NCBI GenBank assembly: GCA_029552985.1
Contig: JAKPDB010000030.1
Location: 1-42,895, forward strand
Source: a bacterium
Lineage (GTDB): Bacteria; Ratteibacteria; UBA8468; B48-G9; DTJG01
Direction of reading: 5' to 3'
Length of the DNA: 42,895 nt
The notes below the pieces were generated by a model. That model had not been told where the DNA came from. It did no database searches and saw only the letters and a list, made by a program, of their open reading frames with translations. Below are positions 1-42,895 of this stretch, piece by piece (within the stretch, counting starts at the first letter, position 1; every line of letters starts with the position of its first letter). The translations under genes were made by a program, and so were the position numbers.

Positions 1-528
1 CAGCAGGCGTGGATTACTCTTGGTTTCCTTGATACAATGGTTCAGAAGGGTTATTTAAATGGAAAGTTTTTCTGGTGTAATGTTCCTGGTTGCGAACATT
101 ATTCTGGTATCTGTTCGGATGGTACTCCAAACTGGTGGCTCTATACAACCACAGGCAGCATCAATTGTCCATGTCTTGACCCATTTCAGAGATATAATCT
201 CTCAGCATATGATAGAGCAACTTATGCATATTCCAGTCAGGTTGATTTTGGTTATAACACTCGTCTTCCGAATACAGCAATAAAACTTGGAAGGGTAAGA
301 AGACCAGGAGAAGCAATTATGTTCTGTGAGGCTCGTTCTGGCGAATTATTCCTGAATACGAGTCAGGCGGCAACAGAGTTTCCCCAGATATTTCAACAGG
401 CATCTTATTACAGTGGTTCTGCTGGAAGGCATCTGCAGATAGAACTGGTGAATGCTGTGTTTGTTGACGGTCATGCAAAGGCAGTTAATAAAGACGAATA
501 TGTCAATGGGCTTGCATACGACCCATAA
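1..528 (+). CDS. Prepilin-type H-X9-DG domain protein, 3' part
   Basis: The reading frame is open from the first base of the window, so the N-terminus, which would carry the type IV pilin-like signal and helix, is missing. What remains is about 175 residues rich in Tyr, Gly and Cys. Near the end, after HLQIELVNAV, comes FVDGHAKAV, which resembles the closing motif of the prepilin-type processing-associated H-X9-DG proteins (here with 11 residues between His and Asp). This family is abundant in Planctomycetes, Lentisphaerae and related phyla. They are thought to be secreted or surface pseudopilins, and their function is unknown. The gene converges with the dehydrogenase gene downstream, only 3 bp between the two stop codons, leaving no room for a terminator. 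Family assignment is fairly safe; role is not known. Confidence 0.7.
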   Translation, partial: QQAWITLGFLDTMVQKGYLNGKFFWCNVPGCEHYSGICSDGTPNWWLYTTTGSINCPCLDPFQRYNLSAYDRATYAYSSQVDFGYNTRLPNTAIKLGRVRRPGEAIMFCEARSGELFLNTSQAATEFPQIFQQASYYSGSAGRHLQIELVNAVFVDGHAKAVNKDEYVNGLAYDP

Positions 529-531
529 GTG

Positions 532-1383
532 TCATTTGTAAAGATAAAAGCCCTCGCCTATCTTTCTTCCGAGTTTATGCTGGCTTACCATCTGACGTAA
601 AAGAGGGCATGGTTGATACTTTGGGTCGTTGAGAGATTTTTCAAGATTTTCCATGATATGAAGGCATATATCAAGTCCAATAAGGTCTGCAAGAGCAAGA
701 GGTCCCATAGGATGTCCTGCGCCCAATTTCATCGCAGTGTCAATTGAATCTCTGTCTGCCACATTTCCATAAAGCAAACATATTGCCTCATTAATCATAG
801 GTATCAATAATCTATTGACAATGAATCCAGGTGAATCCTTTACAAAAACTGCTGTTTTATCAAGAAGTTCTGCAAGCTGTTTTGTCTTTTCAATGCTTTT
901 CTGCGATGTCTTTTCACCTGTTACAATTTCAACAAGTTTCATTTTATTGACAGGATTGAAAAAGTGCATTCCAATTACCCTTTCCTGATTTCTTGTAGAT
1001 TTTGCTATTTCTGTGATGCTTAAAGACGAAGTATTTGTTGCAAGGACAACCTGTGATGGAAAAATTTTATCAATTCTTGCAAAAAGATTTTTCTTTGTTT
1101 CAATGTCCTCTATGATTGCCTCTATTACAAAATCTGCTGATTGACAATCTTCAGGACAAGAGCAAGGTGTGATTGTTGACAAAATCTGGCCTGCTTTTTC
1201 TTCTGATATTTCTCCTTTTTCAATTTCCTTTTTCAATCTTTCCTTGATTTTTAAAATTGCGTTGTGAACGATACTGATGTCAGAATCAGTAAGATAAACA
1301 CCAACCATGTGCTCAGCAGCACATCTTGCAATGCCTGAACCCATTGTTCCTGCACCAATAACAAGAATGCTCTTTATCTCCAT
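532..1383 (-). CDS. hbd: 3-hydroxybutyryl-CoA dehydrogenase
   Basis: NAD(P)-dependent oxidation/reduction between acetoacetyl-CoA and 3-hydroxybutyryl-CoA, a cytoplasmic step of butyrate-type fermentation or short-chain beta-oxidation. The 283-residue protein has the usual length. A Rossmann glycine motif GAGTMGSG lies at residues 10-17, the catalytic-His region reads GMHFFNPV, and the C-terminal helical domain contains KDSPGFIVNRLL. I start at 1383 rather than at the far upstream ATG because AAAGGA precedes it with a 6-nt spacer; ATG 1389 is two codons upstream and overlaps that spacing. The upstream part of the longer frame lies inside a dispersed repeat. Its metabolic partners, a thiolase and a CoA-transferase, sit 25 kb away beside the second repeat copy, and ferritin is the immediate upstream neighbour, which is functionally odd. 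Confidence 0.9.
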   Translation of the reverse strand: MEIKSILVIGAGTMGSGIARCAAEHMVGVYLTDSDISIVHNAILKIKERLKKEIEKGEISEEKAGQILSTITPCSCPEDCQSADFVIEAIIEDIETKKNLFARIDKIFPSQVVLATNTSSLSITEIAKSTRNQERVIGMHFFNPVNKMKLVEIVTGEKTSQKSIEKTKQLAELLDKTAVFVKDSPGFIVNRLLIPMINEAICLLYGNVADRDSIDTAMKLGAGHPMGPLALADLIGLDICLHIMENLEKSLNDPKYQPCPLLRQMVSQHKLGRKIGEGFYLYK

Positions 1384-1405
1384 ATTCATTCCTTTTATTG
1401 AACAA

Positions 1406-1690
1406 TATTTTGCTGAAATCCATTGAGTATTTTTCTGTTTTCTTTGCTTTTCCCTGTTTTTTTTCACTTCCACCAGGAAAGACAGAAGCATTATGAACAA
1501 TTAGCGAAGGCGCAGAAACAAAACAAGTAGGAAAGCAGCAGCGTTCTGCCATATCAATGGCAGTTGACTGTCCGAAGCCAGCAGAGTGCAAAGCGCTTAC
1601 GTTGCTGGCAAGTTTCAACTGCGGCAGATTCCCGCGTAGTTTTGTCTGCGCCGTAGAGTGTGTGAATAATGCTTTTGTCTTTCCGTCTCC
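1406..1690 (-). repeat. Dispersed ~285-bp repeat, copy A
   Basis: Read on the minus strand, this segment matches 27551-27841 of the plus strand along its whole length. My hand alignment shows seven substitutions and indels of 4, 1 and 1 nt. It begins at the base after the ferritin stop codon and ends about 20 bp before the 3-hydroxybutyryl-CoA dehydrogenase start. It contains two perfect 7-bp inverted repeats: CTGCCAT/ATGGCAG with a 4-nt loop (1546-1563), and GCCAGCA/TGCTGGC (1577-1583 with 1603-1609). A short reading frame crosses it, but the 1-nt indels between copies change frame, so I treat it as noncoding. No transposase, terminal inverted repeat or clear target duplication was seen. Confidence 0.9.
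1546..1563. other. Perfect hairpin inside repeat copy A
   Basis: CTGCCAT, then four bases, then ATGGCAG form a perfect 7-bp stem. The same hairpin is unchanged at 27683-27700 in copy B. It could be an RNA structure or a protein-binding palindrome; the sequence alone does not decide. Confidence 0.6.
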
Positions 1691-2179
1691 TCATCCTTCT
1701 CTTTTCCCCAGCTCCCTGTCAAGCATTACAATTGCAGGTCCCTGCTCTTTTATCATTTTCAGTGTTTCAAGAATCTGCGAGGCATTTTTCTCTTCTTCAA
1801 CCTGTTCATTCACAAACCATTGAAGCATAACCATAGAAGGATGATCACCTGCCTTTTGAGCAAGGTTGACGAGGTTATTTATCATTGCTGTCACCTTTTT
1901 CTCATGCTCAAGGGTTTTTTCGAATATGTCAGTCACAGAAGAAAAATCAGCAGGTGGCTGGTCAATGGCAAGAAGTTTTATTTCTGCGCCAACATCAACC
2001 ATAAATTCAAAAAATTTCATTGCGTGGCTTACTTCTTCCTTTGCCTGAACTTTTAACCAGTGGGCAATCCCTGGCAGGTTTTTGCTTTCGCAATACGCTG
2101 CCATACTCAGATAAAGATAAGCAGAATACAATTCATTTCTTATCTGCTCATTCATTGCCTTATGCAAATTCTTTTCCAT
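1691..2179 (-). CDS. ftn: Ferritin
   Basis: Non-haem ferritin of 162 residues, forming a 24-mer cage that oxidises Fe(II) and stores Fe(III) in the cytoplasm. The four-helix bundle carries the ferroxidase ligands: Glu16 in NELYSAYLYL, Glu49 and His52 in AKEEVSHAM, the Glu in LEHEKKVT, and the Gln in VNEQVEEE, matching the bacterial FtnA pattern. AAAGGAGG lies just before the ATG, so the start is secure. It lies 12 bp after the phosphoglycerate mutase gene on the same strand. Its stop codon abuts repeat copy A, beyond which is an unrelated CoA-metabolism gene. A second ferritin-family gene sits next to the other repeat copy. Confidence 0.93.
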   Translation of the reverse strand: MEKNLHKAMNEQIRNELYSAYLYLSMAAYCESKNLPGIAHWLKVQAKEEVSHAMKFFEFMVDVGAEIKLLAIDQPPADFSSVTDIFEKTLEHEKKVTAMINNLVNLAQKAGDHPSMVMLQWFVNEQVEEEKNASQILETLKMIKEQGPAIVMLDRELGKREG

Positions 2180-2191
2180 TTTCCTCCTTTG

Positions 2192-3406
2192 TTATGCTCC
2201 AAATTTGTCAAATTTTAAGGCATTCGCGAGTAAAATATACATCACATTTATTGCCGGAATGGTTCCAAGCATGCCTTTTGCGCACGCCCTTTCTGTAAAT
2301 GTGTCAACATCGTCTGAAATAGCATTTTTTGAAACAATTGCCAGTGGCACAGGATGCCAGGAATGTCCTTTCAAAACACTCGGAGTTGAATGGTCTCCTG
2401 TTAAACATACCACTTCAAATTTTAGATGCTTAATTTTTGCAATTTTTTCGTCAAACTCTTCTATCGCTGCAACCTTTTTTTCAAAATTTCCATCTTCTCC
2501 TGAACTATCGGTTTTTTTGTAGTGGAGATAAAAGAAATCGTATTCGTTGTAAAGGTCGTTAAGCGCCTTTATTTCATCATCAATACTTTCAAGTCCCCTG
2601 ATAACATCCATCCCCACAAGTTTTGCAAGCCCTTTGTACATAGGATAACTTGCAATACATGCTGGTTTCAAAAGGTATCTCTGCTGGAATGGTTCTATCT
2701 CAGGAATACCAGAAAATCCTCTCAATAGAATGGTTTTTGCTCTGGTATCTACATCAGCCAGTATTTGTTCAACCCTTGCAATAAACTCGTTCAGCACTTC
2801 TGCAGTAAATTTTGCCTGGTCATTTAAGGCAGTTATTCTCTTGATAGCAAGGCCTTCTTTTTGTGGGTCATTTTCTGTAACATCAGGAGACAGATTTTCT
2901 CCTCTCAACAGAATTGCAAGCCGGTGTTCTTTTACTGTTTGAATAATAATTTGAACATTTCTTATGCTTTTGATTTTTTCCTGAATTTTATTAACAAGCA
3001 CTCTGTTTTCTTCTGTGGAAATTCTTCCAGCCCTTCTATCAGTAACAATGTGATTTGCGTCTATGGTTGCAAAATTACCCCTGATGGCAAGGTCGTTCTT
3101 CTCCATTTCCATCCCTATTCCCAGAACTTCAAGCACCCCCCTGCCAATCTGATGCTCAATAGGGTCATATCCAAAAAGAGATAGATGAGCAGGGCCACTG
3201 CCTGGGGTAATACCATATAGCACAGGGATCGACAATCCACACATACCTGATTTTGCTAATGCATCAAGATTGGGCTTTTTTGCTGTTTCAAGTTCTGTAA
3301 GACCGGTTTCTGGATGAGGAAGTCCACCAAGGCCATCCATCACAAGCAGAAGAATCTTATTTTCATTTTTCTTAATAACGTTGTTCAGTATTTTTTCAAA
3401 TTCCAT
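2192..3406 (-). CDS. apgM: 2,3-bisphosphoglycerate-independent phosphoglycerate mutase, archaeal type
   Basis: Interconverts 3- and 2-phosphoglycerate in glycolysis and gluconeogenesis, with two metal ions and a phosphoserine intermediate. The 404-residue protein belongs to the archaeal-type (ApgM) branch of the alkaline phosphatase superfamily. It is shorter than the ~510-residue GpmI and shows VMDGLGG near residue 22, GLTELETAKKPNLDALA, and GITPGSGPAHLSLFGYDP, in which Ser70 is the expected phospho-acceptor. C-terminal metal ligands appear in GDHSTPSVLKGHSWHPVP. I choose the ATG at 3406 because CAGGAG precedes it by 7 nt and homology starts soon after; the longer frame to 3472 would add 22 unsupported residues. 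The gene diverges from rsmI and heads the ferritin transcription unit. Confidence 0.92.
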   Translation of the reverse strand: MEFEKILNNVIKKNENKILLLVMDGLGGLPHPETGLTELETAKKPNLDALAKSGMCGLSIPVLYGITPGSGPAHLSLFGYDPIEHQIGRGVLEVLGIGMEMEKNDLAIRGNFATIDANHIVTDRRAGRISTEENRVLVNKIQEKIKSIRNVQIIIQTVKEHRLAILLRGENLSPDVTENDPQKEGLAIKRITALNDQAKFTAEVLNEFIARVEQILADVDTRAKTILLRGFSGIPEIEPFQQRYLLKPACIASYPMYKGLAKLVGMDVIRGLESIDDEIKALNDLYNEYDFFYLHYKKTDSSGEDGNFEKKVAAIEEFDEKIAKIKHLKFEVVCLTGDHSTPSVLKGHSWHPVPLAIVSKNAISDDVDTFTERACAKGMLGTIPAINVMYILLANALKFDKFGA

Positions 3407-3476
3407 GGTTGAACTCCTGAAGGATTGATAAATTGTTGTTTTTAGGGTACTATAAATATGTGGAAATGTCAAAATT

Positions 3477-3505
3477 TTGGGCTCTTGCTCTTGTTTGTAT
3501 TTAAT
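3477..3505 (+). promoter_or_regulatory. Possible rsmI promoter
   Basis: TTGGGC (3477-3482) and TTTAAT (3500-3505) are 17 bp apart in the 120-bp gap between the divergent apgM and rsmI genes. The hexamers are only partial matches and the predicted start would fall almost in the ribosome binding site, so this is weak. It is still the only plausible promoter I see upstream of the 24-kb plus-strand gene run. Confidence 0.25.
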
Positions 3506-3526
3506 TGTGAATAAGGAATTTTAATC

Positions 3527-4195
3527 ATGCTTTTTATAGTGGCAACTCCCATAGGAAATCTTGAAGACATTACTTTCAGGGCATTGAATGTTTTGAGAAC
3601 TGTTGATTTTGTTGTTTCAGAAGATACCAGGGAAACAAGAAAATTACTTAATTATTTTCAGATTCAAAAACCATTGATCAGTTATTACAGAGGGTGTGAA
3701 AAAAGCAGGTCTCAACACATTATGAAATTATTAAGTGGGGGCAAGAGTATTGCGCTTGTGTGTGACAGGGGAACGCCAGGCATTTCAGACCCTGCCTACT
3801 ACATCGTAAGAAGATGCCTGGATGAAGGAATCAAGGTTGTGCCTGTACCAGGTCCTTCTGCCTTAATGGCTGGGCTTTCTGTTTCCGGAGAACCTCTGGA
3901 TGCTTTTTCTTTTTATGGATTTTTGCCAAGAAAGAAAAATAGAAAGATTGAATTTTTCAAGAAAATTGGAGAAAAACAAGAAACCATTGTGTTTTTTGAG
4001 TCTGTTCACAGGTTTATGGAAACAATGGAGGTTCTTAATCAACTATTTCCAGAAAGGCGACTTGTTGTGTGCAGGGAACTGACAAAAAAATTTGAGGAAA
4101 TTGTTGCTGGTACTGTAACCCAAATGTACAATAAATTTAAGCAAACTACAGTAAAAGGTGAATTTGTTCTCATTCTTGGAGGAAAACAATGTTGA
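3527..4195 (+). CDS. rsmI: 16S rRNA 2'-O-ribose C1402 methyltransferase
   Basis: SAM-dependent methyltransferase that modifies C1402 in the decoding centre of 16S rRNA. The 222-residue protein has the tetrapyrrole-methylase fold with the family's hallmark motifs: ATPIGNLEDITFRAL at the N-terminus, SEDTRETRKLL, VCDRGTPGISDP, PVPGPSALMAGLSVSGEP, YGFLPRKK and FFESVHRF. It is shorter than the roughly 280-residue E. coli protein and ends at the catalytic domain, lacking the C-terminal extension; many bacterial RsmI proteins do the same. The ATG is preceded by AAGGA. It is the first gene of a long plus-strand run and overlaps the next gene by 7 bp. Confidence 0.94.
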   Translation: MLFIVATPIGNLEDITFRALNVLRTVDFVVSEDTRETRKLLNYFQIQKPLISYYRGCEKSRSQHIMKLLSGGKSIALVCDRGTPGISDPAYYIVRRCLDEGIKVVPVPGPSALMAGLSVSGEPLDAFSFYGFLPRKKNRKIEFFKKIGEKQETIVFFESVHRFMETMEVLNQLFPERRLVVCRELTKKFEEIVAGTVTQMYNKFKQTTVKGEFVLILGGKQC

Positions 4196-4896
4196 TGAAA
4201 TGGTTCAGGAAAAAAAGAAACTTTAGAATGGTTATGATTGTGACCGCAGCGCTGGTAATACCTGGATTTGTAATATGGGGTGTAAGCATTTCAGGCACTG
4301 ATAAGAGGTATCTGGTGGCAACAGTAAACAACCAACCCATTTATCAGCACGAGTTTTATAGAACTGTTGAAGAAATACGACAACAATACAGAGACATTTT
4401 GAAAGATAATTATTCAAAATTCATCAATGAGACAGAACTTGAAAAAATGGTTCTCAACAGGATGATACAGGAGAAATTGCTTGAACAGCTTTATCGCAAG
4501 CACCACATTAGAGTAAGAGATTCAGAAATCCTGGACGTGATAAAATCTGAACCATCATTCAAAAATGAAAAAGGGCAATTTGATGAAGCAAAATTCAGGG
4601 CATATTTTTCACGTATTTCTCCTGAAAAAACAAAAGAGATTGAAAATCAGATAAGAAACAGCATTAAATATCAAAAACTTAAGCAGGAAGTCCTTTCAGA
4701 AACAACAATTGTGGTGTCAGACCAGGAAGTAAAATCCCTGATGGGCGGCAGTACAGATCAGAATAAATTCCAGGATATTAAGCGATATGTTCAGGCACAG
4801 AGGGAAGACCAGTATTTTCAACAATGGCTTGAAAAACAGAAAAACAATGCAAAGATCGAGGTATTTTTGAACCTTGATAAAAAGACAAACTCATAA
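4189..4896 (+). CDS. SurA-N/PpiD-like membrane-anchored chaperone-like protein
   Basis: The 235-residue protein has one N-terminal transmembrane segment (about residues 14-34, MVMIVTAALVIPGFVIWGV) preceded by many Lys and Arg, so most of it should face the periplasm. The next region, VATVNNQPIYQHEFYRTVEE, followed by long charged helices, is typical of the SurA N-terminal chaperone domain seen in PpiD and SurA. No parvulin-type prolyl isomerase domain follows; the protein ends in charged helix, so it may be chaperone-only. The start at 4189 is chosen because GGAGG lies 6 nt upstream; ATG 4195 is an alternative. It overlaps rsmI by 7 bp and is followed 2 bp later by the histidine kinase gene. 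Fold assignment is moderate; substrate unknown. Confidence 0.65.
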   Translation: MLMKWFRKKRNFRMVMIVTAALVIPGFVIWGVSISGTDKRYLVATVNNQPIYQHEFYRTVEEIRQQYRDILKDNYSKFINETELEKMVLNRMIQEKLLEQLYRKHHIRVRDSEILDVIKSEPSFKNEKGQFDEAKFRAYFSRISPEKTKEIENQIRNSIKYQKLKQEVLSETTIVVSDQEVKSLMGGSTDQNKFQDIKRYVQAQREDQYFQQWLEKQKNNAKIEVFLNLDKKTNS

Positions 4897-4898
4897 AA

Positions 4899-6305
4899 AT
4901 GGAACCAAAAGATACTCTTCAATACGAGATATATCTTCTTGACGCAATATGCAGGGGACTGCAGGCAACATTAAATGTTGACAAAATCATCCATATTGTC
5001 CTGACAGGCCTTACAGCAGGCGCTTCACTTGGTTTCAGCAGAGCAGCAATATTTTTCATCAATGAAAGCGGTATACTGCATGGTGGAAGGGGTATAGGTC
5101 CTTACGACCAGAATGAGGCAGAAAAAATATGGGCTGACTTAACAAGTTCTGAAGCAACGCTTGAGGAAATGTTTGAAAACAGCCATAGAAAAACACTTGA
5201 AAGCCAGAGATTTCCTGTGGAAATTAAATCTGTCAGGTATGAACTTGCAAAACTTCCAGTCAACAGTCCTTTAAGAAAGGTGATTTATGACAATGAAATC
5301 ATTTTGCTGAAAGGCGATGAAAGGTTTCTTGTTCCTGAGGAATTTCACTGGTTTGTAAGACATGCAACGCAGGTGGTAGTTGCTCCAATTACCATATCAG
5401 GAAAAATTTCAGCTGTGGTTTTTGCTGATAATGCCTTTCATTATAAAGACATCACTCCTGGCATGATATCCTTTCTTTCTATTGTACTCAATCATACGGG
5501 TCTTGCCCTGAGCAATGCGTTTGCTTATGAATCCACCAGACATAATCTTGAACAGGTCCAACAATTAAATGAAAAACTCAGGCAGGTACAGGAAGAACTT
5601 TTGGCATGCGAAAGATTTGCTGCGGCAGGAAGAATTTCCACATATCTTGCACATGAAATCAGAAATCCCCTTGCAACCATTGGAGGATTTGCCAGACAGA
5701 TTCTTGAAATAGCCAGAGAAAAACACACTGACCCAAGGATTGCAAGAAATGCAAAGATTGTTGTCAATGAGGTGAGAAGACTTGAACTGGTGCTGAATAA
5801 TCTGTTAAGATTTTCTTTCAAACAGCCAGCAAAAAAGCAAAACATTCATCTTCTCAGTTTTCTTAATGAACTGATGGAAGTTCTGTCAATCAGCATTGAA
5901 GACAATGGAATTCATCTTAATCTTGACATTCCACAGCATATCCATATTTACGCAGACAGCGTGCAGTTGAGTGAGGTTTTTTATAATCTTATCCATAATG
6001 CCATTGAAAGTATGAAACATGGTGATTACCTGACAATAAGTGCTGGCGAAGAAAACGGGTATGTCTGGGTGGAAATTGCTGATACAGGTTATGGAATACC
6101 ACCTGATGTGCTTGAACAGTTATTCAAGCCATTTTTCACCACAAAATCTCATGGAATAGGACTCGGACTTCATTTGGTGAAAACAATTATAGAGGAAAAC
6201 CATGGTGGAAAAATTGAGGTGGATTCCAGAGTAAATCGCGGAACAAAGATCCGCTTTACAATTCCCAAAAAGGAGGTGGGAAGTGAAAAAAATACTGCTG
6301 ATTGA
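4899..6305 (+). CDS. Cytoplasmic GAF-domain sensor histidine kinase
   Basis: A 468-residue two-component sensor with no transmembrane segment. Residues about 15-210 look like a GAF sensor domain. A short coiled coil (VQQLNEKLRQVQEELL) leads to the dimerisation/phosphoacceptor domain with His252 in LAHEIRNPLATIGGF. The ATPase domain then shows an N box (NLIHNAIESM, Asn367), a G1 box (ADTGYGIP), an F box (FKPFFTTK) and a G2 box (GIGLGLHLVK), so all catalytic elements are present. The next gene, a receiver-only regulator, overlaps its 3' end and is probably translationally coupled. That regulator in turn overlaps glgC, suggesting the pair senses carbon or energy status to control storage metabolism, although the signal cannot be read from sequence. 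The start has no strong Shine-Dalgarno site. Confidence 0.9.
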   Translation: MEPKDTLQYEIYLLDAICRGLQATLNVDKIIHIVLTGLTAGASLGFSRAAIFFINESGILHGGRGIGPYDQNEAEKIWADLTSSEATLEEMFENSHRKTLESQRFPVEIKSVRYELAKLPVNSPLRKVIYDNEIILLKGDERFLVPEEFHWFVRHATQVVVAPITISGKISAVVFADNAFHYKDITPGMISFLSIVLNHTGLALSNAFAYESTRHNLEQVQQLNEKLRQVQEELLACERFAAAGRISTYLAHEIRNPLATIGGFARQILEIAREKHTDPRIARNAKIVVNEVRRLELVLNNLLRFSFKQPAKKQNIHLLSFLNELMEVLSISIEDNGIHLNLDIPQHIHIYADSVQLSEVFYNLIHNAIESMKHGDYLTISAGEENGYVWVEIADTGYGIPPDVLEQLFKPFFTTKSHGIGLGLHLVKTIIEENHGGKIEVDSRVNRGTKIRFTIPKKEVGSEKNTAD

Positions 6306-6639
6306 GGATGAAACGAATCAGAGAATACTCTGCACAGAAACCCTTGAAAAAGAAGGATATCAGGTCATCGCTGCATCAAATGGTGAAGATGGATTGAATC
6401 TTTTAAAAAATAATGATGTTAACCTTGTTATTGTTGATATCAGAATGCCAAAAATGAGCGGACTTGAAACCCTTGCCAACATTCTCGGACAGAGAAAAAA
6501 TCTTCCTGTGATCATTTACACTTCGTATCCGCAATATAAAACAGATTTTATGAGCTGGGCTGCAGATGCTTATATCATCAAAAGTTCAACGGGTTTAAGT
6601 GAACTTGTTGCCAAGGTTAAGGAGTTAATCGGTGCCTGA
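6283..6639 (+). CDS. Receiver-only response regulator
   Basis: A 118-residue CheY-like receiver domain with no output domain. Acidic residues Glu8-Asp9 sit at the first loop, the phospho-acceptor Asp52 is in IVDIRMPKMSG, the switch Thr is in IIYTSYP, and the conserved Lys is in YIIKSS. It starts with GTG inside the histidine kinase gene, with AGGAGGTG just upstream, and its stop overlaps the glgC start by 8 bp. Cognate pairing with the kinase is therefore very likely. With no DNA-binding domain it must act by protein contact, either as a single-domain regulator or a relay to another partner not in this window. Close coupling to glgC is suggestive but does not prove that glycogen enzymes are its target. 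Confidence 0.92.
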   Translation: MKKILLIEDETNQRILCTETLEKEGYQVIAASNGEDGLNLLKNNDVNLVIVDIRMPKMSGLETLANILGQRKNLPVIIYTSYPQYKTDFMSWAADAYIIKSSTGLSELVAKVKELIGA

Positions 6640-7849
6640 AAAAGAAAAAATACTTACCCTGATTCTTGCTGGCGGTAAGGGTGAAAGGTTGTATCCCCTT
6701 ACAAGGGACAGGGCAAAACCATCGGTACCTTTTGGAGGTATCTATCGTATCATAGATTTCACTTTGAGTAATGCCATCAATTCAGGACTCAGAAAAATTT
6801 ATGTTCTCATACAATACAAGTCCTATTCCCTTCAACGACATATCAGGGAGGGATGGAATATTTTCAGTAGAGAACTTGGAGAATTTATTGATGTAATTCC
6901 AGCACAGATGAGAATTGGAACCGACTGGTATCTTGGAACAGCGGATTCTGTATTTCAGAACATCTATTTTCTCAATCAGGAAAAACCCGATCTTGTCCTT
7001 ATTCTTTCAGGAGATCATATTTACAAGATGGATTATCGGAGGATGATTGAATTTCACAAACAAAAAAACGCTGACCTGACAATAAGTGTATTTGATGTCC
7101 CTGTACAAGAAGCAAAAAGATTCGGGGTACTGGAAGTGAATGAAAGACAGGAAGTAATCAGTTTTCAGGAAAAACCAGAAAATCCTGTTCATTCTCCTGA
7201 TAATCCTGATATGTGTCTGATATCCATGGGTATTTACCTGTTCAATACTGAAACACTTGTTCGTCGCATTATTGAGGATGCGAAAAAACCGGATAGCAGC
7301 CATGATTTTGGAAAGGATGTAATACCCGCAATGATTGGAAAGGATCGAGTATTTGCGTTTCCTTTCACTGATGAAAACCGAAAAGAAACAAAATACTGGA
7401 AGGATATCGGAACCATAGAGGCATACTATGAAGCAAACATGGACCTGGTGAGCGTGGAGCCAGTGTTGAATCTTTATGATACTGAATGGCCCATTCGCAC
7501 GTTTCAGGAACAACTTCCTCCTGTGAAGACCGTGTTTTCTCTTGGCGAAAGAACAGGTATGGTTCTTGACTCAATCATTGGAGGAGGATGCATCATCAGC
7601 GGTGGAAAGGTTTACAGGAGTGTATTATCTCCATGGGTCAGAATCAACAGTTATGCAGAAGTAAGCGAATCAATACTTCTGGACAGGGTAAATGTGGGAA
7701 GATACTGTAAAATCAGGAGAACCATCATTGATAAAAATGTTGTGGTTCCACCTGGTACTATTATTGGATATGATGCCTCTGAAGATAAAAAACGATTTGT
7801 CGTAAGTGAAACAGGAATTGTCGTGGTTCCAAAGGATTATCAGTGGTAA
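6632..7849 (+). CDS. glgC: Glucose-1-phosphate adenylyltransferase
   Basis: Makes ADP-glucose from ATP and glucose-1-phosphate, the committed step of bacterial glycogen synthesis. The 405-residue protein has the nucleotidyltransferase signature LAGGKGERLYPLT with AKPSVPFGG, then YLGTADSVFQN, SGDHIYKMDYRRM, the substrate loop FQEKPENP and a C-terminal left-handed beta-helix. All are typical of GlgC. GTG at 6632 is the likely start; AAGGAG is upstream and it overlaps the receiver gene. It opens a glycogen cluster that continues with a GalT-like gene, glgA, a GH57 enzyme, an M14-like gene and glgB. Confidence 0.95.
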   Translation: MPEKEKILTLILAGGKGERLYPLTRDRAKPSVPFGGIYRIIDFTLSNAINSGLRKIYVLIQYKSYSLQRHIREGWNIFSRELGEFIDVIPAQMRIGTDWYLGTADSVFQNIYFLNQEKPDLVLILSGDHIYKMDYRRMIEFHKQKNADLTISVFDVPVQEAKRFGVLEVNERQEVISFQEKPENPVHSPDNPDMCLISMGIYLFNTETLVRRIIEDAKKPDSSHDFGKDVIPAMIGKDRVFAFPFTDENRKETKYWKDIGTIEAYYEANMDLVSVEPVLNLYDTEWPIRTFQEQLPPVKTVFSLGERTGMVLDSIIGGGCIISGGKVYRSVLSPWVRINSYAEVSESILLDRVNVGRYCKIRRTIIDKNVVVPPGTIIGYDASEDKKRFVVSETGIVVVPKDYQW

Positions 7850-7865
7850 TTAAAAAGGGGAAAAA

Positions 7866-8894
7866 ATGCCAGAATTGAGAAAAGATCCAGTTATAGGCAG
7901 ATGGGTAATCATCGCCACAGAAAGAAAGCTCAGACCATCAGATTATGCAGAAATGTGTCCAACTGTGGAAGAAGAACAAGCGCCATTCTGCCCATTTTGC
8001 CCCGGGAATGAAACAAAAACCCCACCTGAGATATTCGCAATAAGGGAAAACAATTCTCAGCCAAATACACCTGGATGGCTGGTAAGGGTTGTCCCGAATA
8101 AATACCCGGCTTTGAAGATTGAAGGTAATCTTGACAAAAAGGGCGTGGGTATTTTTGATAAAATGAACGGAATCGGTGCCCATGAAGTGATTATTGAAAC
8201 CTCTCAACATAATCAACAGATGCACGATTTTGACATAGCACATCTTGAAAAAGTCATTCACACCTATCAAATTCGCAGCCTGGATTTGAAAAACGATCCA
8301 AGGTTGAAATATAGCATGATATTCAAAAATTATGGCAAAGAAGCAGGCGCTTCTCTTCATCACTCCCACACCCAATTAATTGCAACGCCTGTTACACCGA
8401 AAAGAGTAAAAGAGGAATTGAAAGGAACTCAGTGGTATTACGATTATAAAGAACGATGCATTTTCTGCGACATTATAGAGGATGAAATCAGTCGTGGAGA
8501 AAGGGTTGTGGCAATAAATAAAGATTTTATTACAATTGTGCCATATGCATCAAGATTTCCGTTTGAACTGTGGGTTGTTCCATTAAAACACAGAGCTGAT
8601 TTTGACTCTATCAGTGATTTAGAAAGACCGAATCTCGCAGAAATGCTTGGTTTGGTTTTGAAAAAATTAATGAAGGGTTTATGTAATCCGCCATATAATT
8701 TCATATTTCATACGGCACCAAATAGATTTGCCCATCCCGGCTACTGGCAGACCATAGATAAGGATTATCACTGGCACATAGAGATTATGCCGCGGTTGAC
8801 AAGACCCGGTGGCTTTGAATGGGGCACAGGTTTTTACATAAATCCCACGCCTCCTGAAGAAGCAGCACAGTTTCTCAGAGACCTTGTGGTCTAA
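7866..8894 (+). CDS. galT: GalT-family nucleotidyltransferase, possibly ADP-glucose phosphorylase
   Basis: A 342-residue member of the histidine-triad branch that includes galactose-1-phosphate uridylyltransferase. Zinc-type CPFC (about residues 39-42) and CIFC motifs are present. The active site reads H166-S-H168-T-Q170, followed by the C-terminal motif DYHWHIEIMPR. E. coli GalT has HPHGQ at this position, whereas the plant homologue At5g18200, characterised as an adenylyltransferase/ADP-glucose phosphorylase, has an HSHxQ form. Placement exactly between glgC and glgA, with no galactokinase or epimerase nearby, makes a role on ADP-glucose attractive. Nevertheless many bacterial GalT enzymes share this architecture, so the specificity is open. 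A clear purine-rich ribosome site precedes the ATG. Confidence 0.85.
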   Translation: MPELRKDPVIGRWVIIATERKLRPSDYAEMCPTVEEEQAPFCPFCPGNETKTPPEIFAIRENNSQPNTPGWLVRVVPNKYPALKIEGNLDKKGVGIFDKMNGIGAHEVIIETSQHNQQMHDFDIAHLEKVIHTYQIRSLDLKNDPRLKYSMIFKNYGKEAGASLHHSHTQLIATPVTPKRVKEELKGTQWYYDYKERCIFCDIIEDEISRGERVVAINKDFITIVPYASRFPFELWVVPLKHRADFDSISDLERPNLAEMLGLVLKKLMKGLCNPPYNFIFHTAPNRFAHPGYWQTIDKDYHWHIEIMPRLTRPGGFEWGTGFYINPTPPEEAAQFLRDLVV

Positions 8895-8918
8895 CATTAA
8901 TACCCGAAAGGAGTAAGA

Positions 8919-10343
8919 ATGAAAAGTGTCGCGATTGTTTGTTGTGAATGCGTACCATTTGTAAAGGTAGGAGGCCTGGCAGATGTCACAGGAGCATTGC
9001 TCATAAAACTTCCAAAGTATATTGATACAAAAATTTTCCTGCCAGCGTTCAGCCAGGTTACCCAAAAATATCCATGTGAAATTATTGGTGAATGCGAAGT
9101 GTATTTTTCAAAAGACAGGGTAGAAAAGGCGCTATTTTTGAGGATGAAAGAAAAAAACAATGTTTACTTAATCGCGAACAGCCGTTACTTTGACAGACCT
9201 GAATTATATGGAGAACACGGGACAGATTATCCTGATAATCTTTTAAGGTTTTCTTTCTTTTCAAAGGCAGTGCTGGAGTGCTGTAAAAAATTTGGTATCA
9301 GTGTGGATGTTTTTCATTGTAATGACTGGCACACAGCGCTTCTGCCCCTTTATAAAAAACTTTTTTATCCTGATACTGGCGCCGCAAGTGTTTTTACAAT
9401 TCATAATCTTGCGTATCAGGGGATATTTCCGTCCAGCCAGTTTCCATCCCTTGGTTTAGGTAATGAGTTTTTTTCTATGGAACAGCTTGAATTTTACGGC
9501 AACATCAATCTGATGAAGGCAGGAATTATTCACTCGGATTTGATAAATACTGTCAGTCCCACATATGCAAAGGAAATTCTGACTGCCGAATTTGGTTGCA
9601 AACTTGAAGGACTTTTAAAAACAAGGGAAAAAGACCTTGTCGGGATACTTAATGGTATTGATTATCTCGTATGGAATCCAATGTTTGACACATCCATTTT
9701 CAAAAAGTATCGCACCAGAAAAGGAAAACTCGTTAATAAAACAATGTTGCAGAATAAGTTTTCACTTCCTACCAGTACTGAAATTCCTCTTTTTGGATTT
9801 GTTGGAAGATTTGTCCAGCAAAAAGGAATAGATTTAATTGTTGAGGCAGTGGAAAATCTTAAGGAAAAGGATTTTCAGTTGATAGCGCTGGGCACAGGCG
9901 AAGTTTTATACGAGAATGCGATAACACTTCTTGCAAAAAAATATCCTGACAGGGTTGCAGTGAAAATTGGTTTTGACGATGCGCTTGCCCGCCAAATTTA
10001 TGCAGGATGCGACTATTTTCTTATGCCATCAAGATTTGAACCCTGTGGACTCGGACAGATGATTGCTTTGAAATATGGAACCATACCTATTGTAAGAAAA
10101 ACAGGGGGGCTTGCAGACACGGTTCAGCCAATTAATAAAGAAAACAGGGAAGGATGGGGGTTTGTGTTTGAAAAGGCAGATTTTTCTGAACTGGTACAGG
10201 TAATGACCATGGCGATTGAAACGTATCCTGACAGTAGTTTCATGGAACATCTGTTCAAGATGGCAATCTCCCTTGACTTTTCATGGAACAAGTCCGTTGA
10301 ACAATATCTGACCCTTTATCAGAAGGCGCTTGAAAAACAATGA
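8919..10343 (+). CDS. glgA: Glycogen synthase, ADP-glucose type
   Basis: Transfers glucose from ADP-glucose to the growing alpha-1,4-glucan. The 474-residue GT5 enzyme has the ADP-glucose binding KVGGLADV at residues 16-23, CNDWHTALLP, TIHNLAYQGIFP, GILNGIDYLVWNP, the second-domain FVGRFVQQKGIDLI, and MPSRFEPCGLGQM with KTGGLADTV near the C-terminus. All are hallmark GlgA elements and the length is normal. AAAGGAG lies upstream of the ATG. The stop codon overlaps the start of the GH57 gene in an ATGA arrangement, so the two are translationally coupled. Confidence 0.96.
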   Translation: MKSVAIVCCECVPFVKVGGLADVTGALLIKLPKYIDTKIFLPAFSQVTQKYPCEIIGECEVYFSKDRVEKALFLRMKEKNNVYLIANSRYFDRPELYGEHGTDYPDNLLRFSFFSKAVLECCKKFGISVDVFHCNDWHTALLPLYKKLFYPDTGAASVFTIHNLAYQGIFPSSQFPSLGLGNEFFSMEQLEFYGNINLMKAGIIHSDLINTVSPTYAKEILTAEFGCKLEGLLKTREKDLVGILNGIDYLVWNPMFDTSIFKKYRTRKGKLVNKTMLQNKFSLPTSTEIPLFGFVGRFVQQKGIDLIVEAVENLKEKDFQLIALGTGEVLYENAITLLAKKYPDRVAVKIGFDDALARQIYAGCDYFLMPSRFEPCGLGQMIALKYGTIPIVRKTGGLADTVQPINKENREGWGFVFEKADFSELVQVMTMAIETYPDSSFMEHLFKMAISLDFSWNKSVEQYLTLYQKALEKQ

Positions 10344-12313
10344 CTTATCTTAATATTCTCTGGCATTTTCATCAGCCATTGTATATAACTCCTGGATCAA
10401 ATAGAATTGATAGTGCAACCATTACGTTCAGGGTACTTTATAATTATTATCCAATGGCATTGATGATAAAGAATTCAGGGATGAAACTTACCTGCAATTT
10501 TACCCCAACATTGATTCTTCAAATTAAAAAAATTGCTGAAAACCAGATTATTGACGGGTTTCAAGCATTATTACAGGATGAAAATTCCCAGGATCTTGAA
10601 AAAATTGCAATTTTTCTTGAGGATTTACCACCAAGAATAAAATTCAGATATAATATTTTCAAAAAATTGATTGACAAGTTTTATTCAAAAGATGTTTCTG
10701 GCTCTGAAATTTCAGACCTGAAAATGTGGATGCATCTTGCCTGTATCCATCCGTACGCTCTAAAATATTTTCCCGAAATTAGTCAGCTGTGTGAGAAAGC
10801 CGTCGGGTTTACAAAAAAAGACAGGCAGATTTTGATTGATTTTGAAAGAAACATCTTTTCACAGGTACTTTCGTTATACCGGGAACTTTACGAATCAGGG
10901 CTGATTGAAATCAGCACCACTCCTGGATATCATCCCATCATGCCGCTTGTGTGCGACCTTTCCACTGCCAGAAAAACTTCAACAAATCTTGAAATACCTA
11001 CCATTAAATTCAGTTATCCAGAGGATGTAAGGGCACACATTGAAATGGGTATCGACATTGCCACGGATGTTTTTGGTAAAAAAATCTCTGGAATCTGGCC
11101 TGCAGAGGGTTCTATCAGCAATGAAGTGCTTGATATTTTGATGGAATATAGAATAAAATGGCTTGGCGCAGATGAACAAATACTGTATGGTTCAAATTGT
11201 GAAGAAAAGGATATTTCTTCGACACTGTATAAATGGAAATATGCTTTTAACATATTTTTCAGAAATCACCAGTTTTCAGACAGAATTGGATTTATCTATC
11301 ATTCCTGGGAAGAAAGCGCGGCAGCAGAAGACCTTGTGAGAAGAATACATGAATTTTCATCTGATAGAGAAAAAATTCTTACCATCATCCTTGATGGAGA
11401 AAATCCATGGGAATGGTACAGACAGGATGGAAGTGTGTTTTTGACCCAATTTTATCAAAAGGCAGTTTCTGATGACCGTATCAGACCTATTACCTTCAGC
11501 CAGGCATGTGAACTGAATTTCAAAACAATATCGCTTCATTCCATACCTGCTGGCTCCTGGATGGGACTCAATTTTGACAACTGGATTGGCAAACCAGACG
11601 CAAATAAACTATGGAGCATACTGGCAGATGCCAGAAAAATAGCAAAGCAGCATGCCAGCGCACAGGAAATACAACAACAATTAAAAAATCTGTCTTTAAT
11701 GGCTGAATCCAGCGATTTTTTCTGGTGGATGAGCGTTCCTGCAGAACAGTCAACAAAAGCAAAGTTTTACTCTCTGTTTCGGTCCATTATTTCAGAAATT
11801 TACAAAAAATCTGGTTTAATTGTGCCGGTTGAAGTCACAAAGGCATTTGTTCCTGCGACAAAAATCAATCAACCAGAAAACTACATTACTGCCGTTATAG
11901 ATGGAAAAATTACCAATTTCTTTGAGTGGTCAGGTGCATCTGAGATTGATATTGCTCAACTCTGGACAACATTTCAACCATTTGATTTACCTGTAAAAAA
12001 ACTTTTTTACGGCTATGACAGAAACAATTTATACATCAGAATTGATATGTCCAGAAAAATTTTCACTTCGATTTCTATTGAAACAGAAGACAGGGGTATC
12101 ATTTTTTCTTACGATATTACGAAGGAAACTTTTACAGATGAAAACATTGCTATTGACGAATGTATGGAAATAAAAATCCCATGGGAGAAAATCGGCAAAG
12201 ACCAGGTACATCTTTTGATAAGGATGAAAAGCTTTGATACTGAAATCATGATTCCGCCTGCAGGTTACATCGTTTTTGAGAAAAAAAGTTTTGATGACGA
12301 GTGGAACGTTTAG
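10340..12313 (+). CDS. Glycoside hydrolase family 57 protein with C-terminal extension
   Basis: A 657-residue GH57-type enzyme (alpha-amylase, 4-alpha-glucanotransferase or branching-enzyme class). The N-terminal LNILWHFHQPLY is the first conserved GH57 region. GIWPAEGSISNEVLD carries the expected catalytic Glu256, and ILDGENPWEWY the expected catalytic Asp352. About 130 residues at the end (from about residue 525) do not belong to the barrel and look like an all-beta domain of the dystroglycan/CBM9-like kind, perhaps a glucan-binding module. There is no signal peptide, so it should act on intracellular glycogen or maltodextrin. It overlaps glgA by 4 bp and ends 10 bp before the M14-like gene. 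The exact reaction cannot be read from sequence. Confidence 0.85.
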   Translation: MTYLNILWHFHQPLYITPGSNRIDSATITFRVLYNYYPMALMIKNSGMKLTCNFTPTLILQIKKIAENQIIDGFQALLQDENSQDLEKIAIFLEDLPPRIKFRYNIFKKLIDKFYSKDVSGSEISDLKMWMHLACIHPYALKYFPEISQLCEKAVGFTKKDRQILIDFERNIFSQVLSLYRELYESGLIEISTTPGYHPIMPLVCDLSTARKTSTNLEIPTIKFSYPEDVRAHIEMGIDIATDVFGKKISGIWPAEGSISNEVLDILMEYRIKWLGADEQILYGSNCEEKDISSTLYKWKYAFNIFFRNHQFSDRIGFIYHSWEESAAAEDLVRRIHEFSSDREKILTIILDGENPWEWYRQDGSVFLTQFYQKAVSDDRIRPITFSQACELNFKTISLHSIPAGSWMGLNFDNWIGKPDANKLWSILADARKIAKQHASAQEIQQQLKNLSLMAESSDFFWWMSVPAEQSTKAKFYSLFRSIISEIYKKSGLIVPVEVTKAFVPATKINQPENYITAVIDGKITNFFEWSGASEIDIAQLWTTFQPFDLPVKKLFYGYDRNNLYIRIDMSRKIFTSISIETEDRGIIFSYDITKETFTDENIAIDECMEIKIPWEKIGKDQVHLLIRMKSFDTEIMIPPAGYIVFEKKSFDDEWNV

Positions 12314-12323
12314 GAGGAAACCA

Positions 12324-13463
12324 ATGTTGAAATTTTCAAGTACCTTTGAGTGTGGTAATGGGAAAAATTTCTGTCAGATTTCTGAAAATAGATATCGATG
12401 CGAGGTGGTTGGAGATAAAAAGGTTTACTGCTATTACTTTTGCTTTGAGGTTGAAAATACTGGCGGAGATACTTCATTTACGGTTGAGGTGTGGCATGAT
12501 CCTGTTGTTAATGATCCTGAAGGATTTATTTCGCATTTTCCGACTACAATCTGGGTGACCACTGACGATGGAAAAAGATTTCATGCTCTTGAACAAACCT
12601 GCTGTCATACACTGGATGATCATATAGAAATTTCATTGTTTCTAAAACAAGGAAAGAAACTTCGAATTACAAACAACTGGCCTTGCACATATTCTGACAC
12701 GTGTAATTTTTTAAAAAATCTCGTAAAGGACCGAAAAAATTGCAAACTTTTCAGTTTGGGGACATCAGCAGGAAATAGAGAAATTCTGGGAATAAAAACA
12801 GGCAATGCCAGTGGACCGAGAATTCTGTGTCTTGCAGGTCAACATCCAGTAGAATTTCCTGGTATCTGGGCTTGCAGGGCAATTGCTGATTTTATTACAT
12901 CAGGCATTCCACTGGCAGAATCACTCAGGAATAAATTTCTTTTTGAAATTATTCCTGTTGCCAATCCAGATGGAAATGTTGCTGGAAGAAATTGCTTTAC
13001 TGACGAAGGCATAGACCTTTATCAAGTATTTGGCGATAATCCTGATAGAAAACAACCGGATTCGATTGAAGGAAAACTTCTCTGGCGATGGGCAACAGAA
13101 CAAAGGACAGATTTGTGGATAAATTTTCACTGTTATTTGGGATGGAGAACAAATAGCGAATTTCCTTATGATGGATGGTACCAAGTCCCTTACGATGTAT
13201 TCAAAGATCATTCAAAAAGAAAAATCTACAGGGCGCTATGCGACACAATGAGATTACTTACTGATGCACCTTCCACTTCCACTGAACCTGATACTCACTG
13301 GCTCAACAGTTATGAATATCAACTTGCAAGACGATTCAGTATCCCACATGCATTTTACGAAATCAATGGTGCAACAGCAGGACCTTTTCAATCAGCAAAA
13401 AGGGGATTGAAGGTCTTTAGAAATATTATGAAAACATTTGAACATGTGATGAAAAATGGATAA
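12324..13463 (+). CDS. M14-family metallopeptidase-like protein
   Basis: A 379-residue protein with an N-terminal beta-domain of about 145 residues followed by a zinc carboxypeptidase-like domain. The zinc motif HxxE is in GQHPVEFPG, the third ligand probably in NFHCYLG, and the catalytic Glu probably in FYEINGAT; PVANPDGNVAGRN is also typical. The two-domain layout recalls cytosolic carboxypeptidase (CCP-like) M14 proteins. The canonical Asn-Arg pair that binds the substrate carboxylate (normally DLNR) appears here as DLYQ, so exo-carboxypeptidase activity is doubtful; an amidase or deacylase role is possible. The ATG at 12324 is chosen because TAGGAGG precedes it; the longer frame would overlap the GH57 gene. 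It overlaps glgB by 8 bp, an unexpected position for a peptidase. Confidence 0.75.
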   Translation: MLKFSSTFECGNGKNFCQISENRYRCEVVGDKKVYCYYFCFEVENTGGDTSFTVEVWHDPVVNDPEGFISHFPTTIWVTTDDGKRFHALEQTCCHTLDDHIEISLFLKQGKKLRITNNWPCTYSDTCNFLKNLVKDRKNCKLFSLGTSAGNREILGIKTGNASGPRILCLAGQHPVEFPGIWACRAIADFITSGIPLAESLRNKFLFEIIPVANPDGNVAGRNCFTDEGIDLYQVFGDNPDRKQPDSIEGKLLWRWATEQRTDLWINFHCYLGWRTNSEFPYDGWYQVPYDVFKDHSKRKIYRALCDTMRLLTDAPSTSTEPDTHWLNSYEYQLARRFSIPHAFYEINGATAGPFQSAKRGLKVFRNIMKTFEHVMKNG

Positions 13464-15618
13464 AAGATTATTAGAACTTCTTAATGCCGAATATCATAAT
13501 CCGCATGAGATTTTATCCTGGCAACAATCTGAGGATAAATTCATACTGCGTATTTTTGTTCCTGACGCAAAAAGAATATCTGTAATCAATGTTGATACCT
13601 CAAAAAAATATGATCTTATCGCAATCGAAGGCGGAATTTTTGAAGGGCTTTTTGACGAAAAATTTCAATACAGAATAGAGGCAGAATTTTTTGATGGCAC
13701 AACATCTTCGTTTCTTGATCCGTATGCCTTCAACACAAGCATTTTTGGAGAAATGGACCTGTATTTGTTTAACGAAGGTAATCACTTTGAAATTTTCAAA
13801 AAAATGGGAGCAGTTTATAGAACAATCAATGGTATTTCTGGCTATAATTTCAGCGTGTGGGCACCTGATGCAAGAAGGGTGAGTGTTGTGGGTGATTTCA
13901 ACAGATGGGATGGAAGAATGCACCAGATGAGAGTGCTGGGGACCTCTGGAGTGTGGGAAATTTTTATACCAGAATTGAAACCAGGTGCCCTTTATAAGTA
14001 TGAAATTCTTACTCGTGAAAGATCCCTGATATTAAAATCCGACCCTTATGGCACATATTTTGAACGCAGACCCCATACAGCATCGATTACATGGAAAAGC
14101 AATTATACTTGGCAGGATGAAGAATTCATAAAACAGCCCATAGATTTTTTAAATCAGCCATTGAGTATTTATGAAGTACATCTGGGCTCATGGAAAAGAA
14201 AAAATGATGGCTCTTTTTACAATTACAGGGAACTTGCTCCACAAATTGTTGACCATGTCAAATCTTTGAATTTCAACTGTATTGAACTTCTTCCTGTTGC
14301 CGAACACCCATTTGATGCGTCCTGGGGTTATCAGGCAACGGGTTTCTACGCACCAACATCAAGATATGGCAACCCTGATGACTTCAAGTTTTTTGTTGAT
14401 TACTGTCATAAAAATAATATTCACATCATTCTTGACTGGACACCAGCGCACTTTCCAAAAGACAGTCATGGGCTTTATCTTTTTGATGGTACTCATCTTT
14501 ACGAACATCAGGACCCGAGAAAAGGAGAGCATCCTGACTGGAAAAGTGCAATTTTTAATTATGGAAGATATGAGGTTTCAAATTTTCTTATTGGCAGTGC
14601 CTTAAACTGGATTGACAACTATCATATTGATGGATTAAGAGTCGATGCTGTTGCTTCAATGCTATACCTGGATTACTCAAGAAAAGATGGAGAATGGATT
14701 CCAAACATCTATGGCGGTAGAGAAAATCTTGAAGCCATTGACTTTGTTAAAAAATTCAATACTGTGATCTATGGCAAACATCAGCATTCATTCACAGTAG
14801 CAGAAGAATCCACCGCATGGCCAGGAGTAACAAAACCAGTTTATCTTGGCGGACTGGGATTTGGATTCAAGTGGAATTTAGGATGGATGCACGATTCTCT
14901 CAGTTTCTTCTCAAAAGACCCCATTTACAGAAAATTCCATCTCAATTCCCTTACATTCAGTTTGCTTTATGCATTCTCAGAAAATTATATCCTTCCACTA
15001 TCCCACGACGAAATGGTCTATGGAAAGCGCTCACTTATCGGGAAAATGCCTGGAGACACCTGGCAGAAATTTGCGAATTTACGACTTCTTTACGGATGGC
15101 AATTTGGTCATCCCGGGAAAAAACTATTATTTATGTCAGGAGAATTTGGGCAGTGGAACGAATGGAACCATGCAGGTCAACTTGATTGGGAACTTCTGAA
15201 TTATGAAAACCACAGGGGTATATTTAATCTTATAAAGGACCTCAATGTCCTTTACCTGAAAAGCCCTGAGATGTATGAAAACGAGTCATCTTATGAATGC
15301 TTTCAGTGGATTGATTTTTCTGATGTTGATAATACAATTGTTTCATTTTTAAGGTGGAACAGGAAAAAAGATAATCACCTTGTTTTTGTTTTCAATTTCA
15401 CGCCTGTTGTAAGGCATCAATACAGAATTGGTGTGCCATTTTCTGGCAAATACAAAGAAATTCTCAATAGTGATTCTATTCTGTACTGGGGTTCAAATAC
15501 AGGAAATCTCGGATTTGTGCAGTCAGAGAAAAAAAGCATGCATCATTTTGACCATTCAATTGAAATAGTGCTTCCACCACTTGGTTTTGTTGTTTTTGCA
15601 CCTATGCGTGGGGATTAA
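13456..15618 (+). CDS. glgB: 1,4-alpha-glucan branching enzyme
   Basis: Introduces alpha-1,6 branches into glycogen. The 720-residue GH13 enzyme has an N-terminal beta region, a CBM48 module (FSVWAPDARRVSVVGDFNRW, from about residue 132), then the catalytic barrel: ELLPVAEHPFDASWGYQ, DWTPAHFPKDSHGL, DGLRVDAVASML with nucleophile Asp397, VAEESTAWPG with acid/base Glu450, and LPLSHDEMVYGK. A C-terminal beta domain follows. Sequence and length are standard for GlgB. The start lies inside the end of the M14-like gene, showing tight coupling. No glycogen phosphorylase or debranching gene is found in the cluster; the GH57 and GalT-like genes may cover part of breakdown. Confidence 0.96.
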   Translation: MDKRLLELLNAEYHNPHEILSWQQSEDKFILRIFVPDAKRISVINVDTSKKYDLIAIEGGIFEGLFDEKFQYRIEAEFFDGTTSSFLDPYAFNTSIFGEMDLYLFNEGNHFEIFKKMGAVYRTINGISGYNFSVWAPDARRVSVVGDFNRWDGRMHQMRVLGTSGVWEIFIPELKPGALYKYEILTRERSLILKSDPYGTYFERRPHTASITWKSNYTWQDEEFIKQPIDFLNQPLSIYEVHLGSWKRKNDGSFYNYRELAPQIVDHVKSLNFNCIELLPVAEHPFDASWGYQATGFYAPTSRYGNPDDFKFFVDYCHKNNIHIILDWTPAHFPKDSHGLYLFDGTHLYEHQDPRKGEHPDWKSAIFNYGRYEVSNFLIGSALNWIDNYHIDGLRVDAVASMLYLDYSRKDGEWIPNIYGGRENLEAIDFVKKFNTVIYGKHQHSFTVAEESTAWPGVTKPVYLGGLGFGFKWNLGWMHDSLSFFSKDPIYRKFHLNSLTFSLLYAFSENYILPLSHDEMVYGKRSLIGKMPGDTWQKFANLRLLYGWQFGHPGKKLLFMSGEFGQWNEWNHAGQLDWELLNYENHRGIFNLIKDLNVLYLKSPEMYENESSYECFQWIDFSDVDNTIVSFLRWNRKKDNHLVFVFNFTPVVRHQYRIGVPFSGKYKEILNSDSILYWGSNTGNLGFVQSEKKSMHHFDHSIEIVLPPLGFVVFAPMRGD

Positions 15619-15620
15619 TA

Positions 15621-16889
15621 ATGGAAATATCCTTAAAAAAGAAATTCGTAATTTTCTTGCTTCTCAACTGTTTTTACTTTTTTTCATATTTTCACAGGGT
15701 TGCAATTCCTGGTACGATTTTCAACGAACTTCAGATGGACTTTCATCTTACTGCAAACCAGGTTACAACTCTTGGTGTAATTGTTTTTTATATCTATGGA
15801 ATTCTTCAGTTTTTTGTTGGTCCATGCCTTGATCGTTTTGGCACAAATAAAATATTTGTTGCAGGAGGATTTCTTCTCTGTATTGGTTCGGTGCTATTTG
15901 CTGTATCCCATTCAATATTTCTTCTTTATTTTTCAAGGACACTGGTTGGTATTGGTGCAAGTGTTGCCTATCTTGGAATTGTGAAGAAAACTGATGAACT
16001 CTTCGGCCGTGATTTTTTCGCCATCATGCTTGGCGTTGCCCTGTTTCTGGGCTATTCTGGTGGACTATTCGCCACGCTTCCATTTGAGCGGCTTGTGCAT
16101 GCTTTTGGATGGAGAAATCCCATTTTCGTAATGAGTATCATTCTGTTTTTTGTGATGATACTTATTGTTTCAACCATTGTAAAGCAGCATCAGTTCAGTC
16201 AGCAAAAAAATTCATTTTCTCTGGATGATATCAGGTCAATCATTCTGAACAAAAAAATCTATCCTGTCCTGATTGTGGCAGCAATAAATTTTACAATTTA
16301 CTTTATTTTTCAGGCAATTATAGGCAAAAAACTCATTCAGGACACAAGCGGATTAACATCAAGAATGGCTGCTTCATTTACATTGATTATGATGTTAACG
16401 ACCATGATTGCTGCCCTTCTATGGGGTTCAATTGTGCACATCGTAAAACAAAAAAAACTTCTTGTCATTATCGTATGCCTTGTTTCTATGATTTCGTGCA
16501 TTCTTATGACAGTGAATCTGATTTTTCACAGAGTAGCGGCTGTGTTTCTACTGTGCTTTTTCCTTTTTGCTTTAACAGGCGGCAGTGGGCCACTTACCAC
16601 AACTCTCATAAAAGAACTCGGTCCTGCCTTCGGCATTGGAACATCAGTTGGATTTGTTAATGGAGTATGTTATATTTCTGTTGCTATTGCAGGAAATATC
16701 TCAGGATTTATCATGGATAAATTTTCATCAAAAGCAATTGTAAGTCCTGATGCTGTTATTTATCCATCTATTGCGTATGCCACAATTGCAGGATTTTGCC
16801 TTTTTCTCAATATTGTATCTTTTGTTGTATCATTTAAAATTAGTGAACCTGAAAAGGAAATAGAATTAAAGGTACCTGTTCCGCTTTAA
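15621..16889 (+). CDS. MFS transporter
   Basis: A 422-residue polytopic inner-membrane protein with about twelve hydrophobic segments in two halves. After TM1, GTIFNELQMDFHLTANQVTT and GPCLDRFGTNKIF in the TM2-TM3 loop match the major facilitator signature, and TLVGIGASVAYLGIVK with GLFATLPFERLV follow in TM4-5. The family exports or imports small molecules by proton coupling; the substrate cannot be predicted. It lies 2 bp after glgB and 10 bp before an aldo/keto reductase, so it may carry a sugar or a sugar-derived product, but that is only context. Confidence 0.88.
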   Translation: MEISLKKKFVIFLLLNCFYFFSYFHRVAIPGTIFNELQMDFHLTANQVTTLGVIVFYIYGILQFFVGPCLDRFGTNKIFVAGGFLLCIGSVLFAVSHSIFLLYFSRTLVGIGASVAYLGIVKKTDELFGRDFFAIMLGVALFLGYSGGLFATLPFERLVHAFGWRNPIFVMSIILFFVMILIVSTIVKQHQFSQQKNSFSLDDIRSIILNKKIYPVLIVAAINFTIYFIFQAIIGKKLIQDTSGLTSRMAASFTLIMMLTTMIAALLWGSIVHIVKQKKLLVIIVCLVSMISCILMTVNLIFHRVAAVFLLCFFLFALTGGSGPLTTTLIKELGPAFGIGTSVGFVNGVCYISVAIAGNISGFIMDKFSSKAIVSPDAVIYPSIAYATIAGFCLFLNIVSFVVSFKISEPEKEIELKVPVPL

Positions 16890-16899
16890 GGAGGCTGAA

Positions 16900-17844
16900 A
16901 TGAAATATATTCAATTAGGCAAAACAGATTTGGTTGTTTCAAGAATATGCTTTGGTTGCTGGCAATTATCTCCAAGATTCTGGGGGAATATTTCCCTTGA
17001 TGACTGGAATGCAGCAATGAAAAAGGCGATGGATGCTGGAATTAACTTTATTGACACTGCTCAGGCGTATGGCGAGGGCTATGCAGAAAGAGTGCTTGGT
17101 GATTTTCTTGAAAAAAACAGATGCAGAAAAAATTTGATTATTGCCACGAAATTTTACTGGAATATAGAAGACCCTTCTAATAGATATCCTGACACAACCT
17201 TTCATTATATCATCAAAGAATGCGAGGCATCTCTGAAAAGATTGAAAACTGACTGGATTGACCTTTATCAGATTCATGCATGGGACCCACTGACAAATCC
17301 AGAGGAAGTTGCTGCAGCGCTTCTTTCATTAAAAAAACAGGGTAAAATCCGCTGGATTGGTGTCAGTAACATGAATGTTCACCAGATCGATATGTATTTG
17401 AGATACTTTGACATTGATTGCCTTCAACCGTTATACAATATCCTTGACAGAGACGCAGAGAAAGAACTTTTTCCATTCTGCCTTGAGAAAAAAATTGGCG
17501 TGATTACTTATTCAAGTTTGGCAAGGGGAATACTCACAGGAAAATACTCAGGAAATGAAAAATTTGATGATTCAAGAGCAAATCATCCCCGTTTTACAGG
17601 AGAAAATTTCAGAAAAATCACTAGCGCCGTCAATACCGTTATGAAACCTGTCGCTGAAAAATTAGGTATCACAGTGGCTGAACTGGCTGTAAGATGGATA
17701 CTAACTCATCCAGCAGTCACCTCAGCCATTGTGGGAGTAAAAAAGGTGGAACACATCGAGACAGTTTTACGAGCACCTGACGATGTTCTTGATAGAAAAC
17801 TCTGGCATAAAATCGCAGATGAAATGTCAATTGCCTGCAATTAA
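16900..17844 (+). CDS. Aldo/keto reductase
   Basis: A 314-residue NADP(H)-dependent (alpha/beta)8-barrel oxidoreductase. The catalytic tetrad is complete: Asp52 and Tyr57 in FIDTAQAYGEG, Lys84 in IATKFYW and His126 in LYQIHAWD. The cofactor part is visible in GVSNMNVHQID and the C-terminal SAIVGVKKVEHIE. AAGGAGG precedes the ATG. Enzymes of this branch reduce sugar aldehydes and ketones, or act on keto-sugars. The neighbours are a transporter and an exported CBM9-PHP protein, suggesting sugar metabolism, but substrate and direction are unknown. Confidence 0.9.
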   Translation: MKYIQLGKTDLVVSRICFGCWQLSPRFWGNISLDDWNAAMKKAMDAGINFIDTAQAYGEGYAERVLGDFLEKNRCRKNLIIATKFYWNIEDPSNRYPDTTFHYIIKECEASLKRLKTDWIDLYQIHAWDPLTNPEEVAAALLSLKKQGKIRWIGVSNMNVHQIDMYLRYFDIDCLQPLYNILDRDAEKELFPFCLEKKIGVITYSSLARGILTGKYSGNEKFDDSRANHPRFTGENFRKITSAVNTVMKPVAEKLGITVAELAVRWILTHPAVTSAIVGVKKVEHIETVLRAPDDVLDRKLWHKIADEMSIACN

Positions 17845-17859
17845 CACCAGGGAAGCACA

Positions 17860-20643
17860 ATGAAAAAAATCATTTTTTTCTTTGTTCTGACAGGTGTATG
17901 TTTTGCTGGTATCAGTGTAGATTGGTCAGTGCCATCTATCCCAGACACTCCTTCTGTTATTCCGTTTTCGAACATCACAGTCGATGGTGTATTGACAGAT
18001 CAAGAATGGGCATCAGGACTCTGTTTTCCCATAAGGTCTAAGTATCACATTTCAAACTCAAAAAGGTCGTGGGCTGGTCCAGAAGATGCAGGAATGGAAT
18101 TTTATACCGCATGGAATGAAAAAGGGCTTTTTTTCGGAGCAATCGTTGCAGATAATGAAGTCATCAATGACAGAGTTTCAGAATTAGCGTACCAGCAGGA
18201 CTGTATTGAAATTTTTGTTGATGGAAGGGTATCGTCCTTTATGAAATCTCCCTATACAAGAGGATGTTATCAGATTCTTGTTAAACCCCCTGTTAAAAAT
18301 CAGATGCCCGTTGCAGAAGTGTTGAGCCAATATAAAATTTCAGGCATGCAAATTGCAGGTGTAAGAACAAAAACTGGATACAGCATTGAACTATTTGTTC
18401 CGTGGTCAGCATTTCCTGAAATTCAAAAAGACGGGTCTAACACTCACATTGGAATTCAGGCAATGCTTGATGATTACGATAGTCAGGACCTCGATAAGGT
18501 TCAGCCATTGAGTTTGAGTTATCTTGGAAAGAAACAACTATACAGAAGCCCCCAGAATTTTATCCACTGCATATGCGGGGAAAAAACAAGCCCAGTGTTT
18601 TCTATTGAGTGTTTGCCGATTGTTATTGAAAGACAACACATACCGGTTGCGGTTGAAAGTTTTTCAATGGCAGGCAATATTGATTCAATAAAAATCAGGA
18701 TTGAAAATTCGCAAGGAAAAGTCCTTGCTGAAAAAAAGCCAAAACTTATGAAATACAGTACCCCGTGGACAAAAGCAATAAGGGCAGTCGCAAGTTTTGA
18801 CGTAGAAAAACTTCAGGACGATGTTTTTGTGATTTCTGCTGTAGCAAGTAAAGAAAAGATGGAATTTATCTGTAAAAAAACTGTAATTTATCTCGGCAAC
18901 ATTGTAGACGAAATTCTTTCAAAAATCAAAAAGGCAGACATTCAAAAACTTTCTCAATCAGATCCTTTTAGGGCTCATGGGTATCTTGCAGTTGGTTCAT
19001 GCTATGAAAAAATCAAGTATGCAGTGGAGTCATCCGATGTAGAAAAATTGAAATACGCTGTAAGGGAAACTGCTGCGAGAATTGATATTTTGAGCAAAAA
19101 AGGGCTAAAAAACACAAATTCACTTTTTGACTTGCTCGTTCTTGCTGAAAATCCAGAATCCCAGATTGTCATTGAGTATGTTTCGCCTGAGATTGCGAAT
19201 GTGACATTTTACTGGGGTTCTATTCCGCTTGTTACTGTGAATGTAAAAAAGTTTGACAACCAGAGTCTGGCAAAAGAAGCAGCAAGAGAGAAACCTGCTG
19301 GATTTGTGGACTTGCTTGAAGATGTAAATCCTGCAGGACCTGTTGTCATCGCAGGACTTCCAGGACGCGTTTCTTCCTGGTCGTACATGTTTTTTTACTT
19401 CAACATGGAAAGATTTGACCCGGAAAAACAAGTACTTGTTGTGAACCCACAAACAAAAACCATGTACGTTGTTGACATTGGAAAAATTGATTATGTGGAT
19501 GCTGAAGCAGCAACAATTGATGATAGCGCCAGTGAAACGATCAAAAAACAGGTAGACAAATACATACGCAGTAAAAAAATACGCCTTCTTCCTGTGGATG
19601 AAGCAATGGAAAAAAATAGCGTACTTATTGCAACAGGCAAAGACATTCCACAGGAAATCAGTAAATTTAAAGCATACCAGGTGTCGATTGTAAAACAATC
19701 CGTCATCAGAATTCCATATCAGGATATGCTTATTTCTGTTTCACATCCATCTCGATGGGTTGCTGAAGAAGCAGCAAAACTTGTGATAGCAGGAAAACCA
19801 GTGTCCAGTCAGGATGTTGAAAAAATCAGAAAGACACTTGTCAATGAATTTGCGTTTTCAACAAGATCTTTTGAAAATGTAAAAAGACAGGCATTGATTT
19901 ATTGCGGAGACCTGCATAGCCATTCAACATTTTCTGATGGGAAACATACTCCGTGCGGAATGGCTCTTGAGTCCATGTATTGTTTTATGGATTTTCTTGC
20001 TCTGACTGACCACAATACGATAGAGGGAGCACAAATCGCGTCGAAACTCCTTTCAAAACACGGTTTTGATTACACCTTTATTGTTGGTGAAGAAATCACA
20101 ACAAGGGATTTTCATTTCAATGCCTATCCACTGACAAAAGCAATTCCATGGACTCTTCCTCCAGAACAAATCATTTCTCTTGTCCACCAGCAATCTGCGA
20201 TTGTCCAGTGGAATCATCCTGGCTGGACATATTCAACATGGGAACTACAAAGAATTGACAGTGGTTTGGAGACAGGCCTTGATGCGTGGGAACACATCCC
20301 GTTTCACTATTACCAGTGGAAAAAAAATGATACTCTCCCACCGCTGATTGGAAGCACTGATACCCATGATGGTACATTTTCTAATCCAGAAAGAACAGTG
20401 ATTGTTTCCAGTGGATGTCAGGAAAAAGACATTGTTGAAGCCATCAGAACAGGCAAAACGATTCTTGTTTCACCTTCAAGAGGAAGTGATTTTATGTATG
20501 GTGACAATGCTGTTGTCAGTCAGGCATGGGATATTTTACTTGAACCACAGGAACTGAAAAATATGAAAAAGCAGCACATTATGAACATGTTAAAAAACGC
20601 TGACCTTCCTGGTCTGTTACAGGAAAAGTGTAGCAAAAATTGA
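17860..20643 (+). CDS. Exported CBM9-like and PHP-domain protein
   Basis: A 927-residue protein with an N-terminal Sec signal peptide (about residues 1-18, cleavage after VCFA). Residues about 35-245 resemble the family 9 carbohydrate-binding (DOMON/CBM9-like) fold, including NITVDGVLTDQEWASGL. A middle region of about 430 residues has no family I recognise. The C-terminal quarter is a PHP metallophosphoesterase-like domain: DLHSHSTFSDG with His686 and His688, LTDHNTIEG, GEEITT, WNHPGW and STDTHDG. All expected metal ligands are present, so it should be active, probably in the periplasm or outside the cell. Possible substrates are phosphorylated or charged sugars. No cell-wall anchor is seen. 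It is followed 13 bp later by a Nif3-like gene. Confidence 0.8.
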   Translation: MKKIIFFFVLTGVCFAGISVDWSVPSIPDTPSVIPFSNITVDGVLTDQEWASGLCFPIRSKYHISNSKRSWAGPEDAGMEFYTAWNEKGLFFGAIVADNEVINDRVSELAYQQDCIEIFVDGRVSSFMKSPYTRGCYQILVKPPVKNQMPVAEVLSQYKISGMQIAGVRTKTGYSIELFVPWSAFPEIQKDGSNTHIGIQAMLDDYDSQDLDKVQPLSLSYLGKKQLYRSPQNFIHCICGEKTSPVFSIECLPIVIERQHIPVAVESFSMAGNIDSIKIRIENSQGKVLAEKKPKLMKYSTPWTKAIRAVASFDVEKLQDDVFVISAVASKEKMEFICKKTVIYLGNIVDEILSKIKKADIQKLSQSDPFRAHGYLAVGSCYEKIKYAVESSDVEKLKYAVRETAARIDILSKKGLKNTNSLFDLLVLAENPESQIVIEYVSPEIANVTFYWGSIPLVTVNVKKFDNQSLAKEAAREKPAGFVDLLEDVNPAGPVVIAGLPGRVSSWSYMFFYFNMERFDPEKQVLVVNPQTKTMYVVDIGKIDYVDAEAATIDDSASETIKKQVDKYIRSKKIRLLPVDEAMEKNSVLIATGKDIPQEISKFKAYQVSIVKQSVIRIPYQDMLISVSHPSRWVAEEAAKLVIAGKPVSSQDVEKIRKTLVNEFAFSTRSFENVKRQALIYCGDLHSHSTFSDGKHTPCGMALESMYCFMDFLALTDHNTIEGAQIASKLLSKHGFDYTFIVGEEITTRDFHFNAYPLTKAIPWTLPPEQIISLVHQQSAIVQWNHPGWTYSTWELQRIDSGLETGLDAWEHIPFHYYQWKKNDTLPPLIGSTDTHDGTFSNPERTVIVSSGCQEKDIVEAIRTGKTILVSPSRGSDFMYGDNAVVSQAWDILLEPQELKNMKKQHIMNMLKNADLPGLLQEKCSKN

Positions 20644-20656
20644 AAAAGGGGGATCC

Positions 20657-21415
20657 ATGGAAAAACTTGAACACATCGTGAAATTTCTTGATAGTTTCCT
20701 CAATATCAATCACATTAAAGACGACTCCTGGAATGGTCTTCAATGGGAAGGAACAGAAAGGGTTGAAAAAATCATGTGCACAGTTGATGCTGGCGCAGAT
20801 GTATTCCAGCATGCGGCAAAAAGGAAATCAAATCTTGTTATTGTTCATCATGGAAATTACTGGAAAAACGCCAATCCTTCTTTCGCTGGCGCAAACAAAA
20901 AAAGGATGGAAATACTTTACAGGCATAATATTTCTCTGTATGCCGCGCACCTACCGCTTGATATGCACCCGGAAATTGGTAATAATATTTTGCTTCTCAA
21001 ACTGATAGGCGCAAAAAAATCAACAGGATTTTTCCCATACGACGGACAATTTATCAGTTTCTGCGGGCGATTTACAAAACCAAAAAAACTTGATGACATT
21101 GTCAATAAAATCAATAATTCCCTTGGAATCACATGCAGGGTGCTTCCCTATGGGACTGGCACTGTTAAAACTGTTGCTGTAATCAGTGGTGGTGGTGGTT
21201 ATACAGGATTTAATGAGGCAATAAAGGCAGGGGTTGACCTTTACGTTTCAGGTGATACTATTGAAGTTTTTCATTCTGCAAAGGATTCTGGAATCAATGT
21301 GATATTTGGGGGTCATCATGCAACAGAAACTCTCGGGGTAAAAGAACTGGCAAAAATTCTGTCAAAAAGGTTTGATGTTGAGGCAGAATTTGTTGACATC
21401 CCAACAGGACTTTGA
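20657..21415 (+). CDS. Nif3-like dinuclear metal centre protein
   Basis: A 252-residue member of the NIF3/YbgI/DUF34 family, which forms hexameric toroids with a two-metal site. Conserved features are DSWNGLQWEG near the start, VDAGADVFQHA, IVHHGNYW (metal His pair), YAAHLPLDMHPEIGNN, and the C-terminal SGDTIEVFHSAKDSG with FGGHHATE. Proposed roles include GTP cyclohydrolase-like activity and metal insertion, but none is settled. The sequence AAAGGGGG is upstream of the ATG. It stops one base before the DUF1015 gene begins. Confidence 0.9.
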   Translation: MEKLEHIVKFLDSFLNINHIKDDSWNGLQWEGTERVEKIMCTVDAGADVFQHAAKRKSNLVIVHHGNYWKNANPSFAGANKKRMEILYRHNISLYAAHLPLDMHPEIGNNILLLKLIGAKKSTGFFPYDGQFISFCGRFTKPKKLDDIVNKINNSLGITCRVLPYGTGTVKTVAVISGGGGYTGFNEAIKAGVDLYVSGDTIEVFHSAKDSGINVIFGGHHATETLGVKELAKILSKRFDVEAEFVDIPTGL

Positions 21416-21416
21416 A

Positions 21417-22616
21417 ATGATTTCGCCATTTAAAGGATATAGGTACTCAAAAAAAGCAGGAAATCTTGAACAATTGATCGCGCCACCATATGATGTGATT
21501 GGTCAAAAATATCGCGAAGAACTTATTAATCGTTCACCCTATAACATTGTCCGCCTGACACTTCCAGAATCTTTTGATACTGACTATCACAGAGAAATTG
21601 CACAAATACTTGAAACTTGGTGCAGAGAGAAAATACTCATACAGGACGAAAAAGAATACTTTTACCTTGTAAAGCAAAAGTTTTTGTATAAAGGAGAAAA
21701 ATTTGAAAGAACTGGATTGATAGGTCTTTTTGACCTTCGGGCGTCTGAGCGCGTCATCAAACATGAAGTCATTTTCAACAAATACAGGGATGATAGAATC
21801 AAACTTCTTGAAACAACAAAGTCAAATTTGGAACCAATATTATTGCTTTACGAAGACCAGGAAAATCTCCTTGAAGAGATTGCTTGCTCAATGCCATTTC
21901 AGGAAGAACTATCTTTTGAGGAAACAACAGTTACCTTTGAACCCTGTAGGCCTGAATTATTGATGCCACTGGTGAGCAAAATCCAGGACTCAAAACTTTT
22001 TATTGCTGACGGCCATCACAGATTTCAGGCATCTTATCAATATTTTCAAGCGTGCCCGGATGCTCCACCATTCATCATGGTTTATCTTACCAATTTTCTT
22101 TCAAACTCCCTGCTTGTGCTGCCGACCCACAGAGCATTGAAAAATGTCAATCCATTAGAAAAGATCAATGCCATTGAAGAATTCTTTGAAATCAAGAAAC
22201 ATGTAAATCTCAGCCAAACTCTTTTTTCAATAGAAAACTCTCAATACTGTAGTTTTGGCGTTTATTTCAACAATTCATTTCAAACATGGTCTCTGAAAAA
22301 CATTGAAAAAGTTAAATCATCTCTACCAGAAAATTTTTCTGATACATTGAAATCCCTTGATGTTGTCATTCTTCATTATCTTGTTATTGAAAAAATTTTT
22401 GGCGTAACTGCCAGAGAAAAACTTTACTATGACAGAAATCCAGAAGAAATTATCAATTTTGTCAATCACAACCCCTCAAGCATTGGCTTTTTTATGCAGA
22501 AACCGAATCTACTGAAAATCAGGCAGGTTGCCAGTAGTGGTGAAATACTTCCTCCAAAAACCACTTTCTTCTACCCAAAGGTGCCATCAGGGCTTGTGAT
22601 TGCACGATATGCCTGA
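21417..22616 (+). CDS. DUF1015 family protein
   Basis: A 399-residue DUF1015 member. N-terminal FKGYRY and IAPPYDVIG, the central [16 protein letters not shown], and LPTHRALKN match the family. The HH in ADGHHRF and the Asp suggest a metal- or nucleotide-binding site, as in proteins related to ParB/Srx-like nucleases and kinases, but no activity is known. I use the ATG at 21417, one base after the Nif3-like stop codon; the longer frame would overlap that gene by 44 bp for no gain in conserved sequence. Its end overlaps the mnmG start by 8 bp. It is likely part of a translationally coupled housekeeping series. Confidence 0.87.
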
Positions 22617-24432
22617 AATGGAATTTGAAATTGTTGTCATTGGCGCAGGACACGCTGGAATTGAAGCAACACTTGCCTCATCAAGAATGGGGTTAAATAC
22701 CCTTCTTATCACAGGTAATTTTGGAACAATTGCAAAACCAAGTTGTAATCCTGCTATTGGCGGAGTGGGCAAAGGACAGATTGTAAAAGAAATTGATGCT
22801 CTTGGCGGGCAAATGGCTCTTGCGACAGATAGCGCCGGCATACAATTCAGGATGCTCAACACAGGTAAAGGCACAGCAGTGTGGAGTCCAAGAGCACAGA
22901 TTGACCGGCTCAAATATTCAGATTACATGAAACATGTTCTTTTCCATCAAAAAAACCTGAAATTATTACAGGCACTGGTTGTCAAAATACTGGAGAAAAA
23001 TGGTAAAGTTGACGGTGTCGTGCTTGATTCAGGAGAAAAAATTGAATGCAAGTGTCTGATTCTTTGTCCCGGTACTTTCTTAAATGGCATCATTCATATT
23101 GGGAATCAGTGTTTTCCAGCAGGAAGAATGGGTGAATTTGCATCAAAAGGTATCACCGAATGTTTGAAAGAACTCGGGTTTGATGTGGGTAGATTAAAAA
23201 CAGGAACTCCTCCGAGAATCAGCAAACAATCAATTGATTTCAGTAAGGTAAAAGAGCAGCCAGGGGACAAAACACCAGTGCCATTTTCTTATCGAACGTC
23301 ATCAATCAATAGAAAACAAATTTCCTGTTATCTCACGTCCACAACATCAGAAACAATGAAGATTATCAGAGATAATCTTGATAGAGCTCCTCTATATACA
23401 GGTCAAATTCGTTCCACTGGTCCAAGATATTGCCCATCAATTGAAGTAAAGGTGGTAAGGTTTCCAGACAGAGATACTCATCACATTTTTCTTGAACCAG
23501 AAGGTTATGATAGTGATGAAGTTTATGTCAATGGATTTGCCACCAGTATCCCAGTTGATGTCCAGGAAAAGGCACTGAGAACGATTCCAGGACTGAAACA
23601 GGTGAGAATTTTAAGATACGGGTATGCGATTGAATATGATTTTGTTCCTCCATATCAATTAAAGCCAACACTTGAAACAAAAAACATCACAGGACTTTAT
23701 CTCGCAGGTCAGATCAATGGAACAAGTGGTTATGAAGAAGCAGCAGCCCAGGGAATTATCGCAGGAATCAATGCTGCCTCCTCAATACTTGGAAAAGAAC
23801 CATTAATATTAAAAAGGCACGAGGCATACATTGGGGTACTGATTGACGACATTACGACAAGAGAAATTGCAGAGCCATATAGAATGTTTACTTCCAGGGC
23901 AGAATACAGATTGATTTTAAGGCAGGACAACGCCGATTTCAGATTAATGGACTATGGATTTAAGTATGGACTTATTGACGAAAAAACCTATAAAATCATG
24001 AAAGAAAATAGAAACCTCATAAAGAAATTTTGTGCCATGCTTGAACAGACATATCTATCCAGGTGCAAGGAGAAAACATCTCTTGCAGATTTTTTGCGAA
24101 GACCAGAAAATACTATCTATGATATTTTCCAGTTCTGTAAAGAACTTGAGGATCTTCCAGAGCACGCAAAGGAAGAAATTGAAATAGAAATCAAGTATGC
24201 TGGTTATATCAAAAGAGAACTTGAAATGATTGAAAAAACATCTCTGATGGACAGTGTAAAAATACCTGAAAACATTGATTATTCAAAAATCACAGGCATT
24301 TCAACTGAAGCAAGAGAAAAACTGTCAAAATATCGGCCATTTATTATCGGACAGGCAAAAAGAATTGATGGTGTCAGTCCATCCGACATCACAGCGATAC
24401 TGATCCATCTTAAAAAAGCCAAAAGTTATTAA
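22609..24432 (+). CDS. mnmG: tRNA uridine-5-carboxymethylaminomethyl modification enzyme, FAD subunit
   Basis: With MnmE, this FAD protein installs the cmnm5 group at wobble U34 of several tRNAs. The 607-residue length and sequence are typical: the dinucleotide site [54 protein letters not shown], and the second FAD motif [18 protein letters not shown] helical C-terminal domain ends in ALTR-like [12 protein letters not shown]. The ATG at 22609 is my choice; ATG 22618 (MEFEIVVI) and TTG 22600 are alternatives and no strong Shine-Dalgarno distinguishes them. It overlaps DUF1015 by 8 bp. mnmE is not in the window. Confidence 0.95.
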
Positions 24433-24465
24433 TCAAGTCGTCTTCTGTGATAAAATAAATATTGA

Positions 24466-24835
24466 ATGAAACCAAAATCATTTTTCAAGCGCAACAAGTC
24501 GTTTCGCCAGAGGTTCAACCTTTTTTTTGCTGAATTTAGTACCACTTTCTATCTACTTCCTTTCAATCATCCTTATTTTTGCTCTTGCCTATATTTTCAT
24601 TGCTGGCTTATTTATCATCTTTTCAAGGATAATTCATAAAAAACTTCCTGAAACGCTTTCTCGGTTAGCTCCAGAAATTCTTCCAGAACTTCCTGTGGAC
24701 CCATTTACTGGAAAGGATTTTATTTACAAAAGTCAAAATGATAAAATTTTACTATATAGTGTCGGAGACAATCTCTGTGACGACAGAATCACCAACTTCG
24801 AAAAGAGGCAGGATGACATCGTCTGGAAAAATTAA
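24466..24835 (+). CDS. Small membrane protein with apparent frameshift at a T8 run
   Basis: Reading from ATG 24466 gives a basic peptide, [20 protein letters not shown], that reaches a run of eight T (24521-24528) and then continues in a poor frame. Dropping one T at the run joins it to a long hydrophobic frame ([18 protein letters not shown]), then a soluble C-terminal part with [15 protein letters not shown] and LLYSVGDN. The DPFTGK...YSVG pattern recurs in small secreted or membrane proteins of Planctomycetes-like bacteria. The joined product would be 122 residues: basic tail, one transmembrane helix, outside domain. Either the T-run is miscalled, the gene is slippage-regulated, or it is decaying; a TTG start at 24527 would give an intact shorter form. 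Its end overlaps the CoA-transferase gene. Confidence 0.55.
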
Positions 24836-26390
24836 AAATATCGATGAAGCAATGGGTCTTGTAAAAGATGGAGATACTATCGCAACAGGTGGATTTGTTG
24901 GGAATTGTCATCCTGAAATGCTTTCCTTTTACCTTGAAAAACGGTTTCTCGAAACAGGGCACCCCTGTAATTTGACAGTTGTATACGCTGCAGGTCAGGG
25001 AGATGGAAAGACACGTGGCATAAATCACTTCGCTCATGAAGGAATGGTGAAACGAGTTATTGGTGGGCACTGGAATCTTGTACCAATGATGGGAAAGCTT
25101 GTCATTGAGAACAAAGTTGAAGCATACAATTTCCCTCAGGGAGTTATATCCCATCTTTATCGTGATATTGCTGCAGGAAAACCAGGAACAATCACCCATG
25201 TAGGCCTATACACATTTGTTGATCCGCGATTTGGAGGCGGCAAACTCAACAGCATCACAAAAGAAGATATTGTGAAACTGATTGAAATTGAAGGAAGACA
25301 ATGGCTTTTTTATAAGGCATTTCCAATTAACGTGGCTTTTATCAGGGGAACAACTGCTGATAAAAACGGTAATATCACGATGGAAAAAGAAACAGGTTCT
25401 CTTGAAATGCTTCCAATGGCAATGGCAGCAAAAAATTCTGGGGGCACTGTTATTGCCCAGGTGGAAAGAATTACAGATGATATTTTCAATCCGTATCTTG
25501 TAAAAGTTCCTGGAATTTTTGTTGACGCTATTGTTGTTGCTGAAAAACAATTTCACCAGCAAACATTTGCTGAAGAATATAATCCATCTTATTCTGGTCA
25601 ACAGAGAATCTCTCTTGAAACACTTTTTGGAAAAATGCCGCTTGATGAAAGAAAAATTATATGCAGAAGGGCTGCAATGGAAATTGAATCTGGAGACATT
25701 GTCAATCTTGGAATTGGAATGCCTGAAGGTATTGCTCTTGTTGCAGCGGAAGAGCAAATACTTGATGAAATTACACTTACAGTTGAAGCAGGCGCAGTGG
25801 GCGGAATACCTGCCAGTGGATTAAGTTTTGGAGCAGCGTACAATCCGGTTGCAATCATTGACCAGCCGTACATGTTTGATTTTTATGATGGTGGTGGGCT
25901 TGACATTGCATTTCTTGGACTTGCCCAGGCAGATACTTACGGTAATGTTAATGTCAGTAAGTTTTCTTCCCGAATTGCTGGAGCAGGTGGTTTCATTAAC
26001 ATTACGCAAAACGCAAAAAAAGTTGTTTATTGTGGAAGTTTTACAGCAGGCGGACTGAAAGTTGAAATTACAGATGGTACTCTGAAAATTCTCAGTGAAG
26101 GAATGCATAAAAAATTTTTGAAACAGGTAGAACAAATTACTTTCAGTTCTGAATACGCAATTAAAAAACATCAAAAAGTTCTGTATGTCACAGAAAGGGC
26201 AGTATTCCAACTCGACCAGGCAGGGCTAATACTAATTGAAATTGCTCCAGGAGTTGATATTACCAACGATGTCATTTCAAAAATGGATCTCGTCCCGAAA
26301 ATTTCAGACAAACTCAAAACAATGTCTGACAAAATTTTTAAAAACGAACCTATGGGAATTAAATACACCATCAAAAGGAAAAAATCATGA
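24813..26390 (+). CDS. Fused class I CoA-transferase (acetate/3-ketoacid type)
   Basis: Moves CoA between short-chain acids, for example acetoacetate, acetate, propionate or butyrate. The 525-residue protein fuses both halves of the heterodimeric enzymes, as in YdiF and propionate CoA-transferase. Motifs include [12 protein letters not shown] in the first half, [26 protein letters not shown], and the catalytic glutamate Glu325 in [11 protein letters not shown]. Start: the ATG at 24813 is preceded by GAGG and fits family ends; the longer frame would add 25 residues overlapping the upstream gene. It begins 23 bp inside that frameshifted small gene and overlaps the thiolase gene by 4 bp, so the three are likely translated together. 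Confidence 0.9.
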
Positions 26391-27550
26391 GAAGGGTTTT
26401 TATCATCAGCGCTGCAAGAACACCGATTGGCGATTTCGGCAAATCCTTAAGTAATGTGTCAGCAATTGAACTTGGTTCTATTGTGATTTCTTCTGTAATA
26501 AAAAGGGCAGGTGTACCTAAACAGAAAATTGACCAGGTCATTATGGGCAATGTTTTGCAGGCAGGACTTGGACAGAATCCTGCAAGACAGGCAGCAATCA
26601 AAGCAGGAATTCCTGTTGATATCCCTGCAACGACAATTAACAAAGTTTGCGGTTCTGGATTAAAGGCAGTATCTCTTGCCGCGTGTACCATTATGGCAGG
26701 TCAGGCAGATATTGTTGTTGCTGGCGGAATGGAAAATATGAGTCAGGCTCCCTACATTCTTGAAAAAGCGCGAAGTGGTTATAAATTAGGACATGGCACA
26801 CTCGTTGATAGTTTAATACACGATGGACTGTGGGACATTTACAATAACTATCATATGGGAATTGCTGGAGAAAATCTTGCTGAAAAATTTTCAATACCAA
26901 GAGATGCTCAGGATGAATTTGCGTATCAGTCCCAGCAAAAATGTAAAGATGCAAAGGGAAAAGGGTGGTTTAAGGAAGAAATTACACCTGTGATTCTTAA
27001 AGACACTGTCTTTGAACAGGATGAACATCCAAGGCCAGACACAACGTTTGAAAAACTTTCAAAATTGAAACCAGCATTCAGGGAAAATGGCACAATTACA
27101 CCAGGAAACGCCTCAGGTATTAATGATGGAGCTGCCGCAGTTGTTATCGCGTCTGAAGAGATCGTTGGAAATTTTTCTCTAAAACCAATGGCAGAAATAG
27201 TTTCTTATGGCGAGGCAGGCATTGAACCTGCTTTGATGGGACTTGGACCAGTACCTGCAACAAAAATTGCTCTTGAAAAAGCAGGAGTCTCCCTGGATGA
27301 TATTGATCTGATAGAAATCAATGAAGCATTTGCTGTTCAGGTACTTGCCGTATGCCAGAAGTTAAAGGTTGATATGAACAAACTCAATGTCAATGGTGGA
27401 GCAATTGCACTGGGACATCCCATTGGTGCAAGTGGAACCAGAATACTTGTGACGCTACTATATGAGATGAAAAGAAGAGATGCTCAATATGGATTGTGTA
27501 CACTCTGTGTAGGTGGAGGAGAAGGAGTGGCGATGGTGGTAAGAAGATAG
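26387..27550 (+). CDS. thlA: Acetyl-CoA acetyltransferase (thiolase)
   Basis: Condenses two acetyl-CoA to acetoacetyl-CoA, or the reverse. The 387-residue protein is a standard biosynthetic-type thiolase with Cys88 in [11 protein letters not shown], His344 in [10 protein letters not shown] and Cys374 in [11 protein letters not shown]. It overlaps the CoA-transferase by ATGA. The two form an acetoacetate module that would be completed by the 3-hydroxybutyryl-CoA dehydrogenase found 25 kb away at the other copy of the repeat. The stop codon is directly followed by repeat copy B. Confidence 0.94.
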
Positions 27551-27841
27551 GGAGATGGACGGAAAGACAAAAGCATTATTCACACACTCTACGGTGCAGA
27601 CAAAACTACGCAGGAATCTGCCGCAGTTGAAACTTGCCAGCAACGTAAGCGCTTTTGCACTCTGCTGGCTTCGGACAGTCAACTGCCATTGATATGGCAG
27701 AACGCTGCTGCTTTCCTGTTTGTTTTGTTTCTGCGCCTTCGCTAATTGTTCATAATGCTTCTGTCTTTCCTGATGGAAGTGGAGAAAAACAGGGAAAAGC
27801 AAAGAAAACAGAAAAATACTCAATGGATTTTCAGCAAAATA
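27551..27841 (+). repeat. Dispersed ~290-bp repeat, copy B
   Basis: This is the same sequence as copy A (1406-1690), in inverted orientation in the window, but in the same orientation relative to the flanking genes. It starts at the base after the thiolase stop. Relative to copy A it carries an extra 4 nt near its start and two 1-nt insertions. The hairpins of copy A are conserved at 27636-27669 and 27683-27700. An ORF from 27655 runs through it but its start and frame are not shared with copy A, so I do not call it a gene. Together with the partial copy that follows it fills most of the 405-bp gap before the next CDS. Confidence 0.9.
27683..27700. other. Perfect hairpin inside repeat copy B
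   Basis: CTGCCAT and ATGGCAG separated by TGAT form a perfect 7-bp stem, identical to the hairpin at 1546-1563. A second imperfect structure with 7-bp arms GCCAGCA and TGCTGGC lies just upstream at 27636-27669. Confidence 0.6.
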
Positions 27842-27842
27842 C

Positions 27843-27908
27843 TATTCACACACTCTACGGCGCAGACAAAACTACGCAGGAATCTGCCGCAGTTGAAACT
27901 TGCCAGCA
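27843..27908 (+). repeat. Partial second copy of the repeat
   Basis: These 66 bp repeat 27577-27642 of copy B with one or two mismatches, starting from TATTCACACACTCTACGG, so the unit recurs head-to-tail with a period of 266 bp. It stops at GCCAGCA, the first arm of the internal hairpin, and the sequence then becomes unrelated and AT-rich. Copy A has no such tandem addition. Confidence 0.9.
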
Positions 27909-27917
27909 GTTAAATAA

Positions 27918-27926
27918 TGGTATAAT
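27918..27926 (+). promoter_or_regulatory. Extended -10 promoter of the ferritin-like gene
   Basis: TGG followed by TATAAT is a perfect extended -10 element, 29 bp before the GTG start. A -35-like TTGCCA (27900-27905) lies in the end of the partial repeat with a short 15-bp spacer; the extended -10 would lessen the need for it. A second TATAAT overlaps at 27926-27931. The gene therefore appears to have its own promoter at the repeat edge. Confidence 0.6.
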
Positions 27927-27955
27927 ATAATAGCGAACTAACAAGGAGGGTGAAA

Positions 27956-28435
27956 GTGGAAAGAAAAGGGATAAAAATTGTTAAGGCAGACATCAAAGAA
28001 ATTGTGCAGCAATTGAATAAGGCTCTTTCTGATGAATGGCTTGCTTATTATCAGTACTGGCTTGGAGAAAAGGTTGTGAAGGGAAAATTCAGGCAAGAGG
28101 TTGCTGCTGAATTGGGTCAGCACGCAGGAGATGAATTGAAACATGCTGGAATGATTGCAGATAGAATTATTCAACTTGGCGGTAGTCCTGTTTTGAAACC
28201 AGAGCAATGGTATAAGTTGACAAACTGCGGTTATGATGCTCCAGAAGACCCAAATGTGATACCCATTCTGAAGCAGAATATTAAAGGTGAACAGTGTGCC
28301 ATAGAAGTTTATCAGAAACTGGCAGAAATGCTTAAGGATAAAGATCCTATTACTTATTTGATGGTTCTTTCAATCCTGAAGGATGAAATCGAGCATGAGG
28401 ATGATTTAATTAATATCCTTGAGGATATTCAATAG
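27956..28435 (+). CDS. Ferritin-like (Dps-like/bacterioferritin-like) protein
   Basis: A 159-residue four-helix-bundle protein. The di-iron ligands are Glu in SDEWLAYYQYW, E-x2-H in DELKHAGMIAD, Glu in IKGEQCAIEVY and E-x2-H in ILKDEIEHEDDL. This spacing fits bacterioferritin and the Dps-like (DPSL) group that protects against peroxide and iron stress. No haem-binding Met is evident. I choose the GTG at 27956 because AAGGAGG ends 6 nt before it; the GTG at 27950 abuts that site. Its promoter lies at the end of a repeat array. Downstream is a REP-like hairpin element. Ferritin itself is 26 kb away beside the other repeat copy. Confidence 0.85.
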   Translation: MERKGIKIVKADIKEIVQQLNKALSDEWLAYYQYWLGEKVVKGKFRQEVAAELGQHAGDELKHAGMIADRIIQLGGSPVLKPEQWYKLTNCGYDAPEDPNVIPILKQNIKGEQCAIEVYQKLAEMLKDKDPITYLMVLSILKDEIEHEDDLINILEDIQ

Positions 28436-28443
28436 ATTAAAAT

Positions 28444-28490
28444 GTGAGGGAAAACATCCCTCACCCCATCCCTCTTTTGCAGGGGGAGAA
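28444..28490. repeat. REP-like extragenic palindromic element
   Basis: GTGAGGG and CCCTCAC form a perfect 7-bp stem with a 7-nt loop (28444-28464). The following CCCATCCCT, CTTTTGC and AGGGGGAG form a second, weaker hairpin. The combined pattern CCCTCACCCCATCCCT...AGGGGGAG resembles the widespread intergenic repeat often mis-annotated as a proline-rich peptide. It lies in the 87-bp gap between two plus-strand genes and may also act as a transcript end for the ferritin-like gene. There is no T-tract. Confidence 0.65.
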
Positions 28491-28522
28491 AAAAATAGAT
28501 ATCTTTTTCAGGGGAGGACAAA

Positions 28523-28966
28523 ATGAATGTCAAAGCGTTGGTTATTTGTTCTATCTGTTTGTTTATTCCTTTATCTTATGCAGGGATAAATCCAACCACA
28601 AAGGAAGAAATTTCTTCTACCTTTCAAACCATTGACAAACTGATAGAACAGGGCAAGGAAAATATTTTGAATGTCTACACTGCTGCGCTTGAAATTCAAA
28701 AGCGAGCAACAACTCCATACCAGGCACAGGTAATCGCAAAAAAAATCATCTCCACATCCAAAATTTCTCCAGCAGATTTTGAACAATTGAGAAAAAATTA
28801 TAATTTTGCAGAAATATCCATTATCTGGGCTGTTTCTCAAACTGGCAAAATACCGCTGAAGAAATTGCTCGCTGAATTGAAAAATTCAGGCATTGAAAAG
28901 ATTATGGATAGTTATGGGACAGAATGCGAATTCATGATTTCAGAAATTGGCAAACTTAATCCATAA
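28523..28966 (+). CDS. Small exported protein of unknown function
   Basis: A 147-residue protein whose first about 20 residues (MNVKALVICSICLFIPLSYA) form a Sec signal peptide, so it is likely periplasmic. The rest is mostly helical and charged, with no motif I recognise, and has a single Cys near the C-terminus. The start is well supported by GGGGAGGA before the ATG. It is preceded by a REP-like repeat and converges with the PEP carboxykinase gene 13 bp away, with no visible terminator. It is possibly a single-gene unit. Function unknown. Confidence 0.7.
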   Translation: MNVKALVICSICLFIPLSYAGINPTTKEEISSTFQTIDKLIEQGKENILNVYTAALEIQKRATTPYQAQVIAKKIISTSKISPADFEQLRKNYNFAEISIIWAVSQTGKIPLKKLLAELKNSGIEKIMDSYGTECEFMISEIGKLNP

Positions 28967-28979
28967 AGTTAGTAATCAA

Positions 28980-30749
28980 TCAAGTTGCCTGTTTATATAG
29001 TTTCTCAAATTCTTCCCACAAATATGCAGGGAGTCGTTTACCAAAACTTTCAAAAAACCTTTTTACATCCTCAAGTTCTTCCTTCCATTCCTTAATATTG
29101 ACATCAAGAATTTTATTGAGTTTGCCTCTGGAAATATCAATGCCAGTGGTATCAATATCCTGTGGATATGGAACACAACCAATAGGTGTTTCTTTTGCAG
29201 AAATCTTATTGTTCACCCTGTCAATAATCCACTTGAGCACCCTGATATTTTCACCAAAACCTGGCCAGATAAATTTTCCGTCTTCGTCTTTTCTGAACCA
29301 GTTGACTGAAAAGATTTTTGGCGGGTTTTTTATTTTCTTGCCAAGATTAATCCAGTGGCTGAAATAATCCGCCATATTATATCCACAAAATGGAAGCATT
29401 GCCATTGGATCTCTTCTCAACATACCCACTTTATGTATGGCAGCAGCAGTGGTTTCAGAACCGCCTCTTGCCCCCATAAATACACCATGTTCCCAGGAAA
29501 ATGCTTCTGTTACAAGTGGTATAAGGTTTGTTCTTCTTCCACCAAAGATAATTGCTGAAATCGGCACTCCTTTTGGATTGTCAAATTCTTTTGAAAGAGT
29601 GGGTGCATTGTAGATAGAAACAGTAAACCTTGAATTGGGATGCGCTGCAGGCGATTCTGAAGATGGGTTCCAGGCATTTCCCTGCCAATCCTGCATGTTT
29701 CTTCCTGGAGACGTGTCCATTCCTTCCCACCATGGTTCGTTTGTATCCAGATTCAAACCAGTATTTGTAAAAAGTGTGGGATAAAATTTGTCACCTACTA
29801 AAGTTTTCATCATGTTGGGATTGGTTTTGCTTGACGTTCCTGGAGCCACACCGAAAAACCCAATTTCTGGATTGATAGCATACAATCTTCCATCGTCTCC
29901 AATGTGAAACCAGGCAATGTCATCACCAAGAGTCCATATTTTATAACCAGGCAATGCTGATTCCATCATTGCGAGGTTTGTTTTTCCGCATGCAGAGGGC
30001 ATTGCTGCAGTGATATAAGTAATATTTCCATCAGGATCTTCAATCCCCATAATCACCATGTGCTCTGCCAGCCATCCTTCATTATAACCTAACCATGACG
30101 CTATTCTTAAAGAAAAACACTTTTTCCCTAACAGAGCATTTCCTCCATAGCCAGAGCCAATACTCCATACAAGATGTTCATCAGGGAAATGCATGATAAA
30201 TCTTTTGTTAGGATCAAAATCACCGACAGAATGAAGTCCTTTAACAAAATCTTCCCTGTTTCCAATTTCCTCTATCACGTGTTTGCTCATCCTTGTCATA
30301 ATACGCATGCTGACAGCGACATAAGAAATGTCTGTAAGTTGCACGCATGCCTTTGCAAAAGGGCTATCAGGATGGCCCATCATATAAGGTAAAACATACA
30401 TTGTCCTTCCTTTCATACAGCCGTCTGAGAGGCGGGTTAACAATTTTTTTGCTTCCTCTGGTTCCATCCAGTTGTTGTTTGGACCAGCAATTTCTTTATC
30501 AGGATGGCAAACATAGGTGAGATGCTCTGTTCTTGCAACATCTGTGGGATGACTCCTATGAAGATATGCATTGGGCCATTTCTCTTGATTCAATTGATAA
30601 AAAACTGGTTTCCCATTAATTCTTTCTTCTTCCATGCCCACTTTCATTAGCCATCTTGCCTCTTGTTCTGAACCATCGCACCAGTGAATTCTATCTGGCT
30701 TTGTTAGTTCTGCCTGCTTCTGTACCCATTTTTCAAGCGGTGTTGACAT
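28980..30749 (-). CDS. pckG: Phosphoenolpyruvate carboxykinase (GTP)
   Basis: Converts oxaloacetate and GTP to PEP, CO2 and GDP, a gateway to gluconeogenesis; it may also run in reverse in anaerobes. The 589-residue length fits the GTP-dependent family. The kinase-1 P-loop PSACGKTNLAM (residues 251-261, with Cys254 the reactive cysteine), FGGRRTNLIPLV and SWEHGVFMGA are conserved signatures, and the N-terminal IHWCDGSEQEARWL is typical. The start ATG is preceded by AAGGGAG. It has its own promoter in the short gap before pyrG. PEPCK together with phosphoglycerate mutase suggests flow from C4 acids toward glycogen, whose genes dominate the window. Confidence 0.96.
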   Translation of the reverse strand: MSTPLEKWVQKQAELTKPDRIHWCDGSEQEARWLMKVGMEEERINGKPVFYQLNQEKWPNAYLHRSHPTDVARTEHLTYVCHPDKEIAGPNNNWMEPEEAKKLLTRLSDGCMKGRTMYVLPYMMGHPDSPFAKACVQLTDISYVAVSMRIMTRMSKHVIEEIGNREDFVKGLHSVGDFDPNKRFIMHFPDEHLVWSIGSGYGGNALLGKKCFSLRIASWLGYNEGWLAEHMVIMGIEDPDGNITYITAAMPSACGKTNLAMMESALPGYKIWTLGDDIAWFHIGDDGRLYAINPEIGFFGVAPGTSSKTNPNMMKTLVGDKFYPTLFTNTGLNLDTNEPWWEGMDTSPGRNMQDWQGNAWNPSSESPAAHPNSRFTVSIYNAPTLSKEFDNPKGVPISAIIFGGRRTNLIPLVTEAFSWEHGVFMGARGGSETTAAAIHKVGMLRRDPMAMLPFCGYNMADYFSHWINLGKKIKNPPKIFSVNWFRKDEDGKFIWPGFGENIRVLKWIIDRVNNKISAKETPIGCVPYPQDIDTTGIDISRGKLNKILDVNIKEWKEELEDVKRFFESFGKRLPAYLWEEFEKLYKQAT

Positions 30750-30804
30750 AGGATACTCCCTTGTAAAAACTGTTCAGGGGATTTATGTAATTTGTTGGAA
30801 CTAT

Positions 30805-30832
30805 ATTATAACTTACATGAAAAAAAATTCAA
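30805..30832 (-). promoter_or_regulatory. pckG promoter
   Basis: On the minus strand, TTGAAT (30832-30827) and TATAAT (30810-30805) are separated by 16 bp, about 56 bp upstream of the pckG start, in the 85-bp gap that follows pyrG. This is a good sigma-70-type match and implies that pckG is transcribed separately from the large minus-strand operon. Confidence 0.65.
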
Positions 30833-30834
30833 AA

Positions 30835-32448
30835 TCAGCACGGCTTTTCTTTTCCTTTATGCTGAAGCGAGGCATTGACAAACGAAGAGAAAAGAGGATG
30901 ACACGCAAATGGCTTTGACTGAAATTCTGGATGAAACTGGGTTGCTATAAAGAATGGATGGTTTTCAATCTCAATAATTTCAACAAGTTTCCTATCAGGA
31001 GAAAAACCAGTAAATTTCATCCCATGCTTTTTGAAACTTTCAAGGTACATGATATTGAATTCCCATCGATGTCTGTGCCTCTCATAAATCTTTTTCTTTT
31101 TATATACCTTTGAAGCCAGGGACCTTGGCTCAATAATACAGGGATAACTGCCCAATCTCATTGTTCCACCAAGTTTTGTAATGCTTTTTTGTTCGTCAAG
31201 TAGACAAATCACAGGGTCTGGAGTATGCTGGCAAAACTCAGTACTGTTTGCTTCCTTCAATCCAATCACATTTCTTGCAAATTCAATCACAGAACACTGC
31301 AATCCCAGGCATATTCCAAGAAAGGGTATCTGATTTTCCCTGCAGTATTTGATGGTTTTTATCATGCCGTCAACCCCGCGTACACCAAAACCACCCGGCA
31401 GTACCACGCCATCAATTTCTTTTAACAAAATCTCAGGGCCATCCTTTTCAATCTGTTCAGAATCTATCTTCACCAATTCAACTCTGCAACGATTGGATAT
31501 GGCTCCATGCACAATGGCTTCGTATATGGATTTGTATGAGTCCTGCAGTTTAATATATTTGCCGACCACTGCGATGCGTACCTTTTCAGTAGCAGTATGA
31601 AGAATATTTACAATATTGTTCCACCTTTCAAGCGAAGGATGTGGATGGGCGGGTAGCTTCAAATGTTCAAGAATGATTTTATCAAGATTCTGACGGTGAA
31701 AAATCAAGGGAATTTCATAAATGTACGGGGTATCAATGGCTTCAATCACTGCCTGTTTTTTTACATTACAGAAAAGCGCAATTTTTTCTTTCAGGTCCTG
31801 AGAAAGGGGTTTTTCGGTTCTGCACAGAAGTATCTGTGGTTGAATACCTATTTCTCTAAGATTCGCTACAGAGTGCTGGGTTGGTTTTGTCTTCAGTTCC
31901 CCTGCTGCACGAATAAATGGTACAAGGGTTAAATGGACAAAAACTGTATTTTCAGAGTTATACTCAAAACGAAGTTGTCTGATTGCTTCAAGAAATGGCA
32001 AACTCTCTATATCTCCAACAGTCCCACCAATTTCACATATCAGTATGTCAACCTTCTTTGTGAGTATCATAATGCGGTTTTTGATTTCATCAGTGATATG
32101 TGGGACAACCTGAATTGTTTTTCCAAGATATTTCCCTTCTCTTTCTTTTTGAATCACCGAATAATAAATCTGACCACTTGTCACATTGTTCAATCTTGAA
32201 ATTTTTGCGTTCGTAAATCGCTCATAATGGCCAAGGTCAAGGTCTGTTTCTGCACCATCCTGAGTAACATATACCTCGCCATGCTGAAATGGACTCATGG
32301 TACCCGGGTCAACATTGATGTAGGGATCGAGTTTCATCATTGAAATTCTGTAGCCATGGCTTTCCATCAATGCACCTATGGATGCGCTCGCAATCCCTTT
32401 GCCAAGCGATGACACAACACCGCCTGTGATAAATATCAGTTTAGTCAT
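30835..32448 (-). CDS. pyrG: CTP synthase
   Basis: Amidates UTP to CTP using glutamine. The 537-residue protein has both domains: an N-terminal synthase (FITGGVVSSLGKGI, MKLDPYINVDPGTMSPFQHGE within a longer block, CEIGGTVGDIE) and a C-terminal glutamine amidotransferase with nucleophile Cys380 in GICLGLQ and a His-Glu pair near QFHPEFQS. Normal length. It is the last gene of the eight-gene minus-strand operon, overlapping kdsB by 8 bp. Pairing pyrG with KDO genes is common in Gram-negatives because KdsB uses CTP. Confidence 0.97.
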   Translation of the reverse strand: MTKLIFITGGVVSSLGKGIASASIGALMESHGYRISMMKLDPYINVDPGTMSPFQHGEVYVTQDGAETDLDLGHYERFTNAKISRLNNVTSGQIYYSVIQKEREGKYLGKTIQVVPHITDEIKNRIMILTKKVDILICEIGGTVGDIESLPFLEAIRQLRFEYNSENTVFVHLTLVPFIRAAGELKTKPTQHSVANLREIGIQPQILLCRTEKPLSQDLKEKIALFCNVKKQAVIEAIDTPYIYEIPLIFHRQNLDKIILEHLKLPAHPHPSLERWNNIVNILHTATEKVRIAVVGKYIKLQDSYKSIYEAIVHGAISNRCRVELVKIDSEQIEKDGPEILLKEIDGVVLPGGFGVRGVDGMIKTIKYCRENQIPFLGICLGLQCSVIEFARNVIGLKEANSTEFCQHTPDPVICLLDEQKSITKLGGTMRLGSYPCIIEPRSLASKVYKKKKIYERHRHRWEFNIMYLESFKKHGMKFTGFSPDRKLVEIIEIENHPFFIATQFHPEFQSKPFACHPLFSSFVNASLQHKGKEKPC

Positions 32449-33190
32449 GGCCTGCTACTTTCAACCTTTTCAGATCTTCAACGGTATCGATAGAAATTGA
32501 ATCTTTTGAAATGACAACAACCTTGATTTTATAGCCATTTTCAAGAATTCTCAACTGTTCAAGCTGTTCAAATTTTTCAAGTTGCCCGGAAGGCAATTTT
32601 TTAAATTTCAGGATAAAATTTTTTCTGAACACATATACTCCAATGTGTTTGAAAAATTCCACCTTTCCAAAAAATGGTATGTCTCTGTTAAAATAGGAAC
32701 GTGGGAAAGGTATGAGGCTACCAGAAAAAAACAAAGCAAAACCATTTTTATCCGTCACGACCTTGGTAATATTGGGATTATAAAGTTCTTGCTCTGTTCT
32801 GATTTTTGTCACAGGTGTTGAACATAGAATTTTTTTATTCTTTAACATTTCTGCCACAGGTTTGTCAATTGCTTCATCAGGAACAAATGGTTCATCTGCC
32901 TGAATATTGACAAAAATTCTTCCTGGTATTTTTTCAGCAACCTCTGCCACTCTTTCACTGCCACAGGTACAATTGGACGAAGTAAAAACCACCTCTGCTC
33001 CAAAACTTCTGGCATGATTTGCGATAAATTCACTATCTGTTGCTATAATCAGCTTCTCGAGAGTTTTTGCCTTTTTTGCGTGCTGATACACGCTTTCAAG
33101 AATTGTGATATTCCCTATTTTCTGAAGAACCTTTCCACAAAATCGTTCAGATTGATATCGTGCCGGAATTACTCCAATGATACCCTTCAT
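32441..33190 (-). CDS. kdsB: 3-deoxy-manno-octulosonate cytidylyltransferase
   Basis: Activates KDO to CMP-KDO for lipopolysaccharide inner core synthesis. The 249-residue protein has the N-terminal VIPARYQSERFCGK, IIATDS, TCGSERVAEVA and VNIQADEPFVP of KdsB; the latter supplies the Mg-binding Asp. The length is normal. It overlaps heptose kinase (ATGA) upstream and pyrG downstream, so translation is coupled with CTP supply. The presence of this gene is the main sign of a KDO-containing outer membrane in this organism. Confidence 0.95.
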   Translation of the reverse strand: MKGIIGVIPARYQSERFCGKVLQKIGNITILESVYQHAKKAKTLEKLIIATDSEFIANHARSFGAEVVFTSSNCTCGSERVAEVAEKIPGRIFVNIQADEPFVPDEAIDKPVAEMLKNKKILCSTPVTKIRTEQELYNPNITKVVTDKNGFALFFSGSLIPFPRSYFNRDIPFFGKVEFFKHIGVYVFRKNFILKFKKLPSGQLEKFEQLEQLRILENGYKIKVVVISKDSISIDTVEDLKRLKVAGHD

Positions 33191-34200
33191 TTCATCGCCT
33201 CAATCTCAGATGAATCATACACATCAAATATTGTTTTTAATTCTTCTGGTGAAACATTTGCAGTACCAAGTTTTTGAACTACCACTGCCGCAGCAAGATT
33301 AGCAAATGTAGCAGCTTTCACGATATCAAAACCACATGCAAGCGCAAGTGTCAGCACAGCAATAACAGTATCTCCTGCTCCAGTAACATCAAATACTTCC
33401 TTGCTAATTGCAGGAAGGTGTATAACCTTTGAACCAGTAAAAACTGTCATTCCATCCTTGCCTCTTGTAATAACAAGTGTATGTGATTGCAAGCTTTTCA
33501 TGATTCTGTTGCCAAGATTTACTATTTCCTGCTCTGTTGTTGGCTCTGGCATGTGCATTCCTGCGCTTGCTTCCATAAGGTTCGGGGTCAGACAATCAAC
33601 ATTTTTATAATAGGAAAAATGATTCACCTTAGGATCAACTGTAATAATTTTCTTATAACGTCGGCACAGGTGCACAAGATGTGTAATAAGAGAGGGAACA
33701 ATAACTCCCTTTCCATAGTCAGAGATAATGACAGCGTCGTAATTTTCGATCTCTTTCTCGAAAAATTGTTGCATTTTCTCTATTTCACTCTGAGACAATT
33801 TTTCAATCTGCTCGTTATCAACTCGTATCATTTGCTGGGAGCCAGCAATAATTCTTGTTTTAATGCTTGTTGGAAATTCCTTTCTATGAAGCAGAAATGT
33901 TCCAACATGGCTTGTTTCAAGAATGTCTTTCAGCAGGGCACCATTGGAATCATCTCCGATGACTCCGCAAATTGTAACATGTCCCTTAAGCCCTGAGATA
34001 TTTAAACACACATTTCCTGCACCGCCACAACGATAAATTTGTTTTCTTACCTCAACAACCGGTACAGGTGCTTCTGGAGAAATTCTTCTTACCTGACCTG
34101 TTACAAAATGGTCAAGTATCAAATCTCCAACAACAAGGATTCTAAGTTTTGGAATGTCTGTCAAAAATTTCTCAAGATGTTGAGTTTTTAATATCGCCAT
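33187..34200 (-). CDS. hldE: D-glycero-beta-D-manno-heptose-7-phosphate kinase
   Basis: A 337-residue PfkB-family kinase that makes heptose 1,7-bisphosphate for LPS core (HldE N-terminal domain, RfaE1/HldA). Key elements are VVGDLILDHFVTGQVRRISPE, the substrate-binding GGAGNVCLNI, TRIIAGSQQMIRVD, and the catalytic-base motif DVTGAGDTVI near the C-terminus. The E. coli HldE nucleotidyltransferase domain is absent, so this is a stand-alone kinase and the adenylyltransferase (RfaE2/HldC) must be elsewhere. It overlaps kdsB by 4 bp and sits 6 bp after the DUF6785-like gene. Confidence 0.9.
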   Translation of the reverse strand: MAILKTQHLEKFLTDIPKLRILVVGDLILDHFVTGQVRRISPEAPVPVVEVRKQIYRCGGAGNVCLNISGLKGHVTICGVIGDDSNGALLKDILETSHVGTFLLHRKEFPTSIKTRIIAGSQQMIRVDNEQIEKLSQSEIEKMQQFFEKEIENYDAVIISDYGKGVIVPSLITHLVHLCRRYKKIITVDPKVNHFSYYKNVDCLTPNLMEASAGMHMPEPTTEQEIVNLGNRIMKSLQSHTLVITRGKDGMTVFTGSKVIHLPAISKEVFDVTGAGDTVIAVLTLALACGFDIVKAATFANLAAAVVVQKLGTANVSPEELKTIFDVYDSSEIEAMK

Positions 34201-34206
34201 TTAATG

Positions 34207-36144
34207 TCAAATCCAGAAAACCACGTTTCCGTGTTTTTTGGCAATAAAATCAATGAAGACCCAGATTCCAGCACATGTGTAATATCCAAGTGGCAGTCCA
34301 AGGAAAAAGTATTTGCTTTTTTCGTATGCTCGGGCGCCACCATACTTAAGAATAATCTTTTTAATAAGCCACGCAATGAATATGGAAAACCATAACGAGT
34401 CCATCAACCATACCGGTCCAATTACAAATCCAATGGGATGCAGTGGCCACCAAAGAAATTGCTGACGCATAAACATAATACCAGACATTACCACCAGCCC
34501 AATACCTCGACATAGCCATCCAATCTTATTTGAATCAGTAGGGTTTTTTATCAGGTCCGCAATGTAGTCAAATGGTGCCTGAGGACCACCTTTGAAAAAC
34601 CAGCTATTCAGGTTGATTCCGCCGTACTTATATGAAATTTTGAGCATAAAAAACATCGTAGCGATGATATTAACCAGAATCGCTGTCATAATAGCCCAGA
34701 AAAGGTATCTTTTTCTTCTGCTAAACTGATCCATAATTTTTAATGACATGCTGCTGGCTGCCATCGGAAATGTTCTCAAATCAGCGCTGTACACATACGT
34801 CAACCCAAGTGCAACAAGTGCAGTGACAGGCATATGTTTGCTTCCCCACATAGAAATCACGATGGAAGACGATATGATTGTTGCAACAAGTGTAGGAATA
34901 CCTGCTTCGCACACGATTCTTGTTAAAACCAGGAAAATGATAAGCGCAAACAGGTAAAAAACAAAACCAATCGTAAGATTAAGTCCTGAATACATAAGCC
35001 ATCCCAGCACAAAAATTGAACCAATAACAAATCCCCAGAATGCAGTCCTGTATGAGAGGATTTCATTTGAATCGTCAATATTGGCTTTTCCGATTGCACT
35101 TTTCCATATATCTCTGAAGTGGCTTCGCGCAATATACAAACTGTATGCCACCATTGCTATCATTGCGCCAGTCCCAAGATGGGCAAATATGGCATATCCT
35201 GAGCATCCATAAATTCCAATGTTTTCTGTACTTGAAATCCCTGTGATATTGAAAACACCCTTAATAATTTGGAAAATCAGATTGAAAAACCATAATGAAA
35301 AACTTACTTCAAGATTTGCCAGATAGACAAATCCTATGACTGGAAAACTCACCCTGAATATGATATTTTGCGTCCCCCTAAATGCCGAGATTGATTGCTG
35401 AAGTCTTGGAGCAGGTATCATATTATTGTATGCGTGCAGTGCCACCATGGTTCCAACAACAAACGCGATACCAAAACCCAGCCACATCAACGGATTTTTG
35501 AAAAATCCAGGCAGATATGACTTTTTACCTGGCTGACCCGGTTGTTCCTTGACCATTTCTGTTGGAAGGATTGTCAATGGATAAACAAGTTTTTCCCTGT
35601 CCATCCATTGTTTTCTTAACATCACTGCAATGCATATCGTGCAGAAATAGAAAACAAGTAAAAACGGTATCCAGAGAGACAGCGGTTTAATCCAGACACC
35701 CCATGGAATGGACATACCTTTTGGGAGCCCTTCAAAAAAATATGTGACTGCGTCAGGGTCTGTCACTATCAAACTCTTTCTCAAATGCGGAACGATTAAA
35801 GTGTTCCATTCATTCTGAGGATTTGCATAGTATGATGGAGCCGATATGAGCGGAAGAATCTGACTGCCAAGCCCCATTTCAGTTACAGAACAGGCAACCA
35901 GCATCATACAATAAACAAGAAGCATTTCTCCTGGTCTGAAAGCCAGTGTTCGTTTTATTCTTTTCAGCAAAGTATTGACAAAAAACACAAGAAAGAAAAA
36001 CAATGTGATGGCTGCAACAGGCATATGGTCAATGGCAAGATAAGAACCAGAATTGATATCCACTGAGACATGGTCGTAAAAGGCAATAAATATTGAAAGA
36101 ATGAGACCGGTCAGAAAAGAGCGAAAAGTAAATACCTGTTCCAC
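34207..36144 (-). CDS. OPT-like polytopic membrane protein (DUF6785/DUF6784 type)
   Basis: A 645-residue protein with about a dozen or more hydrophobic helices. Its N-terminal sequence, with FRPGEMLLVYCMMLVACSV and later MDREKLVYPLTILPTEMV, resembles the DUF6785 proteins annotated as OPT-family-like and frequent in Planctomycetes and Armatimonadetes. C-terminal helices and WPLHPIGFVIGPVWLMDSL fit DUF6784. The function is not established; oligopeptide or siderophore transport is suggested only by distant OPT similarity. I start at GTG 36144, since AAAGGAG is 5 nt before it; GTG 36150 overlaps that site. It is 2 bp after gatA and 6 bp before the heptose kinase, an unusual transporter to find in an LPS/translation operon. 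Confidence 0.75.
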   Translation of the reverse strand: MEQVFTFRSFLTGLILSIFIAFYDHVSVDINSGSYLAIDHMPVAAITLFFFLVFFVNTLLKRIKRTLAFRPGEMLLVYCMMLVACSVTEMGLGSQILPLISAPSYYANPQNEWNTLIVPHLRKSLIVTDPDAVTYFFEGLPKGMSIPWGVWIKPLSLWIPFLLVFYFCTICIAVMLRKQWMDREKLVYPLTILPTEMVKEQPGQPGKKSYLPGFFKNPLMWLGFGIAFVVGTMVALHAYNNMIPAPRLQQSISAFRGTQNIIFRVSFPVIGFVYLANLEVSFSLWFFNLIFQIIKGVFNITGISSTENIGIYGCSGYAIFAHLGTGAMIAMVAYSLYIARSHFRDIWKSAIGKANIDDSNEILSYRTAFWGFVIGSIFVLGWLMYSGLNLTIGFVFYLFALIIFLVLTRIVCEAGIPTLVATIISSSIVISMWGSKHMPVTALVALGLTYVYSADLRTFPMAASSMSLKIMDQFSRRKRYLFWAIMTAILVNIIATMFFMLKISYKYGGINLNSWFFKGGPQAPFDYIADLIKNPTDSNKIGWLCRGIGLVVMSGIMFMRQQFLWWPLHPIGFVIGPVWLMDSLWFSIFIAWLIKKIILKYGGARAYEKSKYFFLGLPLGYYTCAGIWVFIDFIAKKHGNVVFWI

Positions 36145-36146
36145 GT

Positions 36147-37589
36147 TCACTCCTTTGTGTAGTTCTGTTCAATGTAATGTGCAAAACTAAGCAATTCTGC
36201 TTCCTTGAACGCAGGTGCAAGTATCTGCATACCAAAAGGAAGTTTATCAGAAGAAAAGCCAGCTGGCAAATTTATTCCTGGAATTCCTGCAAGGTTTGCG
36301 TTCACAGTGAAAACATCTGAAAGATACATTGCAAGAGGATTTATTGCTTTTTCACCAATCTTAAACGCTGTCTCTGGCGTGGTGGGAGTGATGATAAAAT
36401 TGACCGACTGAAATGCCTGCTGAAAGTCCCTGATAATCAGCGAACGAACCTTTTGCGCTTTTAAATAATATGCTTCATAGTAACCCGCAGAAAGAACAAA
36501 AGTACCAAGAATGATGCGTCTTTTTGCTTCTTTTCCAAAACCCTCTCCCCTGGAATTTGTATATAGGTCAAAAACTGTTTTAGAATTTTTGCTGCGATAT
36601 CCAAACTTAACGCCATCAAATCTTGCAAGGTTTGTACTCGCTTCAGCAGTACCTATAATATAATAGGTGGGTATTCCATAACTGGTATGGGGTAAGCTTA
36701 TTCTTTCCACATGAAAACCATCTCTGGCAAGACAATCAATGATATTGGTAATTCTGTCTCTAATTTCTTTTGAAAGTCCTTCGCCAAAATATTCATCAGG
36801 AATTCCTATGCGAATATTTTTTTTATCAAGAGGTTTTTCAAGTTCCTTTTCATAGTCAGCAACAGGGATATTACACGATGTTGAATCTCTTTCATCGTAC
36901 CCGGCAATAATTTTCATTATGATGCTTGCATCCCTGACATCTCTGGCAAAAGGACCTATCTGGTCAAGAGATGAACCAAATGCCACCAGCCCATATCTTG
37001 ACACCCTTCCATAACCTGGCTTCAAACCCACCACTCCACAGAAACTCGCTGGCTGCCTGATTGAACCACCTGTATCAGAACCAAGCGCGCCAAACGCCAT
37101 ATTCGCTGCCACTGATACTGCAGAACCGCCACTTGAACCACCAGGAACCCTTGTAGTGTCATAAGGATTCAGCGCAGGTCCATAAGCAGAATTTTCTGTT
37201 GAGGAACCAAAGGCAAACTCATCCATATTTGTCTTGCCAATCAGAATTGCTCCTGAATTTCTAAGATTTTCAATCACATGAGCGTCAAATGGACTGATGT
37301 AACCCTTGAGGATTTTTGAAGCACATGTTGTTGGCTGGTCTATTGTGCAGATATTGTCTTTTATTGCAATGGGTACGCCCTCAAGTTCCCGAAATTCCCC
37401 ACGAATGTATCTCTGTTCACTCTGCTTTGCCTGTTCAATGCAACTGTCATTGATATGAATGAAAGCATTAAGAAGTTTATTTTTTTCATGAATAATTTCC
37501 AACTGTTGTCTGACAAGCTCAACAGGTGAAATCTCTCGTTTTTTTAGGAGCTCCTTTATCTGATGCAAACTCAAGCAATGAATGTCCAT
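36147..37589 (-). CDS. gatA: Asp/Glu-tRNA amidotransferase subunit A
   Basis: Glutaminase subunit of the GatCAB complex that converts Glu-tRNA(Gln) and Asp-tRNA(Asn) to their amides. The 480-residue amidase-signature protein has Lys77 in IAIKDNI, then the Ser of GGSSGGSA and the Ser of GSDTGGSIRQPA, completing the Ser-cisSer-Lys triad, and VGLKPGYGRVSRYG. The ATG at 37589 follows the LeuC-like stop codon by one base. The longer frame overlapping that gene is unlikely. gatB and gatC are not adjacent, so this subunit gene stands apart from its partners; another amidase is possible but sequence is strongly GatA-like. Confidence 0.93.
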   Translation of the reverse strand: MDIHCLSLHQIKELLKKREISPVELVRQQLEIIHEKNKLLNAFIHINDSCIEQAKQSEQRYIRGEFRELEGVPIAIKDNICTIDQPTTCASKILKGYISPFDAHVIENLRNSGAILIGKTNMDEFAFGSSTENSAYGPALNPYDTTRVPGGSSGGSAVSVAANMAFGALGSDTGGSIRQPASFCGVVGLKPGYGRVSRYGLVAFGSSLDQIGPFARDVRDASIIMKIIAGYDERDSTSCNIPVADYEKELEKPLDKKNIRIGIPDEYFGEGLSKEIRDRITNIIDCLARDGFHVERISLPHTSYGIPTYYIIGTAEASTNLARFDGVKFGYRSKNSKTVFDLYTNSRGEGFGKEAKRRIILGTFVLSAGYYEAYYLKAQKVRSLIIRDFQQAFQSVNFIITPTTPETAFKIGEKAINPLAMYLSDVFTVNANLAGIPGINLPAGFSSDKLPFGMQILAPAFKEAELLSFAHYIEQNYTKE

Positions 37590-37590
37590 A

Positions 37591-38850
37591 TCATAAAAAT
37601 TCTCTCGGGTCTGAAATTTCACCCTTTATTGCAGAAGCAGCCACTGTTGCCGGAGAGGCAAGATAGATAAACGCATTTGGATTCCCCATTCTTCCCTTAA
37701 AATTTCTATTTGCAGTTGATATGACTATTTCACCATCTGACGGAATGCCCTGATGTGTTCCAACGCATGGCCCACAACCAGGGTTTGTAACGCAACAACC
37801 GCTTTCAAGGAAAATTTTGATATAACCTTTTTTCATTGCCTCAAGATATATTTTTCTTGAACCAGGCGTGATAATCGTACGGACATCCTTGTGTACCTTT
37901 CTTCCTTTAAGAATCTTTGCAGCAATTGCTAAATCATCCAATCTTCCATTAGTACAAGTACCAATAAATGCCTGATTTATTTTTGTTCCACGAACTTCTT
38001 CCACAGGGCTGACATTGTCAACAGTATGGGGTTTTGCCACAAGTGGAACCAGTTTGTTTATATCAAGTTCAACAACATTATTGTAAATCGCGTCGCTATC
38101 AGCAAACACAGGGTTTATTGTTTCGTTTTCACCAACAAAATCCTTCAGATACTTTTCGGTTTCACTGTCATATTCCATCACGCAGTTTTTCCCGCCGACT
38201 TCTGTGACAAGATTTGCGATTGTAAATCTGCCATCCATCGATAGATTCTTTATTGCCTGTCCTGTAATTTCAACACTCTGATAGACTGCTCCCTGCGCGG
38301 TAAGTGTTTTCACCATCAGAAGTCCCATATCTTTTGCAAATACTCCCTTTTTCAATTTTCCAGAAAATACAAGTTTTGTGGAATATGGAACTCTGAACCA
38401 TTGTTTTCCTGTCAGCATTGCAATGGCAAGGTCAGTGGAACCAACTCCACATGCCATCAAATTTAATGCGCCATAGGTGGGAGTATGACTGTCAGCGCCA
38501 AGAATCAGTTGTCCTGGTCTTAAAAATCCTTTTTCAGGCATCAGAACATGGCATACGCCTTCTCCTATTTCCATTTTCTTTATGCCATATTTTTGTATAA
38601 ATTCTCTCATGAGTTTGTGGAGAGAAGAAACCCCCATATTTGGACTTGGCGCGCTGTGGTCAAAGACAAAACACACCCGTTCAGGGTCAAAAATTTTATT
38701 TCCTTCAAGTTCTTCAAACGCCTTTATCACAAGAGGTGCTGTTCCATCCTGTGCCATAAGAAAATCCACCTTTGCAAGGCATATTTCGCCTGCAAAAACC
38801 TGCTTTCCTGCATGAGATGATAGAATTTTTTCTGCTATTGTCTGACCCAT
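37591..38850 (-). CDS. leuC: LeuC/homoaconitase large subunit family dehydratase
   Basis: A 419-residue [4Fe-4S] hydro-lyase of the 3-isopropylmalate dehydratase/homoaconitase large subunit family, shorter LeuC2/HacA type. Cluster ligands are Cys299 in GTCTNG, and Cys359 and Cys362 in NPGCGPC; substrate motifs include GADSHTPTYGAL and FDHSAPSPN. The isomerase needs a small subunit, LeuD, which is not present in the window. It follows the NifV/LeuA-like synthase in the same operon, so together they could elongate 2-oxoacids (leucine, homocitrate or citramalate type). Sequence alone does not fix the substrate. There is no evident Shine-Dalgarno site. Confidence 0.88.
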   Translation of the reverse strand: MGQTIAEKILSSHAGKQVFAGEICLAKVDFLMAQDGTAPLVIKAFEELEGNKIFDPERVCFVFDHSAPSPNMGVSSLHKLMREFIQKYGIKKMEIGEGVCHVLMPEKGFLRPGQLILGADSHTPTYGALNLMACGVGSTDLAIAMLTGKQWFRVPYSTKLVFSGKLKKGVFAKDMGLLMVKTLTAQGAVYQSVEITGQAIKNLSMDGRFTIANLVTEVGGKNCVMEYDSETEKYLKDFVGENETINPVFADSDAIYNNVVELDINKLVPLVAKPHTVDNVSPVEEVRGTKINQAFIGTCTNGRLDDLAIAAKILKGRKVHKDVRTIITPGSRKIYLEAMKKGYIKIFLESGCCVTNPGCGPCVGTHQGIPSDGEIVISTANRNFKGRMGNPNAFIYLASPATVAASAIKGEISDPREFL

Positions 38851-38859
38851 TTTATAACA

Positions 38860-40092
38860 TTATGGTGTTACAGTCATTAAAAGACGAGCTTCTTCTGGAT
38901 GTCTTGCAACAAAAAGCAATTCGTCGTCGGTCAGTGGTTTCTGGGTATGAACATTTGCATATCTGGCAAGTTCAAGAATTTTTCTCGCTTCTTCCTCATC
39001 CTTGAATTCGACCTCAAGTTTGCCATAAATGTTTCGCAGTCCTTTGATACCACTGTATTCACCAAGAATAATCATTCGTCCGGTTTCAATGATTTCAGGC
39101 TCGCCTCTGCCGAGTTCTTCAAAATCGTACAACTCATAATTTCTTTTGTCTTTCAGAGCACCATCCACATGTATTCCAGAGGAATGTGCAAAAGCATTTG
39201 CTCCAACTCCCACCTGGTTAATTGGAATAGGAACCCTGAAGGCATATGAAGCATAGTGGGCAATTTTCCACGACATCGAAAGATTGATTCTTTCATCCAG
39301 CTGATACTTGCCTGCCATTCCAGCACCATATTTGCACGCAAGCAAAACCGAGATAAGATCTGCATTTCCTGCCCGTTCTCCCATACCATTGATTGTGGTG
39401 TTAATATACGCATCAACGCCTGCATCTATGGCTGCTTTTGCTCCTGCAACAGAACATGCCACAGCCATTCCTAAGTCGTTATGACAATGTAATTCCACAG
39501 GCATCTTTGTTTTTGAAGCAAGCTGATAGACACGCTCGTAGACTGTAAATGGTGTATCGTATCCCAGTGTGTCGCAATACCTGATTCTATCAGCGCCATG
39601 TTCCTTTGCAGCGAGAGTAAATTCAATCAGTTTGTCCATGTCTGTTCTCGATGCGTCCTCTGCATTTACTCCAATTGATTTTGCTCCGCGTGCTTTTGCT
39701 TCATCAACAGCAGCAGTCATGTCCTTGATCACGCCTGAAAAATCTCTTTTTCCCTGAAATTTACCCAGTATCATCTGCTGAGATGTTGAAATCGAAAGAT
39801 TGACATGTTCAAGTTCCGGAATATTTTTGAACGCTTCAGCAACATCATCAACAATTGCCCTCATCCAGCCAGAGATTCTTATTGGAGTAAGAATACCCTT
39901 TTTTACAAGTGCCATATTTGCGTTGAGATAATTGATTTCGTGCTTTGTAACAGGAAAACCTGCTTCACTCTGGAATATGCCCATCTGATTCAGATACAAG
40001 TTGATCATTGTCTTTTCAAGTTTCGCAAGGCCAAGCCGTGCTGTCTGCACTCCATCCCTGTTTGTTACATCGATAATGTAAATTTTTGGCAT
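38860..40092 (-). CDS. Homocitrate/2-isopropylmalate synthase family (NifV-like)
   Basis: A 410-residue DRE-TIM metallolyase that condenses acetyl-CoA with a 2-oxoacid. The barrel motifs are VTNRDGVQTARLGL (the metal Asp and Arg of DRE type), HCHNDLGMAVA (metal His pair) and GMGERAGNADL. It lacks the C-terminal LeuA regulatory domain, ending about where NifV-like homocitrate synthases do. Candidate products are homocitrate, isopropylmalate or citramalate. The adjacent LeuC-like gene supports an isomerisation step. AGGAGG precedes the ATG. It lies 8 bp downstream of rplM, which is an unusual operon partner; ribosomal S9 would be expected here. Confidence 0.87.
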   Translation of the reverse strand: MPKIYIIDVTNRDGVQTARLGLAKLEKTMINLYLNQMGIFQSEAGFPVTKHEINYLNANMALVKKGILTPIRISGWMRAIVDDVAEAFKNIPELEHVNLSISTSQQMILGKFQGKRDFSGVIKDMTAAVDEAKARGAKSIGVNAEDASRTDMDKLIEFTLAAKEHGADRIRYCDTLGYDTPFTVYERVYQLASKTKMPVELHCHNDLGMAVACSVAGAKAAIDAGVDAYINTTINGMGERAGNADLISVLLACKYGAGMAGKYQLDERINLSMSWKIAHYASYAFRVPIPINQVGVGANAFAHSSGIHVDGALKDKRNYELYDFEELGRGEPEIIETGRMIILGEYSGIKGLRNIYGKLEVEFKDEEEARKILELARYANVHTQKPLTDDELLFVARHPEEARLLMTVTP

Positions 40093-40100
40093 AAAACCTC

Positions 40101-40544
40101 CTATTTTATGTCAAGCACTACTGGTATCTGTGCCTGGTGCGGATGCTGGGAACCACGATAAACCTTGAGCTTTTTTAACAGTTGTCTTCCAAGCCGATTG
40201 TGAGGCAGCATTCCTTTTACAGCATGTTCGATCACTGTTTCAGGACTTTTCTGCATCAGTGACATAAAGGTTTCTTTTTTCAATCCTCCAAGATATCCGG
40301 AGTGTCTGTAATATACCTTGTCAAACATTTTCTTTCCGGTTAATTTCACCTTTTCAGCATTGATGACAATAACAAAGTCACCTGTATCCTGGTATGGAAC
40401 CCAGCAACTTTTGTGCTTGCCAAGGAGAACCGTCGCTATGTTTGATGCCAGCCGTCCAAGGGTTTTACCGGTTGCATCCACAAGATAAAACTTTTTTTCA
40501 ATTTTTGTTTCTTTATCGGGAACAGGCGTTTTTTGAGTTTTCAT
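40101..40544 (-). CDS. rplM: 50S ribosomal protein L13
   Basis: A 147-residue L13 protein that binds 23S rRNA domains II and VI during early assembly. It contains [45 protein letters not shown], and [19 protein letters not shown], all highly conserved. I start at the ATG at 40544, with TGGAGG upstream; the longer frame would run through the promoter. rpsI (S9), the usual downstream partner, is missing; a NifV-like synthase gene follows instead. It is the first gene of the eight-gene operon ending in pyrG, and has a strong promoter upstream. Confidence 0.96.
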
Positions 40545-40622
40545 GTTTCCTCCATTTTGTCCTGAAGTTTTGGTAAAATACTCTTGTAAAATCAGCCACA
40601 ACAGGATTTTATTTTTGCCAAG

Positions 40623-40651
40623 ATTATACACATTTCTTACCTTTGTGTCAA
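40623..40651 (-). promoter_or_regulatory. Consensus promoter for the rplM operon
   Basis: On the minus strand TTGACA (40651-40646) and TATAAT (40628-40623) are separated by exactly 17 bp, a complete sigma-70-type consensus. The expected start near 40616 gives a leader of about 70 nt before the rplM ATG. This strength fits a ribosomal protein gene and would drive the eight co-directional genes to pyrG. Confidence 0.85.
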
Positions 40652-40677
40652 AATTTTATTTAATCCCACTGAATTTG

Positions 40678-40686
40678 TGGTACAAT
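40678..40686 (+). promoter_or_regulatory. Extended -10 of the PHP-protein gene
   Basis: TGG followed by TACAAT makes an extended -10 element 18 bp before the ATG at 40705. The -35 region is poor. It lies back to back with the rplM promoter in the 160-bp divergent gap, so the two genes' control regions overlap. Confidence 0.4.
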
Positions 40687-40704
40687 TCAGAAATATACTC
40701 TGAG

Positions 40705-42606
40705 ATGCATATGAAAAATATCCATGTCCCTAAATTTGAAAGACCAATCAGAATACCTGGCAGAGTAAAAATTACTTTTTCCAGACCGTCTTTTGTTTTT
40801 GCGGGGCAGAAGGCAACACTGAAATTACAATTTCTTTTATCAAGAAATATCAGACCACATTCATCTGTGAAACTTCAAATTGCTGGTGGAAGAAATAACA
40901 AAGGGTATTTCTCAAATATCCAAATTACCAGTAAGAAAGCAGATGGTTTTATCTGTGCCAAATTGAAAAATCGAAATTTAAAAATTTCAAAATATTCAGG
41001 TTATCCAGGAACTTTTATCATACATATTCCTGATACTGGCATAAAAAAAGAAGAATACCTTGAAGTTGTCCTGCGAAATGTTTATTGTGAGACAGCAAGC
41101 ATTTTGAACAAGTTTTTCGTTTTATATCAGGATGAACTAGTATCTGCTTCTGGTCCCCACAGGGCTGAAAGTGTCTGGAACCAGGAAAATCAAAAGAAAA
41201 TTCTTTCTGCCTGTTTAGTCCATATCCTTGGTAGACGCATACATCATATGAAAATACATGCACCTTCAAATGTTTTGCCAGAAAAAAATTTTTCTGTACT
41301 CATCAGACCTGAGGATAAATTTCATAATCTTTCCTCAGAAATTCCGCACAAAAAAATATACCTGTTTTGCGGCAGAAAAAAATTAAATAGCCCAATCAAA
41401 AGGGTGAAAAACTCCACCTGCCTTGAGTTTGAAACTGCCCTTCCAGAGCCAGGAATTTATAGATTGACTATAAAGTATGCCGGAAAAAAATTTGTCAGCA
41501 ATCCCATCATATGCAGTGAAAATGAGAAATACAATCTTTACTGGGGAATGATACATGGACATACTGAAATGTCTGATGGTGTCGGAACAATTGACCATTA
41601 TTTTCATCAATTAAAGAACGAAGCCCGGCTTGATTTTGGTGCTCCTGGTGACCATGACCATACCTGGGAAACCACAGAAAAAATGTGGAAAAAAACATGC
41701 GAAACTGTAAAAAAATGGCATAAACCCGGAAAATTTATTACATTTTCAGGTTATGAGTGGGCAAAGTGGAGACGAAATGGAGATGGAGATAGAAATGTTT
41801 ATTATTTTCATGATGATAGACCCATGTATCGCTCAGATGAAGGACATTTTCCCACACCAAAAGCCCTGTTCAAAGCCCTGAAAAAAGAAAAAGCCATTGT
41901 AATACCTCACCATACTGCACATGGGGGAAATTTCTGTGACTGGAAAGATCATGATGAAACAAAAGAAAGGTTGGTTGAGATATATCAAATGAGGGGAAGC
42001 TATGAATGTAGTGAAAAAATGGGTAATCCCATTCCTGAATGCAAAAGCAACTGGCAACCGTTTAAGATCGGTTATCTCATCAATGCGCTTCTCTCTGGCT
42101 GGAAGGTGGGATTTACTGGTGGTGGAGACGACCACATCGGGCATGCGGGAACAGATTTTCCACAGGGTTCATGTAATTACAAGGATGGACTGACAGGAGT
42201 TTTTGCAAATCAACTTTCAAGAGAAGGAATATGGGAGGCATTGTGGAATAGAAGAACGATTGCAACCACTGGCGCACGGATATATCTGTTTTACACAATG
42301 AACGGAAATCCTCTGGGCAAAGAAATCAACTTTCAAAAAGCAGGCATCAGAAAATTCCATATCATATTTCACGGTACTGATATCCTTGAAAGGATTGAAA
42401 TAATCAGGAACAACTGTATTGTGGCAACAATAAAAGACAAAAAAATGGATGTGGAAGTACACTGGCAGGACAGTACACCAGTAAATAGAATTTTACTTCC
42501 GCCTACCCAGCACTCCAAACATCCATTTGCTTTTTACTACATCAGAGCCATTCAAAGAAATCAAGAAGTTGCTTGGGCAAGTCCTGTCTGGATTATTGGG
42601 AAGTAA
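40705..42606 (+). CDS. PHP/DUF3604-like metal-dependent hydrolase
   Basis: A 633-residue protein with an N-terminal half of beta-sandwich character (about 280 residues, no family recognised) and a PHP-type metallohydrolase domain behind it. The domain contains YWGMIHGHTEMSDGVGTID (His284 and His286), APGDHDHTW, FSGYEWAKW, VIPHHTAHGG, GWKVGFTGGGDDHIGHAG and RRTIATTGARIYL, as in DUF3604 proteins. No signal peptide is evident, so it is probably cytoplasmic, though an internal start would not change that. I use ATG 40705 since the longer frame begins in the rplM leader; ATG 40711 is an alternative. It is likely a single transcript that converges with the oxidoreductase fragment. Substrate unknown. 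Confidence 0.8.
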   Translation: MHMKNIHVPKFERPIRIPGRVKITFSRPSFVFAGQKATLKLQFLLSRNIRPHSSVKLQIAGGRNNKGYFSNIQITSKKADGFICAKLKNRNLKISKYSGYPGTFIIHIPDTGIKKEEYLEVVLRNVYCETASILNKFFVLYQDELVSASGPHRAESVWNQENQKKILSACLVHILGRRIHHMKIHAPSNVLPEKNFSVLIRPEDKFHNLSSEIPHKKIYLFCGRKKLNSPIKRVKNSTCLEFETALPEPGIYRLTIKYAGKKFVSNPIICSENEKYNLYWGMIHGHTEMSDGVGTIDHYFHQLKNEARLDFGAPGDHDHTWETTEKMWKKTCETVKKWHKPGKFITFSGYEWAKWRRNGDGDRNVYYFHDDRPMYRSDEGHFPTPKALFKALKKEKAIVIPHHTAHGGNFCDWKDHDETKERLVEIYQMRGSYECSEKMGNPIPECKSNWQPFKIGYLINALLSGWKVGFTGGGDDHIGHAGTDFPQGSCNYKDGLTGVFANQLSREGIWEALWNRRTIATTGARIYLFYTMNGNPLGKEINFQKAGIRKFHIIFHGTDILERIEIIRNNCIVATIKDKKMDVEVHWQDSTPVNRILLPPTQHSKHPFAFYYIRAIQRNQEVAWASPVWIIGK

Positions 42607-42610
42607 CATC

Positions 42611-42895
42611 TTACAGGTGGATAAACCTGGAGAACATTTCATCTCTGATATTGACGGGTCTATGTTGTTCAGCCGAGATTACTGCTCCAAGGCAACTGGC
42701 AACTGTTTTTGTTCCTTCGATTTCATCTGTTTCAATTCTGCGATCGCTCAAAATACAATCAACAAAATAGCGGATTTCTGCAGCAACATTATGATGGGCG
42801 ATATTAACAGGAATTTTTGCAAAATTGTAGTTTGCCTTTCTCTTAAAATATCTGGTGGAGCACAAAAGAATATGGTCTGAAGTATTATCAGAAAT
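42611..42895 (-). CDS. Gfo/Idh/MocA-type oxidoreductase, C-terminal part
   Basis: The frame is open to the right edge of the window, so only about the last 94 residues are present. Sequence near the end, YFVDCILSDRRIETDEIEG followed by TKTVASCLGAVISAEQ and RPVNI, is typical of the C-terminal helix region of NAD-dependent sugar/inositol dehydrogenases of the Gfo/Idh/MocA family. This would oxidise or isomerise a sugar or cyclitol. The nucleotide-binding N-terminal domain, expected off the edge, cannot be checked. The gene converges with the PHP gene with 4 bp between them. Confidence 0.7.
   Translation of the reverse strand: MSDNTSDHILLCSTRYFKRKANYNFAKIPVNIAHHNVAAEIRYFVDCILSDRRIETDEIEGTKTVASCLGAVISAEQHRPVNIRDEMFSRFIHL

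Follow-up and report, generated by a model that had tools for sequence, protein, structure and literature searches.

A derived 26-kb inversion bounded by copies of a hairpin-forming repeat in an uncultured bacterial lineage

The window analyzed here, the entire 42,895-nt contig C87 of a metagenome-assembled genome (MAG; 178 contigs, 86% complete), carries two nearly identical repeats in inverted orientation. One, copy A, separates a ferritin gene from a 3-hydroxyacyl-CoA dehydrogenase gene, while the other, copy B, stands between a thiolase gene, preceded by a CoA-transferase gene, and a ferritin-like gene. The initial annotation, made from this contig by itself, proposed that inverting the 26 kb between the repeats would rebuild two logical gene pairs, thiolase with dehydrogenase and ferritin with ferritin-like. 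It named homologous recombination between the repeats, a switchable inversion, or an assembly error as the possible cause. The locus raises the question of whether the present order is derived and by which of these routes it arose. Related genomes show both predicted pairs, making this a clean case of a rearrangement predicted from one contig and confirmed by relatives.

Gene order in the window and in related genomes

The gene identities assigned initially are correct. The dehydrogenase (532–1389) and ferritin (1691–2179) genes are encoded on the minus strand, and the CoA-transferase (24738–26390), thiolase (26387–27550), and ferritin-like (27950–28435) genes on the plus strand. The segment from ferritin to thiolase (1691–27550, to which no strand is assigned) lies in the orientation opposite to that in related genomes. 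The ancestral place of ferritin is directly upstream of the ferritin-like gene, and that of thiolase is upstream of the dehydrogenase, which lies 3′ of it. The GC skew switches sign at copy B, from +0.06 in the segment to −0.07 in the right flank; this is compatible with a flip, although gene orientation also shapes skew.

On the ferritin side, the two genes are adjacent on one strand in all six same-genus genomes in which both are placed (G001, G002, G003, G004, G006, and G007). Their order in these genomes is pepck facing the ferritin-like gene, then ferritin and phosphoglycerate mutase, and beyond the latter, where the contig extends, the divergent gene set starting at window position 3527. 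This is exactly the order that flipping the window from 1.7 to 27.6 kb yields, and the ferritin pair that the inversion was predicted to restore is thus the one found in the genus. The gap between the two genes is short and free of the repeat in the five gaps that were read directly, including that of G006. The closest ferritin-like protein (94%) is encoded by G006, whose order is un-inverted; thus, among the genomes seen, only this one carries the inversion.

On the thiolase side, CoA-transferase, thiolase, and dehydrogenase are contiguous in one operon in G011 and G013, which belong to another family of the same order, and the dehydrogenase lies directly 3′ of thiolase in G034. In G001, the contig with thiolase (C64) and that with the dehydrogenase (C68) end in an identical 37 nt and are therefore adjacent. 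The thiolase contig of G004 runs through a first element (E1) and a spacer into the start of a second (E2), while its dehydrogenase contig begins in 42 nt that match the 3′ half of the G004 element at 95%. On the basis of this contig-end match, the two contigs are probably the two sides of one repeat. The predicted pairing of thiolase with dehydrogenase is accordingly observed in G011, G013, G034, and G001, and probably also in G004. In G002, G003, G005, and G007, the dehydrogenase is unlinked to thiolase and located elsewhere, so that independent disruption of the operon has also occurred within the genus and the pair is not universal there. Other species of the genus (L167, L168, L169, and L132–L135) show at least two arrangements in which thiolase and dehydrogenase are split, one with thiolase next to an aldo/keto reductase and another with it next to ETF-like genes.

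The DNA between the junctions can also be followed in relatives. Contig C10 of G001 carries pepck, both ferritin genes, and the genes up to a 927-aa protein in one piece. In G004, a 75-nt overlap between contigs C68 and C122 connects the 927-aa gene with a block of NIF3-like, DUF1015, GidA, CoA-transferase, and thiolase genes. The inverted segment is thus colinear in relatives and, most simply, the entire segment would be ancestral and have been flipped as a unit. The present gene order was also looked for in relatives, since its occurrence there would have spoken against a derived inversion; the nearest relatives all show the un-inverted order. Because that order is found at both junctions, the order in the window is derived and goes back to a single inversion whose breakpoints lie at A and B.

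Repeat copies at the breakpoints and the origin of the inversion

Copy A (1396–1690, minus strand) lies between the ferritin and dehydrogenase genes in the sense direction of both, and copy B (27551–27848, plus strand) begins immediately 3′ of the thiolase stop codon. Each comprises an element E1 and a spacer of ~70 nt, and the two coincide with both breakpoints. BLAST aligns 1399–1687 (minus) with 27558–27848 (plus) at 96% identity over 291 nt (E about 1e-133), and a separate repeat search recovers the same arms. The repeats first reported at 1406–1690 and 27551–27841 are therefore real, inverted, and nearly identical, and their coordinates were good to about 10 nt. Several features had escaped the initial annotation. 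A truncated second element, consisting of the 5′ 66 nt only (27843–27908, plus strand), lies in tandem to B at a spacing of 266 nt, and each copy forms a large imperfect palindrome. Elsewhere in this genome, a third near-identical copy sits at the junction of contigs C45 and C4, and diverged copies occur on C143 and C20. The truncated element also provides a promoter-like TTGCCA-17-TAATAT (27900–27928) ahead of the ferritin-like gene; this is no more than a match to the consensus.

From the derived order and the elements observed at its breakpoints, we infer an insertion step and a homologous crossover. The ancestral order would have been pepck, facing ferritin-like, ferritin, and phosphoglycerate mutase, followed by a 24-kb stretch of genes with CoA-transferase and thiolase at its end, and then the dehydrogenase. 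Between thiolase and dehydrogenase, a dispersed ~210-nt element that forms a hairpin would already have been present with its spacer. A second copy may then have arrived in this lineage, in inverted orientation, between ferritin and ferritin-like, and the two ~290-nt copies, being inverted, would have recombined homologously and thereby flipped the segment. A real derived 26-kb inversion by this route, after spread of the element, is considered likely.

Such an inversion is an ordinary rearrangement of a well-known kind. Precedents include a 1.3-Mb inversion between TRIP1 repeats in E. coli (PMC10888264) and other repeat-mediated inversions (PMC9584773). As in those cases, the segment between inverted copies flips, the breakpoints fall at the repeats, and neighboring genes are re-paired; near-identical inverted repeats are found at the breakpoints here, and relatives retain the un-inverted order at both junctions. 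In contrast to the TRIP1 case, the segment spans 26 kb rather than 1.3 Mb, the host belongs to an uncultured phylum, and the mediator is a short hairpin element.

Of the three causes proposed initially, homologous recombination is favored, assembly error is disfavored by the spacing of the differences between A and B, and the switch gains no positive support. A chimera assembled at a repeat longer than the reads has some initial appeal, as the ~290-nt repeat exceeds short-read length and other contigs (C45 and C4 in this genome, C122 and C134 in G004) break at repeat copies. However, the longest exact run common to A and B is 64 nt, with no shared 65-mer. Within an element copy (end of L010, start of L008), C45 and C4 have exactly 141 terminal nucleotides in common, and this one contig overlap suggests assembly at k = 141. 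An assembler at that setting would need to switch within a run of at most 64 nt, while every word across the repeat contains a distinguishing site. Moreover, collapsed copies would be expected to make contigs end at the repeat, whereas this contig passes through both. A chimera is thus unlikely. No overlap with other contigs was found at the left end of the window. At their 141-nt overlap, C45 and C4 should be joined.

Inverted repeats of such length can recombine repeatedly, and the break between C45 and C4 inside an element copy suggests some population variation at element copies. Both points would suit a switchable inversion with the two orientations kept in the population. Against a balanced mixture, however, the contig is unbroken through A and B, and the nearest relatives all have one order. 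The genes involved are metabolic, rather than surface or defense genes. A nearby recombinase gene, the mark of a phase-variable region, was sought by a Pfam scan, and neither recombinase nor transposase genes are among the predicted window proteins. Given the unbroken contig and the lack of a recombinase in the window, a balanced or programmed switch is not indicated, and its probability is put marginally below even that of a chimera. The window contains no tRNA genes, and a tRNA-associated insertion was therefore dropped.

A different single-event explanation is replicative transposition from the gap between thiolase and dehydrogenase into the gap between ferritin and ferritin-like, which would invert the DNA between and leave inverted copies at both ends in one step. 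It accords with the lack of an element between ferritin and ferritin-like in relatives, and with the spacer tail that is common to A and B but missing from the copy on C4; one event would explain both facts. Over ~232 nt, however, the distance between A and B (8 differences) is no smaller than that of either to the C4 copy (6 and 6). The ends of A and B are also unlike, since B has the 66-nt truncated second element and A does not, inspection by eye shows no target duplication, and the window encodes no transposase. This course is regarded as improbable, if less so than a chimera or a switch. A mosaic analysis for the site of the crossover was uninformative, because A and B are about as far from each other as from the copy on C4.

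Structure and distribution of the element family

Each copy is a ~210-nt imperfect palindrome. The cores of A (1502–1658, minus strand) and B (27587–27744, plus strand) match covariance model R1 with 185.7 and 181.6 bits, respectively, both being members of its training set. Copy B folds with −85 kcal/mol (z = −8.3), while a copy from G006 is weaker (z = −2.4). The consensus of six copies has 51 pairs, 15 of them with compensatory changes. In an alignment of fifty copies from nine genomes, which was fitted to the covariance model and is hence biased towards the structure, 94.6% of the cells are paired and 35 of the 51 pairs show two-sided changes, compared with 37–45% and 8–12 pairs in slid controls.

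The model finds relatives of the element in 9 of 35 genomes of the phylum. It has four matches in this genome and none in G013, although G013 shares its genus with G011, which harbors at least 79 copies (a lower bound, as 85 of 551 candidates were scored). Loci surrounding PEPCK genes, mostly from other phyla and totaling 1.2 Mb, yielded no elements. The G011 copies often form arrays of 2–4 units at ~300-nt spacing (L214–L233 and L270–L289), resembling the 266-nt spacing at B. At all 38 G011 loci examined, the element lies upstream of the longest downstream ORF and in sense with it (binomial p = 7e-12), which makes its function testable. These ORFs often begin about 70, 105, or 145 nt from the element core, and the genes are unrelated, making a metabolite riboswitch unlikely. 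Many G011 elements are separated from the start codon by another small conserved hairpin (GAAAAGACT...AGTCTTTGACAGAACC), possibly part of the same module. In G009, unlike in G011, the genes that the copies face are antisense.

Full elements of this genome and of G004 and G006 begin, in sense orientation, immediately 3′ of a stop codon. Integron attC-like sites were considered because the elements follow stop codons and were dropped, as inspection by eye revealed neither cassette arrays nor attC core sites. A RAYT/Y1 transposase was likewise considered as the mobilizer; Y1_Tnp genes occur in many of these genomes, but none of those reported lies on a contig with an element among the matches listed, a list that for G011 covers part of the matches.

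Relation to known repeats and possible function

Small dispersed palindromic elements include ERIC, Correia/NEMIS, RUP, and RPE (reviewed in PMC2229807). The present family shows the mark of the ERIC/NEMIS-like class, a long stem-loop conserved in multiple intergenic copies, and shares its range of 100–250 nt, the formation of the stem-loop by end-to-end pairing, a patchy and lineage-specific copy number, and partial copies. In contrast to those elements, it is unrelated in sequence, larger, and marked by compensatory changes in the arms between copies, and it occurs in ~300-nt tandem arrays and, in G011, strongly favors the sense orientation relative to the downstream gene. REPINs and RAYT-mobilized REPs (PMC3116915) similarly combine two inverted arms as a hairpin with dispersed intergenic copies; however, the present element is far longer and has no Y1 transposase on its contigs among the matches listed. 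Rfam yields no match in the window at the gathering score and chance-level matches only for copy B at a relaxed E-value, and a literature search found no direct report or description of the repeat. The family thus appears to be undescribed.

The family was an unexpected yield and is of greater interest than the inversion: it is large and strongly covarying, has no Rfam entry, and reaches dozens of copies per genome. We tentatively suggest, at slightly less than even chances, an undescribed structured and covarying family of ~160–220 nt that extends across a small candidate phylum and, in one genome, is arrayed in tandem within the 5′ leaders of numerous unrelated genes. Its members may be RNA-level regulators or mobile elements that move as ssDNA hairpins, incidentally driving inversions that re-pair operons. 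The locus illustrates the way in which operons of uncultured lineages are broken up and joined anew by short dispersed repeats. The element also breaks MAG assemblies and yields spurious ORFs. Pieces of such ORFs, for example KASDK...LLLSLFCCCAFAN (L141:8623–9714 and L009:7103–7573), are translations of the element that could be annotated as hypothetical proteins.

Follow-up and report, generated by a model that had tools for sequence, protein, structure and literature searches.

A MITE-like intergenic repeat family with a probably selected fold in a candidate bacterial phylum

The window, the whole stretch of DNA analysed here (42,895 nucleotides), is contig C87 of a Ratteibacteria genome (G000; assembly of 178 contigs, 2.2 Mb, 86% complete). 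It carries two full copies of a repeat, one on each strand, and a 5′-half copy in tandem with the second of them. The genes, the repeat units and the parts of the predicted fold are located as follows.

1405–1690, minus strand: copy 1, full repeat unit; its first base is the one next after the ferritin stop codon; covariance model match 1495–1665, 170 bits
1476–1684, minus strand: folded core of copy 1, with P1 arms at 1666–1684 and 1476–1494
1691–2179, minus strand: ferritin gene upstream of copy 1 (Pfam PF00210, E 1.6e-45)
26387–27550, plus strand: thiolase gene upstream of copy 2 (Pfam Thiolase_N/C), also the neighbour at the orthologous site in G003, G004 and G005
27551–27841, plus strand: copy 2, full repeat unit; its first base is the one next after the thiolase stop codon; covariance model match 27580–27751, 168 bits
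27561–27579, plus strand: 5′ arm of outer stem P1 (GGAAAGACAAAAGCATTAT), predicted fold
27593–27606, plus strand: 5′ arm of helix P3 (GGTGCAGACAAAAC), followed by the conserved loop TAC; near invariant in alignment A1, with compensatory A-U to G-C changes
27635–27669, plus strand: inner hairpin P6 (TGCCAGCA...TGCTGGC), predicted fold; replaced by other complementary sequences in relatives
27722–27737, plus strand: 3′ arm of helix P3 (GTTTTGT, a 2-nt bulge, CTGCGCC), from the alignment, with compensatory changes
27752–27770, plus strand: 3′ arm of outer stem P1 (ATAATGCTTCTGTCTTTCC), predicted fold
27836–27908, plus strand: 5′-half copy in tandem with copy 2 (95% over 73 nt), terminating within the P6 hairpin
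27950–28435, plus strand: ferritin-like gene downstream of copy 2 (Pfam PF00210, E 8.9e-26)

The far end of copy 1 lies ~15–21 nt ahead of the start of a 3-hydroxyacyl-CoA dehydrogenase (HADH) gene, depending on the choice of ATG. The two window copies are inverted repeats that flank a 26-kb block, and each has as neighbours one gene of the ferritin family and one fatty-acid gene (HADH or thiolase). Relative G004 has elements at both places that match the window sites, its HADH-site copy being at a contig end.

The second copy matches the first with an E value of 7e-132. Global alignment of 27551–27841 (plus) with 1405–1690 (minus) gives seven substitutions and three internal gaps, with one further end gap, over ~290 bp, which is the divergence counted in the first-pass annotation. 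What that annotation had said about the placement of the pair is also correct: both copies begin right after a stop codon (the thiolase TAG ends at 27550 and the ferritin TGA occupies 1691–1693 on the minus strand), and both run in the direction of their flanking genes. The two 7-bp stems it had described are present in each, GCCAGCA/TGCTGGC and, as an alternative pairing, CAGTTGA/TCAACTG. The 1-nt indels between the copies do shift any frame, and what is conserved is the fold and not a frame; a protein-coding origin was rejected for the latter reason. Elsewhere in the genome there are a third full copy (C4:109–366), a divergent copy on C143 and a 5′-half copy on C20. A match at the end of C45 is the C4 copy and not an extra one, because contigs C4 and C45 overlap.

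DNA searches detected relatives within the genus and order. With a covariance model, R1, 10 of the 35 genomes examined from the candidate phylum, spread over several families, have members of the repeat family, and ~350 genomes outside it yield no match (386 genomes in all). The repeat family is restricted to one phylum and encodes no protein. There are 1–4 copies per genome in the window's taxonomic family, 8 in G015 and 13–14 in G029 and G033. Genome G011 contains at least 144 conserved 5′ arms, whereas its congener G013 has none. Many G011 contigs terminate inside the repeat, so the true copy number is probably higher than 144. Rfam gave no match above the gathering score in the window and only tRNAs in six relative loci. 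A phage or plasmid origin was rejected, as searches of 50,697 phage records, of 72,556 plasmid records and of viral contigs gave no match.

The ~210-nt core is predicted to be a single long hairpin with conserved internal loops. All copies follow a common plan, which consists of a variable outer stem P1, an internal loop, a short stem, P3, an internal loop (TAC/TT), P4 and a branched interior. The RNA fold of the window copy reaches −85.2 kcal/mol, compared with −54.0 ± 4.0 for shuffles (z −7.9). The letters of the P1 arms change and yet their complementarity persists (GGAAAGAGAACAGAATT in G004, GGAAAGAGGACATGA in G006). P1 alone is little proof of selection, because a palindrome born of terminal repeats starts out complementary; the argument for a selected fold therefore rests on the inner helices and the conserved asymmetric loops. 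Across the family P3 is formed by CAGACAAAAC paired with GTTTTGTnnCTG, with a 2-nt bulge on the 3′ side, and even this near-invariant helix shows two-sided A-U to G-C changes.

Of the 28 pairs in the window's group, 12 are altered on both sides, and 95.6% of cells are paired. The covariation score of this group is 0.350, versus 0.117 for shuffled and at most 0.12 for slid controls, where the shuffle controls are inflated by relatedness but the slid controls retain the relatedness and still fail. The distant family f5 (20 copies, G029 and G033) independently gives 60 double-changed cells versus 17 and a score of 0.265 versus 0.096. At one helix step in G011 the pairs are GC/GC in 42 cases, AT/AT in 23 and mixed in 11 (Fisher P 7e-10, all copies being within one genome). 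The description of the element as structured is therefore upheld by compensatory changes in independent groups, and what the first-pass annotation had named as support for an RNA or mobile repeat family, multiple copies placed after stop codons with covarying stems, was found. L190, L215 and L217 (G029/G033) contain extra hairpins of ~35–65 nt in the apical part of the element, the inserts of L215 and L217 being nearly alike. In L110 and L108 (G029) an internal deletion joins the 5′ arm (ACTACG) to the 3′ outer stem and a short hairpin remains.

Traces of transposition are seen in G009, which belongs to a sister genus. This genome has four near-identical copies at unrelated sites, with ends GGTTCTGTCAAA...TTTGACAGAACC. 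One copy is at a contig end; of the three that can be assessed, two are flanked by perfect 8-bp target duplications (TTTTCCGA/TTTTCCGA and, where the end repeat carries a 2-nt insertion, TGTGAATG/TGTGAATG) and one by a duplication matching at 7 of 8 positions (TAAAATTT/TCAAATTT). The G011 units end in GGTAGTGTCAAA...TTTGACAGAACC, and the 8-mers beside these ends match above the level of shuffled pairs, weakly (81 vs 63.9, P 0.006). In the window copies the outer ends are unlike the terminal repeats of the relatives, only the inner P1 arms match, and there is no clear duplication. The earlier statement that the element has no IS-like terminal repeat is wrong for the family, since relatives carry GGTTCTGTCAAA/TTTGACAGAACC, and it also fails because long outer inverted arms exist in the window (27561–27579 with 27752–27770). 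A nonautonomous mobile element, one of the possibilities raised at that stage, is borne out by the terminal inverted repeats and 8-bp duplications of G009 and by a copy number that ranges from 0 to at least 144. The family has the attributes of a MITE: it is short (~290 bp for the window unit) and lacks a transposase frame, and its relatives have terminal inverted repeats and target duplications. A full-length parent element with a transposase, which had been named as evidence to the contrary, was not found by a search for its ends: in 35 genomes with incomplete assemblies, no pair of GGTTCTGTCAAAR ends (a 13-base pattern) lies at an IS-like distance.

The site after the thiolase gene allows the history of one insertion to be followed. 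G000 (the window) and G004 have full elements there, G005 has a 5′ half and G003 a 5′ arm that has decayed; in G002 and G007 the downstream gene is a different one and the element is absent. In G004 the thiolase gene is followed by an element, a spacer and the start of a second element. The insertion is therefore older than part of the genus, and its fold was kept in some lineages and decayed in others. Because it has decayed in G005 and G003, the element is not essential.

Elements occupy the gap between consecutive genes. The orientation of neighbours was taken from a codon-scored gene caller for the 57 element clusters of G011. Of 53 downstream genes, 52 share the strand of the element (binomial P about 1e-14), as do 37 of 41 upstream genes, and between two co-directional genes the element runs in the gene direction by 34 to 1. 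In 27 of the 37 cases that could be measured, the 3′ end repeat precedes the start codon by 19–24 nt; the spacing between the stop codon and the 5′ end of the element is looser. The claim that the elements are set directly after stop codons is thus accurate for the window copies but incomplete, as in G011 the next gene's start codon is the tighter anchor. All four G009 copies are reversed, yet by eye three of them have a start codon 20–23 nt away; what is anchored may therefore be the site and not the orientation. In G029 and G033 the copies abut stop or start codons in mixed orientation, without bias. The orientation rule is therefore lineage-specific. In two G029 loci, L108 (C7) and L186 (C86), copies directly follow the 3′ ends of apparent tRNA genes and not a protein gene.

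The G011 clusters consist of 1–4 units and contain 85 full copies, with only one broken copy away from a contig end. In L054, L144, L145 and L167 of this genome, tandem 300-bp units are enclosed within one pair of outer ends. Although the 63 aligned copies are all distinct, 120 of 198 columns are invariant. The variable columns fall into roughly twelve short slots, for the most part in loops and bulges, and each slot shows a small number of alternative words (columns 74–75, for example, are only TC or GG). Linkage in this 63-copy set is strong only within ~10 nt and almost absent beyond 30 nt. In an 82-copy set, association at P ≤ 0.01 (expected for 1%) persists in 6–7% of column pairs at 30–80 nt and in 2–2.5% beyond 80 nt, and the 58 copies whose fetched flanks reach 400 nt or more to either side give the same result. 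We read these mosaics as frequent short-tract exchange among copies under strong fold constraint. Assembly chimeras are an unlikely cause, because linkage is nearly lost at 30–80 nt and the well-flanked copies agree. The earlier suggestion of a recombination-prone spacer is supported for G011, with its tandem units and mosaic copies, but not for the window itself.

Taken together, the family is probably a mobile, MITE-like element with a selected fold. The covariation, the one-sided orientation and the fixed distance to the start codon point to a function at the level of RNA, which we infer to be a role in mRNA: the fold persists as its letters change, and in one relative the orientation is nearly fixed and the spacing is ~22 nt. 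In the mechanism that we propose, a transposase supplied in trans would insert the element into the short gap between a stop codon and a ribosome-binding site. The inserted element would be transcribed as part of the operon mRNA and would fold independently of the adjoining cistrons. A single orientation may be kept because the RNA, once folded, does no harm at this place or is of use. Its most likely role would be in processing or stability between the cistrons, with the ribosome-binding site left clear, either through double-strand cleavage of the hairpin, which would separate the cistrons, or through protection of the upstream 3′ end. Exchange of short segments among copies would keep constrained positions uniform and shuffle free ones. 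The RNA processing step, taken alone, is a tentative part of this scheme, with the balance somewhat against it.

The closest rival is a plain selfish MITE, whose fold is kept only for the transposition machinery (as hairpin ends or single-stranded DNA) and whose orientation and position result from target preference and the purging of harmful insertions. We regard it as unlikely, if still a serious competitor. It accommodates the terminal repeats and 8-bp duplications, the decay at orthologous sites, the absence of an orientation bias in G029 and G033, and the G009 insertions ~20–23 nt ahead of start codons despite the reversal of these copies. It is at odds with conserved asymmetric loops and covariation that lie deep inside the element, far from its ends, and with the 52/53 orientation in G011. 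MITE families usually carry many fragments, and the ratio of 85 full copies to one broken copy not due to a contig end in G011 also speaks against it. An improbable alternative is a cis-regulatory or processed RNA that came first, had no recent mobility and spread by homologous recombination and gene conversion only. The orthologous sites across the genus, the covariation, and the tandem 300-bp units and mosaic copies of G011 would all suit such an RNA. Against it stand the target duplications of G009, where near-identical copies occupy unrelated sites, and the 0 vs 144 copies in the congeners G013 and G011. An integron-like array of recombination sites, suggested by imperfect palindromes with bulged bases and by the tandem runs in G011, is extremely improbable: there are no ORF cassettes but only repeat between the cores of the G011 tandem units, at a fixed 300-bp period, the relatives have 8-bp duplications, and by inspection the stem base has no GTTRRRY-type box.

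A stronger form of the preferred reading, that of a mobile element with a selected fold, is decidedly speculative and on balance doubtful. It holds that the repeats are a mobile structured RNA family in mRNA orientation. Its target, or the place where it is kept, would be the upstream border of the ribosome-binding region, with the element end ~22 nt ahead of the start codon, and within one genome its 144 or more copies would evolve as a population that recombines freely. If this is true, the element would be a portable intercistronic regulator, and it may spread by a step that depends on RNA or on single strands. It has long been an open question whether the MITE-like repeats of bacteria serve as regulatory RNA or are junk. 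Since each genome supplies hundreds of natural variants whose free and constrained positions have been mapped, this question becomes testable. The phylum is uncultured, and the literature on Omnitrophota/Ratteibacteria repeats yielded nothing relevant and no described repeat family.

Several known systems resemble the family in part. ERIC and RU-1 of Enterobacteriaceae and Vibrionaceae are likewise intergenic, palindromic, MITE-like and multi-copy, and number from tens to hundreds of copies (PMC10969869). ERIC is transcribed, and its orientation is described as crucial for its effect on mRNA stability in a passage of PMC2229807 that cites De Gregorio 2005. ERIC differs in being 127 bp long and unrelated in sequence, whereas the window family combines a ~210-nt core and 8-bp duplications with a branched conserved interior, keeps a fixed distance from the start codon and has tandem units in one relative; nor is the enterobacterial and vibrio distribution of ERIC-type repeats seen here, as matches in the 386 genomes are confined to one candidate phylum. 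The bcr1–bcr3 repeats of the Bacillus cereus group are MITE-like and occur in UTRs and in the intergenic regions of operons; roughly half of all bcr copies are transcribed, only bcr3 correlates with decay rate, and functional RNA was predicted for bcr10 and bcr18 (PMC3446304). They belong to other organisms and have another sequence. NEMIS/Correia elements of Neisseria are MITEs whose transcript stem-loop is a proposed target of RNase III cleavage (PMC2229807), but are 107 or 155 bp long and of different sequence. The BrickBuilt MITE of Porphyromonas gingivalis, always intergenic, encloses tandem units with a leader and a tail in one pair of MITE ends (PMC4596501); its 19 copies contain 23-bp units without spacers, unlike the structured 300-bp units of G011. 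REPINs are hairpin-forming, non-autonomous and persist as a within-genome sequence population (PMC3116915), but are REP doublets tied to RAYT transposases. The window family matches none of the tested known families by sequence, phylum or fold.

Three separate 5′-half copies (27836–27908; L007 454–502; L010 on G005 C66) break off at one common point in the inner P6 hairpin, within its 5′ strand (...CTTGCCAGCA or CTTGCCTTC), as though this hairpin brought deletion or copying to a halt. The half copy in the window ends in TTGCCA(GCA) and a TATAAT follows 15 nt after TTGCCA (27908–27932), just ahead of the ferritin-like gene. Given this spacing, part of a promoter may come from the truncated repeat.
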